IMG/VR virus record: IMGVR_UViG_3300025120_012241 | Coordinates: 1 to 43,682 of that record | From: a virus | Reading direction: 5' to 3' (one strand) | Length of the DNA stretch: 43,682 nt | In this document: positions 1 to 43,682 of the stretch, piece by piece | Layout: every line of letters starts with the position of its first letter | How positions within the stretch are numbered: position 1 is the first letter of the stretch | The notes under the pieces: generated by a model | The model's database searches: none | What the model saw: the letters and a program-made list of their open reading frames with translations, nothing else | Told to the model about the DNA's origin: nothing | Made by a program: the position numbers and the translations under genes

Positions 1-1603
1 AGCCAAGGATCTGCGTAAGCTTTCCTAACTCTTCACCGCCTGATGTTTCGTCTTCTTCTATAATCCAACTTGGGATAGAATCTTTTATGCTTGCTTGGTT
101 TTCAAAGTCGTGGACGCTACCAGATGCGACCAATCTGTCAAGTGCTGAGACAACATCCGGGTGGCTTGCGTAGATAATCGGGTCTTTGAACTCTGATGTG
201 GCTGCGGAGGCAGAGACGATAGCAGAGCCAACAGTTCGGTGTGCAGTAGCCGTGGTGGCGCTGCTGGTATCAGTGCCGTAGTTCAAAATGGTACCGTTTG
301 TAATACGGCCAGAGTAATCCAAAACAGTAGCGTCAGTTGTTGCGTCCCCTGTAATGCCCTCGTTAAACTTAAAGTATACACCAAGTTCTGCGTTTGCTAT
401 TTCATTATTTGTGCCGCCACGAACTTGTGTCCAATAGTTTTGTTGTATTTCTTTTTCTGTTCTCTCGGCTTTCCAATATCTGAACTCGTCGTAACCACAG
501 CTAACAGTTTTTCCATAACCATCCATATCTGTGCCGACTGAGTTTCCTGATGGGTTTGTTAAGAGCGCGCCAATACGGCCGCGAAGGGCGCCTGTAACTT
601 CGTTTAGAGCAATTGAAGAGCCTGTTGTTGTGGTCAAGGTACCATTAATGTATGACTTGACAGTTAAGCCCTGAGATGATCCGGAACCAAAGGCAAAAGC
701 GAAGTGATTCCAAGTACTGTTGGTATCGTTAAAACTTGACAATGCAGTTGCATCATCGATGATTTTTAAATCTTGAACACCAACCGTTCCGGAGTATGCA
801 TTAAGGTAAACAGCATCCATAACGCCGGCGCCGCCGGAGGAGGAACCATAAATAGTCAAACGGCCGTACTGTGCAGAGCTTGATGGTTCGCCATTCCACA
901 AATCAAAGAATGCGATGCGGGAGCGAAGTGGGCCGATGACGGTGCTTCGGACGCCGGCGGTGTTTTTAGGTACACCCTGAAGCCAGAACTCGACAGTTGC
1001 ACCTTTACTTGGAAGATTATAGGCTAGATTACTTTCTCTTGAACCAACTCTGTCTAATGCAAGCGTACCGTCAGTTTGATAAATGTCCGTGTCGTAATAG
1101 TTGGAACCAGTAAACTGTAGGTGGAATGAGCCAGTTGTCATTCCGCCGGCTATGGCGTTTGGGCCACCATAAAAAGTAATGTGTGATTTAACTGTATTAT
1201 TGGGAAAGTTATTTACGCCGGATAAGAAAGCAGCGGCGCCGTTGTAGTCTATACGAAAAACACCATTCGTCCTAGGATACTCGTTCTCAAGGATATGGAG
1301 GTCAAGGTAGTTGGACTCGTTGTTGTAGCGAGTTATCTCTTCTTCGGAACCATCATACGGGTATTGAGTGGCAACTCTATGAAACGAATCCCTATAGTAC
1401 CGCTCGGCTGATCCATAAACAGCAAAGTTGGCTGGATCACTATAATCCACCTGTGGTATAAAACGATTAATCCTCTCGATCTGCTCTCTGACGTTATCCG
1501 CAGATTCAAGCTCGGGGACGTTCTTGACTACCTCTTCTTCTAGGTTAGTCGAGACGAGTATGTCGTTTGTTTTATTTGAATCAAATAGTTTTTTGATACT
1601 CAT
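1..1603 (-). CDS. LamG-like virion structural protein, C-terminus cut by the window edge
   Basis: The ATG at 1601-1603 opens a frame that stays open to position 1, so only the first 534 or so codons are visible. After a charged N-terminal helix-rich part (about residues 1-120, containing the stretch NVREQIERINRFIPQ), residues about 200-400 look like a concanavalin/LamG jelly roll. The signs are ATVEFWLQG, then WNHFAFAFGSG and VKSYINGTL, a pattern usual in tail-fibre and adhesin-type proteins. It lies directly downstream of the gp6-like and 630-residue structural genes, so a baseplate periphery or fibre role fits. The LamG fold is recognised by motif only. The total length is unknown, and a receptor or glycan-binding role is inference. 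Confidence 0.75.
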   Translation of the reverse strand, partial: MSIKKLFDSNKTNDILVSTNLEEEVVKNVPELESADNVREQIERINRFIPQVDYSDPANFAVYGSAERYYRDSFHRVATQYPYDGSEEEITRYNNESNYLDLHILENEYPRTNGVFRIDYNGAAAFLSGVNNFPNNTVKSHITFYGGPNAIAGGMTTGSFHLQFTGSNYYDTDIYQTDGTLALDRVGSRESNLAYNLPSKGATVEFWLQGVPKNTAGVRSTVIGPLRSRIAFFDLWNGEPSSSAQYGRLTIYGSSSGGAGVMDAVYLNAYSGTVGVQDLKIIDDATALSSFNDTNSTWNHFAFAFGSGSSQGLTVKSYINGTLTTTTGSSIALNEVTGALRGRIGALLTNPSGNSVGTDMDGYGKTVSCGYDEFRYWKAERTEKEIQQNYWTQVRGGTNNEIANAELGVYFKFNEGITGDATTDATVLDYSGRITNGTILNYGTDTSSATTATAHRTVGSAIVSASAATSEFKDPIIYASHPDVVSALDRLVASGSVHDFENQASIKDSIPSWIIEEDETSGGEELGKLTQILG

Positions 1604-1619
1604 ACTTTAACTACCTTAG

Positions 1620-3512
1620 TTATTCAACTCTAAATTTAAAGATTTCTGATTGCTCAACCCAACTCCCTATATCTTCGTTATAGAATGCTAGTTTTATACC
1701 GTTAACATATCCGGGCTCAAAAAGTGCCATATCTAAATCAAAATAGGATCCGGATGTGTCATATGAAAGGAAAGTATAATATGGTGTGCTTCCCGTTCCG
1801 TGTGGTATAATTTTTAGATCATCTATAACCCTGAAGACTTCGAAAGAGCCACTTTCAACAATTTCAACCTCTGGCGTGCTTACCGCCTTAGTGTAAATAG
1901 TTGGTGTCCAATCTTTTTGGCGACTGTAAACTCTAAAACGTGCAGTCTCTTCAGGACGATACTTTTCTCGCAAGTTTGTTATTGTAACCACATAATCGTT
2001 TGTGGGGGCATTGTACATGTTTGTAATGGTTTTGGGTTCGATTGTTCCTGTACCGTATTGGATGCCCGTTGAGGCATCGGCCGATGAGTTATCTAGTTTA
2101 AACCATATGTCATTGATCGTTGTAAGGGGGGTAGCAGCAGCCGTCATAGCAAATGAGGCCGAGTATATACCAGTAGAAACATGACCGCCTGTGACCGCAA
2201 ATAAACCTGTTGATAGAACGTGGGTGCCGTCTGCCACAAGTGAGATAGCTGATCCAGTGGGTGTGCCTGCTGAAGAGGAGAAGATGCTTACGCCTATATT
2301 ATCTGTTCCAATATCAGGTATATTACGAAGTCGTCCTCTAAAGTAGTTATAAAAGAAGATAGTATTTAGATTCTCAGGTCCAGTAGCTAAAGAACTGCTA
2401 TAATAAAAGTTTCCTCGGTCGTCCTCAATTGAAGAATCCCAGCGAGCCTCAATATTTGGTTGCTTATAGAAAAACTCTGTACCTCTTGCGAAGAATCTTT
2501 TTGTATAATATGATCTTGCAGCAGTGGAATAAGTGTTAGATAAAAATACACCGACCCCTTCGTCTTCTTTTTGTCCAAGATTAGAGGAGGATAGCCACTG
2601 TTCTACAAGCGGTGTAATGTCTAGTTCTATGTCTTCAGTGCCGTCATCGAAGGATGCGGAGAAAGAAGAAGATGTATCGGAGAAGTAATCGCCGCCTGTT
2701 GTAGCCCAAGCGCCGGATCCACCAGTAAAACCCACGGTAAAACTAACGCCGTTCATAACACCAGATGGTATTGCGCTGTTACCTGCCACTCCTCCTACAT
2801 TTTGTGTTAAGGTCATAAATCCACTGTCCGATAAAGCACCAGAAAGCGAAGTTATAGACATCTTAAGTGTGCCAGCCGTTATGGCAGCAGACAAAGCATT
2901 GTGAACTGATGTTATTGCTTTAGCTGCTGTGCCGTCAAGGCTGGTACCTATTAGTGTTGCGGTTGATTGTGTCTCGGTTTTGCTACTATCCGATGTAAAT
3001 GTAACGGACGTACCATCAGTATTTATAAGAGTAAAACTTTGGCCGTTGCCGCTTAAATTTTGATCAACTTGGAAGCGCATTGTGGCAGCGACTTGATTTG
3101 TTTGACTATTTACCCAGTTGGAAGCACCAATGTCTTTGTAACCTTCCATATCAAGGCCTGTACCCTCATTCCAAGAGCCTGAAATGGCTGAGACATCCAT
3201 TGTGTATGATTTAGGAAGAGTCTGGCTGTGGGGTGCGTTGTAGAGTCTTAAAAAGAAGTTTACATTACCACTAACAGGAATAACTCCTGCATCTCTGTCT
3301 GCTTTAATAGAATCGGTTGATGCAGTGCAGTCAAATTTAATCAGTACTCTAGCCTCCTCCGTAGAAGTGGAGTTTGCTTGGCCATAAATTGAAAACACCT
3401 CCAGAATATCAGAGGCCCCCATGTTGGACCCAGTAGCTCGGGTAACTAAATTCTCTTTGAAAGCGTTTGATATAGTATTATCTTTTTTAGCGTAGTATCT
3501 TTTAATACCCAT
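1620..3512 (-). CDS. Large virion structural protein, baseplate region, DNRLRE-like N-terminus
   Basis: 630 residues. The ATG overlaps the gp6-like stop by one base, and AAAGGAA lies a few bases upstream as ribosome binding site. Residues about 50-160 hold a beta-rich segment of the form VLIKFD then a W-N-E-G loop (GSWNEGTGLDMEGYKDIG), resembling the DNRLRE family of beta-sandwich stalk domains. The middle is rich in Gly, Ser and Thr, and the C-terminal third returns to beta-rich sequence. No enzyme motif is visible. Position immediately after gp6 matches where T4 places gp7 and gp8, but I see no convincing similarity to either. Structural role: likely. Exact part of the virion: unknown. Confidence 0.7.
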   Translation of the reverse strand: MGIKRYYAKKDNTISNAFKENLVTRATGSNMGASDILEVFSIYGQANSTSTEEARVLIKFDCTASTDSIKADRDAGVIPVSGNVNFFLRLYNAPHSQTLPKSYTMDVSAISGSWNEGTGLDMEGYKDIGASNWVNSQTNQVAATMRFQVDQNLSGNGQSFTLINTDGTSVTFTSDSSKTETQSTATLIGTSLDGTAAKAITSVHNALSAAITAGTLKMSITSLSGALSDSGFMTLTQNVGGVAGNSAIPSGVMNGVSFTVGFTGGSGAWATTGGDYFSDTSSSFSASFDDGTEDIELDITPLVEQWLSSSNLGQKEDEGVGVFLSNTYSTAARSYYTKRFFARGTEFFYKQPNIEARWDSSIEDDRGNFYYSSSLATGPENLNTIFFYNYFRGRLRNIPDIGTDNIGVSIFSSSAGTPTGSAISLVADGTHVLSTGLFAVTGGHVSTGIYSASFAMTAAATPLTTINDIWFKLDNSSADASTGIQYGTGTIEPKTITNMYNAPTNDYVVTITNLREKYRPEETARFRVYSRQKDWTPTIYTKAVSTPEVEIVESGSFEVFRVIDDLKIIPHGTGSTPYYTFLSYDTSGSYFDLDMALFEPGYVNGIKLAFYNEDIGSWVEQSEIFKFRVE

Positions 3513-5308
3513 TATCTTACGGTTCCTTTAATATCTATTCTTGGGAACTTGATCTCAATTATTACATTGTCTGGGACTGATAAGTACCTGCCATCGAGGG
3601 ACATATATTGATCAATGTTAAGGGCTGAGGATGAGTAGTTTCCTCCAGACTTACTGACAAGCTTCACTCTGGATGTATCCACCACGCCGCGCACCTTGTT
3701 GAGTTCTGTATATACATCGGTAATATAAAACCTTTCTCCTATAAACATCGGAGATGAGTATTTTCTTCTAAGTGCTTGTATACAAGAATCTAACACTTCG
3801 TATTTGTTTATTTCTTCGCTTGATACAACCTCAAAATCGATAGCTATATTAACTATCTTAGCATCCAGAATATCTACCGTATCATTGATCATGCGATATC
3901 TGTTTAAGTGAACTTTTAAGTTTTCCTTGATAGCATTGTTTGTAGTAGCCATTTTACCAAATGAGTTCTCAGAGATAACATAAATGTTTAGATTTCGTTT
4001 CAATGAATCTTGGTCTCTGACAACTCTTGCGCGTTTGACGGAACCAAACTTGCCGGGCATCATATAAACAAGAGCTTCGTAGTCTTGCGAAGTAACAGCC
4101 CTGTTTTGACTAGAAAAAGCCATCATAGCTTCTTGTCGAACTTCTTCGCGTGATGGGATTGCTGTTGAGCCAACTAGAGGCTCTTCATTTGAACACTCTA
4201 TACTAGCAACAACATCCCTTGCTGCTGCTGTATTTGCTATAGTTGGGTCGTTAAACTCAAAAATAGGATTAGCTACTGCCGTGATTGATCCAATAGCTGC
4301 GTTAGCATTTGAAGCAGTATTTTCTCTGAACCTTATTGTTAGAGTTGTGTTTGCTGGTCCTATGCCCAACTTGTCATTTCCAACCAGATTAGATGGATCA
4401 AAGGATACATCAGTAGTATAGTCTTTCGCGGCCCTTTGCAAGACTACATTTGCCGGGTCGGCGATTGTCTGTGAAGCTGTTTCAGAATCAGAGCCGTGGC
4501 CAAAAGTTAATGTAACTCCATTAATATCTCTTTCAACTGTAAATCGGCGCGCAGCAACAAATGGTCTCATAAGTGATGGAGCATTTTGTCTTGTATTTTC
4601 ATCTCTATTGGGAACAGCCTTGTATACAACATCTTGTGTTAAGTATTCAACTTCAAAATATTCGTGACCTTGTGAATCAAATACACTGGTTATTTCTACT
4701 AGGTTCGCGTTGTTTATACGAACCGTCTTAAACTTTTGGAACGCACCTACAATCTCAGTAGTTTGGCCAAATATGCCTGATATTACCTGCCCTTCGGCCT
4801 TAACAGCATAACTTGTGGGTACGCCTGTTGTAGTATCGGTCTGCGCGGCTACTACTTCATTTGATGGGTCATCAAAACGAACATCATCTGTCAAAATAAA
4901 AGAGGCGCCAGAATCAGACTTAACCACGGTATTTGCTTTTAATATTGGCATATGGGTTGTTCTTGGGCCGAGACCGACTGATGTGGCCGGAACTATTGCA
5001 TAAAAAGAAACCATACCAGAAGTTGTTTTGGCTCCGGTATATTTGTATCCCATCTGCTTGGCTATTCGAAGAATATTTTTAAAGTCAACGGCCGTATCAA
5101 TAAAAGACTCGTTAACCTGATAGTCAAGATAGAATGACATAATGTCGCCGACATAAGCGACCGTATCAAGCATTAAAGAGCCAAAGGAGGCCTCGCTGAA
5201 ATCTTTAAACGTGTCGGGGTAATATCTCTTTGTATAGTTTATGAGATCTTCCCTAATGGAATCAAAATCTCTGCTAGTATAATCTATGGGTACATTTCTT
5301 CTGGCCAT
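3512..5308 (-). CDS. gp6: Baseplate wedge protein, gp6-like (baseplate J family)
   Basis: 598 residues. The N-terminus (IDYTSRDFDSIREDLINY, then FGSLMLDTVAYVGDIMSFYLD) is the typical opening of T4 gp6 and baseplate J proteins, which form the inner ring of the baseplate wedge and join neighbouring wedges. The region around residues 385-470 (EEVRQEAMMAFSSQNRAVTSQDYEALV) is the second hallmark of this family. The length is close to that of T4 gp6. The start ATG has GAGGGAG about 10 nt upstream and an ACTATTTA motif 19 nt upstream, possibly a late promoter. The gene lies downstream of the gp25-like gene, its usual structural partner in the wedge. Confidence 0.93.
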   Translation of the reverse strand: MARRNVPIDYTSRDFDSIREDLINYTKRYYPDTFKDFSEASFGSLMLDTVAYVGDIMSFYLDYQVNESFIDTAVDFKNILRIAKQMGYKYTGAKTTSGMVSFYAIVPATSVGLGPRTTHMPILKANTVVKSDSGASFILTDDVRFDDPSNEVVAAQTDTTTGVPTSYAVKAEGQVISGIFGQTTEIVGAFQKFKTVRINNANLVEITSVFDSQGHEYFEVEYLTQDVVYKAVPNRDENTRQNAPSLMRPFVAARRFTVERDINGVTLTFGHGSDSETASQTIADPANVVLQRAAKDYTTDVSFDPSNLVGNDKLGIGPANTTLTIRFRENTASNANAAIGSITAVANPIFEFNDPTIANTAAARDVVASIECSNEEPLVGSTAIPSREEVRQEAMMAFSSQNRAVTSQDYEALVYMMPGKFGSVKRARVVRDQDSLKRNLNIYVISENSFGKMATTNNAIKENLKVHLNRYRMINDTVDILDAKIVNIAIDFEVVSSEEINKYEVLDSCIQALRRKYSSPMFIGERFYITDVYTELNKVRGVVDTSRVKLVSKSGGNYSSSALNIDQYMSLDGRYLSVPDNVIIEIKFPRIDIKGTVR

Positions 5309-5326
5309 CTAATGTTTCTCCCTCTT

Positions 5327-5334
5327 TAAATAGT
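5327..5334 (-). promoter_or_regulatory. Candidate late promoter element ACTATTTA upstream of gp6
   Basis: The minus strand reads ACTATTTA, 19 nt before the gp6-like start and just ahead of the GAGGGAG ribosome binding site. It is one of eight matches to ACTAYTTA (one with A for the second T) placed before genes in this window. A late-promoter role is inferred from position and from the presence of a gp55-like sigma factor. Confidence 0.5.
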
Positions 5335-5361
5335 ATTCAAACAAACATTTAAACACATAGA

Positions 5362-5811
5362 TTAATAGCCGCCGCCAGATCCACCAGAACCGCCACTAGT
5401 AGATGTGGAGGCTCCGGAGCCCGCATCGATGGTCAATTCTGAAACAACGTTTGCGGCTGGTATCGAGTATTTTATTCTTATGACTAAGCCGTTGTCGTCT
5501 GTCTCACCGACTATTGCGGTTTGTGGTTTATACAATTCAAGACTCACTAACTCAATATATGGCAAGTATTTTTCAACTTGAACTTGGATTCTGTTTCTGA
5601 TTCTTTCTCTTGTATCGTTATTATTTGGTTCAAAGAGGAAGTTTCTGATGCCAACTCCAAACTCTGGGATCATTATTCTCTCGCCGGGGGAGGTTAATAT
5701 GACCATTTTTAAGTTTTGCGATGCCATATCAGTTAAATTTTTATGTAATGTATATGGTCCATCCACCGTATCTACTGTAAGTGGTAGAGCTATTGCTAAA
5801 CCTTGAGCCAT
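5362..5811 (-). CDS. gp25: Baseplate wedge protein, gp25-like
   Basis: 149 residues. The family signature sits at residues 38-62: SPGERIMIPEFGVGIRNFLF, matching the conserved 'R-M-P-x-F-G' motif of gp25 and of the related wedge proteins in contractile tails and type VI secretion. These proteins are small and bind gp6 in the wedge core. The C-terminal 20 residues form a Gly/Ser-rich tail (STSGGSGGSGGGY) that is unusual for the family and may be a flexible linker. The start has GTGGAGG upstream and follows the stop of the giant structural gene by 27 nt. Confidence 0.92.
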   Translation of the reverse strand: MAQGLAIALPLTVDTVDGPYTLHKNLTDMASQNLKMVILTSPGERIMIPEFGVGIRNFLFEPNNNDTRERIRNRIQVQVEKYLPYIELVSLELYKPQTAIVGETDDNGLVIRIKYSIPAANVVSELTIDAGSGASTSTSGGSGGSGGGY

Positions 5812-5831
5812 TATTTATTCCTCCACATTAA

Positions 5832-5839
5832 TATATAGT
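5832..5839 (-). promoter_or_regulatory. Candidate late promoter element (variant ACTATATA) upstream of gp25
   Basis: The minus strand reads AACTATATATTAATG, 21 nt before the gp25-like start, overlapping the stop codon of the upstream giant gene. It differs from ACTATTTA at one position but shares the flanking ATTAATG seen at the 39646 site. Function is inferred. Confidence 0.4.
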
Positions 5840-8800
5840 TAGTCGCACAAGTCGCCGTCATCGTTATATGGATTACCTGTAACTCTAAGGCCCCTTTCCC
5901 ACCAACGAAGCCCATCTTCAAAGTTAACCTTTGGTCGGATTGAGTTTCTTAAAGAATCGGCACTATTCTTTGGATCCCTATCGGAAGACATATCAAAATC
6001 AAGAGCTTGTGCTGCTTCATAGAAACTTTCGAATACTCTTCTTGCAGCCTGACGGGACCTTTGAAAAGCTTTCTGTGGGCTATGGTTCCACTTTCTAAAT
6101 TTCTTGTGAGGTTTTCCGCCCGGATATTCCCATACGTCCCCACCTTCGTTTGGATAGCCGGTGTTGCCTATTGATGATGTAAAACCCATTGTTGAGTACA
6201 TCGCGATCAAAGAAATAAAACGAGGCAACGGGAAAATATATTTAAACATTGTTCGGAACTCAGGAGTTTTTTGCATCTCAGGAATCAAACAATAAACATC
6301 ATAAGAATCAGCCTTAAACAAATCGTATTTTTGATCTGGTATTGGAAGCTCTCCGGATGCAACAGGTATAAGGTATCTGGTTTCTCCTGCGCGATCGACG
6401 ACATTAAATGCCTTATTTTCTCTGGAAACAGACTCTGGTATTGTGTTCATGACCTCTTCAAATGCGGCGTTGTCCTCCTTAGCAACAAGGTAGCTTAGTC
6501 GCAGTCCAAAACTCCATCCTTCCCACAAGTCAGATATATTACCCTCTATTCCTCTAGAGGCCACATTTTTAACATATGCTTCCCAGTCATCTATATTTAC
6601 AATGTCGTAAAGATTTGAAGATCTATCCACGTCAGATCCGGGGGCTTCTTTTTCTTGTATTCTAATATATTTTTCCAGCACAAATGGCCAGTAATTATTT
6701 GTAACAAAGCTCACCGAATCATTAGATCCTCGCCGGACCGGACCAGCCTCTATCACATAATCGGTTGGATCATTTACATCGCCCATAACATTATAAGGAC
6801 CCTCGGCATCTACAGCACCACGAACCCAATCAGGACTAAGAGCCATGAGATTATTAACATTATTGACCACTGGCGGGATTGCATTTGACAGCTTATCCCT
6901 TAAAAATGTAAATTCTTCTCTAACGTACCTTCTTAAGAACAGGAGCGCGTCTTTTTCGGTGCGGCCAACAAAATCTTTAAATGCCCTGTCTTTTGCATTT
7001 TTAGCAACTCCCTTATTAAACCTGTTACTTCCTGCGCCAATACCAACCGCAGAGGCAGCAGCGGAAGTAGAGAAAAATCCATCAAAAATACCTTTGCCTT
7101 TGATGGCAGCATCTGATAAACACTCAAGTTCTCCGTCGAACTCATCATAATAAGCCATTATTTCATTCGCTATCCTATCAAAAGCAGCGTTTTCTTCATC
7201 AGTTAAGTCTTCAGCAGTTAATATTCCAGCGTCTAGTTTTCTTTTAGTGTTGTTAACCGCTTGCTCTAAGAACCTGTAGTAGTAAGTATTGTCTGCTGCA
7301 CCTGTTCTCTTGGCACCATCAACGACAAGACCTTGCTTCATTCTTTCAACAACAAACGTCAACATTAGGTCATCATAGTTATCTTTTGTTAATGCGAATG
7401 CTGTGAAGACTGGTATCGTTCTTAAGAACACGTCCAAAGTGTATATTCTTATGATTGCCCTCATGGAGGCTTCAAGGTTGGCAGCGTCAAAAGAACTAAG
7501 AATCTTATCGTATGGCGCTTCTTGAGAACAGAGCGGATCATTTTGTAATCTTGGATCTGCTGTTAGCTCAGATTCTAGCGAACTTATGAGATCTGACAAA
7601 TCCTCTAAGTTATATATGGCTTTAGATTCTGGTTCGCAGCCTGATACTTCAGGAACTAGTGTGTCGCATAAGTCTAACCAGCCTTTGAATCTTCTCTCCT
7701 TTACATAAAACGGAGGAGGAACTAAATCAGGGTTTGCCTGAGCCCTTGGGCCACCAAACTTTAATGGATCAAGTTCAATAATCCTAGCCTGTCGATCTGG
7801 GTTGTACCCAAACTGGAAAGCTCTGGAGATATTGTCAAGGCTCATCTTCTCCGAGATTTTCTTTTCTATTTTACTAAGATCGTCATCGTCTCTGCTCTTG
7901 TATCCGTCATTTGGGTTCCCAGTTGATACAAGTGTGGAGATTCTTTCTATGAATCCTGTTGAGAGTTGATCAAATAGATTTAATCTTTTTATCGGGTCTG
8001 GGAAATCCAGCGGGTCAAAGAGATCTTCTTTTTTAGCAAAATAGTTTCTAAATGCCCCTCTGTCCATAACTCTAACTGCTGTGCGTTGGTCCTCCGAAAT
8101 GTCAGTTAGCTGACTTCTAAAGAAGTTATATAATGCCTCAGTCTCAAAAGAATCACCCAGTGGATCCGCAGTTGGCCTTGTTAACGGTTCACCCGGTGTT
8201 GCTTCGGTCAAACCATCTAAGAAATCAGCTATGTCGCCCGGTGGGTTGGACACAACTTCAAATTCATATCTAGGGAAAGAATAACCCGAGGCGCCCGGTT
8301 GGTAAATTGATGTTGTTAGTTGTTGATTACCAAGTTGGCGTAACTCCTTCTTAGTCTTGCCAGAAGGTTTGCCAGTTTTGTATGTTTCGGTAACTTTAAC
8401 TTTGTATCTGTTATCATCAATTATACGCTGTGTTTCCTGATCAAACAAGTTGTAATCGTACTCAATAGTAAACTGATATGGCGACTGATTATCTTCAGGA
8501 TCTGTTGGGTATGCTCCGTATTTTAATACAACATCAGCAGAGGATGTGTCCGGGAGAGGTAGTAACTTATGTTTCCCGCCATATTCATCAAGGAATAGTT
8601 TGCCTTTTGTTCCTGACCGTGAGGGGACTCCTTTTTCGCCCGGTTTACCGACACCACCTAAAACTTGCTTACCTAACAAGACCTCTCGGGCCAAGTCGGC
8701 AGCCGAGTTTTTAGGATTCACCTTTCTAGCTAGTTTGAGGCCTCCGGCGGTATCTTCATCACCAGCAAACTCCTCGAAGAATATCTTTTTAGCAATACCC

Positions 8801-11800
8801 GAACGAAGATCTTGAGCGAGAACAGACCTCTTAGATTGAGATCTATCTTCAATATCATTCTCTCTAATCCAAGCTTCGATATATTTGCTACGCTCATCAA
8901 TGCGTTTTTCATTAACTCTTTGAACTCTTTCAAATTCCTCTATAGCTGATGCCATGTTAGGAAAGCCCGGAGGTTTAGTTGTGGTGCTAAACGTCATGTT
9001 TTTGTGCATACTTTTAAACTTCTTGGAAAGATGGGCCGCGACGGTTGGAGGATAGCCACCATTAGAATATCCAGCGCCGAAAGATTGCCTTCCAGACTTG
9101 CCACCTTCCGGACCATCCAGTACTTCACCAAATACATTTATAGGCTTGTTTGCGTTACCATCAACCTTACCCTCTTGGGGTTTCATAATCGCATTATCAC
9201 AATGATAATCAAAGAAACCAAAATCTGCTGCCAGCGGGGCACCAAGATGCTCAACATACCAGTTATGCTGTTTATAGGGACGGCCTAAAGTATCAGATAA
9301 GACAGCATTTAAGAAGCCACCTTGGCCTGTGCCTTTATTAATATTACCCCACAAGTCTCTTAGGTGAGCTTTTTCAATGGTTTCCATCATTGATTTAGAA
9401 ATATTATTGTTAAGAGCCTTTTGAAGTGGATGTTCTGTTGGGAAGAAACCTGCGGCTGGGCAGTCCTCGTCGGAACTCATTGGTGGTGTGTTTCCAAACG
9501 GCCCATTTTGCATCACATCGGCTAGATCTGCCAAATCCATTAGAGCCTTGTCTTTAAGGTCATCAAGAATATCTCTACACTCTTCTTTAGTAAGTCCCTT
9601 TTGTTGCAAGAGGTCACACCTGAACTCTTCAATCTTGTCAGCAGTACCGGGAGCACAAGGATAAACGTCTAAGTCGCTAGCGTTTGGCAGCAAGTTATCA
9701 CATAACTCATTTAAGTTGGGGATAAATGGCGCGAGTGACCTAAAGAAATCTCTGAACGCGTTGGGATCTGAGAATATATCCCTAATACACTCCGAGTCTG
9801 ATGTTTGTGCAAGCTCCATTGCCATCTTCATTGTTTCGTCGCTTGGGTTGCCCCTTAACAGTTGACATATTTGACCTTGTGTCAGCATCAGAGAGATATC
9901 ATCAATAAAGTCTCCCATTTCATCATTTGTTAGACGCTCAAGGCAGTCTTGATCTGGGTCACCCAATGCATCAAACAAATTTTTGATTGTTTCATTCATA
10001 TCCTCTTGGGACGCGTCAGGACAAAGATTATCTTTTAGCAAGTCCCTAAAGTGATTGTTTCCGTTAGTGAGGTCGAGCAAGTTAGCGCCGAGGAGTGCTA
10101 AAGCATCACAAGCAAGAGAAAAGATCTTTTCTAAAATTAATTTAACTACTTGCATCGCGATAGCTACAGCAGTCTCAATAATGGCTTCTTTTAAAGCTTT
10201 TAAAAGTATCGCAAAAAGGTCAGGGATATTGAGTATGCCAAATTCTGGGAACGTCATGTCAGAATCCCATGCACAGAAATCAAATTCTACGGTGCTCAAG
10301 AACGAATCCAGTTTTGGCTCACTATAAATAAGTGGAGTTTGCCTACAAGCCACCCTCTTAAGTATTTGTGATATGATTGGAGCGCCGGGAAGTTGATTTG
10401 CAGCCTCTAGTAATTCTTCGGCGCCAAGAGCATCAAACATGGACTGCTTAAGTGCGTCATAAGCTTCCTTTTGAACACCGCCCAAAGCTCTGCCATATGT
10501 GCCACCTGAGCCCTTCTGACTATTTGGCTTGGCTGGTTTATCGGCATCTTCTCTTGCTTTTTGTCTAGCTTCCTTAACAGCCTCCGAGCCTCCTTCTTCA
10601 CGAGCAAACTTTTTCTGTTCGGCGTTTAGTGGACTAACTGAGAAACCTGCACCTGTGTAGTTTCCGGGCTGGTAGTCAGTATCCCAAGGTGCTGGCATAT
10701 CACCAAAGTTATTTCGCATGGAATCAACAACTTTCTGTTGAGCCTCTGGTGAAAGGCCCAAGAAAGATCTTGTTAATGCGGCGTCTTCCATAGAGTTGAA
10801 AGCCGCTTCCGCAAGTAGTTTTGTCGCGTCGTCACCAACTATACCTTGTGCAACACAATCAATAGCTCTCATTGTCAAAGCGATCCAACCACAATGACCA
10901 AGCCTATCATTTAGTCTAACAAAAAACTTTTCTTGCACATCTTCTGGAGCATTTGATTCTTTCGCGGCCTTCAAGGAGCCATGTTCTTTAATCTCTACTG
11001 CCTGTTGTTGGGGACTAAGTTCTCCCCAAGCAGTGTTTGCTGGGAACATCTCCTGTATAACAATGTCTAGGTATGGATCATCTGCTCGTAATTCATTGCG
11101 AAGTTGTGCTAGAACTCGCTTACTCTGTGCCGTAAACACATTATCAAATTCTTGTAATACATTTAAATCATCTTGAAGTTGGTCGCGAGTCTTACAGCTA
11201 AACTCACCTAATTTTGCCAAGAACAGATCATCAAAACCGTCAAGAACACCAGTCACATCATTGAAAAAATCATCTACTCTTTCATCTGCAAAATTTGAGT
11301 TAATCAAACAACCCAACATAGTTGGATCATTAAACATTGTATTTGAGTTGATACCATTCTGTATTTCAAGAGGGGGATATGTAAATTTGGTTGTAACCTC
11401 AAGCCAAGGCATTGGTGTTCGTGCGGTTAATGCGATATCTAACTCTGGTAATGCGCCAATATAATATAACGTTCTAGAGCGACCAAGTGGAGACTTTTTA
11501 GTATATTTCTCATATAGGTTTTTAAATTTACCTCGGGGGCCAACTTTAACAACAGGGCAACCCGGTAGATTAACGTGTATTTGTCGAATAGAGTATTTTT
11601 CATTTTCAAACTTAAACTTAATAAGTATTTTTTCCGGTCTTTTCCCCGGTTTGAATGGATCCAAAGAAAAGCCAAGATCTTCCATTAATTTATCAAGTTC
11701 ATGTTTAAATGTAATAAGTTTATCACCCTCAGAAGCTAAACTAAAGGCGCTTGTTCTACCACTATCAGCCTCGACAAGCTTACCACCTTCAAACCCTCGC

Positions 11801-12894
11801 CACCTCTTAAGCTCATTATCGTAAACCCTAAAGGAGGATACTGCTCTCTTTATCATACCATTAATATCGTTGCCCATAAATGTGACTTCTAGTTTGTCTT
11901 CAAACTCCGTTTCTGGTTCCGAAACAAGTCTGTCTGGCGCGCGGTTAAACTGTTCTACGGGAATCGATATTAAAACTCTTGTTCTTGCTTTAAGTTGTAA
12001 GGGAATATGATATTCATATGTTGCATATTTCATCAACTCTTTTGGGATATTTATTTCTTCTGTTGATAGATCATAACCTTTCTTCTTAGGTAATAATGCT
12101 GCGTACCCAAGGCCAAGCGTGACTGCGGCCGTGGCGCCGACCAGAAGAGCTAAGGTAACTGGGTTTGTGGCTGCTAAAGCTATTGCCGCTGCTGTGCCAC
12201 CTGTGCCAAGAGCAGCAGTAGTTCCAGCCAACACTCTATCTTTTGCTGGTTTAGCTCGATAAATAAAAGCTGTTGCCTCTCTGGATTTGTTAAAGTAATC
12301 TAGGAGCTTTCCAATACCAACTTGTTTTTTATCTTTCTTAAAGTTTGGGCTTTTTAGTTCCGAAACGGTCGGGCCTGTTGATTCAATCTTGTCCGTTGTC
12401 TCCGGTCTTAAGCTAGCGGCGACCATAGACTCAGCCCCAAAACTTGGTGGAGCACCAATAATGCTATTGGCAGGTGCATCAAAGACTAACACTATGTTTT
12501 GGGTGCAGTTCTTGCCATTGAAAAATACATCACCATTTTCCATCATACGGTAATCAGGAACATAAGCATACGGATTGGGACGACACACAGGGCAAGGTGG
12601 CTTGTCATCCACTTGTTCGACTGGATCACATTCAAGAAATTTAAAACTTTCGTCTATTGGGTCATAAAGATCAACATAATCTTCTAGTAAAGAACCATCA
12701 GACGTGTCTTTGCCTTCTGACTCGTCATCTGGAGAGGATGGGTTCTGGTTAGAATCAAGATAAGAGCCAGTATCTTCTCCATCTCTGTCCCGGTCTCTTC
12801 CACGACGGGATCCAGACTCAAAACCTTCTTCAGTTTCCGCACCAGTATATTCTTCTATACTGCTTTTGCCGTCTTCTCTTCTAATCTTTGACAT
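5839..12894 (-). CDS. Giant virion-associated protein of 2351 residues, baseplate/tail region
   Basis: One uninterrupted frame of 7056 nt. Residues 1-85 are acidic and low in complexity, and a CPVC pair follows at 101-104. An Ala/Gly-rich hydrophobic double segment lies at about 221-269 (LAGTTAALGTGGTAAAIALA, then a second helix ending at GYAALLPKKK). Another long amphipathic or hydrophobic stretch lies near residues 885-940 (LFAILLKALKEAIIETAVAI). The rest is mostly charged alpha/beta sequence without an enzyme motif that I recognise. It sits between a 341-residue tail protein and gp25, so a baseplate or tail-tube-associated role is likely. The size, larger than any T4 baseplate protein, and the membrane-like helices make a tail-tip or internal role worth considering. 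The exact function is unknown. Confidence 0.8.
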   Translation of the reverse strand: MSKIRREDGKSSIEEYTGAETEEGFESGSRRGRDRDRDGEDTGSYLDSNQNPSSPDDESEGKDTSDGSLLEDYVDLYDPIDESFKFLECDPVEQVDDKPPCPVCRPNPYAYVPDYRMMENGDVFFNGKNCTQNIVLVFDAPANSIIGAPPSFGAESMVAASLRPETTDKIESTGPTVSELKSPNFKKDKKQVGIGKLLDYFNKSREATAFIYRAKPAKDRVLAGTTAALGTGGTAAAIALAATNPVTLALLVGATAAVTLGLGYAALLPKKKGYDLSTEEINIPKELMKYATYEYHIPLQLKARTRVLISIPVEQFNRAPDRLVSEPETEFEDKLEVTFMGNDINGMIKRAVSSFRVYDNELKRWRGFEGGKLVEADSGRTSAFSLASEGDKLITFKHELDKLMEDLGFSLDPFKPGKRPEKILIKFKFENEKYSIRQIHVNLPGCPVVKVGPRGKFKNLYEKYTKKSPLGRSRTLYYIGALPELDIALTARTPMPWLEVTTKFTYPPLEIQNGINSNTMFNDPTMLGCLINSNFADERVDDFFNDVTGVLDGFDDLFLAKLGEFSCKTRDQLQDDLNVLQEFDNVFTAQSKRVLAQLRNELRADDPYLDIVIQEMFPANTAWGELSPQQQAVEIKEHGSLKAAKESNAPEDVQEKFFVRLNDRLGHCGWIALTMRAIDCVAQGIVGDDATKLLAEAAFNSMEDAALTRSFLGLSPEAQQKVVDSMRNNFGDMPAPWDTDYQPGNYTGAGFSVSPLNAEQKKFAREEGGSEAVKEARQKAREDADKPAKPNSQKGSGGTYGRALGGVQKEAYDALKQSMFDALGAEELLEAANQLPGAPIISQILKRVACRQTPLIYSEPKLDSFLSTVEFDFCAWDSDMTFPEFGILNIPDLFAILLKALKEAIIETAVAIAMQVVKLILEKIFSLACDALALLGANLLDLTNGNNHFRDLLKDNLCPDASQEDMNETIKNLFDALGDPDQDCLERLTNDEMGDFIDDISLMLTQGQICQLLRGNPSDETMKMAMELAQTSDSECIRDIFSDPNAFRDFFRSLAPFIPNLNELCDNLLPNASDLDVYPCAPGTADKIEEFRCDLLQQKGLTKEECRDILDDLKDKALMDLADLADVMQNGPFGNTPPMSSDEDCPAAGFFPTEHPLQKALNNNISKSMMETIEKAHLRDLWGNINKGTGQGGFLNAVLSDTLGRPYKQHNWYVEHLGAPLAADFGFFDYHCDNAIMKPQEGKVDGNANKPINVFGEVLDGPEGGKSGRQSFGAGYSNGGYPPTVAAHLSKKFKSMHKNMTFSTTTKPPGFPNMASAIEEFERVQRVNEKRIDERSKYIEAWIRENDIEDRSQSKRSVLAQDLRSGIAKKIFFEEFAGDEDTAGGLKLARKVNPKNSAADLAREVLLGKQVLGGVGKPGEKGVPSRSGTKGKLFLDEYGGKHKLLPLPDTSSADVVLKYGAYPTDPEDNQSPYQFTIEYDYNLFDQETQRIIDDNRYKVKVTETYKTGKPSGKTKKELRQLGNQQLTTSIYQPGASGYSFPRYEFEVVSNPPGDIADFLDGLTEATPGEPLTRPTADPLGDSFETEALYNFFRSQLTDISEDQRTAVRVMDRGAFRNYFAKKEDLFDPLDFPDPIKRLNLFDQLSTGFIERISTLVSTGNPNDGYKSRDDDDLSKIEKKISEKMSLDNISRAFQFGYNPDRQARIIELDPLKFGGPRAQANPDLVPPPFYVKERRFKGWLDLCDTLVPEVSGCEPESKAIYNLEDLSDLISSLESELTADPRLQNDPLCSQEAPYDKILSSFDAANLEASMRAIIRIYTLDVFLRTIPVFTAFALTKDNYDDLMLTFVVERMKQGLVVDGAKRTGAADNTYYYRFLEQAVNNTKRKLDAGILTAEDLTDEENAAFDRIANEIMAYYDEFDGELECLSDAAIKGKGIFDGFFSTSAAASAVGIGAGSNRFNKGVAKNAKDRAFKDFVGRTEKDALLFLRRYVREEFTFLRDKLSNAIPPVVNNVNNLMALSPDWVRGAVDAEGPYNVMGDVNDPTDYVIEAGPVRRGSNDSVSFVTNNYWPFVLEKYIRIQEKEAPGSDVDRSSNLYDIVNIDDWEAYVKNVASRGIEGNISDLWEGWSFGLRLSYLVAKEDNAAFEEVMNTIPESVSRENKAFNVVDRAGETRYLIPVASGELPIPDQKYDLFKADSYDVYCLIPEMQKTPEFRTMFKYIFPLPRFISLIAMYSTMGFTSSIGNTGYPNEGGDVWEYPGGKPHKKFRKWNHSPQKAFQRSRQAARRVFESFYEAAQALDFDMSSDRDPKNSADSLRNSIRPKVNFEDGLRWWERGLRVTGNPYNDDGDLCD

Positions 12895-12896
12895 TT

Positions 12897-13922
12897 TTAG
12901 TTGGTCCTATTGTGTCGGCTATTGATATAATATTTGCCGCCGTGCTCTAAGCAGTTAACTTTTTCAGATATCATATTTTGTTGCTGTGATATTAGTTTTG
13001 TCATTTGTTTATTAATAAGAGACAAATAAGCTCCAACACTGGATAGATCCGTGAGGCCCGGAAAAGTAGATATTGGACCTGTTGGGCCTATGCCCAATTT
13101 TGGCGAGAGTGTTGCGCTTGACAAAAGAGGAACAATCATTAATAATCCAGCAATAACAGAGTTGAGAAGTAATATATTATCTGACAATATGTCTAAAAAG
13201 TGTACTAGATTGTCTCCTTTTGGGATAGGTTGTAGAGGGTGAGGTCTAAACTGTTTTAGATTTAAGATTTTAGTTACGGTGTTTTCTAGACCCGTGCTGA
13301 AATCACGGTTCCCGGCGATAAGGTCAATACCGTAAGTCTCGTTTAGCTTACCATCTAAAGAGTTTCTACCGGGTGGATTCTTTCCGGTAACAATCTTAAT
13401 GCCTTTTCTAGCCATAATCCTAATAGAGTCTGCCTTCATACCAATAGCAGAATCTGCTATTGATTGCCCAACATTACCATCACATATATCAAAATACTTA
13501 TCGATATCAGCACGTTGAGATATATAAATTCTTGCAGCGTCTCCGGGTTGGCCATTATTCATCGAGCCAAAGCTTTTATCAGCAAAACCCATTTTTTCTT
13601 CACCGGTCTTCTTAATCTCTTTATAATTTTCACCCGGTGACCAGCCTTGAAGTCCAACCACTAAATCAATAGCGCCGGACCTAGTATGTCCTTTTCCACC
13701 ATATCCTGAACTGATTGAAGAATTTCTGTCGCGGCCGAATACAACCCTAGCATTATTTAATACAGTTGGTGGGTATTGTTTTTCGCATTCCGCTAACACA
13801 TAATTTGGCTGCTTTTCTTTTAAAACCGTATTGTCGAACCCTGCTCCATCTTTAGGGCTCAGTTTTCCGTCAAATGGGCTCAGTTTCTTATTTTTCTTAT
13901 TTATTTTTTTATCTTTTGCCAT
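12897..13922 (-). CDS. Tail/baseplate protein, possible hub-associated beta-structure
   Basis: 341 residues, with the start abutting the stop of the lysozyme-domain gene. The N-terminus is Lys-rich (KDKKINKKNKKLSPFDGKLS). Residues about 75-180 contain GHTRSGAIDLVVG and later SAIGMKADSIRIMARKGIKI, a repetitive beta pattern resembling the needle or beta-helix part of hub proteins. A hydrophobic helix lies at about 240-275 (ILLLNSVIAGLLMIVPLLSS). No catalytic motif is visible. The neighbours (lysozyme-type hub gene upstream, giant structural gene downstream) support a central baseplate position. Assignment to a T4 equivalent is not possible by eye. Confidence 0.6.
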   Translation of the reverse strand: MAKDKKINKKNKKLSPFDGKLSPKDGAGFDNTVLKEKQPNYVLAECEKQYPPTVLNNARVVFGRDRNSSISSGYGGKGHTRSGAIDLVVGLQGWSPGENYKEIKKTGEEKMGFADKSFGSMNNGQPGDAARIYISQRADIDKYFDICDGNVGQSIADSAIGMKADSIRIMARKGIKIVTGKNPPGRNSLDGKLNETYGIDLIAGNRDFSTGLENTVTKILNLKQFRPHPLQPIPKGDNLVHFLDILSDNILLLNSVIAGLLMIVPLLSSATLSPKLGIGPTGPISTFPGLTDLSSVGAYLSLINKQMTKLISQQQNMISEKVNCLEHGGKYYINSRHNRTN

Positions 13923-15125
13923 TTAATTTAGTACTCTCGATTTCCTAAAAGCTAAATCAGTATATTGTCCTGACCTAGTAATACCCCTGTTACTTCTTCT
14001 TATAGCTTCGGCAAAGCGCGGGCCTTTGGTTCTTGCCGCGTGGTCATAAATACTGAAGTTAGGTCCTTTACCCATAGCTGGTGGATAAAATACTGCCATA
14101 AAGGCGTCATTTGCATTCTCTATTGGACCGTTTTGATCTATTTTTTGTTGAAAATATTTTTCAACAAATTCCATTTGTTCTACATCACTCATTGCAGCTA
14201 GATCTTCAGTTGTTGTGCCAAGATTTTTAGCTGTAGAACCAAGGAACTGTATTAATCCCGTCGCGCCTATTTGGTTAACGGCAGAAGCATCAAAAGTATA
14301 GCCAGTCTCAAAGTTTATAACATTGGCTAACCATGCAGGGTCCATCGGGGGCTCAAGATTATTACCTACTTCTACTATTTTATTTGCTAGTTCGGGGGAT
14401 ATTTGTGGGTATGCATCGAGTAGTTCTTGTGCGGTGGCAAGCTGCTCTCTTCCAGAATTATACGCTGCGCCAGCATCTTGATCGATGCCGGCGAAAGGAG
14501 TAGTTGTTGGATTACCTCCATTAAAGGCTCCTTGGGCAGAGTTTTGTAGCATGAGATCCCCAAGGATATGGTTTGTAGCCCTGTGTACGATTGAAGAGAT
14601 ATATCCAATAGACCTATTTGGGTCATCAAATCTAACTTCCACTATTGAACCGGGCATCAAGCCTTTGCAATCAGATCCTATTTCTTTATTTTTAGCCATA
14701 TATGCAGGATAAAAGGTATCCGCAATGCTTAAGAAACCGGCTGTGTCACTTGCCTCAAATGGATTAGGATTTTGTAAATGTGCTTCCGGAATCATACACT
14801 TAATATAGACTTCATCACCACCCTCAATGCCATACTGAACTAAATGTACTGAATTGGCATCTGCTGTATCTGCTTTTGAACGTTGTTTAAGTGGCATACT
14901 ACCAAGAATTGGTTGGCCCGGAGCTTGATATACATATAAAACTATGGCTCGAAGTGTACTAACATTATCAAATATATTTGGAGCGAACACATTTTTAATA
15001 GACCTACGATATATAGACATTGGATCATCAATGATATTTGATGATCGTGCAATGGGTGTACCAATAGTCGGAGTTAGATCTGGATTTAACTGACCCGGTA
15101 GAATATTTCGGTAATCAACCTCCAT
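13923..15125 (-). CDS. Baseplate hub-type protein with C-terminal lytic transglycosylase domain
   Basis: About 400 residues from the ATG at 15125, chosen because CAGGAGACCACCG places AGGAG 7 nt before it; a longer TTG start lacks this. The N-terminal part (about 60-190) looks like a hub OB-fold region, with GSIVEVRFDDPNRSIGYISS resembling the OB segment of gp5 proteins. The C-terminal part (about 235-390) is a soluble lytic transglycosylase-like domain. It has the catalytic Glu in NFETGYTFDA (about residue 273), followed by AVNQIGATGLIQF. Such a domain cuts peptidoglycan locally during tail penetration. The start overlaps the upstream stop by 11 nt. T4 uses a different lysozyme fold in gp5, so this is a functional analogue. 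Confidence 0.82.
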   Translation of the reverse strand: MEVDYRNILPGQLNPDLTPTIGTPIARSSNIIDDPMSIYRRSIKNVFAPNIFDNVSTLRAIVLYVYQAPGQPILGSMPLKQRSKADTADANSVHLVQYGIEGGDEVYIKCMIPEAHLQNPNPFEASDTAGFLSIADTFYPAYMAKNKEIGSDCKGLMPGSIVEVRFDDPNRSIGYISSIVHRATNHILGDLMLQNSAQGAFNGGNPTTTPFAGIDQDAGAAYNSGREQLATAQELLDAYPQISPELANKIVEVGNNLEPPMDPAWLANVINFETGYTFDASAVNQIGATGLIQFLGSTAKNLGTTTEDLAAMSDVEQMEFVEKYFQQKIDQNGPIENANDAFMAVFYPPAMGKGPNFSIYDHAARTKGPRFAEAIRRSNRGITRSGQYTDLAFRKSRVLN

Positions 15126-15411
15126 CGGTGGTCTCCTGCTGTAACATCTCAAAGATGTCTTCGCGGTCTGTGTCTGTTAAGCCAGTGTCACCAGCCTGTT
15201 GCTTGTGAATAAGGCCTGAGATCTTCACTAGCTGCTCGTTGGAGCGTTGCAGGGTCTCCACATACTTAGCTGCTACGGAGCCCACCTGCGTGTGCCTCTC
15301 CTCATCCTTAGAGAGGTATCGCATCACATCGTCTAAGAGTTCTTTGGTGATCTCGCGGTCATCTTGTATGTTATTAATCGCTGTCTCAAGGTAGTGATCT
15401 AAATCTTTCAT
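15115..15411 (-). CDS. Small helical protein of unknown function
   Basis: 98 residues, charged and almost wholly helical (EITKELLDDVMRYLSKDEER; ETLQRSNEQLVKISGLIHKQ), suggesting a coiled coil. The ATG overlaps the stop of the sigma factor gene by 4 nt (ATGA), implying translational coupling, and the end overlaps the hub lysozyme gene by 11 nt. There is no signal peptide, membrane segment or catalytic motif. The position between late sigma and hub genes does not fix a role; a sigma-associated factor or a tail chaperone are both possible. Unrecognised. Confidence 0.65.
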   Translation of the reverse strand: MKDLDHYLETAINNIQDDREITKELLDDVMRYLSKDEERHTQVGSVAAKYVETLQRSNEQLVKISGLIHKQQAGDTGLTDTDREDIFEMLQQETTDGG

Positions 15412-16112
15412 AACTCGCCCTTATTCCATTTTTTGCGGAAGACTGCATATTTAACGCGCATTTTATTAAGGTTGTTGACAACTTGCTTGGTGTTTAAACC
15501 AGTTATCTCTCTCATATATAAATAAATAGCTTTCTTGTTAAAAATTTCTATGTCTTCGGCACTATCAAATAGAATACGGACGGCATTTAGGACTTTTTCT
15601 TCGTTTACTTTCATTTTGTCGTGTTCCCAAGTATCAATCTCATTCTTAAGGAAGTTGAAAAACTCTTCGTGTTCGCGACGGTTGGGATAAGGATTGGCAG
15701 TGGAAAGGTATTTCATTTCCATTTCTTTGGGTAACTGCTCAACTATTTCAAGTTCTGTTCGTCTTTTCTTACTTTGCTTTTTAACTTTGTGAATAAACCA
15801 GTTCTTGGTAATGACCGAGAAGTAAGAGAATGCTTTCGCTTTCTCTGGATTATACTTTGGTAAGATTGTTACAAGCCACACTTTGCATTCGTTTTGCAGA
15901 TCGGCGATGTTTGGCAGAGTGGTAAACTTATAAGTATAAACTATTTTGTCTACCATCTCGCTAAATACAGGGCCGATAAACTCGTTATACAGATAGGATC
16001 TCTCCCGGAGGTCTGTCGATGCCACATATTTGATTATTGCATTTTCGTGTTCTTTGGTAAAGTATTGTTTACCCTTAGCTCTTCTCTTTCTTGGTTTAGG
16101 CATCGGCATCAT
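15408..16112 (-). CDS. gp55: Late-transcription sigma factor, gp55-like
   Basis: 234 residues. The central part (about 65-125) matches the sigma region 2 core of gp55-type factors: NIADLQNECKVWLVTILPKY, then FSYFSVITKNWFIHKVKKQ, a helix pair used in other sigma factors to bind core polymerase and the -10 element. The basic N-terminus (KPRKRRAKGKQ) is typical of small phage sigma factors. The C-terminal part (about 160-230) is helical and could contact a clamp-type coactivator. In T4, gp55 directs host RNA polymerase to late promoters. The start lies inside the upstream gene, with GGAGGTGCCTG before ATG ATG; either Met could be used. Confidence 0.85.
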   Translation of the reverse strand: MMPMPKPRKRRAKGKQYFTKEHENAIIKYVASTDLRERSYLYNEFIGPVFSEMVDKIVYTYKFTTLPNIADLQNECKVWLVTILPKYNPEKAKAFSYFSVITKNWFIHKVKKQSKKRRTELEIVEQLPKEMEMKYLSTANPYPNRREHEEFFNFLKNEIDTWEHDKMKVNEEKVLNAVRILFDSAEDIEIFNKKAIYLYMREITGLNTKQVVNNLNKMRVKYAVFRKKWNKGEL

Positions 16113-16425
16113 CAGGCACCTCCTCGGTTAACTGTTCTTCTGCTTCTTGGTCGAACAGGGTATAAATTTCTACGAAGTCATCTAATGTTTCAACAAGCCC
16201 CTTGGAGTGTCTTATAAGATTTCCAAGAGTTTCATCTCCATAAAATACCTCTAATTCGTGAACATCATTTAAATGCTTGTCAAAAGATAATATTTCTTCA
16301 ACAAGCGTCTGTATATCTTCTGAGGTGTCATATAAACTAATCATAAGGTTTCTACAATACCAAAACAAGAATATGTTAAGGAAAAGTGAAATAATGAGGA
16401 ATATCATAAAAAATAAATCAAACAT
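16096..16425 (-). CDS. Small single-pass membrane protein, acidic tail
   Basis: 109 residues. Residues 1-25 are a strongly hydrophobic helix (MFDLFFMIFLIISLFLNIFL), a clear membrane anchor. The remaining 80 residues are acidic and helical, ending in EEVPDDADA. GAGGGAG lies upstream of the ATG. The 3' end overlaps the sigma factor gene by 17 nt and carries its ribosome binding site. Small anchored proteins sit next to gp55 in some T4-like marine phages, but no function is known to me. Confidence 0.65.
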   Translation of the reverse strand: MFDLFFMIFLIISLFLNIFLFWYCRNLMISLYDTSEDIQTLVEEILSFDKHLNDVHELEVFYGDETLGNLIRHSKGLVETLDDFVEIYTLFDQEAEEQLTEEVPDDADA

Positions 16426-16672
16426 TGTCTACTCCCTCAGAAATTTTATTTTTATAATCATCTATGTCTTTTCTAGTGTCTTCAATAAATTCTTTAATTT
16501 TAGCCCCTGCTTTCTGCTTATTTTGGTCAACAGAAGCACGAAAAGACAAAGAGGGGATTCTTTTTAAAGAACCTTCTTCGCCACACTCACAATCAGTTAA
16601 TTTTTCAGAAATCGAATGAGATACATCGAAAGAATTGCCACAGACATCGCATCTATAAGTATAGCGTGGCAA
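16418..16672 (-). CDS. Zinc-ribbon protein, FmdB-like
   Basis: 84 residues from a TTG at 16672. This start is preferred because GAGGAGGAATAAC precedes it and it begins right after the upstream stop; the longer frame starts with another TTG at 16696 lacking such a site. The sequence opens LPRYTYRCDVCGNSFDVSHS and continues to DCECGEEG, giving two Cys pairs (CDVC, CEC) as in the FmdB zinc ribbon, whose usual opening is PTYEYRC-x2-CG. The C-terminal half is helical and charged. FmdB-like proteins are thought to be regulators, but this is poorly supported. The end overlaps the membrane protein gene by 8 nt. Confidence 0.75.
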   Translation of the reverse strand: MPRYTYRCDVCGNSFDVSHSISEKLTDCECGEEGSLKRIPSLSFRASVDQNKQKAGAKIKEFIEDTRKDIDDYKNKISEGVDNV

Positions 16673-16673
16673 G

Positions 16674-16874
16674 TTATTCCTCCTCGTTTTCCTCAAAATC
16701 TTCTTTAATTTTGACTAGAGGTGGATTCATGACTACCAAACCTTCTTCTGAAAGTCTAAATTTAAACCCTTTCAAAACTGGAATGATATCCGACTGTTCC
16801 ATTAAAGACTTCTGGAGCGCCATCATCAGAGCACCTAGTGCTTGGTCTGACATCAACATATCTTTATTACTCAT
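16674..16874 (-). CDS. Small acidic protein of unknown function
   Basis: 66 residues, preceded by AAGGAGAAAATA, a strong ribosome binding site. The N-terminal half is helical and Met-rich (MLMSDQALGALMMALQKSLM), the middle is beta-like (FKFRLSEEGLVVMNPPLVKI) and the end is acidic. The start overlaps the last gene of the glycan island by 8 nt, so it is in the same transcript. It and the next three genes are probably phage core genes rather than glycan genes. Unrecognised. Confidence 0.65.
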   Translation of the reverse strand: MSNKDMLMSDQALGALMMALQKSLMEQSDIIPVLKGFKFRLSEEGLVVMNPPLVKIKEDFEENEEE

Positions 16875-17703
16875 TATTTTCTCCTTTGCTTATATTAAAG
16901 CATCTTTTTAGACCATCTAAAATATTAGTTTTAGATGACCACCCTAAATTATATAAACCGCTCGCGTCTGCTTCGCTATGTAGAATATCTCCGGGACGCT
17001 GTGGACCTACGGCCCACTGTACATTCTGTATTGTATCAATAAAATTCTTGATCTCTACCAGAGATACCGATTCACCTGAACCTACATCAAATGAGGCACC
17101 ATTGAAGTTCTTTTTATAGTTGGCACAAAATATATTGGCTTCGATTACATCCTCTACATATATGTAATCTCTTGTTTGACTACCATCGCCATCTATTCTC
17201 AAAGGCTTAGATTGTCGTACCATCTCCATCCAAGCAGATATAACTGTAGAATAGGCGCCGCCATATGGTTGATCTTCAGAATAGACATTAAAATACCTTA
17301 AACTAACCGTATCTAGACCATATAAATCTGAGTATAATTTGCACTCTTTTTCGCTCATTAGTTTGTGCATACCATACGGAGAGGTAGGCCCTGAATCATC
17401 ACCGTACACAGCGGCTGAGGAAGAGAACACAACTCTCTTAACCCCTTGTTTTTTGGCCCATTCTAATACTTTTGAGGTTCCAAGTACATTATGCTTTAAT
17501 GTGTAAGAGGGGTGCTTGACTGAATATTCGACACTTGGAAGTGCAGCCATGTGAAATACCACATCAACCTTCTCGTCTGGGAGTTGATCAATAATATCGT
17601 GCCCGTCTTTAAGATCGATACCTATTGTTTGTTCAACAGGTAATGCATTATAAAGTTTTGAACCTATAAATCCTTTATAACCTGTTACAAGATACTTTTT
17701 CAT
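16867..17703 (-). CDS. NAD-dependent sugar epimerase/dehydratase (extended SDR, GalE-like)
   Basis: 278 residues, a little shorter than usual for GalE-type enzymes. The Rossmann motif GYKGFIG is at residues 8-14 and the acidic residue after beta-2 (GIDLKDG) favours NAD(H). The catalytic set is VFSSSAAVYG around 92-101 and Y110-x3-K114 (SPYGMHKL). YFNVYSEDQPYGGAYS and GDGSQTRDYIYVEDV are typical of UDP- or GDP-sugar epimerases and dehydratases. It probably interconverts a nucleotide sugar for the island. The exact substrate (4-epimerisation, dehydration or reduction) cannot be told. It is the last gene of the glycan run, after fcl. Confidence 0.85.
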   Translation of the reverse strand: MKKYLVTGYKGFIGSKLYNALPVEQTIGIDLKDGHDIIDQLPDEKVDVVFHMAALPSVEYSVKHPSYTLKHNVLGTSKVLEWAKKQGVKRVVFSSSAAVYGDDSGPTSPYGMHKLMSEKECKLYSDLYGLDTVSLRYFNVYSEDQPYGGAYSTVISAWMEMVRQSKPLRIDGDGSQTRDYIYVEDVIEANIFCANYKKNFNGASFDVGSGESVSLVEIKNFIDTIQNVQWAVGPQRPGDILHSEADASGLYNLGWSSKTNILDGLKRCFNISKGENNE

Positions 17704-17708
17704 CGCGT

Positions 17709-18647
17709 TTAAATTCCCCTCGCTACACTATAGTTTTCTTCAAACCACTCACATACTAGCTGCAAAGATTTGCTAAAATCTGTATATTCTTCTTGTGTCC
17801 AGCCCAGATCTATAAGATTTTTATTACTTGATGGTTTTCTAAACTGTCCGGGTGGGCCAGAGGTGTCCCATATAATATCACCTTTAAAATTATATATATT
17901 GGATATTATGTTAGCAACTGTCTTGATAGAGTGTTCCTCTGTGCTGCCTACATTTATTGGGTATGGATTATCATAGTTTTTCAATAAAAATAATATTATT
18001 CTTGCCATATCTCCAGCATAAGTGAACTCTCTTAGTGGTGTTCCATCACCCCATAGAACAACTGATTTGTTATCTCTTTTAGCTTCGTAAAATTTTCTAA
18101 TCATAGCAGGAATAACGTGAGAATTTTCTAAATCAAAGTTGTCATGAATTCCAAATAAGTTATTTGGTATAATAGTAATAAAATTGCACCCAAACTGTTC
18201 TCTATATGATCTTGATTGCACATCCAGCATTCTCTTGGCATACGCATAACCATAGTTAGAGTGGTGTGGTTGGCCAGAATGAATTTGTTCCTCTGTTAGT
18301 GGATAAGTTGCATCATCAGGGTAAACACAAGTGCTAAGAACCGATAGTGCTTTCTGGACTTGGTATTTCCTGCAACATTCTAGCACATTTGAGTTAATCA
18401 TAATATTTTCATAGAAAAACTCCCCCAAGTTATCCATATTGGCCTTGATTCCGCCCACCCTACCTGCTAAGTGAATAACAACTTCTGGCTTATGAAACTT
18501 AAAAAGCTTCTCGGCTTGGGTTTTATTTCTTAAATCAGCATCTTTAGTAGAAGCATATATTGCACTTGGGAACTGCTTCTGCAATGCTTTTCCAAGCATT
18601 CCGGTGCCGCCGGTTACTAAAACTTTCTTATTCAACAAATCTATCAC
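17709..18647 (-). CDS. fcl: GDP-L-fucose synthase (GDP-4-keto-6-deoxymannose epimerase/reductase)
   Basis: 312 residues from a GTG at 18647 that overlaps the gmd stop as GTGA; a TTG 15 nt upstream is the alternative. The Rossmann motif VLVTGGTGMLG lies near residue 10 and LAGRVGGIKANM near 60, the latter highly typical of GDP-fucose synthases. The active-site Cys is in LSTCVYP (about Cys107), with Y134-x3-K138 in YGYAYAKRM. The enzyme performs 3,5-epimerisation and NADPH reduction of the Gmd product to GDP-L-fucose. Placement straight after gmd completes the pathway. The GT10-like gene in the same island is the likely consumer. Confidence 0.93.
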   Translation of the reverse strand: MIDLLNKKVLVTGGTGMLGKALQKQFPSAIYASTKDADLRNKTQAEKLFKFHKPEVVIHLAGRVGGIKANMDNLGEFFYENIMINSNVLECCRKYQVQKALSVLSTCVYPDDATYPLTEEQIHSGQPHHSNYGYAYAKRMLDVQSRSYREQFGCNFITIIPNNLFGIHDNFDLENSHVIPAMIRKFYEAKRDNKSVVLWGDGTPLREFTYAGDMARIILFLLKNYDNPYPINVGSTEEHSIKTVANIISNIYNFKGDIIWDTSGPPGQFRKPSSNKNLIDLGWTQEEYTDFSKSLQLVCEWFEENYSVARGI

Positions 18648-19609
18648 AGCTTTTTCATCCAACTTTCTATCATCTCATCCAACATAGAATGAAAAGTATA
18701 CTCTGGTTTCCACCCTAAGACATCTCTTGATCTTTGAGAGTCGCCCTTTAAATATTTTAACTCTTCAGGTCTCATAAATTTTGGATTTTGCACAACATAA
18801 TCTTCCCAGTTCATATCTAGTTTCCTAAAAACATACTCTACCAAGTCTCTAACAGACCATGTTTCTCCTGTTGATACAACCCATTCGTCTGCTATATCAT
18901 GATTGATTATTTTATGCATTGCGCGGACGTAATCTTTTGAATGACCCCAATCTCGATGAGAATCAAGATTACCAAGTTCTAACTTATCGCGCAGGCCTTT
19001 CTTTATTTCCACTGCGGCTTTTACCACTTTGTTTGTCACAAAATTTGAGCCTCGTCTAGGGGACTCATGATTAAACAAGATACCATTACATGCATGCAAT
19101 CCATAAGCATGCCTATAATGCCTCACAAGGTTAAATGCTAACAGCTTTGCACAGCCATATGGGCTAACAGGCTTCATAGGAGTAGTCAGTCGTTGTACCC
19201 CGTCATCGTCAACAGAGTTACCAAACATCTCAGATGAACTAGCTTGATAGAACTTAGCCTCGGGGGCGAATAATCTATAAACTTCTAAAAGGTTTAAAAC
19301 AGCCAACCCATTAGTTTGTATAGTAAAGGATGGTATGTCAAAACTGATGCGTACATGACTCATTGCGGCTAAATTATATATTTCATCGGGCTGCACTTTT
19401 AACATGATGTTTGTTAAGGAAGCAGTGTCTAACATATCTCCGTAGTATGTATGAATTTTATCATTTAGGTGAGTTATGCGACTATCTTGATTTTCTGCTA
19501 CCGAAGAACGTCTGATAATCCCGTGAACTTCATATCCTAAATCTAATAGGTATTCCGCTAAATAGCTACCGTCCTGACCGCTAATGCCGGTTATAAGTGC
19601 TTTTTTCAT
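18644..19609 (-). CDS. gmd: GDP-mannose 4,6-dehydratase
   Basis: 321 residues. The opening ALITGISGQDGSYLAEYLL is diagnostic, with the GxxGxxG cofactor motif at about 8-14. Further hallmarks are NLAAMSHVRISF, SSSEMFG (about 124-130), SPYGCAKLLAFN with Y151-x3-K155, and LFNHESPRRG, in which Gmd binds GDP-mannose. It is slightly shorter than E. coli Gmd (about 373 residues), as is common in marine bacteria and phages. It makes GDP-4-keto-6-deoxymannose for fcl. The ATG overlaps the previous stop by 4 nt, with GGAG upstream. Since GDP-mannose synthesis genes are absent here, the substrate must come from the host or from elsewhere in the genome. Confidence 0.95.
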   Translation of the reverse strand: MKKALITGISGQDGSYLAEYLLDLGYEVHGIIRRSSVAENQDSRITHLNDKIHTYYGDMLDTASLTNIMLKVQPDEIYNLAAMSHVRISFDIPSFTIQTNGLAVLNLLEVYRLFAPEAKFYQASSSEMFGNSVDDDGVQRLTTPMKPVSPYGCAKLLAFNLVRHYRHAYGLHACNGILFNHESPRRGSNFVTNKVVKAAVEIKKGLRDKLELGNLDSHRDWGHSKDYVRAMHKIINHDIADEWVVSTGETWSVRDLVEYVFRKLDMNWEDYVVQNPKFMRPEELKYLKGDSQRSRDVLGWKPEYTFHSMLDEMIESWMKKL

Positions 19610-20199
19610 GTTTTAAAAATCTCCATTTTTCTTAAGTCTGGCCAATCTTCTATGGTCCATTTTCTTGGTTCTGTCTGTTTTGCTACAGAGAGCTTCTTTA
19701 GCCCTAGTTCGGCTGTTTCAGGAGTCATATAATAATGATACCCTATCATATCGATATTTTGTTCTCGCCAAGGGATATTTGGTAGCCTGCCATCATATGA
19801 CATTTTTTTCAAATCAGAGGCTGCTTGCGGATCATCAGTTAAGATTATCCCACCACGGCCTAAACTTAAATGTTTTTTGTATTGGAAGCTTAGACACATA
19901 AAAGTATCCGCTATATAACTATCTTTTCTCCATAGCACTGCTGCATCAGCGATATTAGTATCTTGGAAAAAATAATATTCTTCCCATCTTTCCTCTCTCC
20001 ATTCCAGTGGTATTGACAATTTATTTGCTAGAAATGGAACAGAGAGGTAGGTATTTGCTGGGATATTTATCTTTTTTGCGTTTTGGCGACGTAAGCACAA
20101 TTCTATGGCATGAGTACAAGAGTCAGTGGCGACAGCATATGTAGACCCAAAGAACTTAGCCACTTCTTTTTCAAATTGGTTGACCACTTCAAAACTCAT
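19606..20199 (-). CDS. Short DegT/DnrJ/EryC1/StrS-type sugar aminotransferase
   Basis: 197 residues, about half the usual 370-400. The N-terminal opening (FEKEVAKFFGSTYAVATDSC), the PLP-ring Asp region (TNIADAAVLW, Asp84) and the PLP-lysine motif (SFQYKKHLSLGRGGIILTDD, Lys108 or 109) are all kept, so the cofactor site appears complete. The family's C-terminal domain is mostly absent. It ends in a normal stop overlapping gmd by ATGA, and the frame shows no sign of a break. These enzymes aminate keto sugars on nucleotide carriers. The short form may need a partner or be a naturally compact type; activity is uncertain. Confidence 0.75.
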   Translation of the reverse strand: MSFEVVNQFEKEVAKFFGSTYAVATDSCTHAIELCLRRQNAKKINIPANTYLSVPFLANKLSIPLEWREERWEEYYFFQDTNIADAAVLWRKDSYIADTFMCLSFQYKKHLSLGRGGIILTDDPQAASDLKKMSYDGRLPNIPWREQNIDMIGYHYYMTPETAELGLKKLSVAKQTEPRKWTIEDWPDLRKMEIFKT

Positions 20200-20720
20200 C
20201 CCTTAAAGACCACTCCATTAAGCTCAAGGCATTTTACGTTGTAGTCCGCGCAAGTCTTTCTAACACGCTCCTTCAACTGTAAGAATAGATCAACATCGTT
20301 CTGAACATCCGTGTAAAGGTCTTCCGCGTCTAACATAATATATCGAACACAGTCAGTCTTGAATATTTCTTCTAAACCAATAACACCTTTTACCGTTTCA
20401 ATTTTTGGACAAAAACTCACATGCTTTGGTAGGACGCTAGTAATCATGTTTACTTCTGAAGGTGTCTCGATGTTTGATACTGCAAAATATTTTATGTTTT
20501 TGTATTTAGACATTGCTTCTAAAGCATCAGGTACATGTAAGGTTGGTGTTGGTGGCTTACTTCTCCCTTTTGGATAGTCTAAAAAAATATCATGCTTAGT
20601 ATTTAAGAAACTATCAAGTTGAACTTTATCTTTTACATGTGCCATATTAATTCTAATCACGACATCTTTCACATCTTTAAACTGTTGTAAGTTTAATAAG
20701 TGGTTAGATATAAGTAACAT
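20196..20720 (-). CDS. Compact HpcH/HpaI (CitE-like) aldolase/lyase superfamily protein
   Basis: 174 residues against about 250-290 for the family. Visible signatures are VVIRINMAHVKDK (the conserved Arg-Asn strand), DIFLDYPK (equivalent to the 'LPK' strand), and FCPKIETVKGVIGLEEIF followed by IMLDAEDLYTD. The Glu in KIETVKG and the Asp in AEDL match the two metal ligands of HpaI/CitE enzymes, which handle pyruvate or acetyl-type substrates. The first barrel strands appear to be missing. The start has GGAGTTACAA upstream and lies within the preceding cupin gene. In a sugar island it might form or break a keto-acid sugar. This is inference from fold motifs, not a family match I can prove. Confidence 0.55.
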   Translation of the reverse strand: MLLISNHLLNLQQFKDVKDVVIRINMAHVKDKVQLDSFLNTKHDIFLDYPKGRSKPPTPTLHVPDALEAMSKYKNIKYFAVSNIETPSEVNMITSVLPKHVSFCPKIETVKGVIGLEEIFKTDCVRYIMLDAEDLYTDVQNDVDLFLQLKERVRKTCADYNVKCLELNGVVFKG

Positions 20721-21147
20721 TTGTAACTCCTTTTAATCTATCTTCAGGTACTATATTGTCTACTCTAAAAGTATCACCCTCGTAATCACAACCTCCTCGC
20801 GGACCTTCTCCAAAAACAATAAATTTATTGCCTTCTGGCGTGATTACTAGTGCGTGTACTTCATTAGGTGGGGTTGAAACTAAGTCGCCTTTTACGGCCA
20901 AGACCATCTTGGCAGACTCAGGTGAATCTAAATCTTTATACCAATATTCCAAAGACCCCTCCAGCATCAACATATGTTGGGTGCTTTTTTTATGATAATG
21001 GTTTCCCCTAAGAACATCAGGGGCGGATCCTACAATAGCAACATGGTTTATACTTTCATTGTAAAAAATATCTGTTATTGTTCCTCTAATGTCTGTATGT
21101 GATTCTAGTGGTTCTGGTACGTCTCGCCACACATTTCTAATCTTCAT
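20704..21147 (-). CDS. Cupin protein, RmlC/WxcM-type sugar epimerase-like
   Basis: 147 residues forming one cupin domain. Key stretches are VLRGNHYHKKSTQHMLMLEG (histidine-rich strand pair like the RGxHxH motif of RmlC/FdtA enzymes), then YWYKDL and LVSTPPNEVHALV. The opening (LESHTDIRGTITDIF) resembles the N-terminus of dTDP-4-keto-sugar 3,5-epimerases and 3,4-isomerases. A role in isomerising a keto deoxy-sugar fits with the aminotransferase and methyltransferase next to it. The usual catalytic His-Asp pair cannot be confirmed by eye. AGGAAAAAGA precedes the ATG. Confidence 0.72.
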   Translation of the reverse strand: MKIRNVWRDVPEPLESHTDIRGTITDIFYNESINHVAIVGSAPDVLRGNHYHKKSTQHMLMLEGSLEYWYKDLDSPESAKMVLAVKGDLVSTPPNEVHALVITPEGNKFIVFGEGPRGGCDYEGDTFRVDNIVPEDRLKGVTNVTYI

Positions 21148-21155
21148 TCTTTTTC

Positions 21156-22340
21156 CTACGGTAAAATAAATTTTGTCTTTTTATTAATACTTCGAATATT
21201 TTCTTTCACTCTCTCAGAAATATTCCAAGATAATATTAGTGCATACACTTCATCATATTCGTTGAATATCTCGTCACCTACGATGGGGATCCTTGTAATG
21301 GGGGTATACTTTCCTTGCTTGTGCTCAGAAGCGTCGGTAATGTAATCTAAAGTTTTATAATCTAAATTATAATAGTTTAAAAACGTATTAGCTTTTGCTG
21401 CTGCTCCTACTCCTATTATATTATAACCCATTGTTTTCACTTTGTAAAGCTCAAAAAGCAAATTATTTCTTTTATTTTCAAGGTTTTTCATGAAATATCG
21501 ATAAGTCTTCTCTTCAAACAATCCATACGAAGTCTCTGTTTTTATCATATCTAAAGTCTTATTCAGCATTCTGGGCTCTCCCGAGGTTTTATTGGCATAA
21601 ATTCTCAGTGAACCTCCATGATAATCAACAACTTCAATATCAAATATTTCAAATCCAAAACGAGCTAGAAGATTGTATGAGTATTTCACGGTAAAGTAGG
21701 TAACATGCTCATGATATATTTGATCAAATTTGTTATCGCATATAGTGTGATACCAGTAAGGCAACTCAAAAACAAAACAGCCATCTTCTTTCAATAGATT
21801 TGAAACGCCTCTCATAAAATCTTCTGTGTCATTCGCATGATTAACTACGTTGTTAGCTACAATCAGATCTGCAAGGCCTTCCTGTTCCTTAATGACATCA
21901 CTAGTTGCACTATTAAAGAGCATAGTATAGGTTTTTATACCTCTGGTCGCCGCTAGCTCTGACATATACCTCGAAGGATCAACCCCTACTATATTGTGTC
22001 CTTTCATCTTAAATTGTTCGGATAAAAAGCCGTCGTTTGAACCAATCTCCACAATCTTTTTTGTCGTTTTAGTTTTTGTTTTCTCTAAAACTTCTTTTGA
22101 ATACTTTATCCAATGATTCTTTGCAAATTCAGAATTAGAAGAAGTGTATGAATAATCATATAAGTTATATCTGTCATCATCTATTGTACTAATACCAAGA
22201 CGAATCTCACCGGTGCTCTTATTAAGAAAGCATTCCAACGGATGGATTGGTTCAGACATACTAAGAAGTTTTTTTGATACAAATGTATCTGCGAAAGGGT
22301 GCATTCCTAAATCTATTATTTTAACATATTCGTCTTGCAT
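21156..22340 (-). CDS. SAM-dependent sugar C-methyltransferase-like protein
   Basis: 394 residues from the ATG at 22340, chosen over an upstream TTG because AAAAGGGGACTTGGTA precedes it. A SAM-binding Rossmann fold starts at KIVEIGSNDGFLSEQF (about residue 95). QIYHEHVTYFT is the family active-site hallmark of TylC3/EvaC-type C-methyltransferases, and the C-terminal Rossmann-like domain (YNIIGVGAAAKANTFLNYY) is also present. Those enzymes carry an N-terminal four-Cys zinc site; here only one Cys (ECFLNKS) remains, so that site appears lost. It probably methylates a keto deoxy-sugar carbon, giving a branched sugar. The ATG overlaps the beta-helix gene stop by one base. Confidence 0.8.
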   Translation of the reverse strand: MQDEYVKIIDLGMHPFADTFVSKKLLSMSEPIHPLECFLNKSTGEIRLGISTIDDDRYNLYDYSYTSSNSEFAKNHWIKYSKEVLEKTKTKTTKKIVEIGSNDGFLSEQFKMKGHNIVGVDPSRYMSELAATRGIKTYTMLFNSATSDVIKEQEGLADLIVANNVVNHANDTEDFMRGVSNLLKEDGCFVFELPYWYHTICDNKFDQIYHEHVTYFTVKYSYNLLARFGFEIFDIEVVDYHGGSLRIYANKTSGEPRMLNKTLDMIKTETSYGLFEEKTYRYFMKNLENKRNNLLFELYKVKTMGYNIIGVGAAAKANTFLNYYNLDYKTLDYITDASEHKQGKYTPITRIPIVGDEIFNEYDEVYALILSWNISERVKENIRSINKKTKFILP

Positions 22341-23482
22341 TACCAAGTCCCCTTTTTTCTATTCGCGAATCTTACTCTAGTTTTCCTTTCACCAGAGTCA
22401 TATGGATTCACAAAAAGAGATGTCTGATTTGTTTTATAGTATTCCTCTAAATAAGAATTTAAAAAAATATGCCTTGCTGTTGTTTGATTTACATTCCTTA
22501 GATTACATTGATCAAACACCGTCACCACTTCATTTAAACTACCTTCATCAACATCCTCTTGGGTTGCTAAACTAAAATATCTTGTTGTTTTAGTTTTTAT
22601 GTCAATACAACCTAACATATCGATTAAAGTATCTGAATGTTTTATGGTAGGTGTTGCTGCAACTTCGTCGTAGGTTGGTTCGTTATGCATTATGATACCG
22701 TTATTTTCTTCTTGTGTGGAGGATTTTTGATAGTGTCCAGATATGTTATTATAAATATCGAAAGATATTTTGTTATAAGATGGTCCACTAATCGTCGTGA
22801 TCGCTGCTTTTTTAAAACTACCATACACTACTGAATTACTGTTTGGCGAGTTAGATTGTATCATGTTACCAACAGTTGATTCCATGACACAACCAAGCAC
22901 CCAAATAGAACCCCTGTTTATTCCCTCTGTGTACACAAGGTTGTTTCTTGTCCCTAAAACCGTCTCATAGTGTGTTGATATAATACAGATCTCGTTATTA
23001 TAGCCGTGGGCGCCAATAAAATTTGATTCTACGCTGTAAGTACTCTTTGCATGGCAACCAATGATAGCATGACAATCTCTCAAACTACGCTGGTTTAGCG
23101 AAATAATATTTTTCTTATTGCTTTCAAAATAGCACCCATAACATTTTAAAGTGCCTTTTTGTTGGTTTATAAAAGAAATATACCAATCGCGAGACTTAGG
23201 TGGGTCTATAAAGTTTACATTGTACAAATTTAAGTTACACTTTAAACTGTCTAAAATAATTTGATTAGATAAGCTTGTGTTAAAAATATTAACTTCTGAT
23301 GCATTCTTAAAAGTAAGCGCCGGCTTTGTTGGATCCTGTAACCTTATTGAAAAACCATTGCCATCTATTATTACTCTTTTATCATAAGTATAAGGAAAGA
23401 CCAATGTATCTTTAATCAGTAAGTCCTCATTAAGTGAAATATTTATAGACTGATTGTTTTTAATCGCCTGTTTGATATTCAC
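22340..23482 (-). CDS. Right-handed beta-helix (pectate-lyase-like fold) protein inside the glycan island
   Basis: About 380 residues from a GTG at 23482 with AGAGGAGATCTCGG before it; a longer ATG frame would lie deep in the upstream cupin gene. The sequence is a run of short beta-strand repeats: NEDLLIKDTLVFPYTYDKRV, IIDGNGFSIRL, then many N-rich turns such as LNLYNVNFIDPP and LKCYGCYFESNKKN. This resembles parallel beta-helix domains of phage tailspikes and polysaccharide lyases. It has no signal peptide. It might be a glycan-binding or glycan-modifying protein, or a virion protein carried with its decorating enzymes. No active-site triad could be identified. Confidence 0.62.
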   Translation of the reverse strand: MNIKQAIKNNQSINISLNEDLLIKDTLVFPYTYDKRVIIDGNGFSIRLQDPTKPALTFKNASEVNIFNTSLSNQIILDSLKCNLNLYNVNFIDPPKSRDWYISFINQQKGTLKCYGCYFESNKKNIISLNQRSLRDCHAIIGCHAKSTYSVESNFIGAHGYNNEICIISTHYETVLGTRNNLVYTEGINRGSIWVLGCVMESTVGNMIQSNSPNSNSVVYGSFKKAAITTISGPSYNKISFDIYNNISGHYQKSSTQEENNGIIMHNEPTYDEVAATPTIKHSDTLIDMLGCIDIKTKTTRYFSLATQEDVDEGSLNEVVTVFDQCNLRNVNQTTARHIFLNSYLEEYYKTNQTSLFVNPYDSGERKTRVRFANRKKGTW

Positions 23483-23894
23483 CCGAGATCTCCTCTTTGT
23501 CAGTCTCTGGTCCGTAATACGGCCCATTTTTAAATTCATAAAAAATAGTGTCATCCTCCAAAACCTCCAGAGAATGACCTGCGCGAAAGAAGACTATGCA
23601 AGAACCAGAGGACATGTGAATATCTTCTATAGGTTTGTCATCTATATCATATAATTTGGCCCTTACAGCACCCTGTAAGACGACCCAAGCTTCTTGTGTT
23701 AGATCTGTGTTCCTAACTATCTTCGTGTGCTTGTGCGGCGGCACAAAGGTGCCTGCCTTCAGATAGCGGCCGCTGACTTGGAGAAATTCCTCTGGTGGGC
23801 ATACATCTGTTCTATACGCGCTCAGAGATTCTTTATTTAGAACAGAAGCTAACAAGATAGTACTATCTATTTTTGAGTATATTTCTTTTATCAT
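23460..23894 (-). CDS. WbuC-like cupin protein
   Basis: 144 residues, single cupin. The metal-site-like stretch FVPPHKHTKIVRNTDLTQEAWVV has the HxH spacing and downstream Glu of the WbuC family, found beside O-antigen genes. Further conserved pieces are VLQGAVRAKLYDIDD and FRAGHSLEVLEDDTIFYEFK, with a second His. The biochemical role of WbuC proteins is not established. The ATG overlaps the fucosyltransferase stop by 4 nt (ATGA), and the end overlaps the beta-helix gene. Confidence 0.75.
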   Translation of the reverse strand: MIKEIYSKIDSTILLASVLNKESLSAYRTDVCPPEEFLQVSGRYLKAGTFVPPHKHTKIVRNTDLTQEAWVVLQGAVRAKLYDIDDKPIEDIHMSSGSCIVFFRAGHSLEVLEDDTIFYEFKNGPYYGPETDKEEISGEYQTGD

Positions 23895-24730
23895 TTGTTT
23901 TCGAAATGATCCCTTATCGCGTTTCTTATACAGGTATGTTGTGAAATAGTATACTCTTTCATCGTGTGTTGAAAGTTGTGTTCTACCGCTTCTCTCATAT
24001 CATAATACAACTCAGGGGTTATATTATTGAGTATATCTGATAGTTCCTCAACACTATTGAATCTTAAGATTCCATCCTCCCTAAACCCAAAATCAGACAT
24101 GTTTGGGCAACCAAAATAGATTGGAACTGTTCTAGTCCAAAAGCAACCCAGTATCTTTTCTTGCCAATGGTTTTTTTGTATGTGATTTTCAGTTGCAATT
24201 GAAAACATTGCATCAAAAATTATTGTTTTGTTATAGTCATCAAGCACATGAGAAGGGTAAGTCTGAGGTAATAGCTCTAAACCGGGATAGGGAGTTCTTC
24301 TGGAAGACCAAATTTTATGTGGTACTCTGTGAGACAATAGTAGCTCAGTAGCTGGTTTGCGAATCCAAAAACCAGCCTTGGTGTCTCTCCAGTTGGACAC
24401 CAAATAAGACACATAGAATTTTTTATCCTCATAGCTTGGCTTATAAGATGGATCCATATACGGATCATGCTTTACATGATGAAAAAAGGCATTCGGTACT
24501 TTTTCTACAATCTCTTCATTGTAAGTTGTCATTATAGCATCGTAGCGAGGTGCATTGGCAATGATCTGATCTATGGGTGTAATCGCCCAAGGTGGTTCAC
24601 TGTCAATGAATACATATTTTGTATCAGATTCACGGTTGAAGTTAGTCATGCGTGCCGTGTCAATATGGCATTTAAACGGAAGATCTAACTTTAGGTTTTT
24701 CCACGGCCCATAACATTTAGCTAACGGCAT
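23891..24730 (-). CDS. Fucosyltransferase-like glycosyltransferase, GT10 family
   Basis: 279 residues from the ATG at 24730, chosen because GGAGAAGTTTA precedes it; a further ATG 48 nt upstream has no such site. The GT10 hallmark lies near residue 185: FSIATENHIQKNHWQEKILG, then CFWTRTVPIYFGCPN. It matches the family pattern F-S-ENS-x-EK-x-VPIYxGxP that contacts GDP-fucose. GT10 enzymes add alpha-1,3 or alpha-1,4 fucose. Gmd and Fcl in the same transcript would supply GDP-fucose. Bacterial members are usually 300-450 residues, so this is compact, with an abbreviated N-terminal acceptor domain. Overlap with the sulfotransferase gene is 14 nt. Confidence 0.85.
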   Translation of the reverse strand: MPLAKCYGPWKNLKLDLPFKCHIDTARMTNFNRESDTKYVFIDSEPPWAITPIDQIIANAPRYDAIMTTYNEEIVEKVPNAFFHHVKHDPYMDPSYKPSYEDKKFYVSYLVSNWRDTKAGFWIRKPATELLLSHRVPHKIWSSRRTPYPGLELLPQTYPSHVLDDYNKTIIFDAMFSIATENHIQKNHWQEKILGCFWTRTVPIYFGCPNMSDFGFREDGILRFNSVEELSDILNNITPELYYDMREAVEHNFQHTMKEYTISQHTCIRNAIRDHFENK

Positions 24731-25397
24731 TAAACTTCTCCAAATATTTTGAACTTTGCTTATTATACCCAAACTCATACAGGTCTTGCATATAAATCAT
24801 CTCGGCTGTTTTAATAACTCTATCAACCTGTTCATTTGTCATGATTTCTTGTTCCCCATCCCTAGAAGAGACACTAAATCTAATATTCTCAAAATCCTTC
24901 ACTTTAATATCCTTAGAAATCTCTCCAAAACAGCCTTGCTCTAACTTGTATATTTTATCATATATGAATAGTGGCATGGCCATTAAACATATAGGCATAA
25001 TATGATCGTGTTCTGGACCCCACGACCTTATATTTTGTAGAGCATCGATGTACTTATCGAAAGTATCTATTTTATTGTGGGTCACAGGATGTCGAAAATG
25101 GGCTGTGCCAGATGTTATATACTCATAGTAATATGAAATTATTCTATCGTATGGGTTTCTAACTACAATAAATTTGAAATAATCCTTGTATTGCGGCAAC
25201 TCAAGAGAGGGTTTTTGCACCTTTGTTGTATTTGTATGCAATGGAGAATTTCTAACTTCTACATTCTCTTTTTCTACTCTAACCATACCCTCTAAATAAT
25301 CTTGTAAATGATATTTAAGAGAACTAGCTCCGGCTCGGGGAATATAATGGTACACAAATTTTTTGTTTTCAGATACCAAAAGCTGATTTAGCTTCAC
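24717..25397 (-). CDS. Carbohydrate sulfotransferase-like protein (Sulfotransfer_2 type)
   Basis: 226 residues from a GTG at 25397 that overlaps the upstream stop as GTGA, with GGGAG 6 nt before it; an ATG 12 nt upstream is the alternative. The 5'-phosphosulfate loop is FVYHYIPRAGASSLKYHL (normally 'PKxAxSS'; here PRAGASS), and the 3'-phosphate site is FIVVRNPYDRIISYYYEY. Both are the PAPS-binding marks of carbohydrate sulfotransferases. DLYEFGYN near the end is the family's closing motif. It would transfer sulfate from PAPS to a sugar hydroxyl. No PAPS synthesis gene is in the window, so the donor would come from the host. The Lys-to-Arg change in the loop is a minor oddity. Confidence 0.85.
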   Translation of the reverse strand: MKLNQLLVSENKKFVYHYIPRAGASSLKYHLQDYLEGMVRVEKENVEVRNSPLHTNTTKVQKPSLELPQYKDYFKFIVVRNPYDRIISYYYEYITSGTAHFRHPVTHNKIDTFDKYIDALQNIRSWGPEHDHIMPICLMAMPLFIYDKIYKLEQGCFGEISKDIKVKDFENIRFSVSSRDGEQEIMTNEQVDRVIKTAEMIYMQDLYEFGYNKQSSKYLEKFNAVS

Positions 25398-26002
25398 AGT
25401 GGCTCCCATGAATCATCACCACTCTTCCTTAGCGGAGAATCACACAACCTATCTTTTTCTTGTCTGATGGAAGGACAGTGGTTACCAGTCCTGTGTATCA
25501 AATCATAAAATACCATCAAGCACATAACCTCAACTGTATGAAAGAAGTCACACTTTAAGTTTAACTGGTCTATGTTATCTCTCAAGACTTCTGATTTTTG
25601 GCCGCTGATCATAAATGTATTATAGTTCTCTGATTCAGCCCAATGTAAGGCATCAACCACATTACCAGAGTTGCCAGAACAAGATAGTCCTATAATAAGG
25701 CAATCATTCGGGTCCTCCACACCATGCGCGATTGTTTGCAACCAGCGAATAAAAATCTTATCATATCCATGATCATTAGCATTTGATGTTATGAACCCAA
25801 CACTGTCAAATGAATAAACTGCTTTATTTGGTATAAGACGAGATAAATCAGTTGCCATATGGCTGGCTACAAAGTGGAGACCACCGTTACCTATTAAAAA
25901 TATCTTTTTGGCATTATTTACTTTTTTCACCAAAATATCATATTCTTTAGTCAAAGATGCATCGGTACATTTTTGACTTATATTTTCAAAATCAATCAAC
26001 AT
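25394..26002 (-). CDS. SIS-domain sugar-phosphate isomerase, GmhA-like
   Basis: 202 residues. The SIS fold is shown by KIFLIGNGGLHFVASHMATDL (GmhA pattern GNGGS-x-ASHxAxDL) and by SNANDHGYDKIFIRWLQ, matching the GmhA ND-x-GY-x-F-x-RQ motif. Next comes IIGLSCSGNSGNVVDALHWA, the phosphosugar-binding SxSGxSxN loop. GmhA converts sedoheptulose 7-phosphate to heptose 7-phosphate, the first step toward ADP- or GDP-heptose. A small HAD protein follows two genes later and an HldE/TagD-like nucleotidyltransferase lies at 38338-38796, so a heptose branch is conceivable. The substrate is not proven. AAGGAATAAC precedes the ATG. Confidence 0.85.
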   Translation of the reverse strand: MLIDFENISQKCTDASLTKEYDILVKKVNNAKKIFLIGNGGLHFVASHMATDLSRLIPNKAVYSFDSVGFITSNANDHGYDKIFIRWLQTIAHGVEDPNDCLIIGLSCSGNSGNVVDALHWAESENYNTFMISGQKSEVLRDNIDQLNLKCDFFHTVEVMCLMVFYDLIHRTGNHCPSIRQEKDRLCDSPLRKSGDDSWEPL

Positions 26003-26004
26003 TG

Positions 26005-27174
26005 TTATTCCTTACAAGATTTCTTTATAATCTTTATAGCTGCTTGAATATCATCATTGTTTATGCTCAGGCTTGGCCTTAATCTAACTGATTTAAGACC
26101 TGTGCTGTTGCATATCAGACCATTTTTGTAAGCATTCTTTACTAATGTATCCCGTTTTGTTGCAGAAGTCAAGTCAAATCCTACAATTAAACCACAGTTT
26201 CTGATATTTTTCAGTGCGTCGATGGTATGAAGACCATCCATAAGAGTTTTTGATTGTTTATTTACATTTTCTAATATGTTATATTCTTCATATGCTTTTA
26301 TAATATACTTGCACCTGATCATGTCTGTAACGTCGGAGTCCCAAGTTACTTCCAATTTAGTGCAATTGTTTTTATGAAAAATGTTTTTGAATTTATCTTT
26401 GGCCATTATGCCTGATAGCTGCGTTTTCTTGCCAAATACAACTATGTCAGGGGATGTCTGTATTTGATTAAAATACCACAATTTTCCAGTTGTACCAAAG
26501 CCTATCTGTACCTCATCATACACAATAGGGACATTGTAATATGATCCCATTTCTTGGAGCTTTAAGAAAAAATTACGATCGTGGTGTATATCTCCTGAAC
26601 TACACTGAATTGGTTCTACTAAGATGCAAGTAATATCGTTGTTTTTCAGAAGCTTCTCAACTTCCTCTAAGTTCATATTTACTTTTTCTGAGTATGTCTC
26701 CGGCATAAAATCTAGTTTTTTATGTACTGGGAAGAACCGAGAGGTTACAAAAGAACCAAATCCATTAATACCATGAAAACTATTGTGAAATGAAATTATT
26801 TTTGGATTTTGATGCTTTTTGTGAAACATACAAACTTTTATTGCTGTTTCGACTGCTAAAGAACCAGTACAACAATAGTGAAAAAAGTCATATTCTCCCT
26901 GACCAGCATATCTGGAGAATATATTGTCAAACTCCAATGCTTCATCCGAGGTGAACTCACAGTTTGTTACTTTAAATGATGAAACTCTTAACATTTCTTG
27001 TTTGAAAGATTCCGTTAAGAATATAGGATGCTTATACCCAAGCGGAAGAGAGGCATACATACCGAAAAAATCTAAATATCTTTTATTCGTATTCTTGTCA
27101 TATATGTAAGAGCCCAAACATTTTTCAAAATCTATGTTTATATTAAACTTACTATTTCTTGCAAAGTTTCTCAT
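26005..27174 (-). CDS. Class III PLP-dependent aminotransferase, lysine-6-aminotransferase-like
   Basis: 389 residues, normal length for class III. The active-site region is VPIVYDEVQIGFGTTGKLWYF (Asp220 against the PLP ring), and the Schiff-base lysine is in PDIVVFGKKTQLSG (Lys249 or 250). The pairing of 'DEVQ-GxGTTGK' with 'FGKKTQ' is characteristic of L-lysine 6-transaminases rather than glutamate-1-semialdehyde mutases. The NSFHGINGFGS loop and closing VRLRPSLSINNDD also fit the class. In a glycan island it may aminate a sugar or build an amino-acid-like decoration. The substrate is unknown. The ATG overlaps the HAD gene stop by 4 nt. Confidence 0.85.
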   Translation of the reverse strand: MRNFARNSKFNINIDFEKCLGSYIYDKNTNKRYLDFFGMYASLPLGYKHPIFLTESFKQEMLRVSSFKVTNCEFTSDEALEFDNIFSRYAGQGEYDFFHYCCTGSLAVETAIKVCMFHKKHQNPKIISFHNSFHGINGFGSFVTSRFFPVHKKLDFMPETYSEKVNMNLEEVEKLLKNNDITCILVEPIQCSSGDIHHDRNFFLKLQEMGSYYNVPIVYDEVQIGFGTTGKLWYFNQIQTSPDIVVFGKKTQLSGIMAKDKFKNIFHKNNCTKLEVTWDSDVTDMIRCKYIIKAYEEYNILENVNKQSKTLMDGLHTIDALKNIRNCGLIVGFDLTSATKRDTLVKNAYKNGLICNSTGLKSVRLRPSLSINNDDIQAAIKIIKKSCKE

Positions 27175-27572
27175 TCAATGTAACCAAGCCTCTGCAAAGA
27201 TGTAAAAGTATCATCCCATTTACCTTGAAATCTAACAGCTTTGTCATCAATGTAAAATACTGCTCTAGGCTTTTCGGCAGTCACTTCTTTAACATATTGA
27301 GACATTTCATATTTATCCAACCATTCCCAAATTAATTCCACTCCTGTCATATTTTTAATTAAAGGGCGATCGGATCGTGCTTTAGCTGAGTATACTACAA
27401 TATCAAACTTTTTTGATATTGTTTTCAGTGCCTCTTTAGAACCCGCTATAGGTGGGTCATAAATTGTACCATCATAAAAACCCTTTGAGCATCTATGAAT
27501 GACACCATCAAAATCAATTCCAACTTGATAAGTTTCGTCTGGAAAAGAGTGTTCTCTTATTTCTTGTTTCAT
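27171..27572 (-). CDS. Small HAD-superfamily phosphatase-like protein
   Basis: 133 residues. The HAD nucleophile motif is VGIDFDGVIHR (Asp20, Asp22). Motif II is IVVYSAKAR (Ser/Thr-type), a Lys follows in VTAEKPRAVF, and YIDDKAVRF supplies the motif IV Asp pair. The compact size matches cap-less HAD phosphatases. Its place between an aminotransferase and a CMP-sugar synthetase suggests dephosphorylation of a sugar-phosphate intermediate, as KdsC or GmhB do, though it is not clearly either. The ATG overlaps the previous stop by ATGA. Confidence 0.78.
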   Translation of the reverse strand: MKQEIREHSFPDETYQVGIDFDGVIHRCSKGFYDGTIYDPPIAGSKEALKTISKKFDIVVYSAKARSDRPLIKNMTGVELIWEWLDKYEMSQYVKEVTAEKPRAVFYIDDKAVRFQGKWDDTFTSLQRLGYIE

Positions 27573-28696
27573 AAATCCCCCGGATAGATATGATCAACAT
27601 CCTCTCTGCTGACTGCCAACCGAATAGCTTGACCAGTTCCAGTTGCAGTAATTTTATGTTTCTTGTTTCTCTCTATATAAACTAAATCGCCCTTCTTAAC
27701 AGTTAGGGCTCTGCCCTCAACAAGCCATTCCCACTCTCCTTGCAGGATATGCCACCATTCGTCCCAGTCACTGTGGTAATGTAATCTGTTGCCTTCGCCC
27801 GGCATTTGAGCAATCAAAGTAGCGCATGTGGATTTCGAGTTAACCAAAGTGTGAGACCAACACCTATCTTTAGGATTGTTTGTCATGATTTCTTCGATAG
27901 ACGCTATTTCCTTATTATATTCATTCATAGTATTATTATCGACACCATCTTCTAAAAGAACCCTGAGACGGTTTGAATCAAAAGTTTGTCCAGATTTATA
28001 GTACTGAGGAGGTGTTTGAACTAGATTTGAAAGATGTTTCGCTGTTACCTCTGCAAGCTGAAAATCTTCCTCATTGTCAATGTCGATGGTTGAATACCCT
28101 TTTAAAGAAAACGTATCGATTTTGCCTTCTCCTCCATGATAAGCAGCCTTATACCTTTTCATATTTTGCATGTAATTACTTTTTCTCCACCCCATAAGAG
28201 AACATGCATAGACCTGAACTGGGTTTACTTCTTGGGAAGGGGGAGTAATTTTCTTTTGATCAAAGTTTATAGACATGTTGTTATACATTGATTCTATTTG
28301 TTGGTCAACAACAGATACTAAGGTATCACATCCGGTGTCTTTAATCTTTTTAACAAAATTTTGTATTTCTACAGGAGTAATAAAAGGAGAAGTGGGTAGT
28401 ATTTGAATCAAGTAGTCACAGTCAGTATTTTGCAAAAAATCATCTGCAAAATGGTCATTAGTTACTTCATCGGATGCAAGATATTCACTTCGTTTATAAA
28501 ATTTAATACCATGACTATTTGATATTTCCTCTAACAACTCTGATTCCGAGTTTACATAAATATCATCAAAACAGTCTGCCTCTTTAGCTGCCTCAATCAC
28601 ATAAGAAATCAAAGGTTTGTTATTAAGCAAACGTATGTTCTTTTTAGGTATTCTTTTGCTGCCGAGTCTGGCGGGTATCATTGCGATTACTTTCAC
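27569..28696 (-). CDS. CMP-nonulosonate-type cytidylyltransferase fused to a cupin domain
   Basis: 375 residues, starting with GTG (AAAGGAGATAGAA upstream). Residues 1-225 form a NeuA/PseF-like nucleotidyltransferase: AMIPARLGSKRIPKKNIRLL at 5-24 is the CTP-binding signature, followed by LIQILPTSPFITP and YSTIDIDNEEDFQLAE. Such enzymes activate sialic-acid-type keto sugars with CMP. Residues about 295-372 form a cupin with LHYHSDWDEWWHILQGEWEW and KKHKITATG. The normal length is about 230, so the cupin is an added domain. No NeuB-type synthase is in the window. A GT29 sialyltransferase-like gene lies 11 nt upstream, which supports an acidic keto-sugar product. Confidence 0.87.
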   Translation of the reverse strand: MKVIAMIPARLGSKRIPKKNIRLLNNKPLISYVIEAAKEADCFDDIYVNSESELLEEISNSHGIKFYKRSEYLASDEVTNDHFADDFLQNTDCDYLIQILPTSPFITPVEIQNFVKKIKDTGCDTLVSVVDQQIESMYNNMSINFDQKKITPPSQEVNPVQVYACSLMGWRKSNYMQNMKRYKAAYHGGEGKIDTFSLKGYSTIDIDNEEDFQLAEVTAKHLSNLVQTPPQYYKSGQTFDSNRLRVLLEDGVDNNTMNEYNKEIASIEEIMTNNPKDRCWSHTLVNSKSTCATLIAQMPGEGNRLHYHSDWDEWWHILQGEWEWLVEGRALTVKKGDLVYIERNKKHKITATGTGQAIRLAVSREDVDHIYPGDL

Positions 28697-28707
28697 TTCT
28701 ATCTCCT

Positions 28708-29403
28708 TTATAAAAAGTACATTTTATCATATTTTGGGTTTTTTAATATCTCTTTAAAATATTCATCTATTACAATTCTATCATCATTAGGATACACTTC
28801 ATGTTTAAAAAACTTATATTGGGAGTCTGGATCATGGCGATCTCTCTTGTTAGTGGCTAAGTGTCTTTCAAATTCTTCTTTAGAACCGCCTGATTGTAGA
28901 TATCTTGGATCATATAAAGTTCTAAAAAAGTCCAAACCAAATAAGTGTACTTTCCCAATATCGTGTGACAATATATCCATTAAGGTTGTTGTCCCAGAGT
29001 TCGGTCTGAATTTAACGTATTCACGAATAGGGTAGTAGACTTCATCTTTCATCCATCTCGTTGGAAGTATATTATTCAAATGGGATGATTTTTCTGGATA
29101 TGTGAAGTATTCTGACTTTGGATAAGTGCTACACACATATTTCACTCCGGATCTTTTCCATAAATCACCATCAATGGGTCCACCCGCATCAGAAAAACCA
29201 TCTAAAGTATTATACAATACATCTGTTCTTTTCCCAACGTCGCTTTCTCCTCTAGGATCAACAGGTAATGCACGGTTCAGTCGAACTACAACGTCATAGG
29301 ATTCTATTAAGTCCCCTAAGCCCTTCTCAAATAATGAAGCGCCGGATACAACGAGTGCAACACGTTTTCCTTTCATATAATCTCTGTAACTTTCGACTAT
29401 CAT
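28708..29403 (-). CDS. Sialyltransferase-like protein, GT29-type motifs
   Basis: 231 residues. The N-terminal part reads RVALVVSGASLFEKGLGDLI, then ESYDVVVRLNRALP and SDVGKRTDVLYNT. This follows the large sialylmotif of GT29, in which eukaryotic enzymes bind CMP-sialic acid (G-x-ID-x-HD-VIR-N...DVGxKT). RPNSGTTTLMDILSHDIGKV followed by HLFGLDFF resembles the small sialylmotif. It is shorter than animal enzymes (about 300-400) and lacks their membrane anchor. With the CMP-sugar synthetase directly downstream, transfer of a CMP-activated acidic sugar is the natural reading. The ATG overlaps the GT25 gene stop by 4 nt. Confidence 0.78.
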   Translation of the reverse strand: MIVESYRDYMKGKRVALVVSGASLFEKGLGDLIESYDVVVRLNRALPVDPRGESDVGKRTDVLYNTLDGFSDAGGPIDGDLWKRSGVKYVCSTYPKSEYFTYPEKSSHLNNILPTRWMKDEVYYPIREYVKFRPNSGTTTLMDILSHDIGKVHLFGLDFFRTLYDPRYLQSGGSKEEFERHLATNKRDRHDPDSQYKFFKHEVYPNDDRIVIDEYFKEILKNPKYDKMYFL

Positions 29404-30080
29404 CTTTTGCCATCCAGTGAGGAGGAATATATGGTTTCAGATCCTTGGTGCGCTAACAAGGGGTGTAACCAATATGACTTAAGGTCATGTTTATAGACAA
29501 AATAATTTATTTCAAAGTCTATTGGACCGCAGAAAAAGTGTAAACCATTTAGCATTATTTCTGCCGCTCTTCTAGAAATGAGATACAGTCCAGTTCCTCT
29601 TGTCAAGTGATTTTCATAAAAATATTGTCCATCCAAAATGTTAGAAGGAAATAGATCAGATGCCGCACACATGTGAACTATGTCTGCATCTTCTGGCATT
29701 GTTGCAAAGTATTTTTCAAATAAGCTATTATAATCAGGATGAAAAAATGTATCATCTTCAGATATCAAAGCATATGGCTCACCTGTCTCTAAAAACATTC
29801 TATATGCTTCTCTATGTTTCATGACTAAAGAAGTGACTGGTTTACTTAATACCCTGTATGTTGGGGGTGAAGGATAGATAGGAAGCTGCATTCTTTCATA
29901 CCACAAAGATGTTTCCAAAACATCAAAAACATATTCTTCTGTAAGTTCATCAGCATCAAAATTTAATATCCATTGGGCCTTCTGTATTCCTACTCTGGAC
30001 AACTCGGACTCAAGATGCGGTTTTCTTTCGGTTAGCTTTTTACAATGACAAATATAAAAAGGCATTTCTTTAGCTTTCAT
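29400..30080 (-). CDS. Glycosyltransferase, GT25 (LgtB/LPS) family
   Basis: 226 residues. The opening FYICHCKKLTERKPHLESEL is the family's conserved 'I-x-L-x-R-x-R' start. ALISEDDTFFHPD carries the acidic donor-binding motif (E-D-D), and GTGLYLISRRAAEIML with GPIDFEINYF gives the C-terminal hallmark, where Asp acts in catalysis. GT25 enzymes usually add galactose or glucose from UDP-sugars to LPS or collagen. It lies in the glycosyltransferase block at the upstream end of the island. Confidence 0.85.
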   Translation of the reverse strand: MKAKEMPFYICHCKKLTERKPHLESELSRVGIQKAQWILNFDADELTEEYVFDVLETSLWYERMQLPIYPSPPTYRVLSKPVTSLVMKHREAYRMFLETGEPYALISEDDTFFHPDYNSLFEKYFATMPEDADIVHMCAASDLFPSNILDGQYFYENHLTRGTGLYLISRRAAEIMLNGLHFFCGPIDFEINYFVYKHDLKSYWLHPLLAHQGSETIYSSSLDGKR

Positions 30081-30083
30081 TTG

Positions 30084-30791
30084 TTAATCTCGAATCAATT
30101 GATCAATATGGTTTTTGTATTTGGAATAAGGTCTTGGCATGTGGGCATCGATATATTCATCACTTATTAACTTTTCATGAGAAAAGACCCAGTTGCTTCT
30201 ATCAAGTCTTCTTCTAGCTAGACCATGCTGCCAACCTCTTAACTGGCTGTGTAGTGTTATGCCTTCTTCATCTATAGCTTCGCCAAGGTCTGCCGAGAAA
30301 CACATTTCATCAGTATTCCAGCCGTGACCTTTATTCCACCAATCTAACATTTTCTTTTCCATACTAGTAATGTCAATAACCCCTGTGATCTTTGAAAACG
30401 TTGAGCCGTGACCAGCCAAATAACATATTGGATGTCTAGTAAAAAAAGCATTGCCCAAATGAGCATCTGACGAGAGACTTGTAAAATCATCTTTATTCTT
30501 TATTGCTTTTAAGGCTTCGACAAAATATTCTTTATTTAATGGCATCATATCTATGTCAGATGTCATACAAATTCGATTTGGATATCTATAGGGCGACAAA
30601 ACTCGACAAATTTGTGCTTGATTTCCATATGGAATAACAGAATCCGGAACATATTTATTTTTATCACTTATTATTGTGTAATCAACTTCAAAACCCATTT
30701 TTTCCCATGCTCTTATTACAATATCGGAAAAATCACTATAGTATGGATTTTCATCGCTAGCTAATATAACTATGGGTTTGTCATTTATCAT
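30084..30791 (-). CDS. Putative glycosyltransferase with DxD motif
   Basis: 235 residues from the ATG at 30791; an ATG 18 nt upstream is possible. It starts with KPIVILASDENPYYSDFSDI, and the acidic motif SDIDMMPLNKEYF at about residues 83-95 is of the DxD type that binds a metal and nucleotide sugar in GT-A enzymes. LGNAFFTRHPICYLAGHGST and a Trp-rich stretch near 160 follow. No CAZy family can be assigned by eye. It sits between two other probable transferases, whose overlap and order suggest stepwise assembly of one glycan. Confidence 0.68.
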   Translation of the reverse strand: MINDKPIVILASDENPYYSDFSDIVIRAWEKMGFEVDYTIISDKNKYVPDSVIPYGNQAQICRVLSPYRYPNRICMTSDIDMMPLNKEYFVEALKAIKNKDDFTSLSSDAHLGNAFFTRHPICYLAGHGSTFSKITGVIDITSMEKKMLDWWNKGHGWNTDEMCFSADLGEAIDEEGITLHSQLRGWQHGLARRRLDRSNWVFSHEKLISDEYIDAHMPRPYSKYKNHIDQLIRD

Positions 30792-31443
30792 AATATCTTC
30801 GCAATGCATTTTGGTGTTCTATAATAGTTTTTTCATTTTCATCGAACACCTGTCCAACAAATTCTAATCCTTGCCTCCGAGATGGAAAAGGCTGACCATC
30901 AAAGAATTCATCGTGAGTCATAACTTGATCAGGTGTTAAAGTTGGAAAAATTAGTTCTGCAAAAAATTTGTAATCAGTACCGTATGCATCTTCTTGGGCA
31001 AAATTATCAATCAAGTTTTTTATATTACTGATTGCACCTGATTTTGCACCCCACATGCCACCCAGTATTGGATACCCGTGGTGAGGATGATCTCTCATAA
31101 TATGCATCTTTTTATCTGACTCAAGCCACTCATCTACAGCCATTTTCTCTCTAATACTTAAGCGAGAATCAGTATCTCTAGATATCATGACATCGACTGA
31201 ATCTTCAGAGGCTGGTAGAAACCTCCAGAACATGCCGCGCCAGTCTCCGAACTCCAACCTCTCCACGATTTGTACATTGTCGTGCCTTTCTAGTTGTAAG
31301 ACTGCTTGGCTTGGTACACTTTGTCCGATGTAAAACCTGCACACCCAATCAGGGTATATTTCTTTTGCCAACTCAGCATTTCGAATAGCTCCAATCAAAT
31401 ATTTTGGATCTTGGCCCCAGAGTGAAAAAGATATTACTTTCAT
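30781..31443 (-). CDS. Putative glycosyltransferase with RDTDSR motif
   Basis: 220 residues. The start FSLWGQDPKYLIGAIRNAEL and the motif MISRDTDSRLSIREKMAVDE (DxD at about residue 89) are typical of GT-A fold transferases of uncertain family seen in capsule and LPS clusters. The His-rich HIMRDHPHHGYPILGGMWG follows, another conserved patch of this group. The ATG overlaps the stop of the GT4-GT2 gene by 4 nt, and the gene overlaps the next one by 11 nt. Donor and acceptor are unknown. Confidence 0.72.
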   Translation of the reverse strand: MKVISFSLWGQDPKYLIGAIRNAELAKEIYPDWVCRFYIGQSVPSQAVLQLERHDNVQIVERLEFGDWRGMFWRFLPASEDSVDVMISRDTDSRLSIREKMAVDEWLESDKKMHIMRDHPHHGYPILGGMWGAKSGAISNIKNLIDNFAQEDAYGTDYKFFAELIFPTLTPDQVMTHDEFFDGQPFPSRRQGLEFVGQVFDENEKTIIEHQNALRRYYDK

Positions 31444-33389
31444 TGATACTTTTTAAATACCTTTTTTTCTTCTTCTCTTTTCCAAGCAAAGTTCTCTGGG
31501 TTGGTGGAAATCCCTTTCGGATTAAAATAATATAAACCCAATACACTGTTTATTTTTTTGAACTTACTCCCCTCTGTAGCGCCACGAAGCCATAGCTCCC
31601 AGTCACCAGCGGATTTATAGCTTTCATCAAAATAGCCGTATTTATCATGATATGCTCTTCTCCACATCGGTGCAGCATGGGGCATATTGGTCATTTTGAG
31701 ATTTGCAAGAGAAAAGTCTGGGAAGTTATAGCGACGACCATCAGAGCTATTTTCTTCGAAAGTTTCGTTAGGCTCATGTGTAATAGACATATCAGCATAT
31801 ACTAAGTCCACATCCTCATTTACAAATAGTTCTTTTGCGTGTCTTTCAAGCGCGTTTGAGGCCTTTCTGTCATCCAAATTTGCATTTGTGATATACTTTC
31901 CTGTTGATAACTTAATACCCATATTCCACACAGCATATAATCCCGGATCTTTCTCTAGCTTTTTGTATGTAATATTATTTGGGTATTTCTTTATGTATTC
32001 TTCTATAACAGTCTCTTCGTTGCCCGGAGAATTTGCATTAATCAAAATAAGTTCACATTTATCTTCAAATATGGTTTGGTTTGTTATATCTTCTAGAAAC
32101 AATTTTATAAAATCATCCCCATCATAAACTGAAGTTATAATAGAAATCTTAGGCAGGTCATCTATAGAGATTAGGTGTGCTGGATCGGGGCTGTGGATCA
32201 GATTTGATAGATTCCTGTGTTGTTTGGACCATCCAAATTCTTTCTTAACCCATTTTTGCAAATATTTAGCTTTTTGTAACCATTTATCATAATTTTTTCT
32301 AACTTGTCTAAGACGTATTTTGTAAGAACCCTCCGTAGGATAACACCATACAGTGTCTTTTTCTAAAACGCCGGGCCACACAGCACTTTCATGAATTGGT
32401 CCCAGTGTGTAATCCACGTTAGCAAAATAAGGTTTTAATTTGTTTTTCTTAGATTTTGTTTGTGCTGGTGCATATAGAAAATCGGTCTGTCCGGACCAAG
32501 CTGGAGCGATGATTGGTAGTCCACTGTATGCAGCTTCAAAAAGTGGTAACCCAAATCCTTCTCCGTGTGTTAGTGAAACTAGACATTTTACTTTTGGGTG
32601 TTTATACAGCGAATGTATTTCTGATTCGGACATATCACCATGTAGGAGATAAACTTTGCATTTTCTTTCTTCAATCTCTGGTATTGATTGAGATACTACC
32701 TCTTCAATATATTCCCTATCTACAACAGAGTTATTTTTTAAACTAGTTTTTAAAATAAGTCCTACTTCTTGATCATGGTTCTCTTCAACAAACCATCTAA
32801 TGAGGTTTGCCATATTTTTTCTCGGACCCCACTGTGAGATAGCCAAATAGTTAAAATCATGCTCAAGATTTAGAGAGATCTCAGCAGCCTCATGGTCTTT
32901 TACGGGATATCCAGCAATGTCAACTGGTGTCTCACATCGTAAATGTACAGGGGCACCTGTCTCACTATTGTGCCCTTGGTACTCAGTCATAACAAAACCA
33001 TTCTTTGCATGCTCAGAAATGGTGATAATCCTATCCATCTCATTACATTTTTGTAACCAAACAGATGAAACTTTATTTGTTTCAATGCCGGCTGTAACAC
33101 CAATATTAATTGAGGCAATTTTTTGCCATTCATTGGGTATGGTAACTTGAACAGATATATCATATGGTAAATTTTGTTGCAGGTGGCGTGCGCCGGCAAA
33201 TACTTTAGAATCAATCCATTCTCTTTCCTCATTATCAATAGCTAACCAACCTGTCTCTCCCCATCCAGTTGGTAAGATATGAATATCTAGTTCTGACTCC
33301 TGTAGCCGAAGGGCGCGCAGAACAAAGCGAGTGTGCTCGCCGTATCCTGATTGTGAAAGCGCCGGGCCTCTAACTAATACTTTTTTCAC
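31440..33389 (-). CDS. Two-domain glycosyltransferase, GT4-like plus GT2-like
   Basis: 649 residues from a GTG at 33389 that overlaps the preceding stop (GTGA) with AAGGAGG upstream; a TTG 48 nt upstream lies deep inside the neighbour. Residues 1 to about 400 form a GT-B transferase. It opens VLVRGPALSQSGYGEHTRFV, and HGEGFGLPLFEAAYSGLPII is the GT4 donor-site E-x7-E motif. Residues about 410-645 form a GT-A (GT2) domain, with ISIITSVYDGDDFIKLFLED, the acidic motif ANLDDRKASNAL and a late SAGDWELWLRGA. Fusions of this type build repeating or branched glycans in one chain. Both domains look complete. Confidence 0.85.
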   Translation of the reverse strand: MKKVLVRGPALSQSGYGEHTRFVLRALRLQESELDIHILPTGWGETGWLAIDNEEREWIDSKVFAGARHLQQNLPYDISVQVTIPNEWQKIASINIGVTAGIETNKVSSVWLQKCNEMDRIITISEHAKNGFVMTEYQGHNSETGAPVHLRCETPVDIAGYPVKDHEAAEISLNLEHDFNYLAISQWGPRKNMANLIRWFVEENHDQEVGLILKTSLKNNSVVDREYIEEVVSQSIPEIEERKCKVYLLHGDMSESEIHSLYKHPKVKCLVSLTHGEGFGLPLFEAAYSGLPIIAPAWSGQTDFLYAPAQTKSKKNKLKPYFANVDYTLGPIHESAVWPGVLEKDTVWCYPTEGSYKIRLRQVRKNYDKWLQKAKYLQKWVKKEFGWSKQHRNLSNLIHSPDPAHLISIDDLPKISIITSVYDGDDFIKLFLEDITNQTIFEDKCELILINANSPGNEETVIEEYIKKYPNNITYKKLEKDPGLYAVWNMGIKLSTGKYITNANLDDRKASNALERHAKELFVNEDVDLVYADMSITHEPNETFEENSSDGRRYNFPDFSLANLKMTNMPHAAPMWRRAYHDKYGYFDESYKSAGDWELWLRGATEGSKFKKINSVLGLYYFNPKGISTNPENFAWKREEEKKVFKKYQ

Positions 33390-34654
33390 GATACCTCCTT
33401 GAGTTCCCAAGACTTGTAACCTTTTCTGGTTTCCCAAGAACCTAATCTGTTTGTAATGTCATCAATAAGGTTTAACCACTTTTCTTGAAAACCTTTGTAA
33501 TCATAATTCATCCTTACATGCTGGATTCCTTTTTGCCCCATCGCTTCTCTCTCTTCTTTAGACATATTGTAGAAAGTTCTAAGAGAATCAATAAAATCTT
33601 TCTCACTTATTCTATCTTCATAAATGTATGGGACCGTCTGGGATCCAATCAGAGCCTTGGCTGATGGCTCAATCCCGATACCAAACCATTCATTACCATC
33701 AGTTACTTGTTCTTGGAGGCCTCCTGTCATATTAACAATAATAGGTGTTCCACAGGACAGTGATTCAAGAGTGGCCAAACCAAAACCTTCGGCGTCCGAA
33801 ATATTAATCGTGCAATCTGCCATATTATACATCATTGAAAGACCTTCTGCTGGCATTTTATTAGTAGATAATACTACGCGGCCGTCTGTTATATTCATAT
33901 CTTCGATCATCTGGCGGAGATCTTGTCCGTTGGGGTCTTTTGGATCTGTATGCATTATTAGACAAACATTTTCTGGGCCCACTTCTTCTGCAAATTTATT
34001 AAACCAGTGTAAGAGAGTGCCTGAGTGCTTACGACGTGCATTTCTATTGTTCCAAAAAAATACTGTGCGGCCTGCATGATCTGGGAAAGTTTCTTTGATA
34101 AAACTGTCTACCTGATCTTGTTCGATTTTATAAAATATTTTATCATTTACAGCATGAGGAATATAATGATTCTCCACTTCAGGGGCTACTTTATTTACTA
34201 TATCGTGGGTTACTTTTGAGATAGACGCTACCACATCTGTAGAACGATACCATTTAGCATTGAACTTAGGCGGCGGATAGTTGTCCCATACATGATAATA
34301 AACCATCGGTATAAGAGGTCGTACTTCATTTTCAATCTGCCACAGCCAGCCATAAAATCTTGGATCTGTCATAAACCAAAGTACATCTGGTTTCTCAGTC
34401 CACAAAATCGATCGAATACTTTCCGCTGATCCATATCCATCTACTGGGTACACAACCCAATCTTTTTCGCCCCATCTCTCATCTGAAATGAACTGTGGTT
34501 CATAACTTGGATGTTTAATCGCGCCTCCAAAACAAATAAAACGATATTTACCAGTTAAAATTAGTGTTTCAATAAAATTTTTAGTTTGGGTACCAACACC
34601 AGATGGTGCCATAGGGTGATCTGCTAGGACTAGGATTGTCTTTTTCTTATTCAT
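33386..34654 (-). CDS. Glycosyltransferase, GT4 family
   Basis: 422 residues. The N-terminus TILVLADHPMAPSGVGTQTK is a GT4-type glycine-rich acceptor loop. The C-terminal donor site is INISDAEGFGLATLESLSCG, followed by TPIIVNMTGGLQEQVTDGNE, with both conserved Glu residues. This is the first gene of the glycan island in transcription order, preceded by GAGGTTTAA. GT4 enzymes use UDP-, GDP- or ADP-linked sugars with retention. The sugar is unknown. Confidence 0.88.
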   Translation of the reverse strand: MNKKKTILVLADHPMAPSGVGTQTKNFIETLILTGKYRFICFGGAIKHPSYEPQFISDERWGEKDWVVYPVDGYGSAESIRSILWTEKPDVLWFMTDPRFYGWLWQIENEVRPLIPMVYYHVWDNYPPPKFNAKWYRSTDVVASISKVTHDIVNKVAPEVENHYIPHAVNDKIFYKIEQDQVDSFIKETFPDHAGRTVFFWNNRNARRKHSGTLLHWFNKFAEEVGPENVCLIMHTDPKDPNGQDLRQMIEDMNITDGRVVLSTNKMPAEGLSMMYNMADCTINISDAEGFGLATLESLSCGTPIIVNMTGGLQEQVTDGNEWFGIGIEPSAKALIGSQTVPYIYEDRISEKDFIDSLRTFYNMSKEEREAMGQKGIQHVRMNYDYKGFQEKWLNLIDDITNRLGSWETRKGYKSWELKEVS

Positions 34655-34661
34655 TTAAACC

Positions 34662-35426
34662 TCATCTGCAATGTTCTGTTTTATAGAAATCGCAGTATTT
34701 ACAAGATAATCTATTCTTAATAGAAATCTTTCTCTTTATATTAATAACCGCTTTTTCGAGGAATGTCAAGGCATTTTTTACTTTTATTTGCCCGCTTGTA
34801 ACTCGAAAAATCTCTGTGTTGTTCTTTTTGGCTGTTCTCTTGAGCAAACCAAAATGTGTCTCGATCTTGTCGATCGGGATGTTATGTTTCTTACCCCAGA
34901 AAACTTTGTATAGGGTTAACTGGTAGTTGATGATCTTATCAGCCTTCTTTCTGGCGTCCCAGCCCCACCCACAAGTCTTCCAGTCAAGGATATGATACTT
35001 ACCATCCTTAGTCTTGACAACGAGGTCTATGAAGCCTTTAAACTTCAAATCGTGCCCTTCAATGTCTTCATAAAGCATTTCTTCTGTGGAGATAACCTCA
35101 CAGTCCTCAAAGTAGTTATCTAGTTCCTCACGAAACGACGAAACGATGGGCGCGTACTGGCCCATCATTTGCTCTCGTAGGGTCTTGTCGATCTCCACTT
35201 CTTTCTTTTCTAATGAAACGATTTCTTTTTCGAACTCTTCCAGAAAGTGTTTCTCTCTGTCTAGATCTTCATTTAGAAGCCCGTGTTCACAAACACTGTG
35301 GATCGCGGTCCCAAAAGCAGTGTGTAGGTTGCCTTTGAAGCCTGCGATTCTTTCAACGTATTGAAGTCGGTGTTTGTGTGGGCATTCGTTCCAAGTTTTT
35401 ATCTCTGAATAAGAGACATGCGCCAT
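34662..35426 (-). CDS. Cas4/AddB-like PD-(D/E)XK nuclease with Fe-S cluster cysteines
   Basis: 254 residues. The opening VSYSEIKTWNECPHKHRLQY has the first cluster Cys (about Cys15), and three Cys follow at the end in SCKYCDFYKTEHC, matching the four-Cys [4Fe-4S] pattern of Cas4 and AddB nuclease domains. The PD-(D/E)XK site is seen as TAFGTAIHSVCEHG (His), FKGFIDLVVKT (Asp) and YHILDWKT (D-x-K), then a QLTLYK motif. In phages such proteins act in recombination or DNA end processing. It has no CRISPR context. It lies with metabolic genes rather than glycan genes and ends 7 nt before the first glycosyltransferase. Confidence 0.87.
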   Translation of the reverse strand: MAHVSYSEIKTWNECPHKHRLQYVERIAGFKGNLHTAFGTAIHSVCEHGLLNEDLDREKHFLEEFEKEIVSLEKKEVEIDKTLREQMMGQYAPIVSSFREELDNYFEDCEVISTEEMLYEDIEGHDLKFKGFIDLVVKTKDGKYHILDWKTCGWGWDARKKADKIINYQLTLYKVFWGKKHNIPIDKIETHFGLLKRTAKKNNTEIFRVTSGQIKVKNALTFLEKAVINIKRKISIKNRLSCKYCDFYKTEHCR

Positions 35427-35753
35427 TTATTCCTCAGTCGAGACCTTTTTAGCACGCCGTCGTTGCGTAGTCTTTGGTTTCTCTTCTTTTAATATAACCT
35501 GTTTTTTAGGTTTGTCAACTGATTTCTTTTCAAAAATCCAAGTCCCGGATAACAATGACAAATTCCAGTTTTTTAACGTTGGATTTTGTATGCAGTTACC
35601 AAAAGATTTTTTGTGACTTTTTAAAATCTCAATTGCGTCTGCTAGGACAAATTTTCTTTTCCTGATGTTCTCTCGATCATTTTTTTCATATAATTCGATA
35701 TAAACTTCAAAAGTGTCTTTATTTTCTCTAACTTCTGTATTTTTAATGCTCAT
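35427..35753 (-). CDS. Small basic protein of unknown function
   Basis: 108 residues. The first 85 are mixed alpha/beta (TFEVYIELYEKNDRENIR, LADAIEILKSHK) and the tail is Lys/Arg-rich (KPKTTQRRRAKKVSTEE), suggesting nucleic-acid binding or a flexible end. It abuts the nuclease gene. AGAAGGAGTGATC precedes the ATG, and an ACTATTTA motif lies 25 nt upstream, inside the end of the metallopeptidase gene. Unrecognised. Confidence 0.6.
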   Translation of the reverse strand: MSIKNTEVRENKDTFEVYIELYEKNDRENIRKRKFVLADAIEILKSHKKSFGNCIQNPTLKNWNLSLLSGTWIFEKKSVDKPKKQVILKEEKPKTTQRRRAKKVSTEE

Positions 35754-36435
35754 CTGTGATCACTCCTTCTATTTTAATAAATAGTTGCGGACTAACTCTC
35801 TTTAATATTTCTCTGTCACCTAAATAATAGTTTTCAACGCCAGAGGCCCAATATTCTCTCAAACTCGTTATTGAATAAGGGCTATAAAACAACCCATTAG
35901 TTAAAGTTCTTAATTTGGGGTAACCTATATCTTGATACAAAAACATATCAAAATCTAGATCATACTCTGTATTTGAGAAATCATGTAAGATTTCTGTGTC
36001 TTGTGCAAGTAGAAGATCTTTTAGGCGCCGTCTTTTACCAAGAAACTCAGTATGAAGAGATCCATCCGCATAAATGTAGTGCCCCTCTGCTACTTCTAGA
36101 GAGTGGGCCATTTCGTGCAAAATGTTTTCTAACAAATCTCTACTATTTATGATTTTATTACTAATATATATCGCGCCATCTTTGTACAATGCTTCTAAGT
36201 CTCTTATCTCTAAAAAATCAAAAGTACCAACAATTATAGTATCCACTTCTTCAAATAAATGAGGCGGTATATTTTGTTCTAAATAATTTATTGCATCTTG
36301 AGTATCAACATCACCAACAAATGGTTCCTGCACATATAATAGTTTCCCAAACAGACGATATTCTTTTCGTAAAACCTTTTGGTCCAGTAAAGATCTTTTT
36401 ATTATATCTTCAATATTGAGTCTATTTTTATCCAT
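35743..36435 (-). CDS. Putative zinc metallopeptidase (HExxH)
   Basis: 230 residues. LLENILHEMAHSLEVAEG carries H107-E108-x2-H111, the zincin motif, in a helix following a beta-strand (AIYISNKIINSRDLL). HTEFLGKRRRLKDLLLA follows, and the acidic EYDLDFDMFLYQDIGYP may hold the third ligand. No signal peptide is present, so it should act in the cytoplasm. The target is unknown; a host regulator, a phage prohead component or a simple 'M-like' peptidase are all possible. It overlaps the upstream gene by 8 nt and its stop region carries the motif for the next gene. Confidence 0.72.
   Translation of the reverse strand: MDKNRLNIEDIIKRSLLDQKVLRKEYRLFGKLLYVQEPFVGDVDTQDAINYLEQNIPPHLFEEVDTIIVGTFDFLEIRDLEALYKDGAIYISNKIINSRDLLENILHEMAHSLEVAEGHYIYADGSLHTEFLGKRRRLKDLLLAQDTEILHDFSNTEYDLDFDMFLYQDIGYPKLRTLTNGLFYSPYSITSLREYWASGVENYYLGDREILKRVSPQLFIKIEGVITDEH
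35778..35785 (-). promoter_or_regulatory. Candidate late promoter element ACTATTTA upstream of the 108-residue protein
   Basis: The minus strand reads AACTATTTATTAAAATAG, 25 nt before the start at 35753 and within the last codons of the metallopeptidase gene. It shares the extended ACTATTTATTA form with the 42566 site. Function is inferred. Confidence 0.4.
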
Positions 36436-36754
36436 TTTCTTCAGATTTGACCATTTCTTGGCCGGCTTCTAAATCTGCAAAAGCCTGACGATATCCTCTA
36501 ATAAAGTTTTCTTCCGCTAAGGCCATTACAAACTCTGGAAATTCTTCCGCCATTAGATCTACTATCATTTCAACAGTAATATTGCCATCCCACTCATATT
36601 CCTTGCCTGTATCTATCTTAAAACGAATCATTTCTTGTTCGAATTTCTGGCCAACATAATCAACAAGCCAAACCTTCATTGGAGAATCAGGGGTAACGTT
36701 TTTGAATATTTCACTTTCTTTAGCAATTTCACTTTCTCTATCAGCAACTTGCAT
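36428..36754 (-). CDS. Acidic protein of unknown function
   Basis: 108 residues, acidic, alpha/beta (KVWLVDYVGQKFEQEMIRFK; FVMALAEENFIRGYRQAFAD). It is preceded by a perfect sigma70-type promoter and by GAAAGGAGATTATT, so it should be transcribed early and strongly. It is the first gene of an operon containing the metallopeptidase and probably the nuclease and the glycan genes. No domain recognised. Confidence 0.65.
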   Translation of the reverse strand: MQVADRESEIAKESEIFKNVTPDSPMKVWLVDYVGQKFEQEMIRFKIDTGKEYEWDGNITVEMIVDLMAEEFPEFVMALAEENFIRGYRQAFADLEAGQEMVKSEENG

Positions 36755-36775
36755 AATAATCTCCTTTCATATTAT

Positions 36776-36804
36776 ATTATAACCACATTATGGTCTCATG
36801 TCAA
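36776..36804 (-). promoter_or_regulatory. Perfect sigma70-type promoter (TTGACA, 17 nt, TATAAT)
   Basis: On the minus strand TTGACA lies at 36804-36799 and TATAAT at 36781-36776, separated by exactly 17 nt. Both hexamers are full consensus. It sits in the 58-nt gap after the phoH stop and directs transcription toward the unknown acidic gene, the metallopeptidase, the nuclease and then the glycan island. Expected to be an early promoter read by host RNA polymerase. Confidence 0.88.
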
Positions 36805-36812
36805 GGATAAAT

Positions 36813-38168
36813 TTATAAAACCTTTGCTGCCAACGTTGCAACCTTAGATCTTTCACCTTTTCTCAGTGTAATGTGGCCTGTAATTTCGTGCGCTTTCATC
36901 TTTTCGACGGCGTGAGTCAAGCCAGAAGACATCTCATTAATGTAGATGTTATCTATCTGCTCTACGTCGCCCGTGAGGACGATCTTTGTCCCTTCCCCTA
37001 CTCGGGTTAGGATAGTCTTGATCTCGTGCGCTGTGAGGTTCTGAGCCTCATCTATGACGATGAATGCGTTGGCAATAGAACGACCACGGATATATGTGAG
37101 TGCTTCAATCTCAATCAGACCTCGTTGCATATAATCTTCAAGTGTCGTTTGATCATCACCTGTCAAAAACTTCAAGTTATCCTGAACTGGTGCTAGCCAA
37201 GGGGCCATTTTTTCTTCAAGAGAACCGGGCAAGAAGCCAATGTCTTTACCCATAGGCATAACTGGGCGGGATACAACCAGCTTTTTGTATGGAGTGCGAC
37301 AGTATGAATCGTCTTTTAACTTATCTTTGATGTTAAGATTTGAAACAACCTGCTCCAACCCAGCGGCGATCGCCATAAGGGTTTTACCCGAGCCGGCTTT
37401 GCCTACGAGGGATACCACCTCGATGCTGGGATCCATTAAAAGGTCCAGTGCAAAGGTTTGTTCCTTGTTTCGCGCTTTGACACCCCAAAGACCGTCTTTA
37501 AAGTTTAAAACTTCCTCTAATGGGCTCATATAATCAGAAAAACGGCATAAAGCAGTCTTTTTTTCGTTTGAACTGGACACCAGCATAACAAACTCATTGG
37601 GGCAGATACCCCTATGTTCCTCTGGATCTAGGTAAACCGGGTCATTTTGATAGAAGAAATCAACCTCTTGGTCGTCTACTAAGCAAGACCGGAAGCCAGT
37701 AAAGAGGTCAGATTCTTTCTTAATGACCTCATTTTCCCTATAATCCTCACTTAAAAGACCTATTGCATCGCAAATGACACGCATATTGATGTCTCGACTG
37801 ACAACAATAGTTTTTCTGGCGCCGTTGTTCTGGTCTTCCCCAATAGCAGTTGAAATAATCTCGTGATCAGGCACAGATTTATCTAAATCGTTAGGTAAAG
37901 CGGTCAAATTATGGCTGACCACTCTAAGAATACCTTTTCCTTTGCCTAGTCGGACACCTTTTTGCAAGGATCCTTTTGCTCTCAATTCATCAAAGGACCG
38001 AATTATTTTTCTTGCATTAATACCAACACTGTCTTGTCGTTTTTTGTGTTTATCAATCTCTTCAAGAACTTTCAATGGTATTACAATGTCATTGTTAGCA
38101 AAATTATTTATACAGTCCGCATCCGTCAAACAAGCACTTGTATCAAGCACATAAGTTTTTTTTGCCAT
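36813..38168 (-). CDS. phoH: PIN-PhoH protein
   Basis: 451 residues with two domains. Residues 1-135 are a PIN domain: YVLDTSACLTDADC (Asp9), PLKVLEEIDKHK (Glu36), DHEIISTA (Asp101) and VSRDINMR (Asp126) give the acidic cluster of a metal-dependent RNase. Residues about 235-451 are the PhoH ATPase: Walker A VGKAGSGKT at 255-263, Walker B AFIVIDEAQN, and TGDVEQID. This PhoH2-type fusion acts in other organisms as an RNA helicase-nuclease. PhoH is very frequent in marine phages, though its role there is unsettled. RBS AAAAGAGGC; a terminator-like hairpin lies in its leader. Confidence 0.93.
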   Translation of the reverse strand: MAKKTYVLDTSACLTDADCINNFANNDIVIPLKVLEEIDKHKKRQDSVGINARKIIRSFDELRAKGSLQKGVRLGKGKGILRVVSHNLTALPNDLDKSVPDHEIISTAIGEDQNNGARKTIVVSRDINMRVICDAIGLLSEDYRENEVIKKESDLFTGFRSCLVDDQEVDFFYQNDPVYLDPEEHRGICPNEFVMLVSSSNEKKTALCRFSDYMSPLEEVLNFKDGLWGVKARNKEQTFALDLLMDPSIEVVSLVGKAGSGKTLMAIAAGLEQVVSNLNIKDKLKDDSYCRTPYKKLVVSRPVMPMGKDIGFLPGSLEEKMAPWLAPVQDNLKFLTGDDQTTLEDYMQRGLIEIEALTYIRGRSIANAFIVIDEAQNLTAHEIKTILTRVGEGTKIVLTGDVEQIDNIYINEMSSGLTHAVEKMKAHEITGHITLRKGERSKVATLAAKVL

Positions 38169-38207
38169 ATTGCTTTGCCTCTTTTAGAACCCTTATGGGG
38201 TCATTAG

Positions 38208-38215
38208 TAAGTAGT
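38208..38215 (-). promoter_or_regulatory. Candidate late promoter element ACTACTTA upstream of phoH
   Basis: The minus strand reads AGACTACTTACTAATGAC, 40 nt before the phoH start and just downstream of the terminator-like hairpin. The form ACTACTTAyTAATG is shared with the 39646 site. Function is inferred. Confidence 0.4.
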
Positions 38216-38224
38216 CTGAAACAA

Positions 38225-38254
38225 AAGAACCCGCCTCAATCGAGACGGGTTCTT
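38225..38254 (-). terminator. Intrinsic terminator-like hairpin between the nucleotidyltransferase gene and phoH
   Basis: The minus strand has a 9-bp stem AAGAACCCG/CGGGTTCTT, extended inward by CTC/GAG around a four-base loop, then TTTTG. It would end transcripts from the sigma70 promoter at 38990-39018 before phoH. The left arm can also pair with a second copy of GGGTTCT at 38186-38192, so an attenuator is possible. Confidence 0.75.
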
Positions 38255-38337
38255 GGGATAAATTGAGACACCTATGAGTTACTAACCTTTCTCTCAGTTT
38301 TCACTACCCCGTGCCTCCCTGCGGGTTGGGGGGGACC
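38255..38337. other. Non-coding stretch with a GC-rich foldback
   Basis: Part of the 169-nt gap (38169-38337) between the nucleotidyltransferase gene and phoH. Besides the terminator hairpin, the 38311-38337 part holds a C7 tract, CCCGCAGGG and GGCACGGGG on the minus strand, able to fold back on itself. No open frame of useful length is present. It may be a second stop or part of an untranslated RNA; I see nothing else. Confidence 0.4.
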
Positions 38338-38796
38338 TTAGTAGGCTACTTGGTTACGCCATTTTTCTAAATCTTTAGCTCTTTTTTTTTGTGTTGCGCT
38401 TATGACCATAGAGGAACTGCTTTGGATTTTACCGCCGCCAATGCCCCAGATCATTTCAATACCATTCTCCCTACAAAATCTAGCCTCTGGTGTGTTGACA
38501 TTCTCTCTGTCGCCACCGTTAGCAAAAATGTCAGGCCTCAACTCATCCAAGGAGGCCACAACTGTTCTATCTTCATCTTTTGCCATTACGACGTGATCCA
38601 CAAAGTCGTAGGCACCAATAAGTTCGGCTCGCTCTTCCCAAGGCATAAAAACATAACCTTTCTTGCGAAGTAGCCAATCATCTGAATTCACAATAACAAG
38701 CAGCTTTCCGTGTTGTGCTGCGTCCTGCATCATACGGAGGTGTCCAACGTGGACAGGATCAAATCCTCCCGATACAGCGATTACTTTCTCACCCAT
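38338..38796 (-). CDS. Cytidylyltransferase-like nucleotidyltransferase (HldE-C/TagD type)
   Basis: 152 residues from the ATG at 38796; an upstream start in frame would lie inside the previous gene and lacks homology. VIAVSGGFDPVHVGHLRMMQ holds the HxGH nucleotide-binding motif (about residues 15-18), then LLVIVNSDDWLLRKKGY and MPWEERAELI, all matching the HldE C-terminal/RfaE2 group that makes ADP-heptose from heptose 1-phosphate. The end reads GGGKIQSSSSMV, similar to the SSS-x-I motif. It may couple to the GmhA-like isomerase in the glycan island, though the two are 12 kb apart. Substrate uncertain. Confidence 0.82.
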   Translation of the reverse strand: MGEKVIAVSGGFDPVHVGHLRMMQDAAQHGKLLVIVNSDDWLLRKKGYVFMPWEERAELIGAYDFVDHVVMAKDEDRTVVASLDELRPDIFANGGDRENVNTPEARFCRENGIEMIWGIGGGKIQSSSSMVISATQKKRAKDLEKWRNQVAY

Positions 38797-38962
38797 AAAT
38801 CCTCTCTTGTAGACACTCTTGAATCTGTAACACTCTTCCCGCATCTGGTGAACCCAGTGCAGTCTCAAATATATAGTAACTAGTAATGGTCGCTACAATA
38901 GCGCCGAAAACTACTCCCGTTGCAAATCCTATGTATCCTGCTCCTAACTTTTTAACATTCAT
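38789..38962 (-). CDS. Small single-pass membrane protein
   Basis: 57 residues from the ATG at 38962, preferred over one 42 nt upstream because GAGGGGGAACTTCGGCT precedes it. It starts MNVKKLGAGYIGFATGVVFG and continues IVATITSYYIF, one clear membrane helix. The tail is LGSPDAGRVLQIQECLQER. Its stop region overlaps the next start by 8 nt. It is the first gene after a strong sigma70 promoter, so it is expected early. Small early membrane proteins often serve superinfection immunity, but this is inference. Confidence 0.65.
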   Translation of the reverse strand: MNVKKLGAGYIGFATGVVFGAIVATITSYYIFETALGSPDAGRVLQIQECLQERIYG

Positions 38963-38989
38963 AGCCGAAGTTCCCCCTCGACTATAACT

Positions 38990-39018
38990 AGTATAACAAA
39001 CCACCGTGTGCTTGTCAA
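38990..39018 (-). promoter_or_regulatory. Sigma70-type promoter (TTGACA, 17 nt, TATACT)
   Basis: On the minus strand TTGACA lies at 39018-39013 and TATACT at 38995-38990, separated by 17 nt. It sits in the 74 nt between the secreted-protein gene and the small membrane protein gene. It should drive that gene and the nucleotidyltransferase, ending at the hairpin at 38225-38254. Confidence 0.85.
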
Positions 39019-39036
39019 ATAATTTTTATCAAAATG

Positions 39037-39351
39037 TTAGATTTTTTCTGCTTTGCAACCTTTTGGTAGGTAAGACTTAGGTTTTTTCTTGTATTCTTTA
39101 AGTGGTGGCTGCACCCATTTGGAGTACGGACAAAATATTTTATGATCGCTTTTATCTTGTAAGAACATCTCTAAACCAACAATGTCGTTTTTGAGGTCTT
39201 TAGAGGCCTTCTCACAATCCGTAGGCTTTTGAGGGGCCGGTTCCTCTTCCGTGTCAACAGAATGGCTCACAAACACATCAGAAGGCCCGTAAGAGGCAAC
39301 ACTAGTTGGGGCGAGCAAAAGAAAAAATAAGATCGGTCCTCGAACCATCAT
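39037..39351 (-). CDS. Putative secreted protein with signal peptide
   Basis: 104 residues. MMVRGPILFFLLLAPTSVAS is a typical signal peptide with an A-x-A-like cleavage site near residue 20, and no lipobox Cys follows. The mature part is short and charged, with EEEPAPQKPTDC and two further Cys (KIFCPYSK, KGCKAE) that could form disulfides in the periplasm. The ATG overlaps the upstream membrane protein stop by 4 nt (ATGA). The pair resembles a spanin arrangement but lacks the lipoprotein feature, so that assignment is not made. Unrecognised. Confidence 0.65.
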   Translation of the reverse strand: MMVRGPILFFLLLAPTSVASYGPSDVFVSHSVDTEEEPAPQKPTDCEKASKDLKNDIVGLEMFLQDKSDHKIFCPYSKWVQPPLKEYKKKPKSYLPKGCKAEKI

Positions 39352-39620
39352 ATCTTAGACACCAGTGTTTCGATACGACCAAGAGTTTGTTTCATATACT
39401 CAATATCTTTTTCAATTGAAATAATTGCCTTAGAGTTTGTGTCAGCCTCTGACAATTTCTTTTCTATTACAACCACCATGTTCTCAGCATCGCCAAGATC
39501 ATTTTGTAGTTGAGCAAGCGCAACATTTGTATTCCAAACCCAGCCAGCAAGTGGCATTATAATCACACCTAAGACAACTGTGAACACCTTCCACATCTTT
39601 TCGCCTAAGTTTACGGCCAT
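39348..39620 (-). CDS. Membrane-anchored coiled-coil protein
   Basis: 90 residues. A membrane helix lies at about 10-32 (VFTVVLGVIIMPLAGWVWN), followed by a long coiled coil to the end (LQNDLGDAENMVVVIEKKLS, then IEKDIEYMKQTLGRIETLV). The probable topology is N-terminus inside and coiled coil outside. Similar small proteins occur in lysis or virion-assembly regions. It is coupled to the secreted protein by ATGA. ACGGAGGGC precedes the ATG and the candidate late element ACTACTTA lies 26 nt upstream. Function unknown. Confidence 0.65.
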   Translation of the reverse strand: MAVNLGEKMWKVFTVVLGVIIMPLAGWVWNTNVALAQLQNDLGDAENMVVVIEKKLSEADTNSKAIISIEKDIEYMKQTLGRIETLVSKI

Positions 39621-39645
39621 AATAAAGCCCTCCGTCTTCCATTAA

Positions 39646-39653
39646 TAAGTAGT
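39646..39653 (-). promoter_or_regulatory. Candidate late promoter element ACTACTTA upstream of the coiled-coil membrane protein
   Basis: The minus strand reads CTAACTACTTATTAATGGAA, 26 nt before the start at 39620. The flank AACTAnwTATTAATG is shared with the site before gp25. Function is inferred. Confidence 0.45.
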
Positions 39654-39880
39654 TAGCAAAGTTCTAAATTGTCTACTGTTTCCATACATCTGTATCGTTT
39701 TCCTTTTATTAAAAACTGCACTGCAATGTATCCCTCAATGACCAGAGGGCCACCGGGGAACTGTGTGAACTTTGGGTCTCCTATGGTGTACCAGCCATTT
39801 GATAAGACTGTTCCGCACCTTTTGGAGCCCTTGCATTTGACTCGCTGCCCTCGTTTAAAAGGACATTTCTTTTTTTTCAT
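39653..39880 (-). CDS. Small basic Cys-containing protein, SH3/KOW-like
   Basis: 75 residues, very basic N-terminus (MKKKKCPFKRGQRVKCKGSK) followed by RCGTVLSNGWYTIG, a pattern of small beta-barrel SH3/KOW folds. Five Cys are present, with CPFKRGQRVKC at the start. It follows the 290-residue gene by 3 nt, without an obvious ribosome binding site, so translation may depend on coupling. The function is unknown. Confidence 0.62.
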   Translation of the reverse strand: MKKKKCPFKRGQRVKCKGSKRCGTVLSNGWYTIGDPKFTQFPGGPLVIEGYIAVQFLIKGKRYRCMETVDNLELC

Positions 39881-39883
39881 TTA

Positions 39884-40756
39884 TTAGCTTGAAAATCCTG
39901 AGTTTGTCCCTGCAAATACATTGTCAGTCATAAAGCCAGATGTTGTAGTTCTTGATAAACCGCCGCCAGTATTAATTCTGTTGTTGTCAAGAGCATACTC
40001 AATGTGGAGTATTGGAGCGTTTGCGGTATCGTTTTTTATTTTGACGGACGAGATGCTGGAGGATCGCGGTCGTGTCATAAAGTTGCTCTTTTCCAAAGAT
40101 AATGGGTGGAGGCCAACCATACCATAAACTCCTTTATTACGCATTGTTATTTCTAACTGCTGTAACATTGGGGCGGATAACTTAAACTCGTATCTTCCGT
40201 CAGCAGGGCTTAGGCCGGAGGTCATTCGCTGGGGGTTAGTAAGAAATTGGGTTGCAATTTTGCCAGAGGGATCTGAGTCCCTAGGATCTTGTTTCTGATT
40301 ATGACCTAAAATATTTCTTATGTGCAGAGCGTTTGACGCTGGTTTGAAATCACCGTTTCTATCTATCTCAAACTCCACATTCGGAATACACCCAAAATAA
40401 TAGAGGGCAAGCTGAGGAGTATTGAAGCCATAAAAGTCAGCCGAGAATGTGGCACTAAGAACTCTTTTTACATTATTGACTGGTTTCTCTGCACGTCCAG
40501 ATATGTCGGCGCGACCCGTATTATTCAACCGAAAATCAAAACCTATAAAAGGCAAAGATAAGGAAGCTTCTCGGTCTAGGGTGAGACTGAAAGCAGTAAA
40601 ACTAGTTCCTGTACCAATGCCAGTGGGATTAACATCACCGGCACCATCCCATATAGCTCCGGCGTCCGCTTGTCTGCCCTCGCCGTATGCTGCACGGCGC
40701 ATTACCTCTACTGAATAGGTTAGCCCGTCTGATTTAATGTTTTGTATTCTTGCCAT
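39884..40756 (-). CDS. Putative virion structural protein of 290 residues
   Basis: 290 residues, beta-rich, without enzyme motifs. It contains SLTLDREASLSLPFIGFDFR, then a GRADISGRAEKPVNNVKR region, NVEFEIDRNGDFKPASNALH and RYEFKLSAPMLQQLEITMRN, with a Gly/Ser/Thr-rich end. The composition resembles tail or capsid-decoration proteins. Its start is preceded by GTAGGAGGG, which forms the 3' arm of a hairpin with the candidate late element in its loop, supporting late expression. Not recognised as a T4 homologue. Confidence 0.65.
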   Translation of the reverse strand: MARIQNIKSDGLTYSVEVMRRAAYGEGRQADAGAIWDGAGDVNPTGIGTGTSFTAFSLTLDREASLSLPFIGFDFRLNNTGRADISGRAEKPVNNVKRVLSATFSADFYGFNTPQLALYYFGCIPNVEFEIDRNGDFKPASNALHIRNILGHNQKQDPRDSDPSGKIATQFLTNPQRMTSGLSPADGRYEFKLSAPMLQQLEITMRNKGVYGMVGLHPLSLEKSNFMTRPRSSSISSVKIKNDTANAPILHIEYALDNNRINTGGGLSRTTTSGFMTDNVFAGTNSGFSS

Positions 40757-40763
40757 AAGAAAA

Positions 40764-40805
40764 CCCTCCTACGCTGTAAATAGTACCAAATACAACATAG
40801 GAGGG
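40764..40805 (-). terminator. Hairpin that may end the tmRNA transcript and mask the next ribosome binding site
   Basis: On the minus strand CCCTCCTATG (40805-40796) pairs with CGTAGGAGGG (40773-40764) over 10 bp with one G-U, leaving a 22-nt loop. TTTTCTT follows, as in an intrinsic terminator. The 3' arm contains the AGGAGGG ribosome binding site of the 290-residue gene, and the loop contains ACTATTTA at 40777-40784. A transcript from upstream would fold and be cut off or hidden; one starting in the loop would lack the left arm. Confidence 0.7.
40777..40784 (-). promoter_or_regulatory. Candidate late promoter element ACTATTTA in a hairpin loop
   Basis: The minus strand reads GGTACTATTTACAGCG, 21 nt before the start at 40756. 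It lies inside the loop of the hairpin at 40764-40805. Function is inferred. Confidence 0.45.
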
Positions 40806-40813
40806 CAAAAAAA

Positions 40814-41126
40814 TGGAGACGGTGGGAATTGAACCCACGTCCGAAATAATTTCCAATTCAAGTCATCCACAGGCTTGGGAGATTTTTCAAAATCAACAAA
40901 ACTTTTCTGATCTTACTGTGACCAGAGACAGGTTCTTGTTTGATTTTTACAACTGATCTGTTGTTTTGATTAGATTGGATAGAAGGCTCTAATCAGCCTC
41001 CCGATTAAGCAGCTTGTGCTAAAACGAAATTGTTGTTATTGGCAACTAATTGTTTTTGATTTTTTAAGTCATCACGACTGCCTGCACTATCCTCTTTTAT
41101 CACTCCGTCGAATCCTGAACGTCCCC
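40814..41126 (-). ncRNA. ssrA: Transfer-messenger RNA (one-piece), tag ANNNNFVLAQAA
   Basis: 313 nt. The 5' end GGGGACGTTCAGGATTCGAC is the classic tmRNA start. The 3' end CGTGGGTTCAATTCCCACCG then TCTCCA gives the T arm and a 7-bp acceptor stem pairing GGGGACG with CGTCTCC. That includes a G3-U wobble, the alanine identity element. CCA is not encoded (TTT follows). The tag frame begins at GCC (41043-41041, context TTAGTTGCC) and ends TAA at 41007-41005, giving ANNNNFVLAQAA. It aligns with the E. coli tag ANDENYALAA plus two codons. tmRNA rescues stalled ribosomes with SmpB; no smpB is in the window, so host SmpB is presumed. It starts 7 nt after the pilin stop. Confidence 0.95.
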
Positions 41127-41133
41127 GTAATTC

Positions 41134-41271
41134 TTACAGCACTTGAAATGTTTGTTCAACGTATGTTGTTAGCGATGAAGCACCAATATAAAATACACTG
41201 ATTAGTATTGTAAAAAACACACCGTATTCTATAGTCGTAGCTCCGCTCTCGTCCTTTGCGAACGTAAACAT
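41134..41271 (-). CDS. Flp-type (type IVb) pilin, 45 residues
   Basis: A small gene with ATG at 41271 and TAA at 41136-41134, preceded by AAAAAAAGGAGAGTCATT, a strong ribosome binding site. The sequence MFTFAKDESGATTIEYGVFF continues as TILISVFYIGASSL and ends TTYVEQTFQVL. DESG|ATxIEYG is the Flp prepilin signature, with cleavage after Gly10, Glu at +5 and Tyr at +6 of the mature protein, then one hydrophobic helix. Host TadV-type peptidase would be needed to mature it. Flp pilins form Tad pili for attachment. No other tad gene is in the window. It forms one transcript with the tmRNA. Phage-borne Flp pilins are unfamiliar to me. Confidence 0.85.
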   Translation of the reverse strand: MFTFAKDESGATTIEYGVFFTILISVFYIGASSLTTYVEQTFQVL

Positions 41272-41290
41272 AATGACTCTCCTTTTTTTA

Positions 41291-41308
41291 CACCCCCCAT
41301 TGGGTGTC
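41291..41308 (-). other. Small 5'-leader hairpin before the pilin gene
   Basis: On the minus strand ACACCC (41308-41303) and GGGTGT (41296-41291) pair around a six-base loop, AATGGG. It is followed by A7 rather than U, so it is not a terminator. It lies between the ACTATTTA element and the pilin ribosome binding site and may stabilise the message. Confidence 0.55.
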
Positions 41309-41311
41309 ACT

Positions 41312-41319
41312 TAAATAGT
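41312..41319 (-). promoter_or_regulatory. Candidate late promoter element ACTATTTA upstream of the pilin-tmRNA pair
   Basis: The minus strand reads GAACTATTTAAGTGAC, 41 nt before the pilin start and just after the stop of the Fis-like gene. Function is inferred. Confidence 0.45.
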
Positions 41320-41323
41320 TCTA

Positions 41324-41677
41324 TCAATCCTCAAAGTATGAAACTGGTTTATATTTGTTTTTTAGTTTCTGAAATCTATCTTGCCTTAACCCTAGAAACC
41401 TCATAGCCTCTACTTGTGTCCTCGTAGCAGAATAAGCATACTTTAATATAGCATCTCTTACTATCTCTGTCAAGTTATTCCATAAAGGAAATCCATAAAG
41501 CCTGCCGTTAACAGGTTTTGTAGATAATTCTAATTTCAGACCAATGACTTCTTCAAGGGAAAGATTGCCTAACATCGTCTCAAACTCATCATTTGATCTT
41601 TTTTCTTGACGTAGCTTCTTAGATAGGCTATAATATGTATTACGGCCTTTCCTTAGTTTCTTTCTTTTCCAAGACAT
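41324..41677 (-). CDS. Small DNA-binding protein with Fis-like helix-turn-helix
   Basis: 117 residues. The N-terminus is very basic (MSWKRKKLRKGRNTYYSLSK). The C-terminal third reads RDAILKYAYSATRTQVEAMR then FLGLRQDRFQKLKNKY. The spacing follows the Fis/NtrC-type helix-turn-helix, in which 'ALxxxxGNQTxAARxLGIxRxTLYxKLK' is usual. It may regulate phage genes. The start lies next to an AT-rich tract and has no recognisable Shine-Dalgarno. A sigma70-like promoter for the following pilin-tmRNA pair lies inside this gene at 41445-41473. Confidence 0.68.
   Translation of the reverse strand: MSWKRKKLRKGRNTYYSLSKKLRQEKRSNDEFETMLGNLSLEEVIGLKLELSTKPVNGRLYGFPLWNNLTEIVRDAILKYAYSATRTQVEAMRFLGLRQDRFQKLKNKYKPVSYFED
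41445..41473 (-). promoter_or_regulatory. Candidate sigma70-type promoter inside the Fis-like gene (TTGACA, 17 nt, TATATT)
   Basis: On the minus strand TTGACA is at 41473-41468 and TATATT at 41450-41445, 17 nt apart. It matches 11 of 12 consensus bases. It is placed to transcribe the pilin and tmRNA. Its position within coding sequence makes chance similarity possible. Confidence 0.5.
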
Positions 41678-41726
41678 TATATATTAACTATATTATTATA
41701 TTATATTATTATATATATTAAATTTA
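41678..41726. repeat. Extremely AT-rich spacer with TATTAT/ATATTA repeats
   Basis: The 49 nt between the acidic protein and the Fis-like gene contain almost no G or C and are made of overlapping TATTA and ATATAT units. The plus strand runs atattattatattatattat in the middle. It precedes a gene without a Shine-Dalgarno. It could be a melting-prone promoter, a binding site for the Fis-like protein or an unstructured leader. Confidence 0.5.
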
Positions 41727-42545
41727 TTATAAATCAGTTATTTCTAAAGTTAAACCTTCTTCATTATCTAACTCTGGACCTATCTCTTGATCACCACCTG
41801 CTTTCTCTTTCTCATATTCAGGTGTTGTAGGTTCTGGTAGATTAGTTGTAAGAAACTCTTCGAAGTTATCTTTCCAAAGAAGAATGTTAGTTTTTAAATA
41901 ATCATGATAAAGTTCTCTATCCTCATCATTAGCCAGTTCACCAAAATCATTAACGATGGTTCCTTGGATTTGTTTAAACGTTCCAAGGGAAGCATTTCTT
42001 CCAGTAGCATCATTTTCAGAATCTTTTAAACCACGAGTCAACAATTCTTCGTCATCATCAATCTCAATAGCTTCCTCCTCTTCTTCCTCTTCAGGAGTAG
42101 GTAGAATGTCTACACCGAGATCTAAAGGCTCTTCTCTTTCATCGCCAACGTCAATCTCAATGTCTTCTTCTAACTCCATATCAGGAGCAGCTTCAGGAGC
42201 ATCGATGTTAGTTTCAATGGGAGCTAAGAGGTTGTCAATACCGTTTACAAGGTGTGCAATGTAAGATTTTCTTTGCTCAGGATCAGTTGTTAGAGAAAGA
42301 TAAGCATCACGGATTTGAGGAATAATCTTTTTCAAAGTCTGACGCAGTTTGTTGATGCCAGTCTTTTCGTGTGGAATCTGATCATTCACGGCAGTCTTTT
42401 CTTGTAAGAGCCGACTAACAACACCACGAAGAACTTGCTCTTCGTTTAGTTCTTTTTCCTCACGCTTGGTGTGAATCTTTGTGATAATCTTGCGGATGTT
42501 CTCGCGAAGAAGATCTTCCTCTATTAAATCGTTTCTGTTTTTCAT
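41727..42545 (-). CDS. Acidic helical protein, possible scaffold or structural component
   Basis: 272 residues. The first 115 are helical and charged (LLRENIRKIITKIHTKREEK, LRQTLKKIIPQIRDAYLSLT). Residues about 118-170 are an extremely acidic low-complexity stretch (EDIEIDVGDEREEPLDLG, TPEEEEEEEAIEIDDDEELL), and the end is helical. No catalytic motif is present. The ATG overlaps the nucleotidyltransferase gene stop by 4 nt, with AAGGGAG and a small TAAGG/CCTTA hairpin at the start site. Acidic helical proteins with this layout often serve as internal scaffold in heads, but this is only an analogy. Confidence 0.62.
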   Translation of the reverse strand: MKNRNDLIEEDLLRENIRKIITKIHTKREEKELNEEQVLRGVVSRLLQEKTAVNDQIPHEKTGINKLRQTLKKIIPQIRDAYLSLTTDPEQRKSYIAHLVNGIDNLLAPIETNIDAPEAAPDMELEEDIEIDVGDEREEPLDLGVDILPTPEEEEEEEAIEIDDDEELLTRGLKDSENDATGRNASLGTFKQIQGTIVNDFGELANDEDRELYHDYLKTNILLWKDNFEEFLTTNLPEPTTPEYEKEKAGGDQEIGPELDNEEGLTLEITDL

Positions 42546-43682
42546 GATAAGGCTCCCTTACCTAATAAATAGTTTAAAACCTCTTCAACGGCCTCATCTT
42601 CTGGGTCCTCTTCTCGGATAATGGACCTCTTATTTTTATTGCCGACTGCATAACCCTCCACACTTCCACCAGCCATCGATGAGATTTCATCAACTTTTTT
42701 ATTTAGCATTGATTTTGGCGGAGGAGAAACATCAACCGATTTAACCATTGGTCTTTTACTTATTCGGATCAATGCCCTCTTTATAGCATCATCACCAACT
42801 TTATGGACGGTCATAATCTTTCCGTTGCTATAAGTTACATTTAGAGTGTAGGTCGTGGCTTTAGCTTCGTCTATAGCTTCTGGTTCTCTCTCAACACCAA
42901 GTACATCCAGAACATCATCAGGATCAACACCTTGTGGAATAAATCTTTCTAAACCTGCGCCGTCGTCCAATGCTGCTCTAAAATCTCTTGCACTTAAAGC
43001 CTCTGGTGGGGCGACGAATGCACAAGATAGAGGATCGGAAATGGTGACGCCTTCTCTTGCATACTTTTCAAAGTTTGCCTTGAAACGATCTTCGTCCCCG
43101 CCTTTGGTACTACAACCGGGAATGACTGTATCACCGGGTTGAGCAAGCTCTGGCTTATCATCGCTGTTTTCTACAAACTGATAGGTTGCCGAGACGGGAG
43201 AGTTGACAGGAGAACGAACCACCGTAACCTTGTCTTCTAATCCAGCATCTCTAAGATAGATGTTCCAGATCTTTTTAGAAACATCAAAACTTATGTCTTT
43301 ACCACTTGGAGTTTTTCTTGCGAGTGGGGAAATCATAACAACAACACGATCTGCTAAATCAGCATAGTGTTGAACCATTTGCATATGACCTTTATGTGGG
43401 GGCTTAAAAGCGCCCGGCACAACAGCAACGGTACGACCACCTTCTTGCTCATCTAACTTTTGGAGGGGAGGCACATTGCCACGGCCATATTTGAACAAAC
43501 CAAGGATCTGGTTAACAGGAGCAAAGTTTCCAGTAAACTTATAAGTCACATCGTCGTAATCAAAAACAAACCCTTCGGCAGCAGTTGAAACATTATCGAC
43601 ATCCTTCAGTTTGCTCATCTGTTTCGTTAGGATCTCAATGGCCTCATTAGAATCGCTTCCCTCAATCGCTCTGATGGCCTTC
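42542..43682 (-). CDS. Nucleotidyltransferase-domain protein, 5' end beyond the window
   Basis: The frame is open past the ATG at 43618 to the window edge (extra residues KAIRAIEGSDSNEAIEILTKQ are encoded in frame, shown here less one), so the true start may lie outside. Residues about 60-235 of the visible ATG form hold a cytidylyltransferase-fold domain. VAVVPGAFKPPHKGHMQMVQ has the HKGH motif, VVVMISPLARKTPSG follows, then a CSTKGGDEDRF loop and LSARDFRAAL, a variant of the ISSTxIR motif. The opening FVFDYDDVTYKFTGNFAPVN resembles the end of another domain. It may be an NMN/pantetheine-type adenylyltransferase, of unknown substrate. The C-terminal 80 residues are Lys/Asp-rich. Located beside a possible scaffold gene. 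Confidence 0.75.
   Translation of the reverse strand, partial: KAIRAIEGSDSNEAIEILTKQMSKLKDVDNVSTAAEGFVFDYDDVTYKFTGNFAPVNQILGLFKYGRGNVPPLQKLDEQEGGRTVAVVPGAFKPPHKGHMQMVQHYADLADRVVVMISPLARKTPSGKDISFDVSKKIWNIYLRDAGLEDKVTVVRSPVNSPVSATYQFVENSDDKPELAQPGDTVIPGCSTKGGDEDRFKANFEKYAREGVTISDPLSCAFVAPPEALSARDFRAALDDGAGLERFIPQGVDPDDVLDVLGVEREPEAIDEAKATTYTLNVTYSNGKIMTVHKVGDDAIKRALIRISKRPMVKSVDVSPPPKSMLNKKVDEISSMAGGSVEGYAVGNKNKRSIIREEDPEDEAVEEVLNYLLGKGALS
42566..42573 (-). promoter_or_regulatory. Candidate late promoter element ACTATTTA upstream of the acidic protein
   Basis: The minus strand reads AAACTATTTATTAGGTAA, 21 nt before the start at 42545, within the last codons of the nucleotidyltransferase-domain gene. 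Function is inferred. Confidence 0.45.

Follow-up and report, generated by a model that had tools for sequence, protein, structure and literature searches.

Host recognition clusters of pelagimyophages lie between VrlC and gp14 and contain tail fibres, as described in the part of the published account considered here (PMC7029224). For one close pelagimyophage pair the same part describes divergence as gradual rather than as complete replacement (PMC7029224). The locus reported here resembles that cluster, so far as the account goes, in being a large non-syntenic island of marine T4-type phages, with glycosyltransferases and deoxysugar genes, that varies between relatives. Unlike the VrlC/gp14 cluster, however, it is bounded by a nuclease with two constant glycosyltransferases on one side and by the late sigma factor on the other; nothing in it has been recognised as a tail fibre, and replacement of whole cassettes is seen.

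The capsid glycans of chloroviruses, in the portion of the source drawn on, are cytoplasmic and virus-encoded, with a conserved core and variable decoration (PMC7826918). The phage locus, judged by its genes alone, resembles the PBCV-1 capsid N-glycan machinery outlined there in its conserved core with virus-specific decoration, fucose and a multidomain glycosyltransferase, and it combines conserved core enzymes and variable decoration enzymes without multi-membrane-spanning proteins, as in the chlorovirus type. It differs in that a chlorovirus is, in the same outline, a eukaryotic virus with a known acceptor. Chlorovirus glycan genes, moreover, are not known to be gathered in one exchangeable locus.

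Bacterial O-antigen and capsule (Wzx/Wzy) loci share with the phage locus a fixed place, constant flanks, an exchangeable, AT-rich centre of nucleotide-sugar and transferase genes and an open gene pool, although no initiating transferase, flippase or polymerase was found in the latter. In Pelagibacterales, swaps of whole O-chain clusters are reported to be rare in the part of the study considered (PMC11898729). T-even DNA glycosylation differs in another way, as the hydroxymethylase family PF00303, present in T4 and in Flavobacterium phage immuto, was found in none of 31 metagenomic records. Earlier work reportedly exists on virion glycosylation in mycobacteriophages and on DNA glycosyltransferases in metaviromes.

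Layout of the locus and its constant core

The window is the whole stretch of DNA analysed, 43,682 nucleotides of a viral record (IMG/VR IMGVR_UViG_3300025120_012241). The original prediction, made from the letters alone, described 21 consecutive minus-strand genes at 16867-34654 in a T4-like phage, and the ORF list, profile searches and phage flanks confirm this. The flanks encode two baseplate wedge proteins, hub, late sigma factor, PhoH and PDDEXK nuclease, and homologues of gp6, gp25, hub and gp55 (phrog_219, phrog_261, phrog_196 and phrog_234) assign the fragment to a T4-type myophage. The 21 genes cover nucleotide-sugar synthesis, sugar tailoring, a sulfotransferase and glycosyltransferases, four of them well supported and two weaker. 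ORFs were called with a simple longest-ORF script; by these calls the overlapping said to be typical of the run holds for 15 of 20 junctions, by 4-95 nt instead of 1-20 nt, and the other five are gapped by 2-11 nt. The framework of the locus is as follows.

34662..35426, minus strand: PD-(D/E)XK nuclease (exo), left constant anchor (PF12705, 4e-20; 42 related loci)
33386..34654, minus strand: i21, core GT4 glycosyltransferase, constant (PF00534)
31440..33437, minus strand: i20, two-domain GT4+GT2 glycosyltransferase (PF00534 and PF00535)
16888..32234, minus strand: variable cargo (the cassette), comprising i01-i19 plus the GT2 half of i20 (comparison with loci L004 and L070)
16674..16874, minus strand: 66-aa protein, right constant anchor (best 80 of 167 relatives)
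15408..16112, minus strand: late sigma factor (gp55-like), right flank (phrog_234, 6e-7)
13923..15152, minus strand: baseplate hub-like protein, start of a second variable segment (phrog_196, 5e-23)

The prediction treated i01-i21 as a single island. However, i21 belongs to a constant core, as does the GT4 half of i20 (approximately residues 1-414), and the variable part runs from about 16888 to 32234. The GT2 half of i20 behaves like cargo: many i20 relatives align to residues 1-414 only, and the alignment with L004 stops within i20 at 32235. At the right boundary, similarity to relatives restarts at 16887, 13 bp ahead of the start codon of the 66-aa anchor, and the position is identical in comparisons with L004 and L070 and with L067. 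Looked at by eye, the 90 bp that precede the right anchor in many loci show no common boundary site. The late-promoter-like motif TATAAAT occurs seven times on the minus strand, as a plain count without a statistic. Beyond the sigma gene, the hub-like protein of L004 is 26% identical to that of the window across 39% of its length, and its counterparts in L055 and L064 are 39.5% identical.

The order of nuclease and core transferases recurs among relatives. In 40 of 42 related loci, some of them duplicates, exo is followed by i21 directly or after at most three ORFs, and i20 follows exo in 38 of the 42. The exceptions are L033, which is cut by a contig end, L042, which lacks i21 and i20 in the stretch examined, and L015 and L031, which end before i20. 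Among 43 further records, 37 have an i21 match, in every case on the same strand as the right anchor; of the remaining six, four are cut off before the i21 position and two (L045 and L046) are other phages. The interval between i21 and the right anchor ranges from 1.2 kb in L027, which has no cargo, to 26.4 kb. PDB matches of i21 are GT4 enzymes and include, among the best, B736L, which we take to be a chlorovirus protein.

Two cultured phages, Flavobacterium phage immuto and Microcystis phage Mel-JY01, have a locus of this type. Both have the order nuclease, glycosyltransferase, glycosyltransferase, then glycan cargo, with one extra gene between nuclease and glycosyltransferase in each, and the i21 match of Mel-JY01 is split over two annotated ORFs. 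Protein identity to the window is about 30%. Unlike in the window, many other genes separate cargo from sigma in immuto, and the sigma gene of Mel-JY01 is approximately 77 kb away.

Gene content of the cargo

Cargo assignments are called supported where they exceed the curated Pfam cut-off. The nineteen complete genes are listed below.

16867..17703, minus strand: i01, NAD-dependent nucleotide-sugar epimerase (PF01370, 6e-47; PHROG_540)
17709..18662, minus strand: i02, GDP-L-fucose synthase (PF01370, 1e-55; GDP-L-fucose synthase structures in the PDB, 2e-81)
18644..19609, minus strand: i03, GDP-mannose 4,6-dehydratase (PF16363, 2e-110, 369.7 bits)
19606..20199, minus strand: i04, mini DegT aminotransferase of 197 aa (PF01041)
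20196..20720, minus strand: i05, HpcH/pyruvate-kinase-like barrel (faint Pfam matches)
20704..21147, minus strand: i06, cupin of polysaccharide synthesis (PF14667 above cut-off, Cupin_2 below; end of the WbcJ model)
21156..22346, minus strand: i07, sugar C-methyltransferase (PF08484, 1e-36)
22340..23554, minus strand: i08, beta-rich, matching no family (model pLDDT 45.5, low confidence)
23460..23894, minus strand: i09, WbuC-family cupin (TIGR04366 above cut-off)
23891..24778, minus strand: i10, weakly GT10-like fucosyltransferase (PF00852, E 0.0094, below cut-off)
24717..25409, minus strand: i11, sulfotransferase (PF03567, 51.6 bits)
25394..26002, minus strand: i12, SIS isomerase, GmhA-like (PF13580, 28.7 against a cut-off of 27; TIGR00441 below cut-off)
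26005..27174, minus strand: i13, class-III aminotransferase (PF00202, 4e-62)
27171..27572, minus strand: i14, probable phosphatase (PHROG_1238, named phosphoheptose isomerase, 5e-12)
27569..28696, minus strand: i15, CMP-sugar synthetase-cupin fusion (PF02348, 2e-24; PF07883; NeuA structures)
28708..29403, minus strand: i16, GT29-like transferase (PF00777, 29.5 bits against a cut-off of 23; alignment)
29400..30080, minus strand: i17, weakly GT25-like glycosyltransferase (PF01755, 1e-4, below cut-off; PHROG_2835, glucosyltransferase, 5e-11)
30084..30809, minus strand: i18, possible glycosyltransferase (DxD-like motif by eye)
30781..31443, minus strand: i19, GT-A fold glycosyltransferase with a conserved SRDTDSR motif (model pLDDT 88.5)

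Much of what had been read from motifs is borne out by these searches: GDP-fucose synthesis by i03 and i02 (i03 scores 373 against the narrower NCBIfam gmd model, below its cut-off of 415), the CMP-sugar synthetase by i15 (PseF-like by NCBIfam, below cut-off), the aminotransferases by i04 and i13, and the C-methyltransferase and sulfotransferase by i07 and i11, both above the Pfam cut-off. The SIS isomerase passes narrowly, and the cupins are found in i09, i06 and the cupin domain of i15. In an alignment of 13 phages i04 retains the lysine expected to bind PLP. Relatives of i05 and i10 in L045 and L046 are 64-74% and 72-76% identical, respectively.

The transferases fared unevenly. Of the proposed GT10 and GT29-like pair, i16 is above its cut-off, although it matches PDB sialyltransferases only at E 0.45-0.69, while i10 is weak (E 0.004 and 0.08 against fucosyltransferase structures). 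By its family, i16 would be expected to use a CMP-sugar. Among the six or more other glycosyltransferases claimed, i20 and i21 are supported by Pfam, i19 by its fold and i17 weakly; i18 gave no Pfam or PHROG match and nothing relevant in the PDB search. The i19 protein, 80% identical in a closer relative (L003), has no Pfam match, but its model finds GT-A structures with both Foldseek and VIA-align. The Foldseek list is topped by the PBCV-1 capsid transferase A64R; a specific relationship was rejected, as A64R is absent among the best 50 VIA-align matches, and for this reason the likeness was kept out of the membership argument.

Two assignments were not confirmed. The HAD phosphatase, i14, matches nothing in Pfam or NCBIfam and reaches E 0.025 at best in the PDB; we take it to be HAD-like on the strength of a DxDG motif. 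The beta-helix protein, i08, has a model too poor for structure search. Neither Pfam, with all 21 genes, nor PHROGs, with i01 and i04-i21, pointed to a tail fibre; i08 and i18 match no family.

Exchange of cargo between related phages

Rather than a one-off acquisition, the region appears to be an allele of a hypervariable glycan-assembly locus that keeps two constant glycosyltransferases and occurs in a large clade of T4-type phages. The locus lies at one fixed place in the genome, and its exchangeable, largely glycan-related block reaches about 30 genes, spanning from nothing (L027) to approximately 25 kb. Comparison with related phages, as the original prediction proposed, shows that the arrangement is common to relatives but that the cargo differs even between close phages. 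The nuclease and sigma proteins of the window and L004 are 98% identical and the cargos are about 15 kb each, yet between the aligned flanks the window's cargo (16888..32234) has no DNA match to L004 or L070 at E 1e-10, and 1% is aligned at E 1e-8. The cargo of L004 is instead colinear in 17 of 19 genes with that of the more distant L066. Similarly, L055 and L064 have 97-100% identical anchor proteins and different cargo, their DNA matching at 97.8% over 5,783 bp on the left and 98.0% over 1,848 bp on the right, with 4% of the cargo aligned. Less than 10% of the cargo aligned in 20 of 25 non-duplicate pairs with at least 78% nucleotide identity in sigma or exo; these pairs are drawn from 15 complete loci (four of the 33 complete loci are duplicates), and the aligned fraction refers to the cargo of the locus named first in each pair. 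L116 and L137 share 1,993 bp at 95.6%, the sole other alignment of at least 100 bp being of 130 bp, and L078 and L085 differ by partial gains and losses. Cargo moves between phages.

The gene pool is open. The 784 cargo proteins of 86 loci fall into 303 families, 202 of them singletons, without saturation. The set consists of non-identical ORFs, 80 aa or longer and on the same strand as the locus, with near-duplicates remaining, from 27 complete (265), 25 left-partial (178) and 34 right-partial (341) groups; L045, L046, L147 and L148 are left out and five right-flank ORFs are counted in. Where the small anchor ORF was uncalled (the window itself, L002, L059, L076, L036-L041 and L147) the sigma gene was taken as the right end, so that the window's cargo is truly about 0.8 kb shorter than the computed 15,328 bp. 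Representatives of 142 of the 303 families matched 122 Pfam families, the commonest in only 8 of the 142. The 25 most frequent are nearly all methyltransferases, epimerases/dehydratases, glycosyltransferases, DegT, and cytidylyl-, formyl- and acetyltransferases, and CMP-sugar genes recur as a group across loci. L100 carries a sugar-phosphate cyclase nearest by sequence to 3-dehydroquinate synthases, for which reason a C7-cyclitol product is a mere possibility.

The island does prove more AT-rich than its flanks (mean GC 0.363 in 19 cargo genes versus 0.397 in 16 flank genes; Mann-Whitney p = 0.005). The same direction was found in all 26 complete loci with at least 2 kb of cargo, three of which are duplicates. 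Across these 26 loci, duplicates included, cargo GC increases with the phage's own GC (r = 0.77). Because cargo GC follows phage GC and cargo passes between phages, low GC does not demonstrate a recent gain from bacteria; a single acquisition from bacteria was rejected as the main history on the same tracking of backbone GC and on the differing cargo of close phages. An assembly chimera is unlikely, since a 94,499-bp contig, which may come from the same sample, carries all 21 genes at 99-100% protein identity and relatives share the arrangement.

Megablast of the island against phages gave no match. The same gene order in a bacterial chromosome, a possibility raised together with that of a chimera, was checked in part. 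A GT29 query of genome contigs with two patterns gave 62 pattern matches and no relative, and an aminotransferase query retrieved 11 bacterial or archaeal loci with mainly the CMP-sugar part in common. An i13-like gene lies in the same locus as an i15-like gene in 10 of the 11, directly beside it in seven, and bacterial relatives of the i12/i15/i13 set occur in surface-polysaccharide-type clusters.

The predicted glycan and its acceptor

The gene families support the predicted phage-borne operon for glycan synthesis and decoration, able to supply GDP-fucose and a CMP-sugar and equipped with a sulfotransferase. We propose, with a probability of roughly 0.55, that the locus is serotype-like and directs the cytosolic synthesis of a strain-specific glycan, most likely attached to a protein of the virion. 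In this scheme the constant transferases, i21 and the GT4 part of i20, would initiate or assemble an inner core on a single acceptor common to the clade. The cassette would make activated sugars of unusual kinds, in this phage GDP-fucose and a CMP-linked sugar that is probably an amino sugar; its transferases, C-methyltransferase and sulfotransferase would extend and decorate the core. All steps would run in the infected cell's cytosol with no phage-encoded flippase, polymerase or initiating transferase, none having been found. The acceptor would most likely be a virion protein, and phages leaving the cell would then carry a sugar coat particular to the strain, comparable to a bacterial serotype. 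The comparisons show that cassettes are replaced whole or in part, presumably via recombination in the conserved anchors. A fuller proposal, to which we give slightly short of even odds, is that the clade has serotypes: a genetically encoded heteroglycan on the virion, its inner core constant and its outer structure exchangeable, would be made wholly in the cytosol, marine phages would swap cassettes drawn from a common pool of hundreds of gene families, and some members would obtain sugars via a phage-borne sugar-phosphate cyclase.

The original prediction allowed either virion or host surface as the site of the glycan; on gene content alone the virion is favoured, since no export or initiation machinery was found. 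In the host-surface case the locus would alter an O-chain or capsule and block superinfection, phage transferases acting on host lipid-linked precursors that the host exports. Such a role has been put forward for pelagimyophage glycosyltransferases in the part of that account considered (PMC7029224), the sugar repertoire is like that of O-antigen loci, and the bacterial relatives of the SIS, CMP-synthetase and aminotransferase genes lie in surface-polysaccharide-type clusters. Against it, despite the large glycan repertoire, none of the 784 cargo proteins has three or more predicted transmembrane segments (none in 753, one in 30, two in a single protein), while the K-12 controls Wzy and Wzx gave six and nine. 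Bacterial Wzx/Wzy-type loci, as in K-12, usually bring their own matching flippase. The flippase family PF01943 and the initiating-transferase family PF02397 were likewise absent from a subset of 33 phage records (controls matching in 13 of 14 and 9 of 14), although this absence alone is weak, because two bacterial single-cell assemblies (G077 and G078, 1.5 Mb searched) also gave none, even though a Wzz gene is present in the cluster inspected in one of them. The transmembrane count is the stronger test. As the host could lend export enzymes, the missing phage-borne ones leave host lipopolysaccharide possible, and we regard a host-surface role, the main rival, as unlikely though quite conceivable. 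Cargo similarity correlates with downstream tail-gene similarity only moderately (rho 0.44 across 87 pairs that are not independent, six of which share much cargo) and with clear exceptions (L137 against L140 and L141; L051 against L053), so no acceptor is singled out.

Two other explanations seem far less probable. The locus might be an insertion hot spot for loose auxiliary genes without a single product; the unsaturated families, the many singletons, the rarity of even the commonest Pfam family and the partial gains and losses between L078 and L085 fit this, but the 25 commonest Pfam families suit one type of product, the locus abuts the same two glycosyltransferases and the CMP-sugar genes recur together, which makes it very improbable. 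That the glycan is placed on phage DNA against restriction, in T-even style, is very improbable. Such glycosylation is known from the literature, at least in the parts consulted, the core transferases are constant and soluble, and immuto does carry a PF00303 protein; however, i21 matches GT4 enzymes, and PF00303 was detected neither in the 31 metagenomic records (eleven of 141-193 kb, none known to be complete; one, G020, of another phage type; the window's own genome incomplete) nor in Mel-JY01, with T4 positive as control. A Tet/JBP search, whose control was silent, has no bearing on DNA modification.

If the product is on the virion, the locus would be a phage equivalent of bacterial O-antigen diversity; it would matter for adsorption, for evading recognition and for the stability of the virion, and would be a source of hundreds of sugar enzymes that await study. 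If it is instead on the host surface, it would represent a very large serotype-conversion system in phages. Under either reading the anchors are a simple means to find and type such loci, and the two core transferases, together with the cultured phages immuto and Mel-JY01, make the question of the acceptor directly testable.

Phage identity and glycan genes of the window

The glycan genes are flanked by genes for baseplate wedge proteins (gp6 and gp25 types), for a baseplate hub and a PhoH protein, for a late sigma factor resembling gp55 and for a nuclease of the PD-(D/E)XK class. This 43,682-bp virus record is therefore from a T4-type phage, and the setting proposed in the original prediction is borne out by its wedge, hub and sigma genes. 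Flavobacterium phage immuto and Microcystis phage Mel-JY01 come closest among the named phages in a set of 50,697 phage records, with ~28-32% protein identity. The predicted 21-gene island is also real, and gene families of glycan synthesis and decoration are present in the window. Its minus-strand genes (i01-i21, with i21 adjoining the nuclease) include these glycosyltransferases:

i21, minus strand: GT4 (Pfam)
i20, minus strand: GT4 and GT2 (Pfam)
i19, window 30781-31443, minus strand: glycosyltransferase by predicted fold
i17, minus strand: GT25-like, a weak match
i16, minus strand: GT29 (Pfam)
i10, minus strand: GT10-like, a weak match

A further gene, i18, is an unproven candidate glycosyltransferase. 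Predicted-structure relatives of i19 (25-31% identity) are found in an uncultured phage and in giant viruses, namely Mimivirus LCMiAC01, Aureococcus virus and Iridovirus LCIVAC01. A mini DegT aminotransferase family (window 19606-20199), whose members mostly have 195-207 aa against a profile of 360 positions, keeps the SF..K lysine in 13 aligned phages, immuto among them. The window also carries a complete phage-borne tmRNA (40811-41126, minus strand; Rfam RF00023, 113.6 bits) with the tag ANNNNFVLAQAA. A GroEL chaperonin gene lies on a 94-kb contig in which the window's sequence recurs (L171:1419-2969; phrog_5725, 3e-140).

A constant core and exchangeable cassettes

When the nuclease was used to query viral contigs, 42 loci were recovered, some of them duplicates; i21 follows the nuclease in 40 and i20 is found in 38. 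Three of the exceptions (L033, L015 and L031) are truncated at the contig end, and L042 differs. Downstream of i20, gene content varies between loci. The 66-aa protein that precedes the sigma gene, here termed the right anchor, has 167 relatives, of which 80 were kept; merging gave 33 complete loci, 4 of these being duplicates. In 37 of 43 further records i21 is present, invariably on the same strand as the right anchor; of the other six, four contigs stop short of its position and two are other phages. The span from i21 to the right anchor ranges from 1.2 to 26.4 kb. One locus (L027) is free of cargo, the right anchor being directly abutted by i20, and in more distant phages (L036-L041) i21 and i20 almost directly precede the sigma gene. 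The GT2 half of i20 is itself cargo-like, since many i20 relatives match residues 1-414 only and the alignment of the window with the related locus L004 stops within i20, at 32235.

Close phages may carry quite different cassettes. L055 and L064 share 5,783 bp at 97.8% on the left, reaching 29 bp short of the end of i20, and 1,848 bp at 98.0% on the right, starting 94 bp before the right anchor, whereas their cargoes (2.1 and 4.3 kb) are unlike, a single protein in each matching the other at 27%. Between the window and the merged locus L004+L070, the nuclease and sigma factor are 98% identical and PhoH 99% (part compared), i21 and i20 just 65-68%; at E 1e-10 no DNA of window 16888-32234 matches, and at E 1e-8 1% of it aligns. 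Only two of 19 L004 cargo genes have a window relative over 70% of their length, at 26% and 44%. Of the 19 genes in the L004 cassette, 17 are colinear with those in the cassette of L066, a locus with a sigma factor and nuclease only 51-52% identical to those of L004. Thus, the cassette was replaced on one of the two closely related backbones, the window's or that of L004.

Cargo DNA shared was below 10% in 20 of 25 non-duplicate pairs with related flanks; among the remainder, one pair shared 12%, three 25-31%, and one (L078/L085) all except a 2.8-kb indel. L116 and L137 have 1,993 bp in common at 95.6%, their only other alignment of at least 100 bp being one of 130 bp; in 130 of 1,199 reciprocal shared cargo pairs, similarity exceeds that of the sigma factors by 10 points or more. 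These comparisons indicate that pieces of cargo, not just whole cassettes, move between phages. A block related to much of the window cargo (23-76% identity) also occurs in L045 and L046, phages of a different type that lack i21 and a sigma match: the cassette crosses phage groups. The locus architecture and cassette exchange are well supported.

The cargo gene pool and its CMP-sugar module

At 30% identity, the 784 cargo proteins (86 locus groups) cluster into 303 families, of which 202 have a single member; the family count reaches no plateau. A census of 142 representatives matched 122 Pfam families. Those matched most often comprise methyltransferases, with up to 8 members, glycosyltransferases (GT4, GT2, GT29 and GT11), epimerases, dehydratases, DegT aminotransferases, formyltransferases and cytidylyltransferases. 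The island was originally noted by eye to be AT-rich; in all 26 loci compared, three of them duplicates, cargo is richer in AT than the flanks of the same locus. Cargo GC tracks flank GC (r = 0.77), which fits long residence in the phage gene pool.

Genes i12, i13, i15 and i16 recur as a set. In L100 the set comprises a GT29-like protein, a CMP-synthetase-cupin, a short-chain dehydrogenase (named by eye), a 3-dehydroquinate-synthase-type cyclase, an aminotransferase and a SIS protein. The cyclase family was not found in the window; it occurs in three of 32 phage records searched (G021, G039 and G048) and in both bacterial records. Phage-encoded cyclases lie within glycan cargo at L046:13025-14032 and L100:5313-6386. 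The i13-type aminotransferase occurs in eleven loci of bacteria and one archaeal MAG contig. Ten of these eleven loci also have an i15-like gene, which directly adjoins the aminotransferase gene in seven; six have a SIS gene. The cyclase is present in all three clusters inspected (L150, L156 and L159), accompanied by two oxidoreductases in L156 and L159 and by a Wzz gene in L156. From this context, the CMP-sugar module is of bacterial surface-sugar type. The contig L150 was assigned to a Thaumarchaeota bin; its CMP-sugar cargo is phage-like (i13 58%, i15 53%, GT29-like 27%), and it may be of viral origin.

The acceptor and the standing of the locus

By hydropathy, 753 of the 784 cargo proteins lack a predicted membrane segment; a single segment is predicted in 30, and two, the highest count, in one protein (E. 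coli K-12 controls: Wzy 6, Wzx 9). The flippase family PF01943 and the initiating-transferase family PF02397 were found in none of 33 phage records, both isolates included (controls positive in 13 of 14 and 9 of 14 genomes, respectively), which alone is weak evidence, because two bacterial assemblies in the same search likewise gave none. T-even-type DNA glycosylation requires a hydroxymethylase whose family was found in none of 31 metagenomic records nor in Mel-JY01; it does occur in immuto, with T4 as the positive control. On these results, the locus likely acts in the cytosol, and direct cytosolic transfer onto a soluble acceptor is favoured. That this acceptor is a virion protein, as the constant core transferases and a chlorovirus precedent (PMC7826918) would suggest, is about an even bet against the host surface and all other options.

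A second variable segment, with a hub-like protein and a very long protein, starts just past the sigma gene. Its proteins are 39.5-67% identical between L055 and L064, against 94-100% for their neighbours. Across 87 non-independent pairs, cargo similarity correlates with second-segment similarity (rho 0.44); some pairs clearly depart from the trend, so the link is no more than a lead. The 2,351-aa protein encoded between gp25 and the hub region (window 5839-12894), which has no family assignment and varies strongly among relatives, is a possible adhesin or glycan acceptor.

No description of the present locus was found among the papers listed by searches of open-access full texts. Closest to it is a hypervariable island described in pelagimyophages, the host recognition cluster, which is located between VrlC and gp14, contains tail fibres and has glycosyltransferases explained as modifying the host O-chain (PMC7029224). 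The original prediction of a glycan locus was right in kind; the 21-gene region is better seen as one allele of a glycan locus that is anchored by a constant core and open to exchange.
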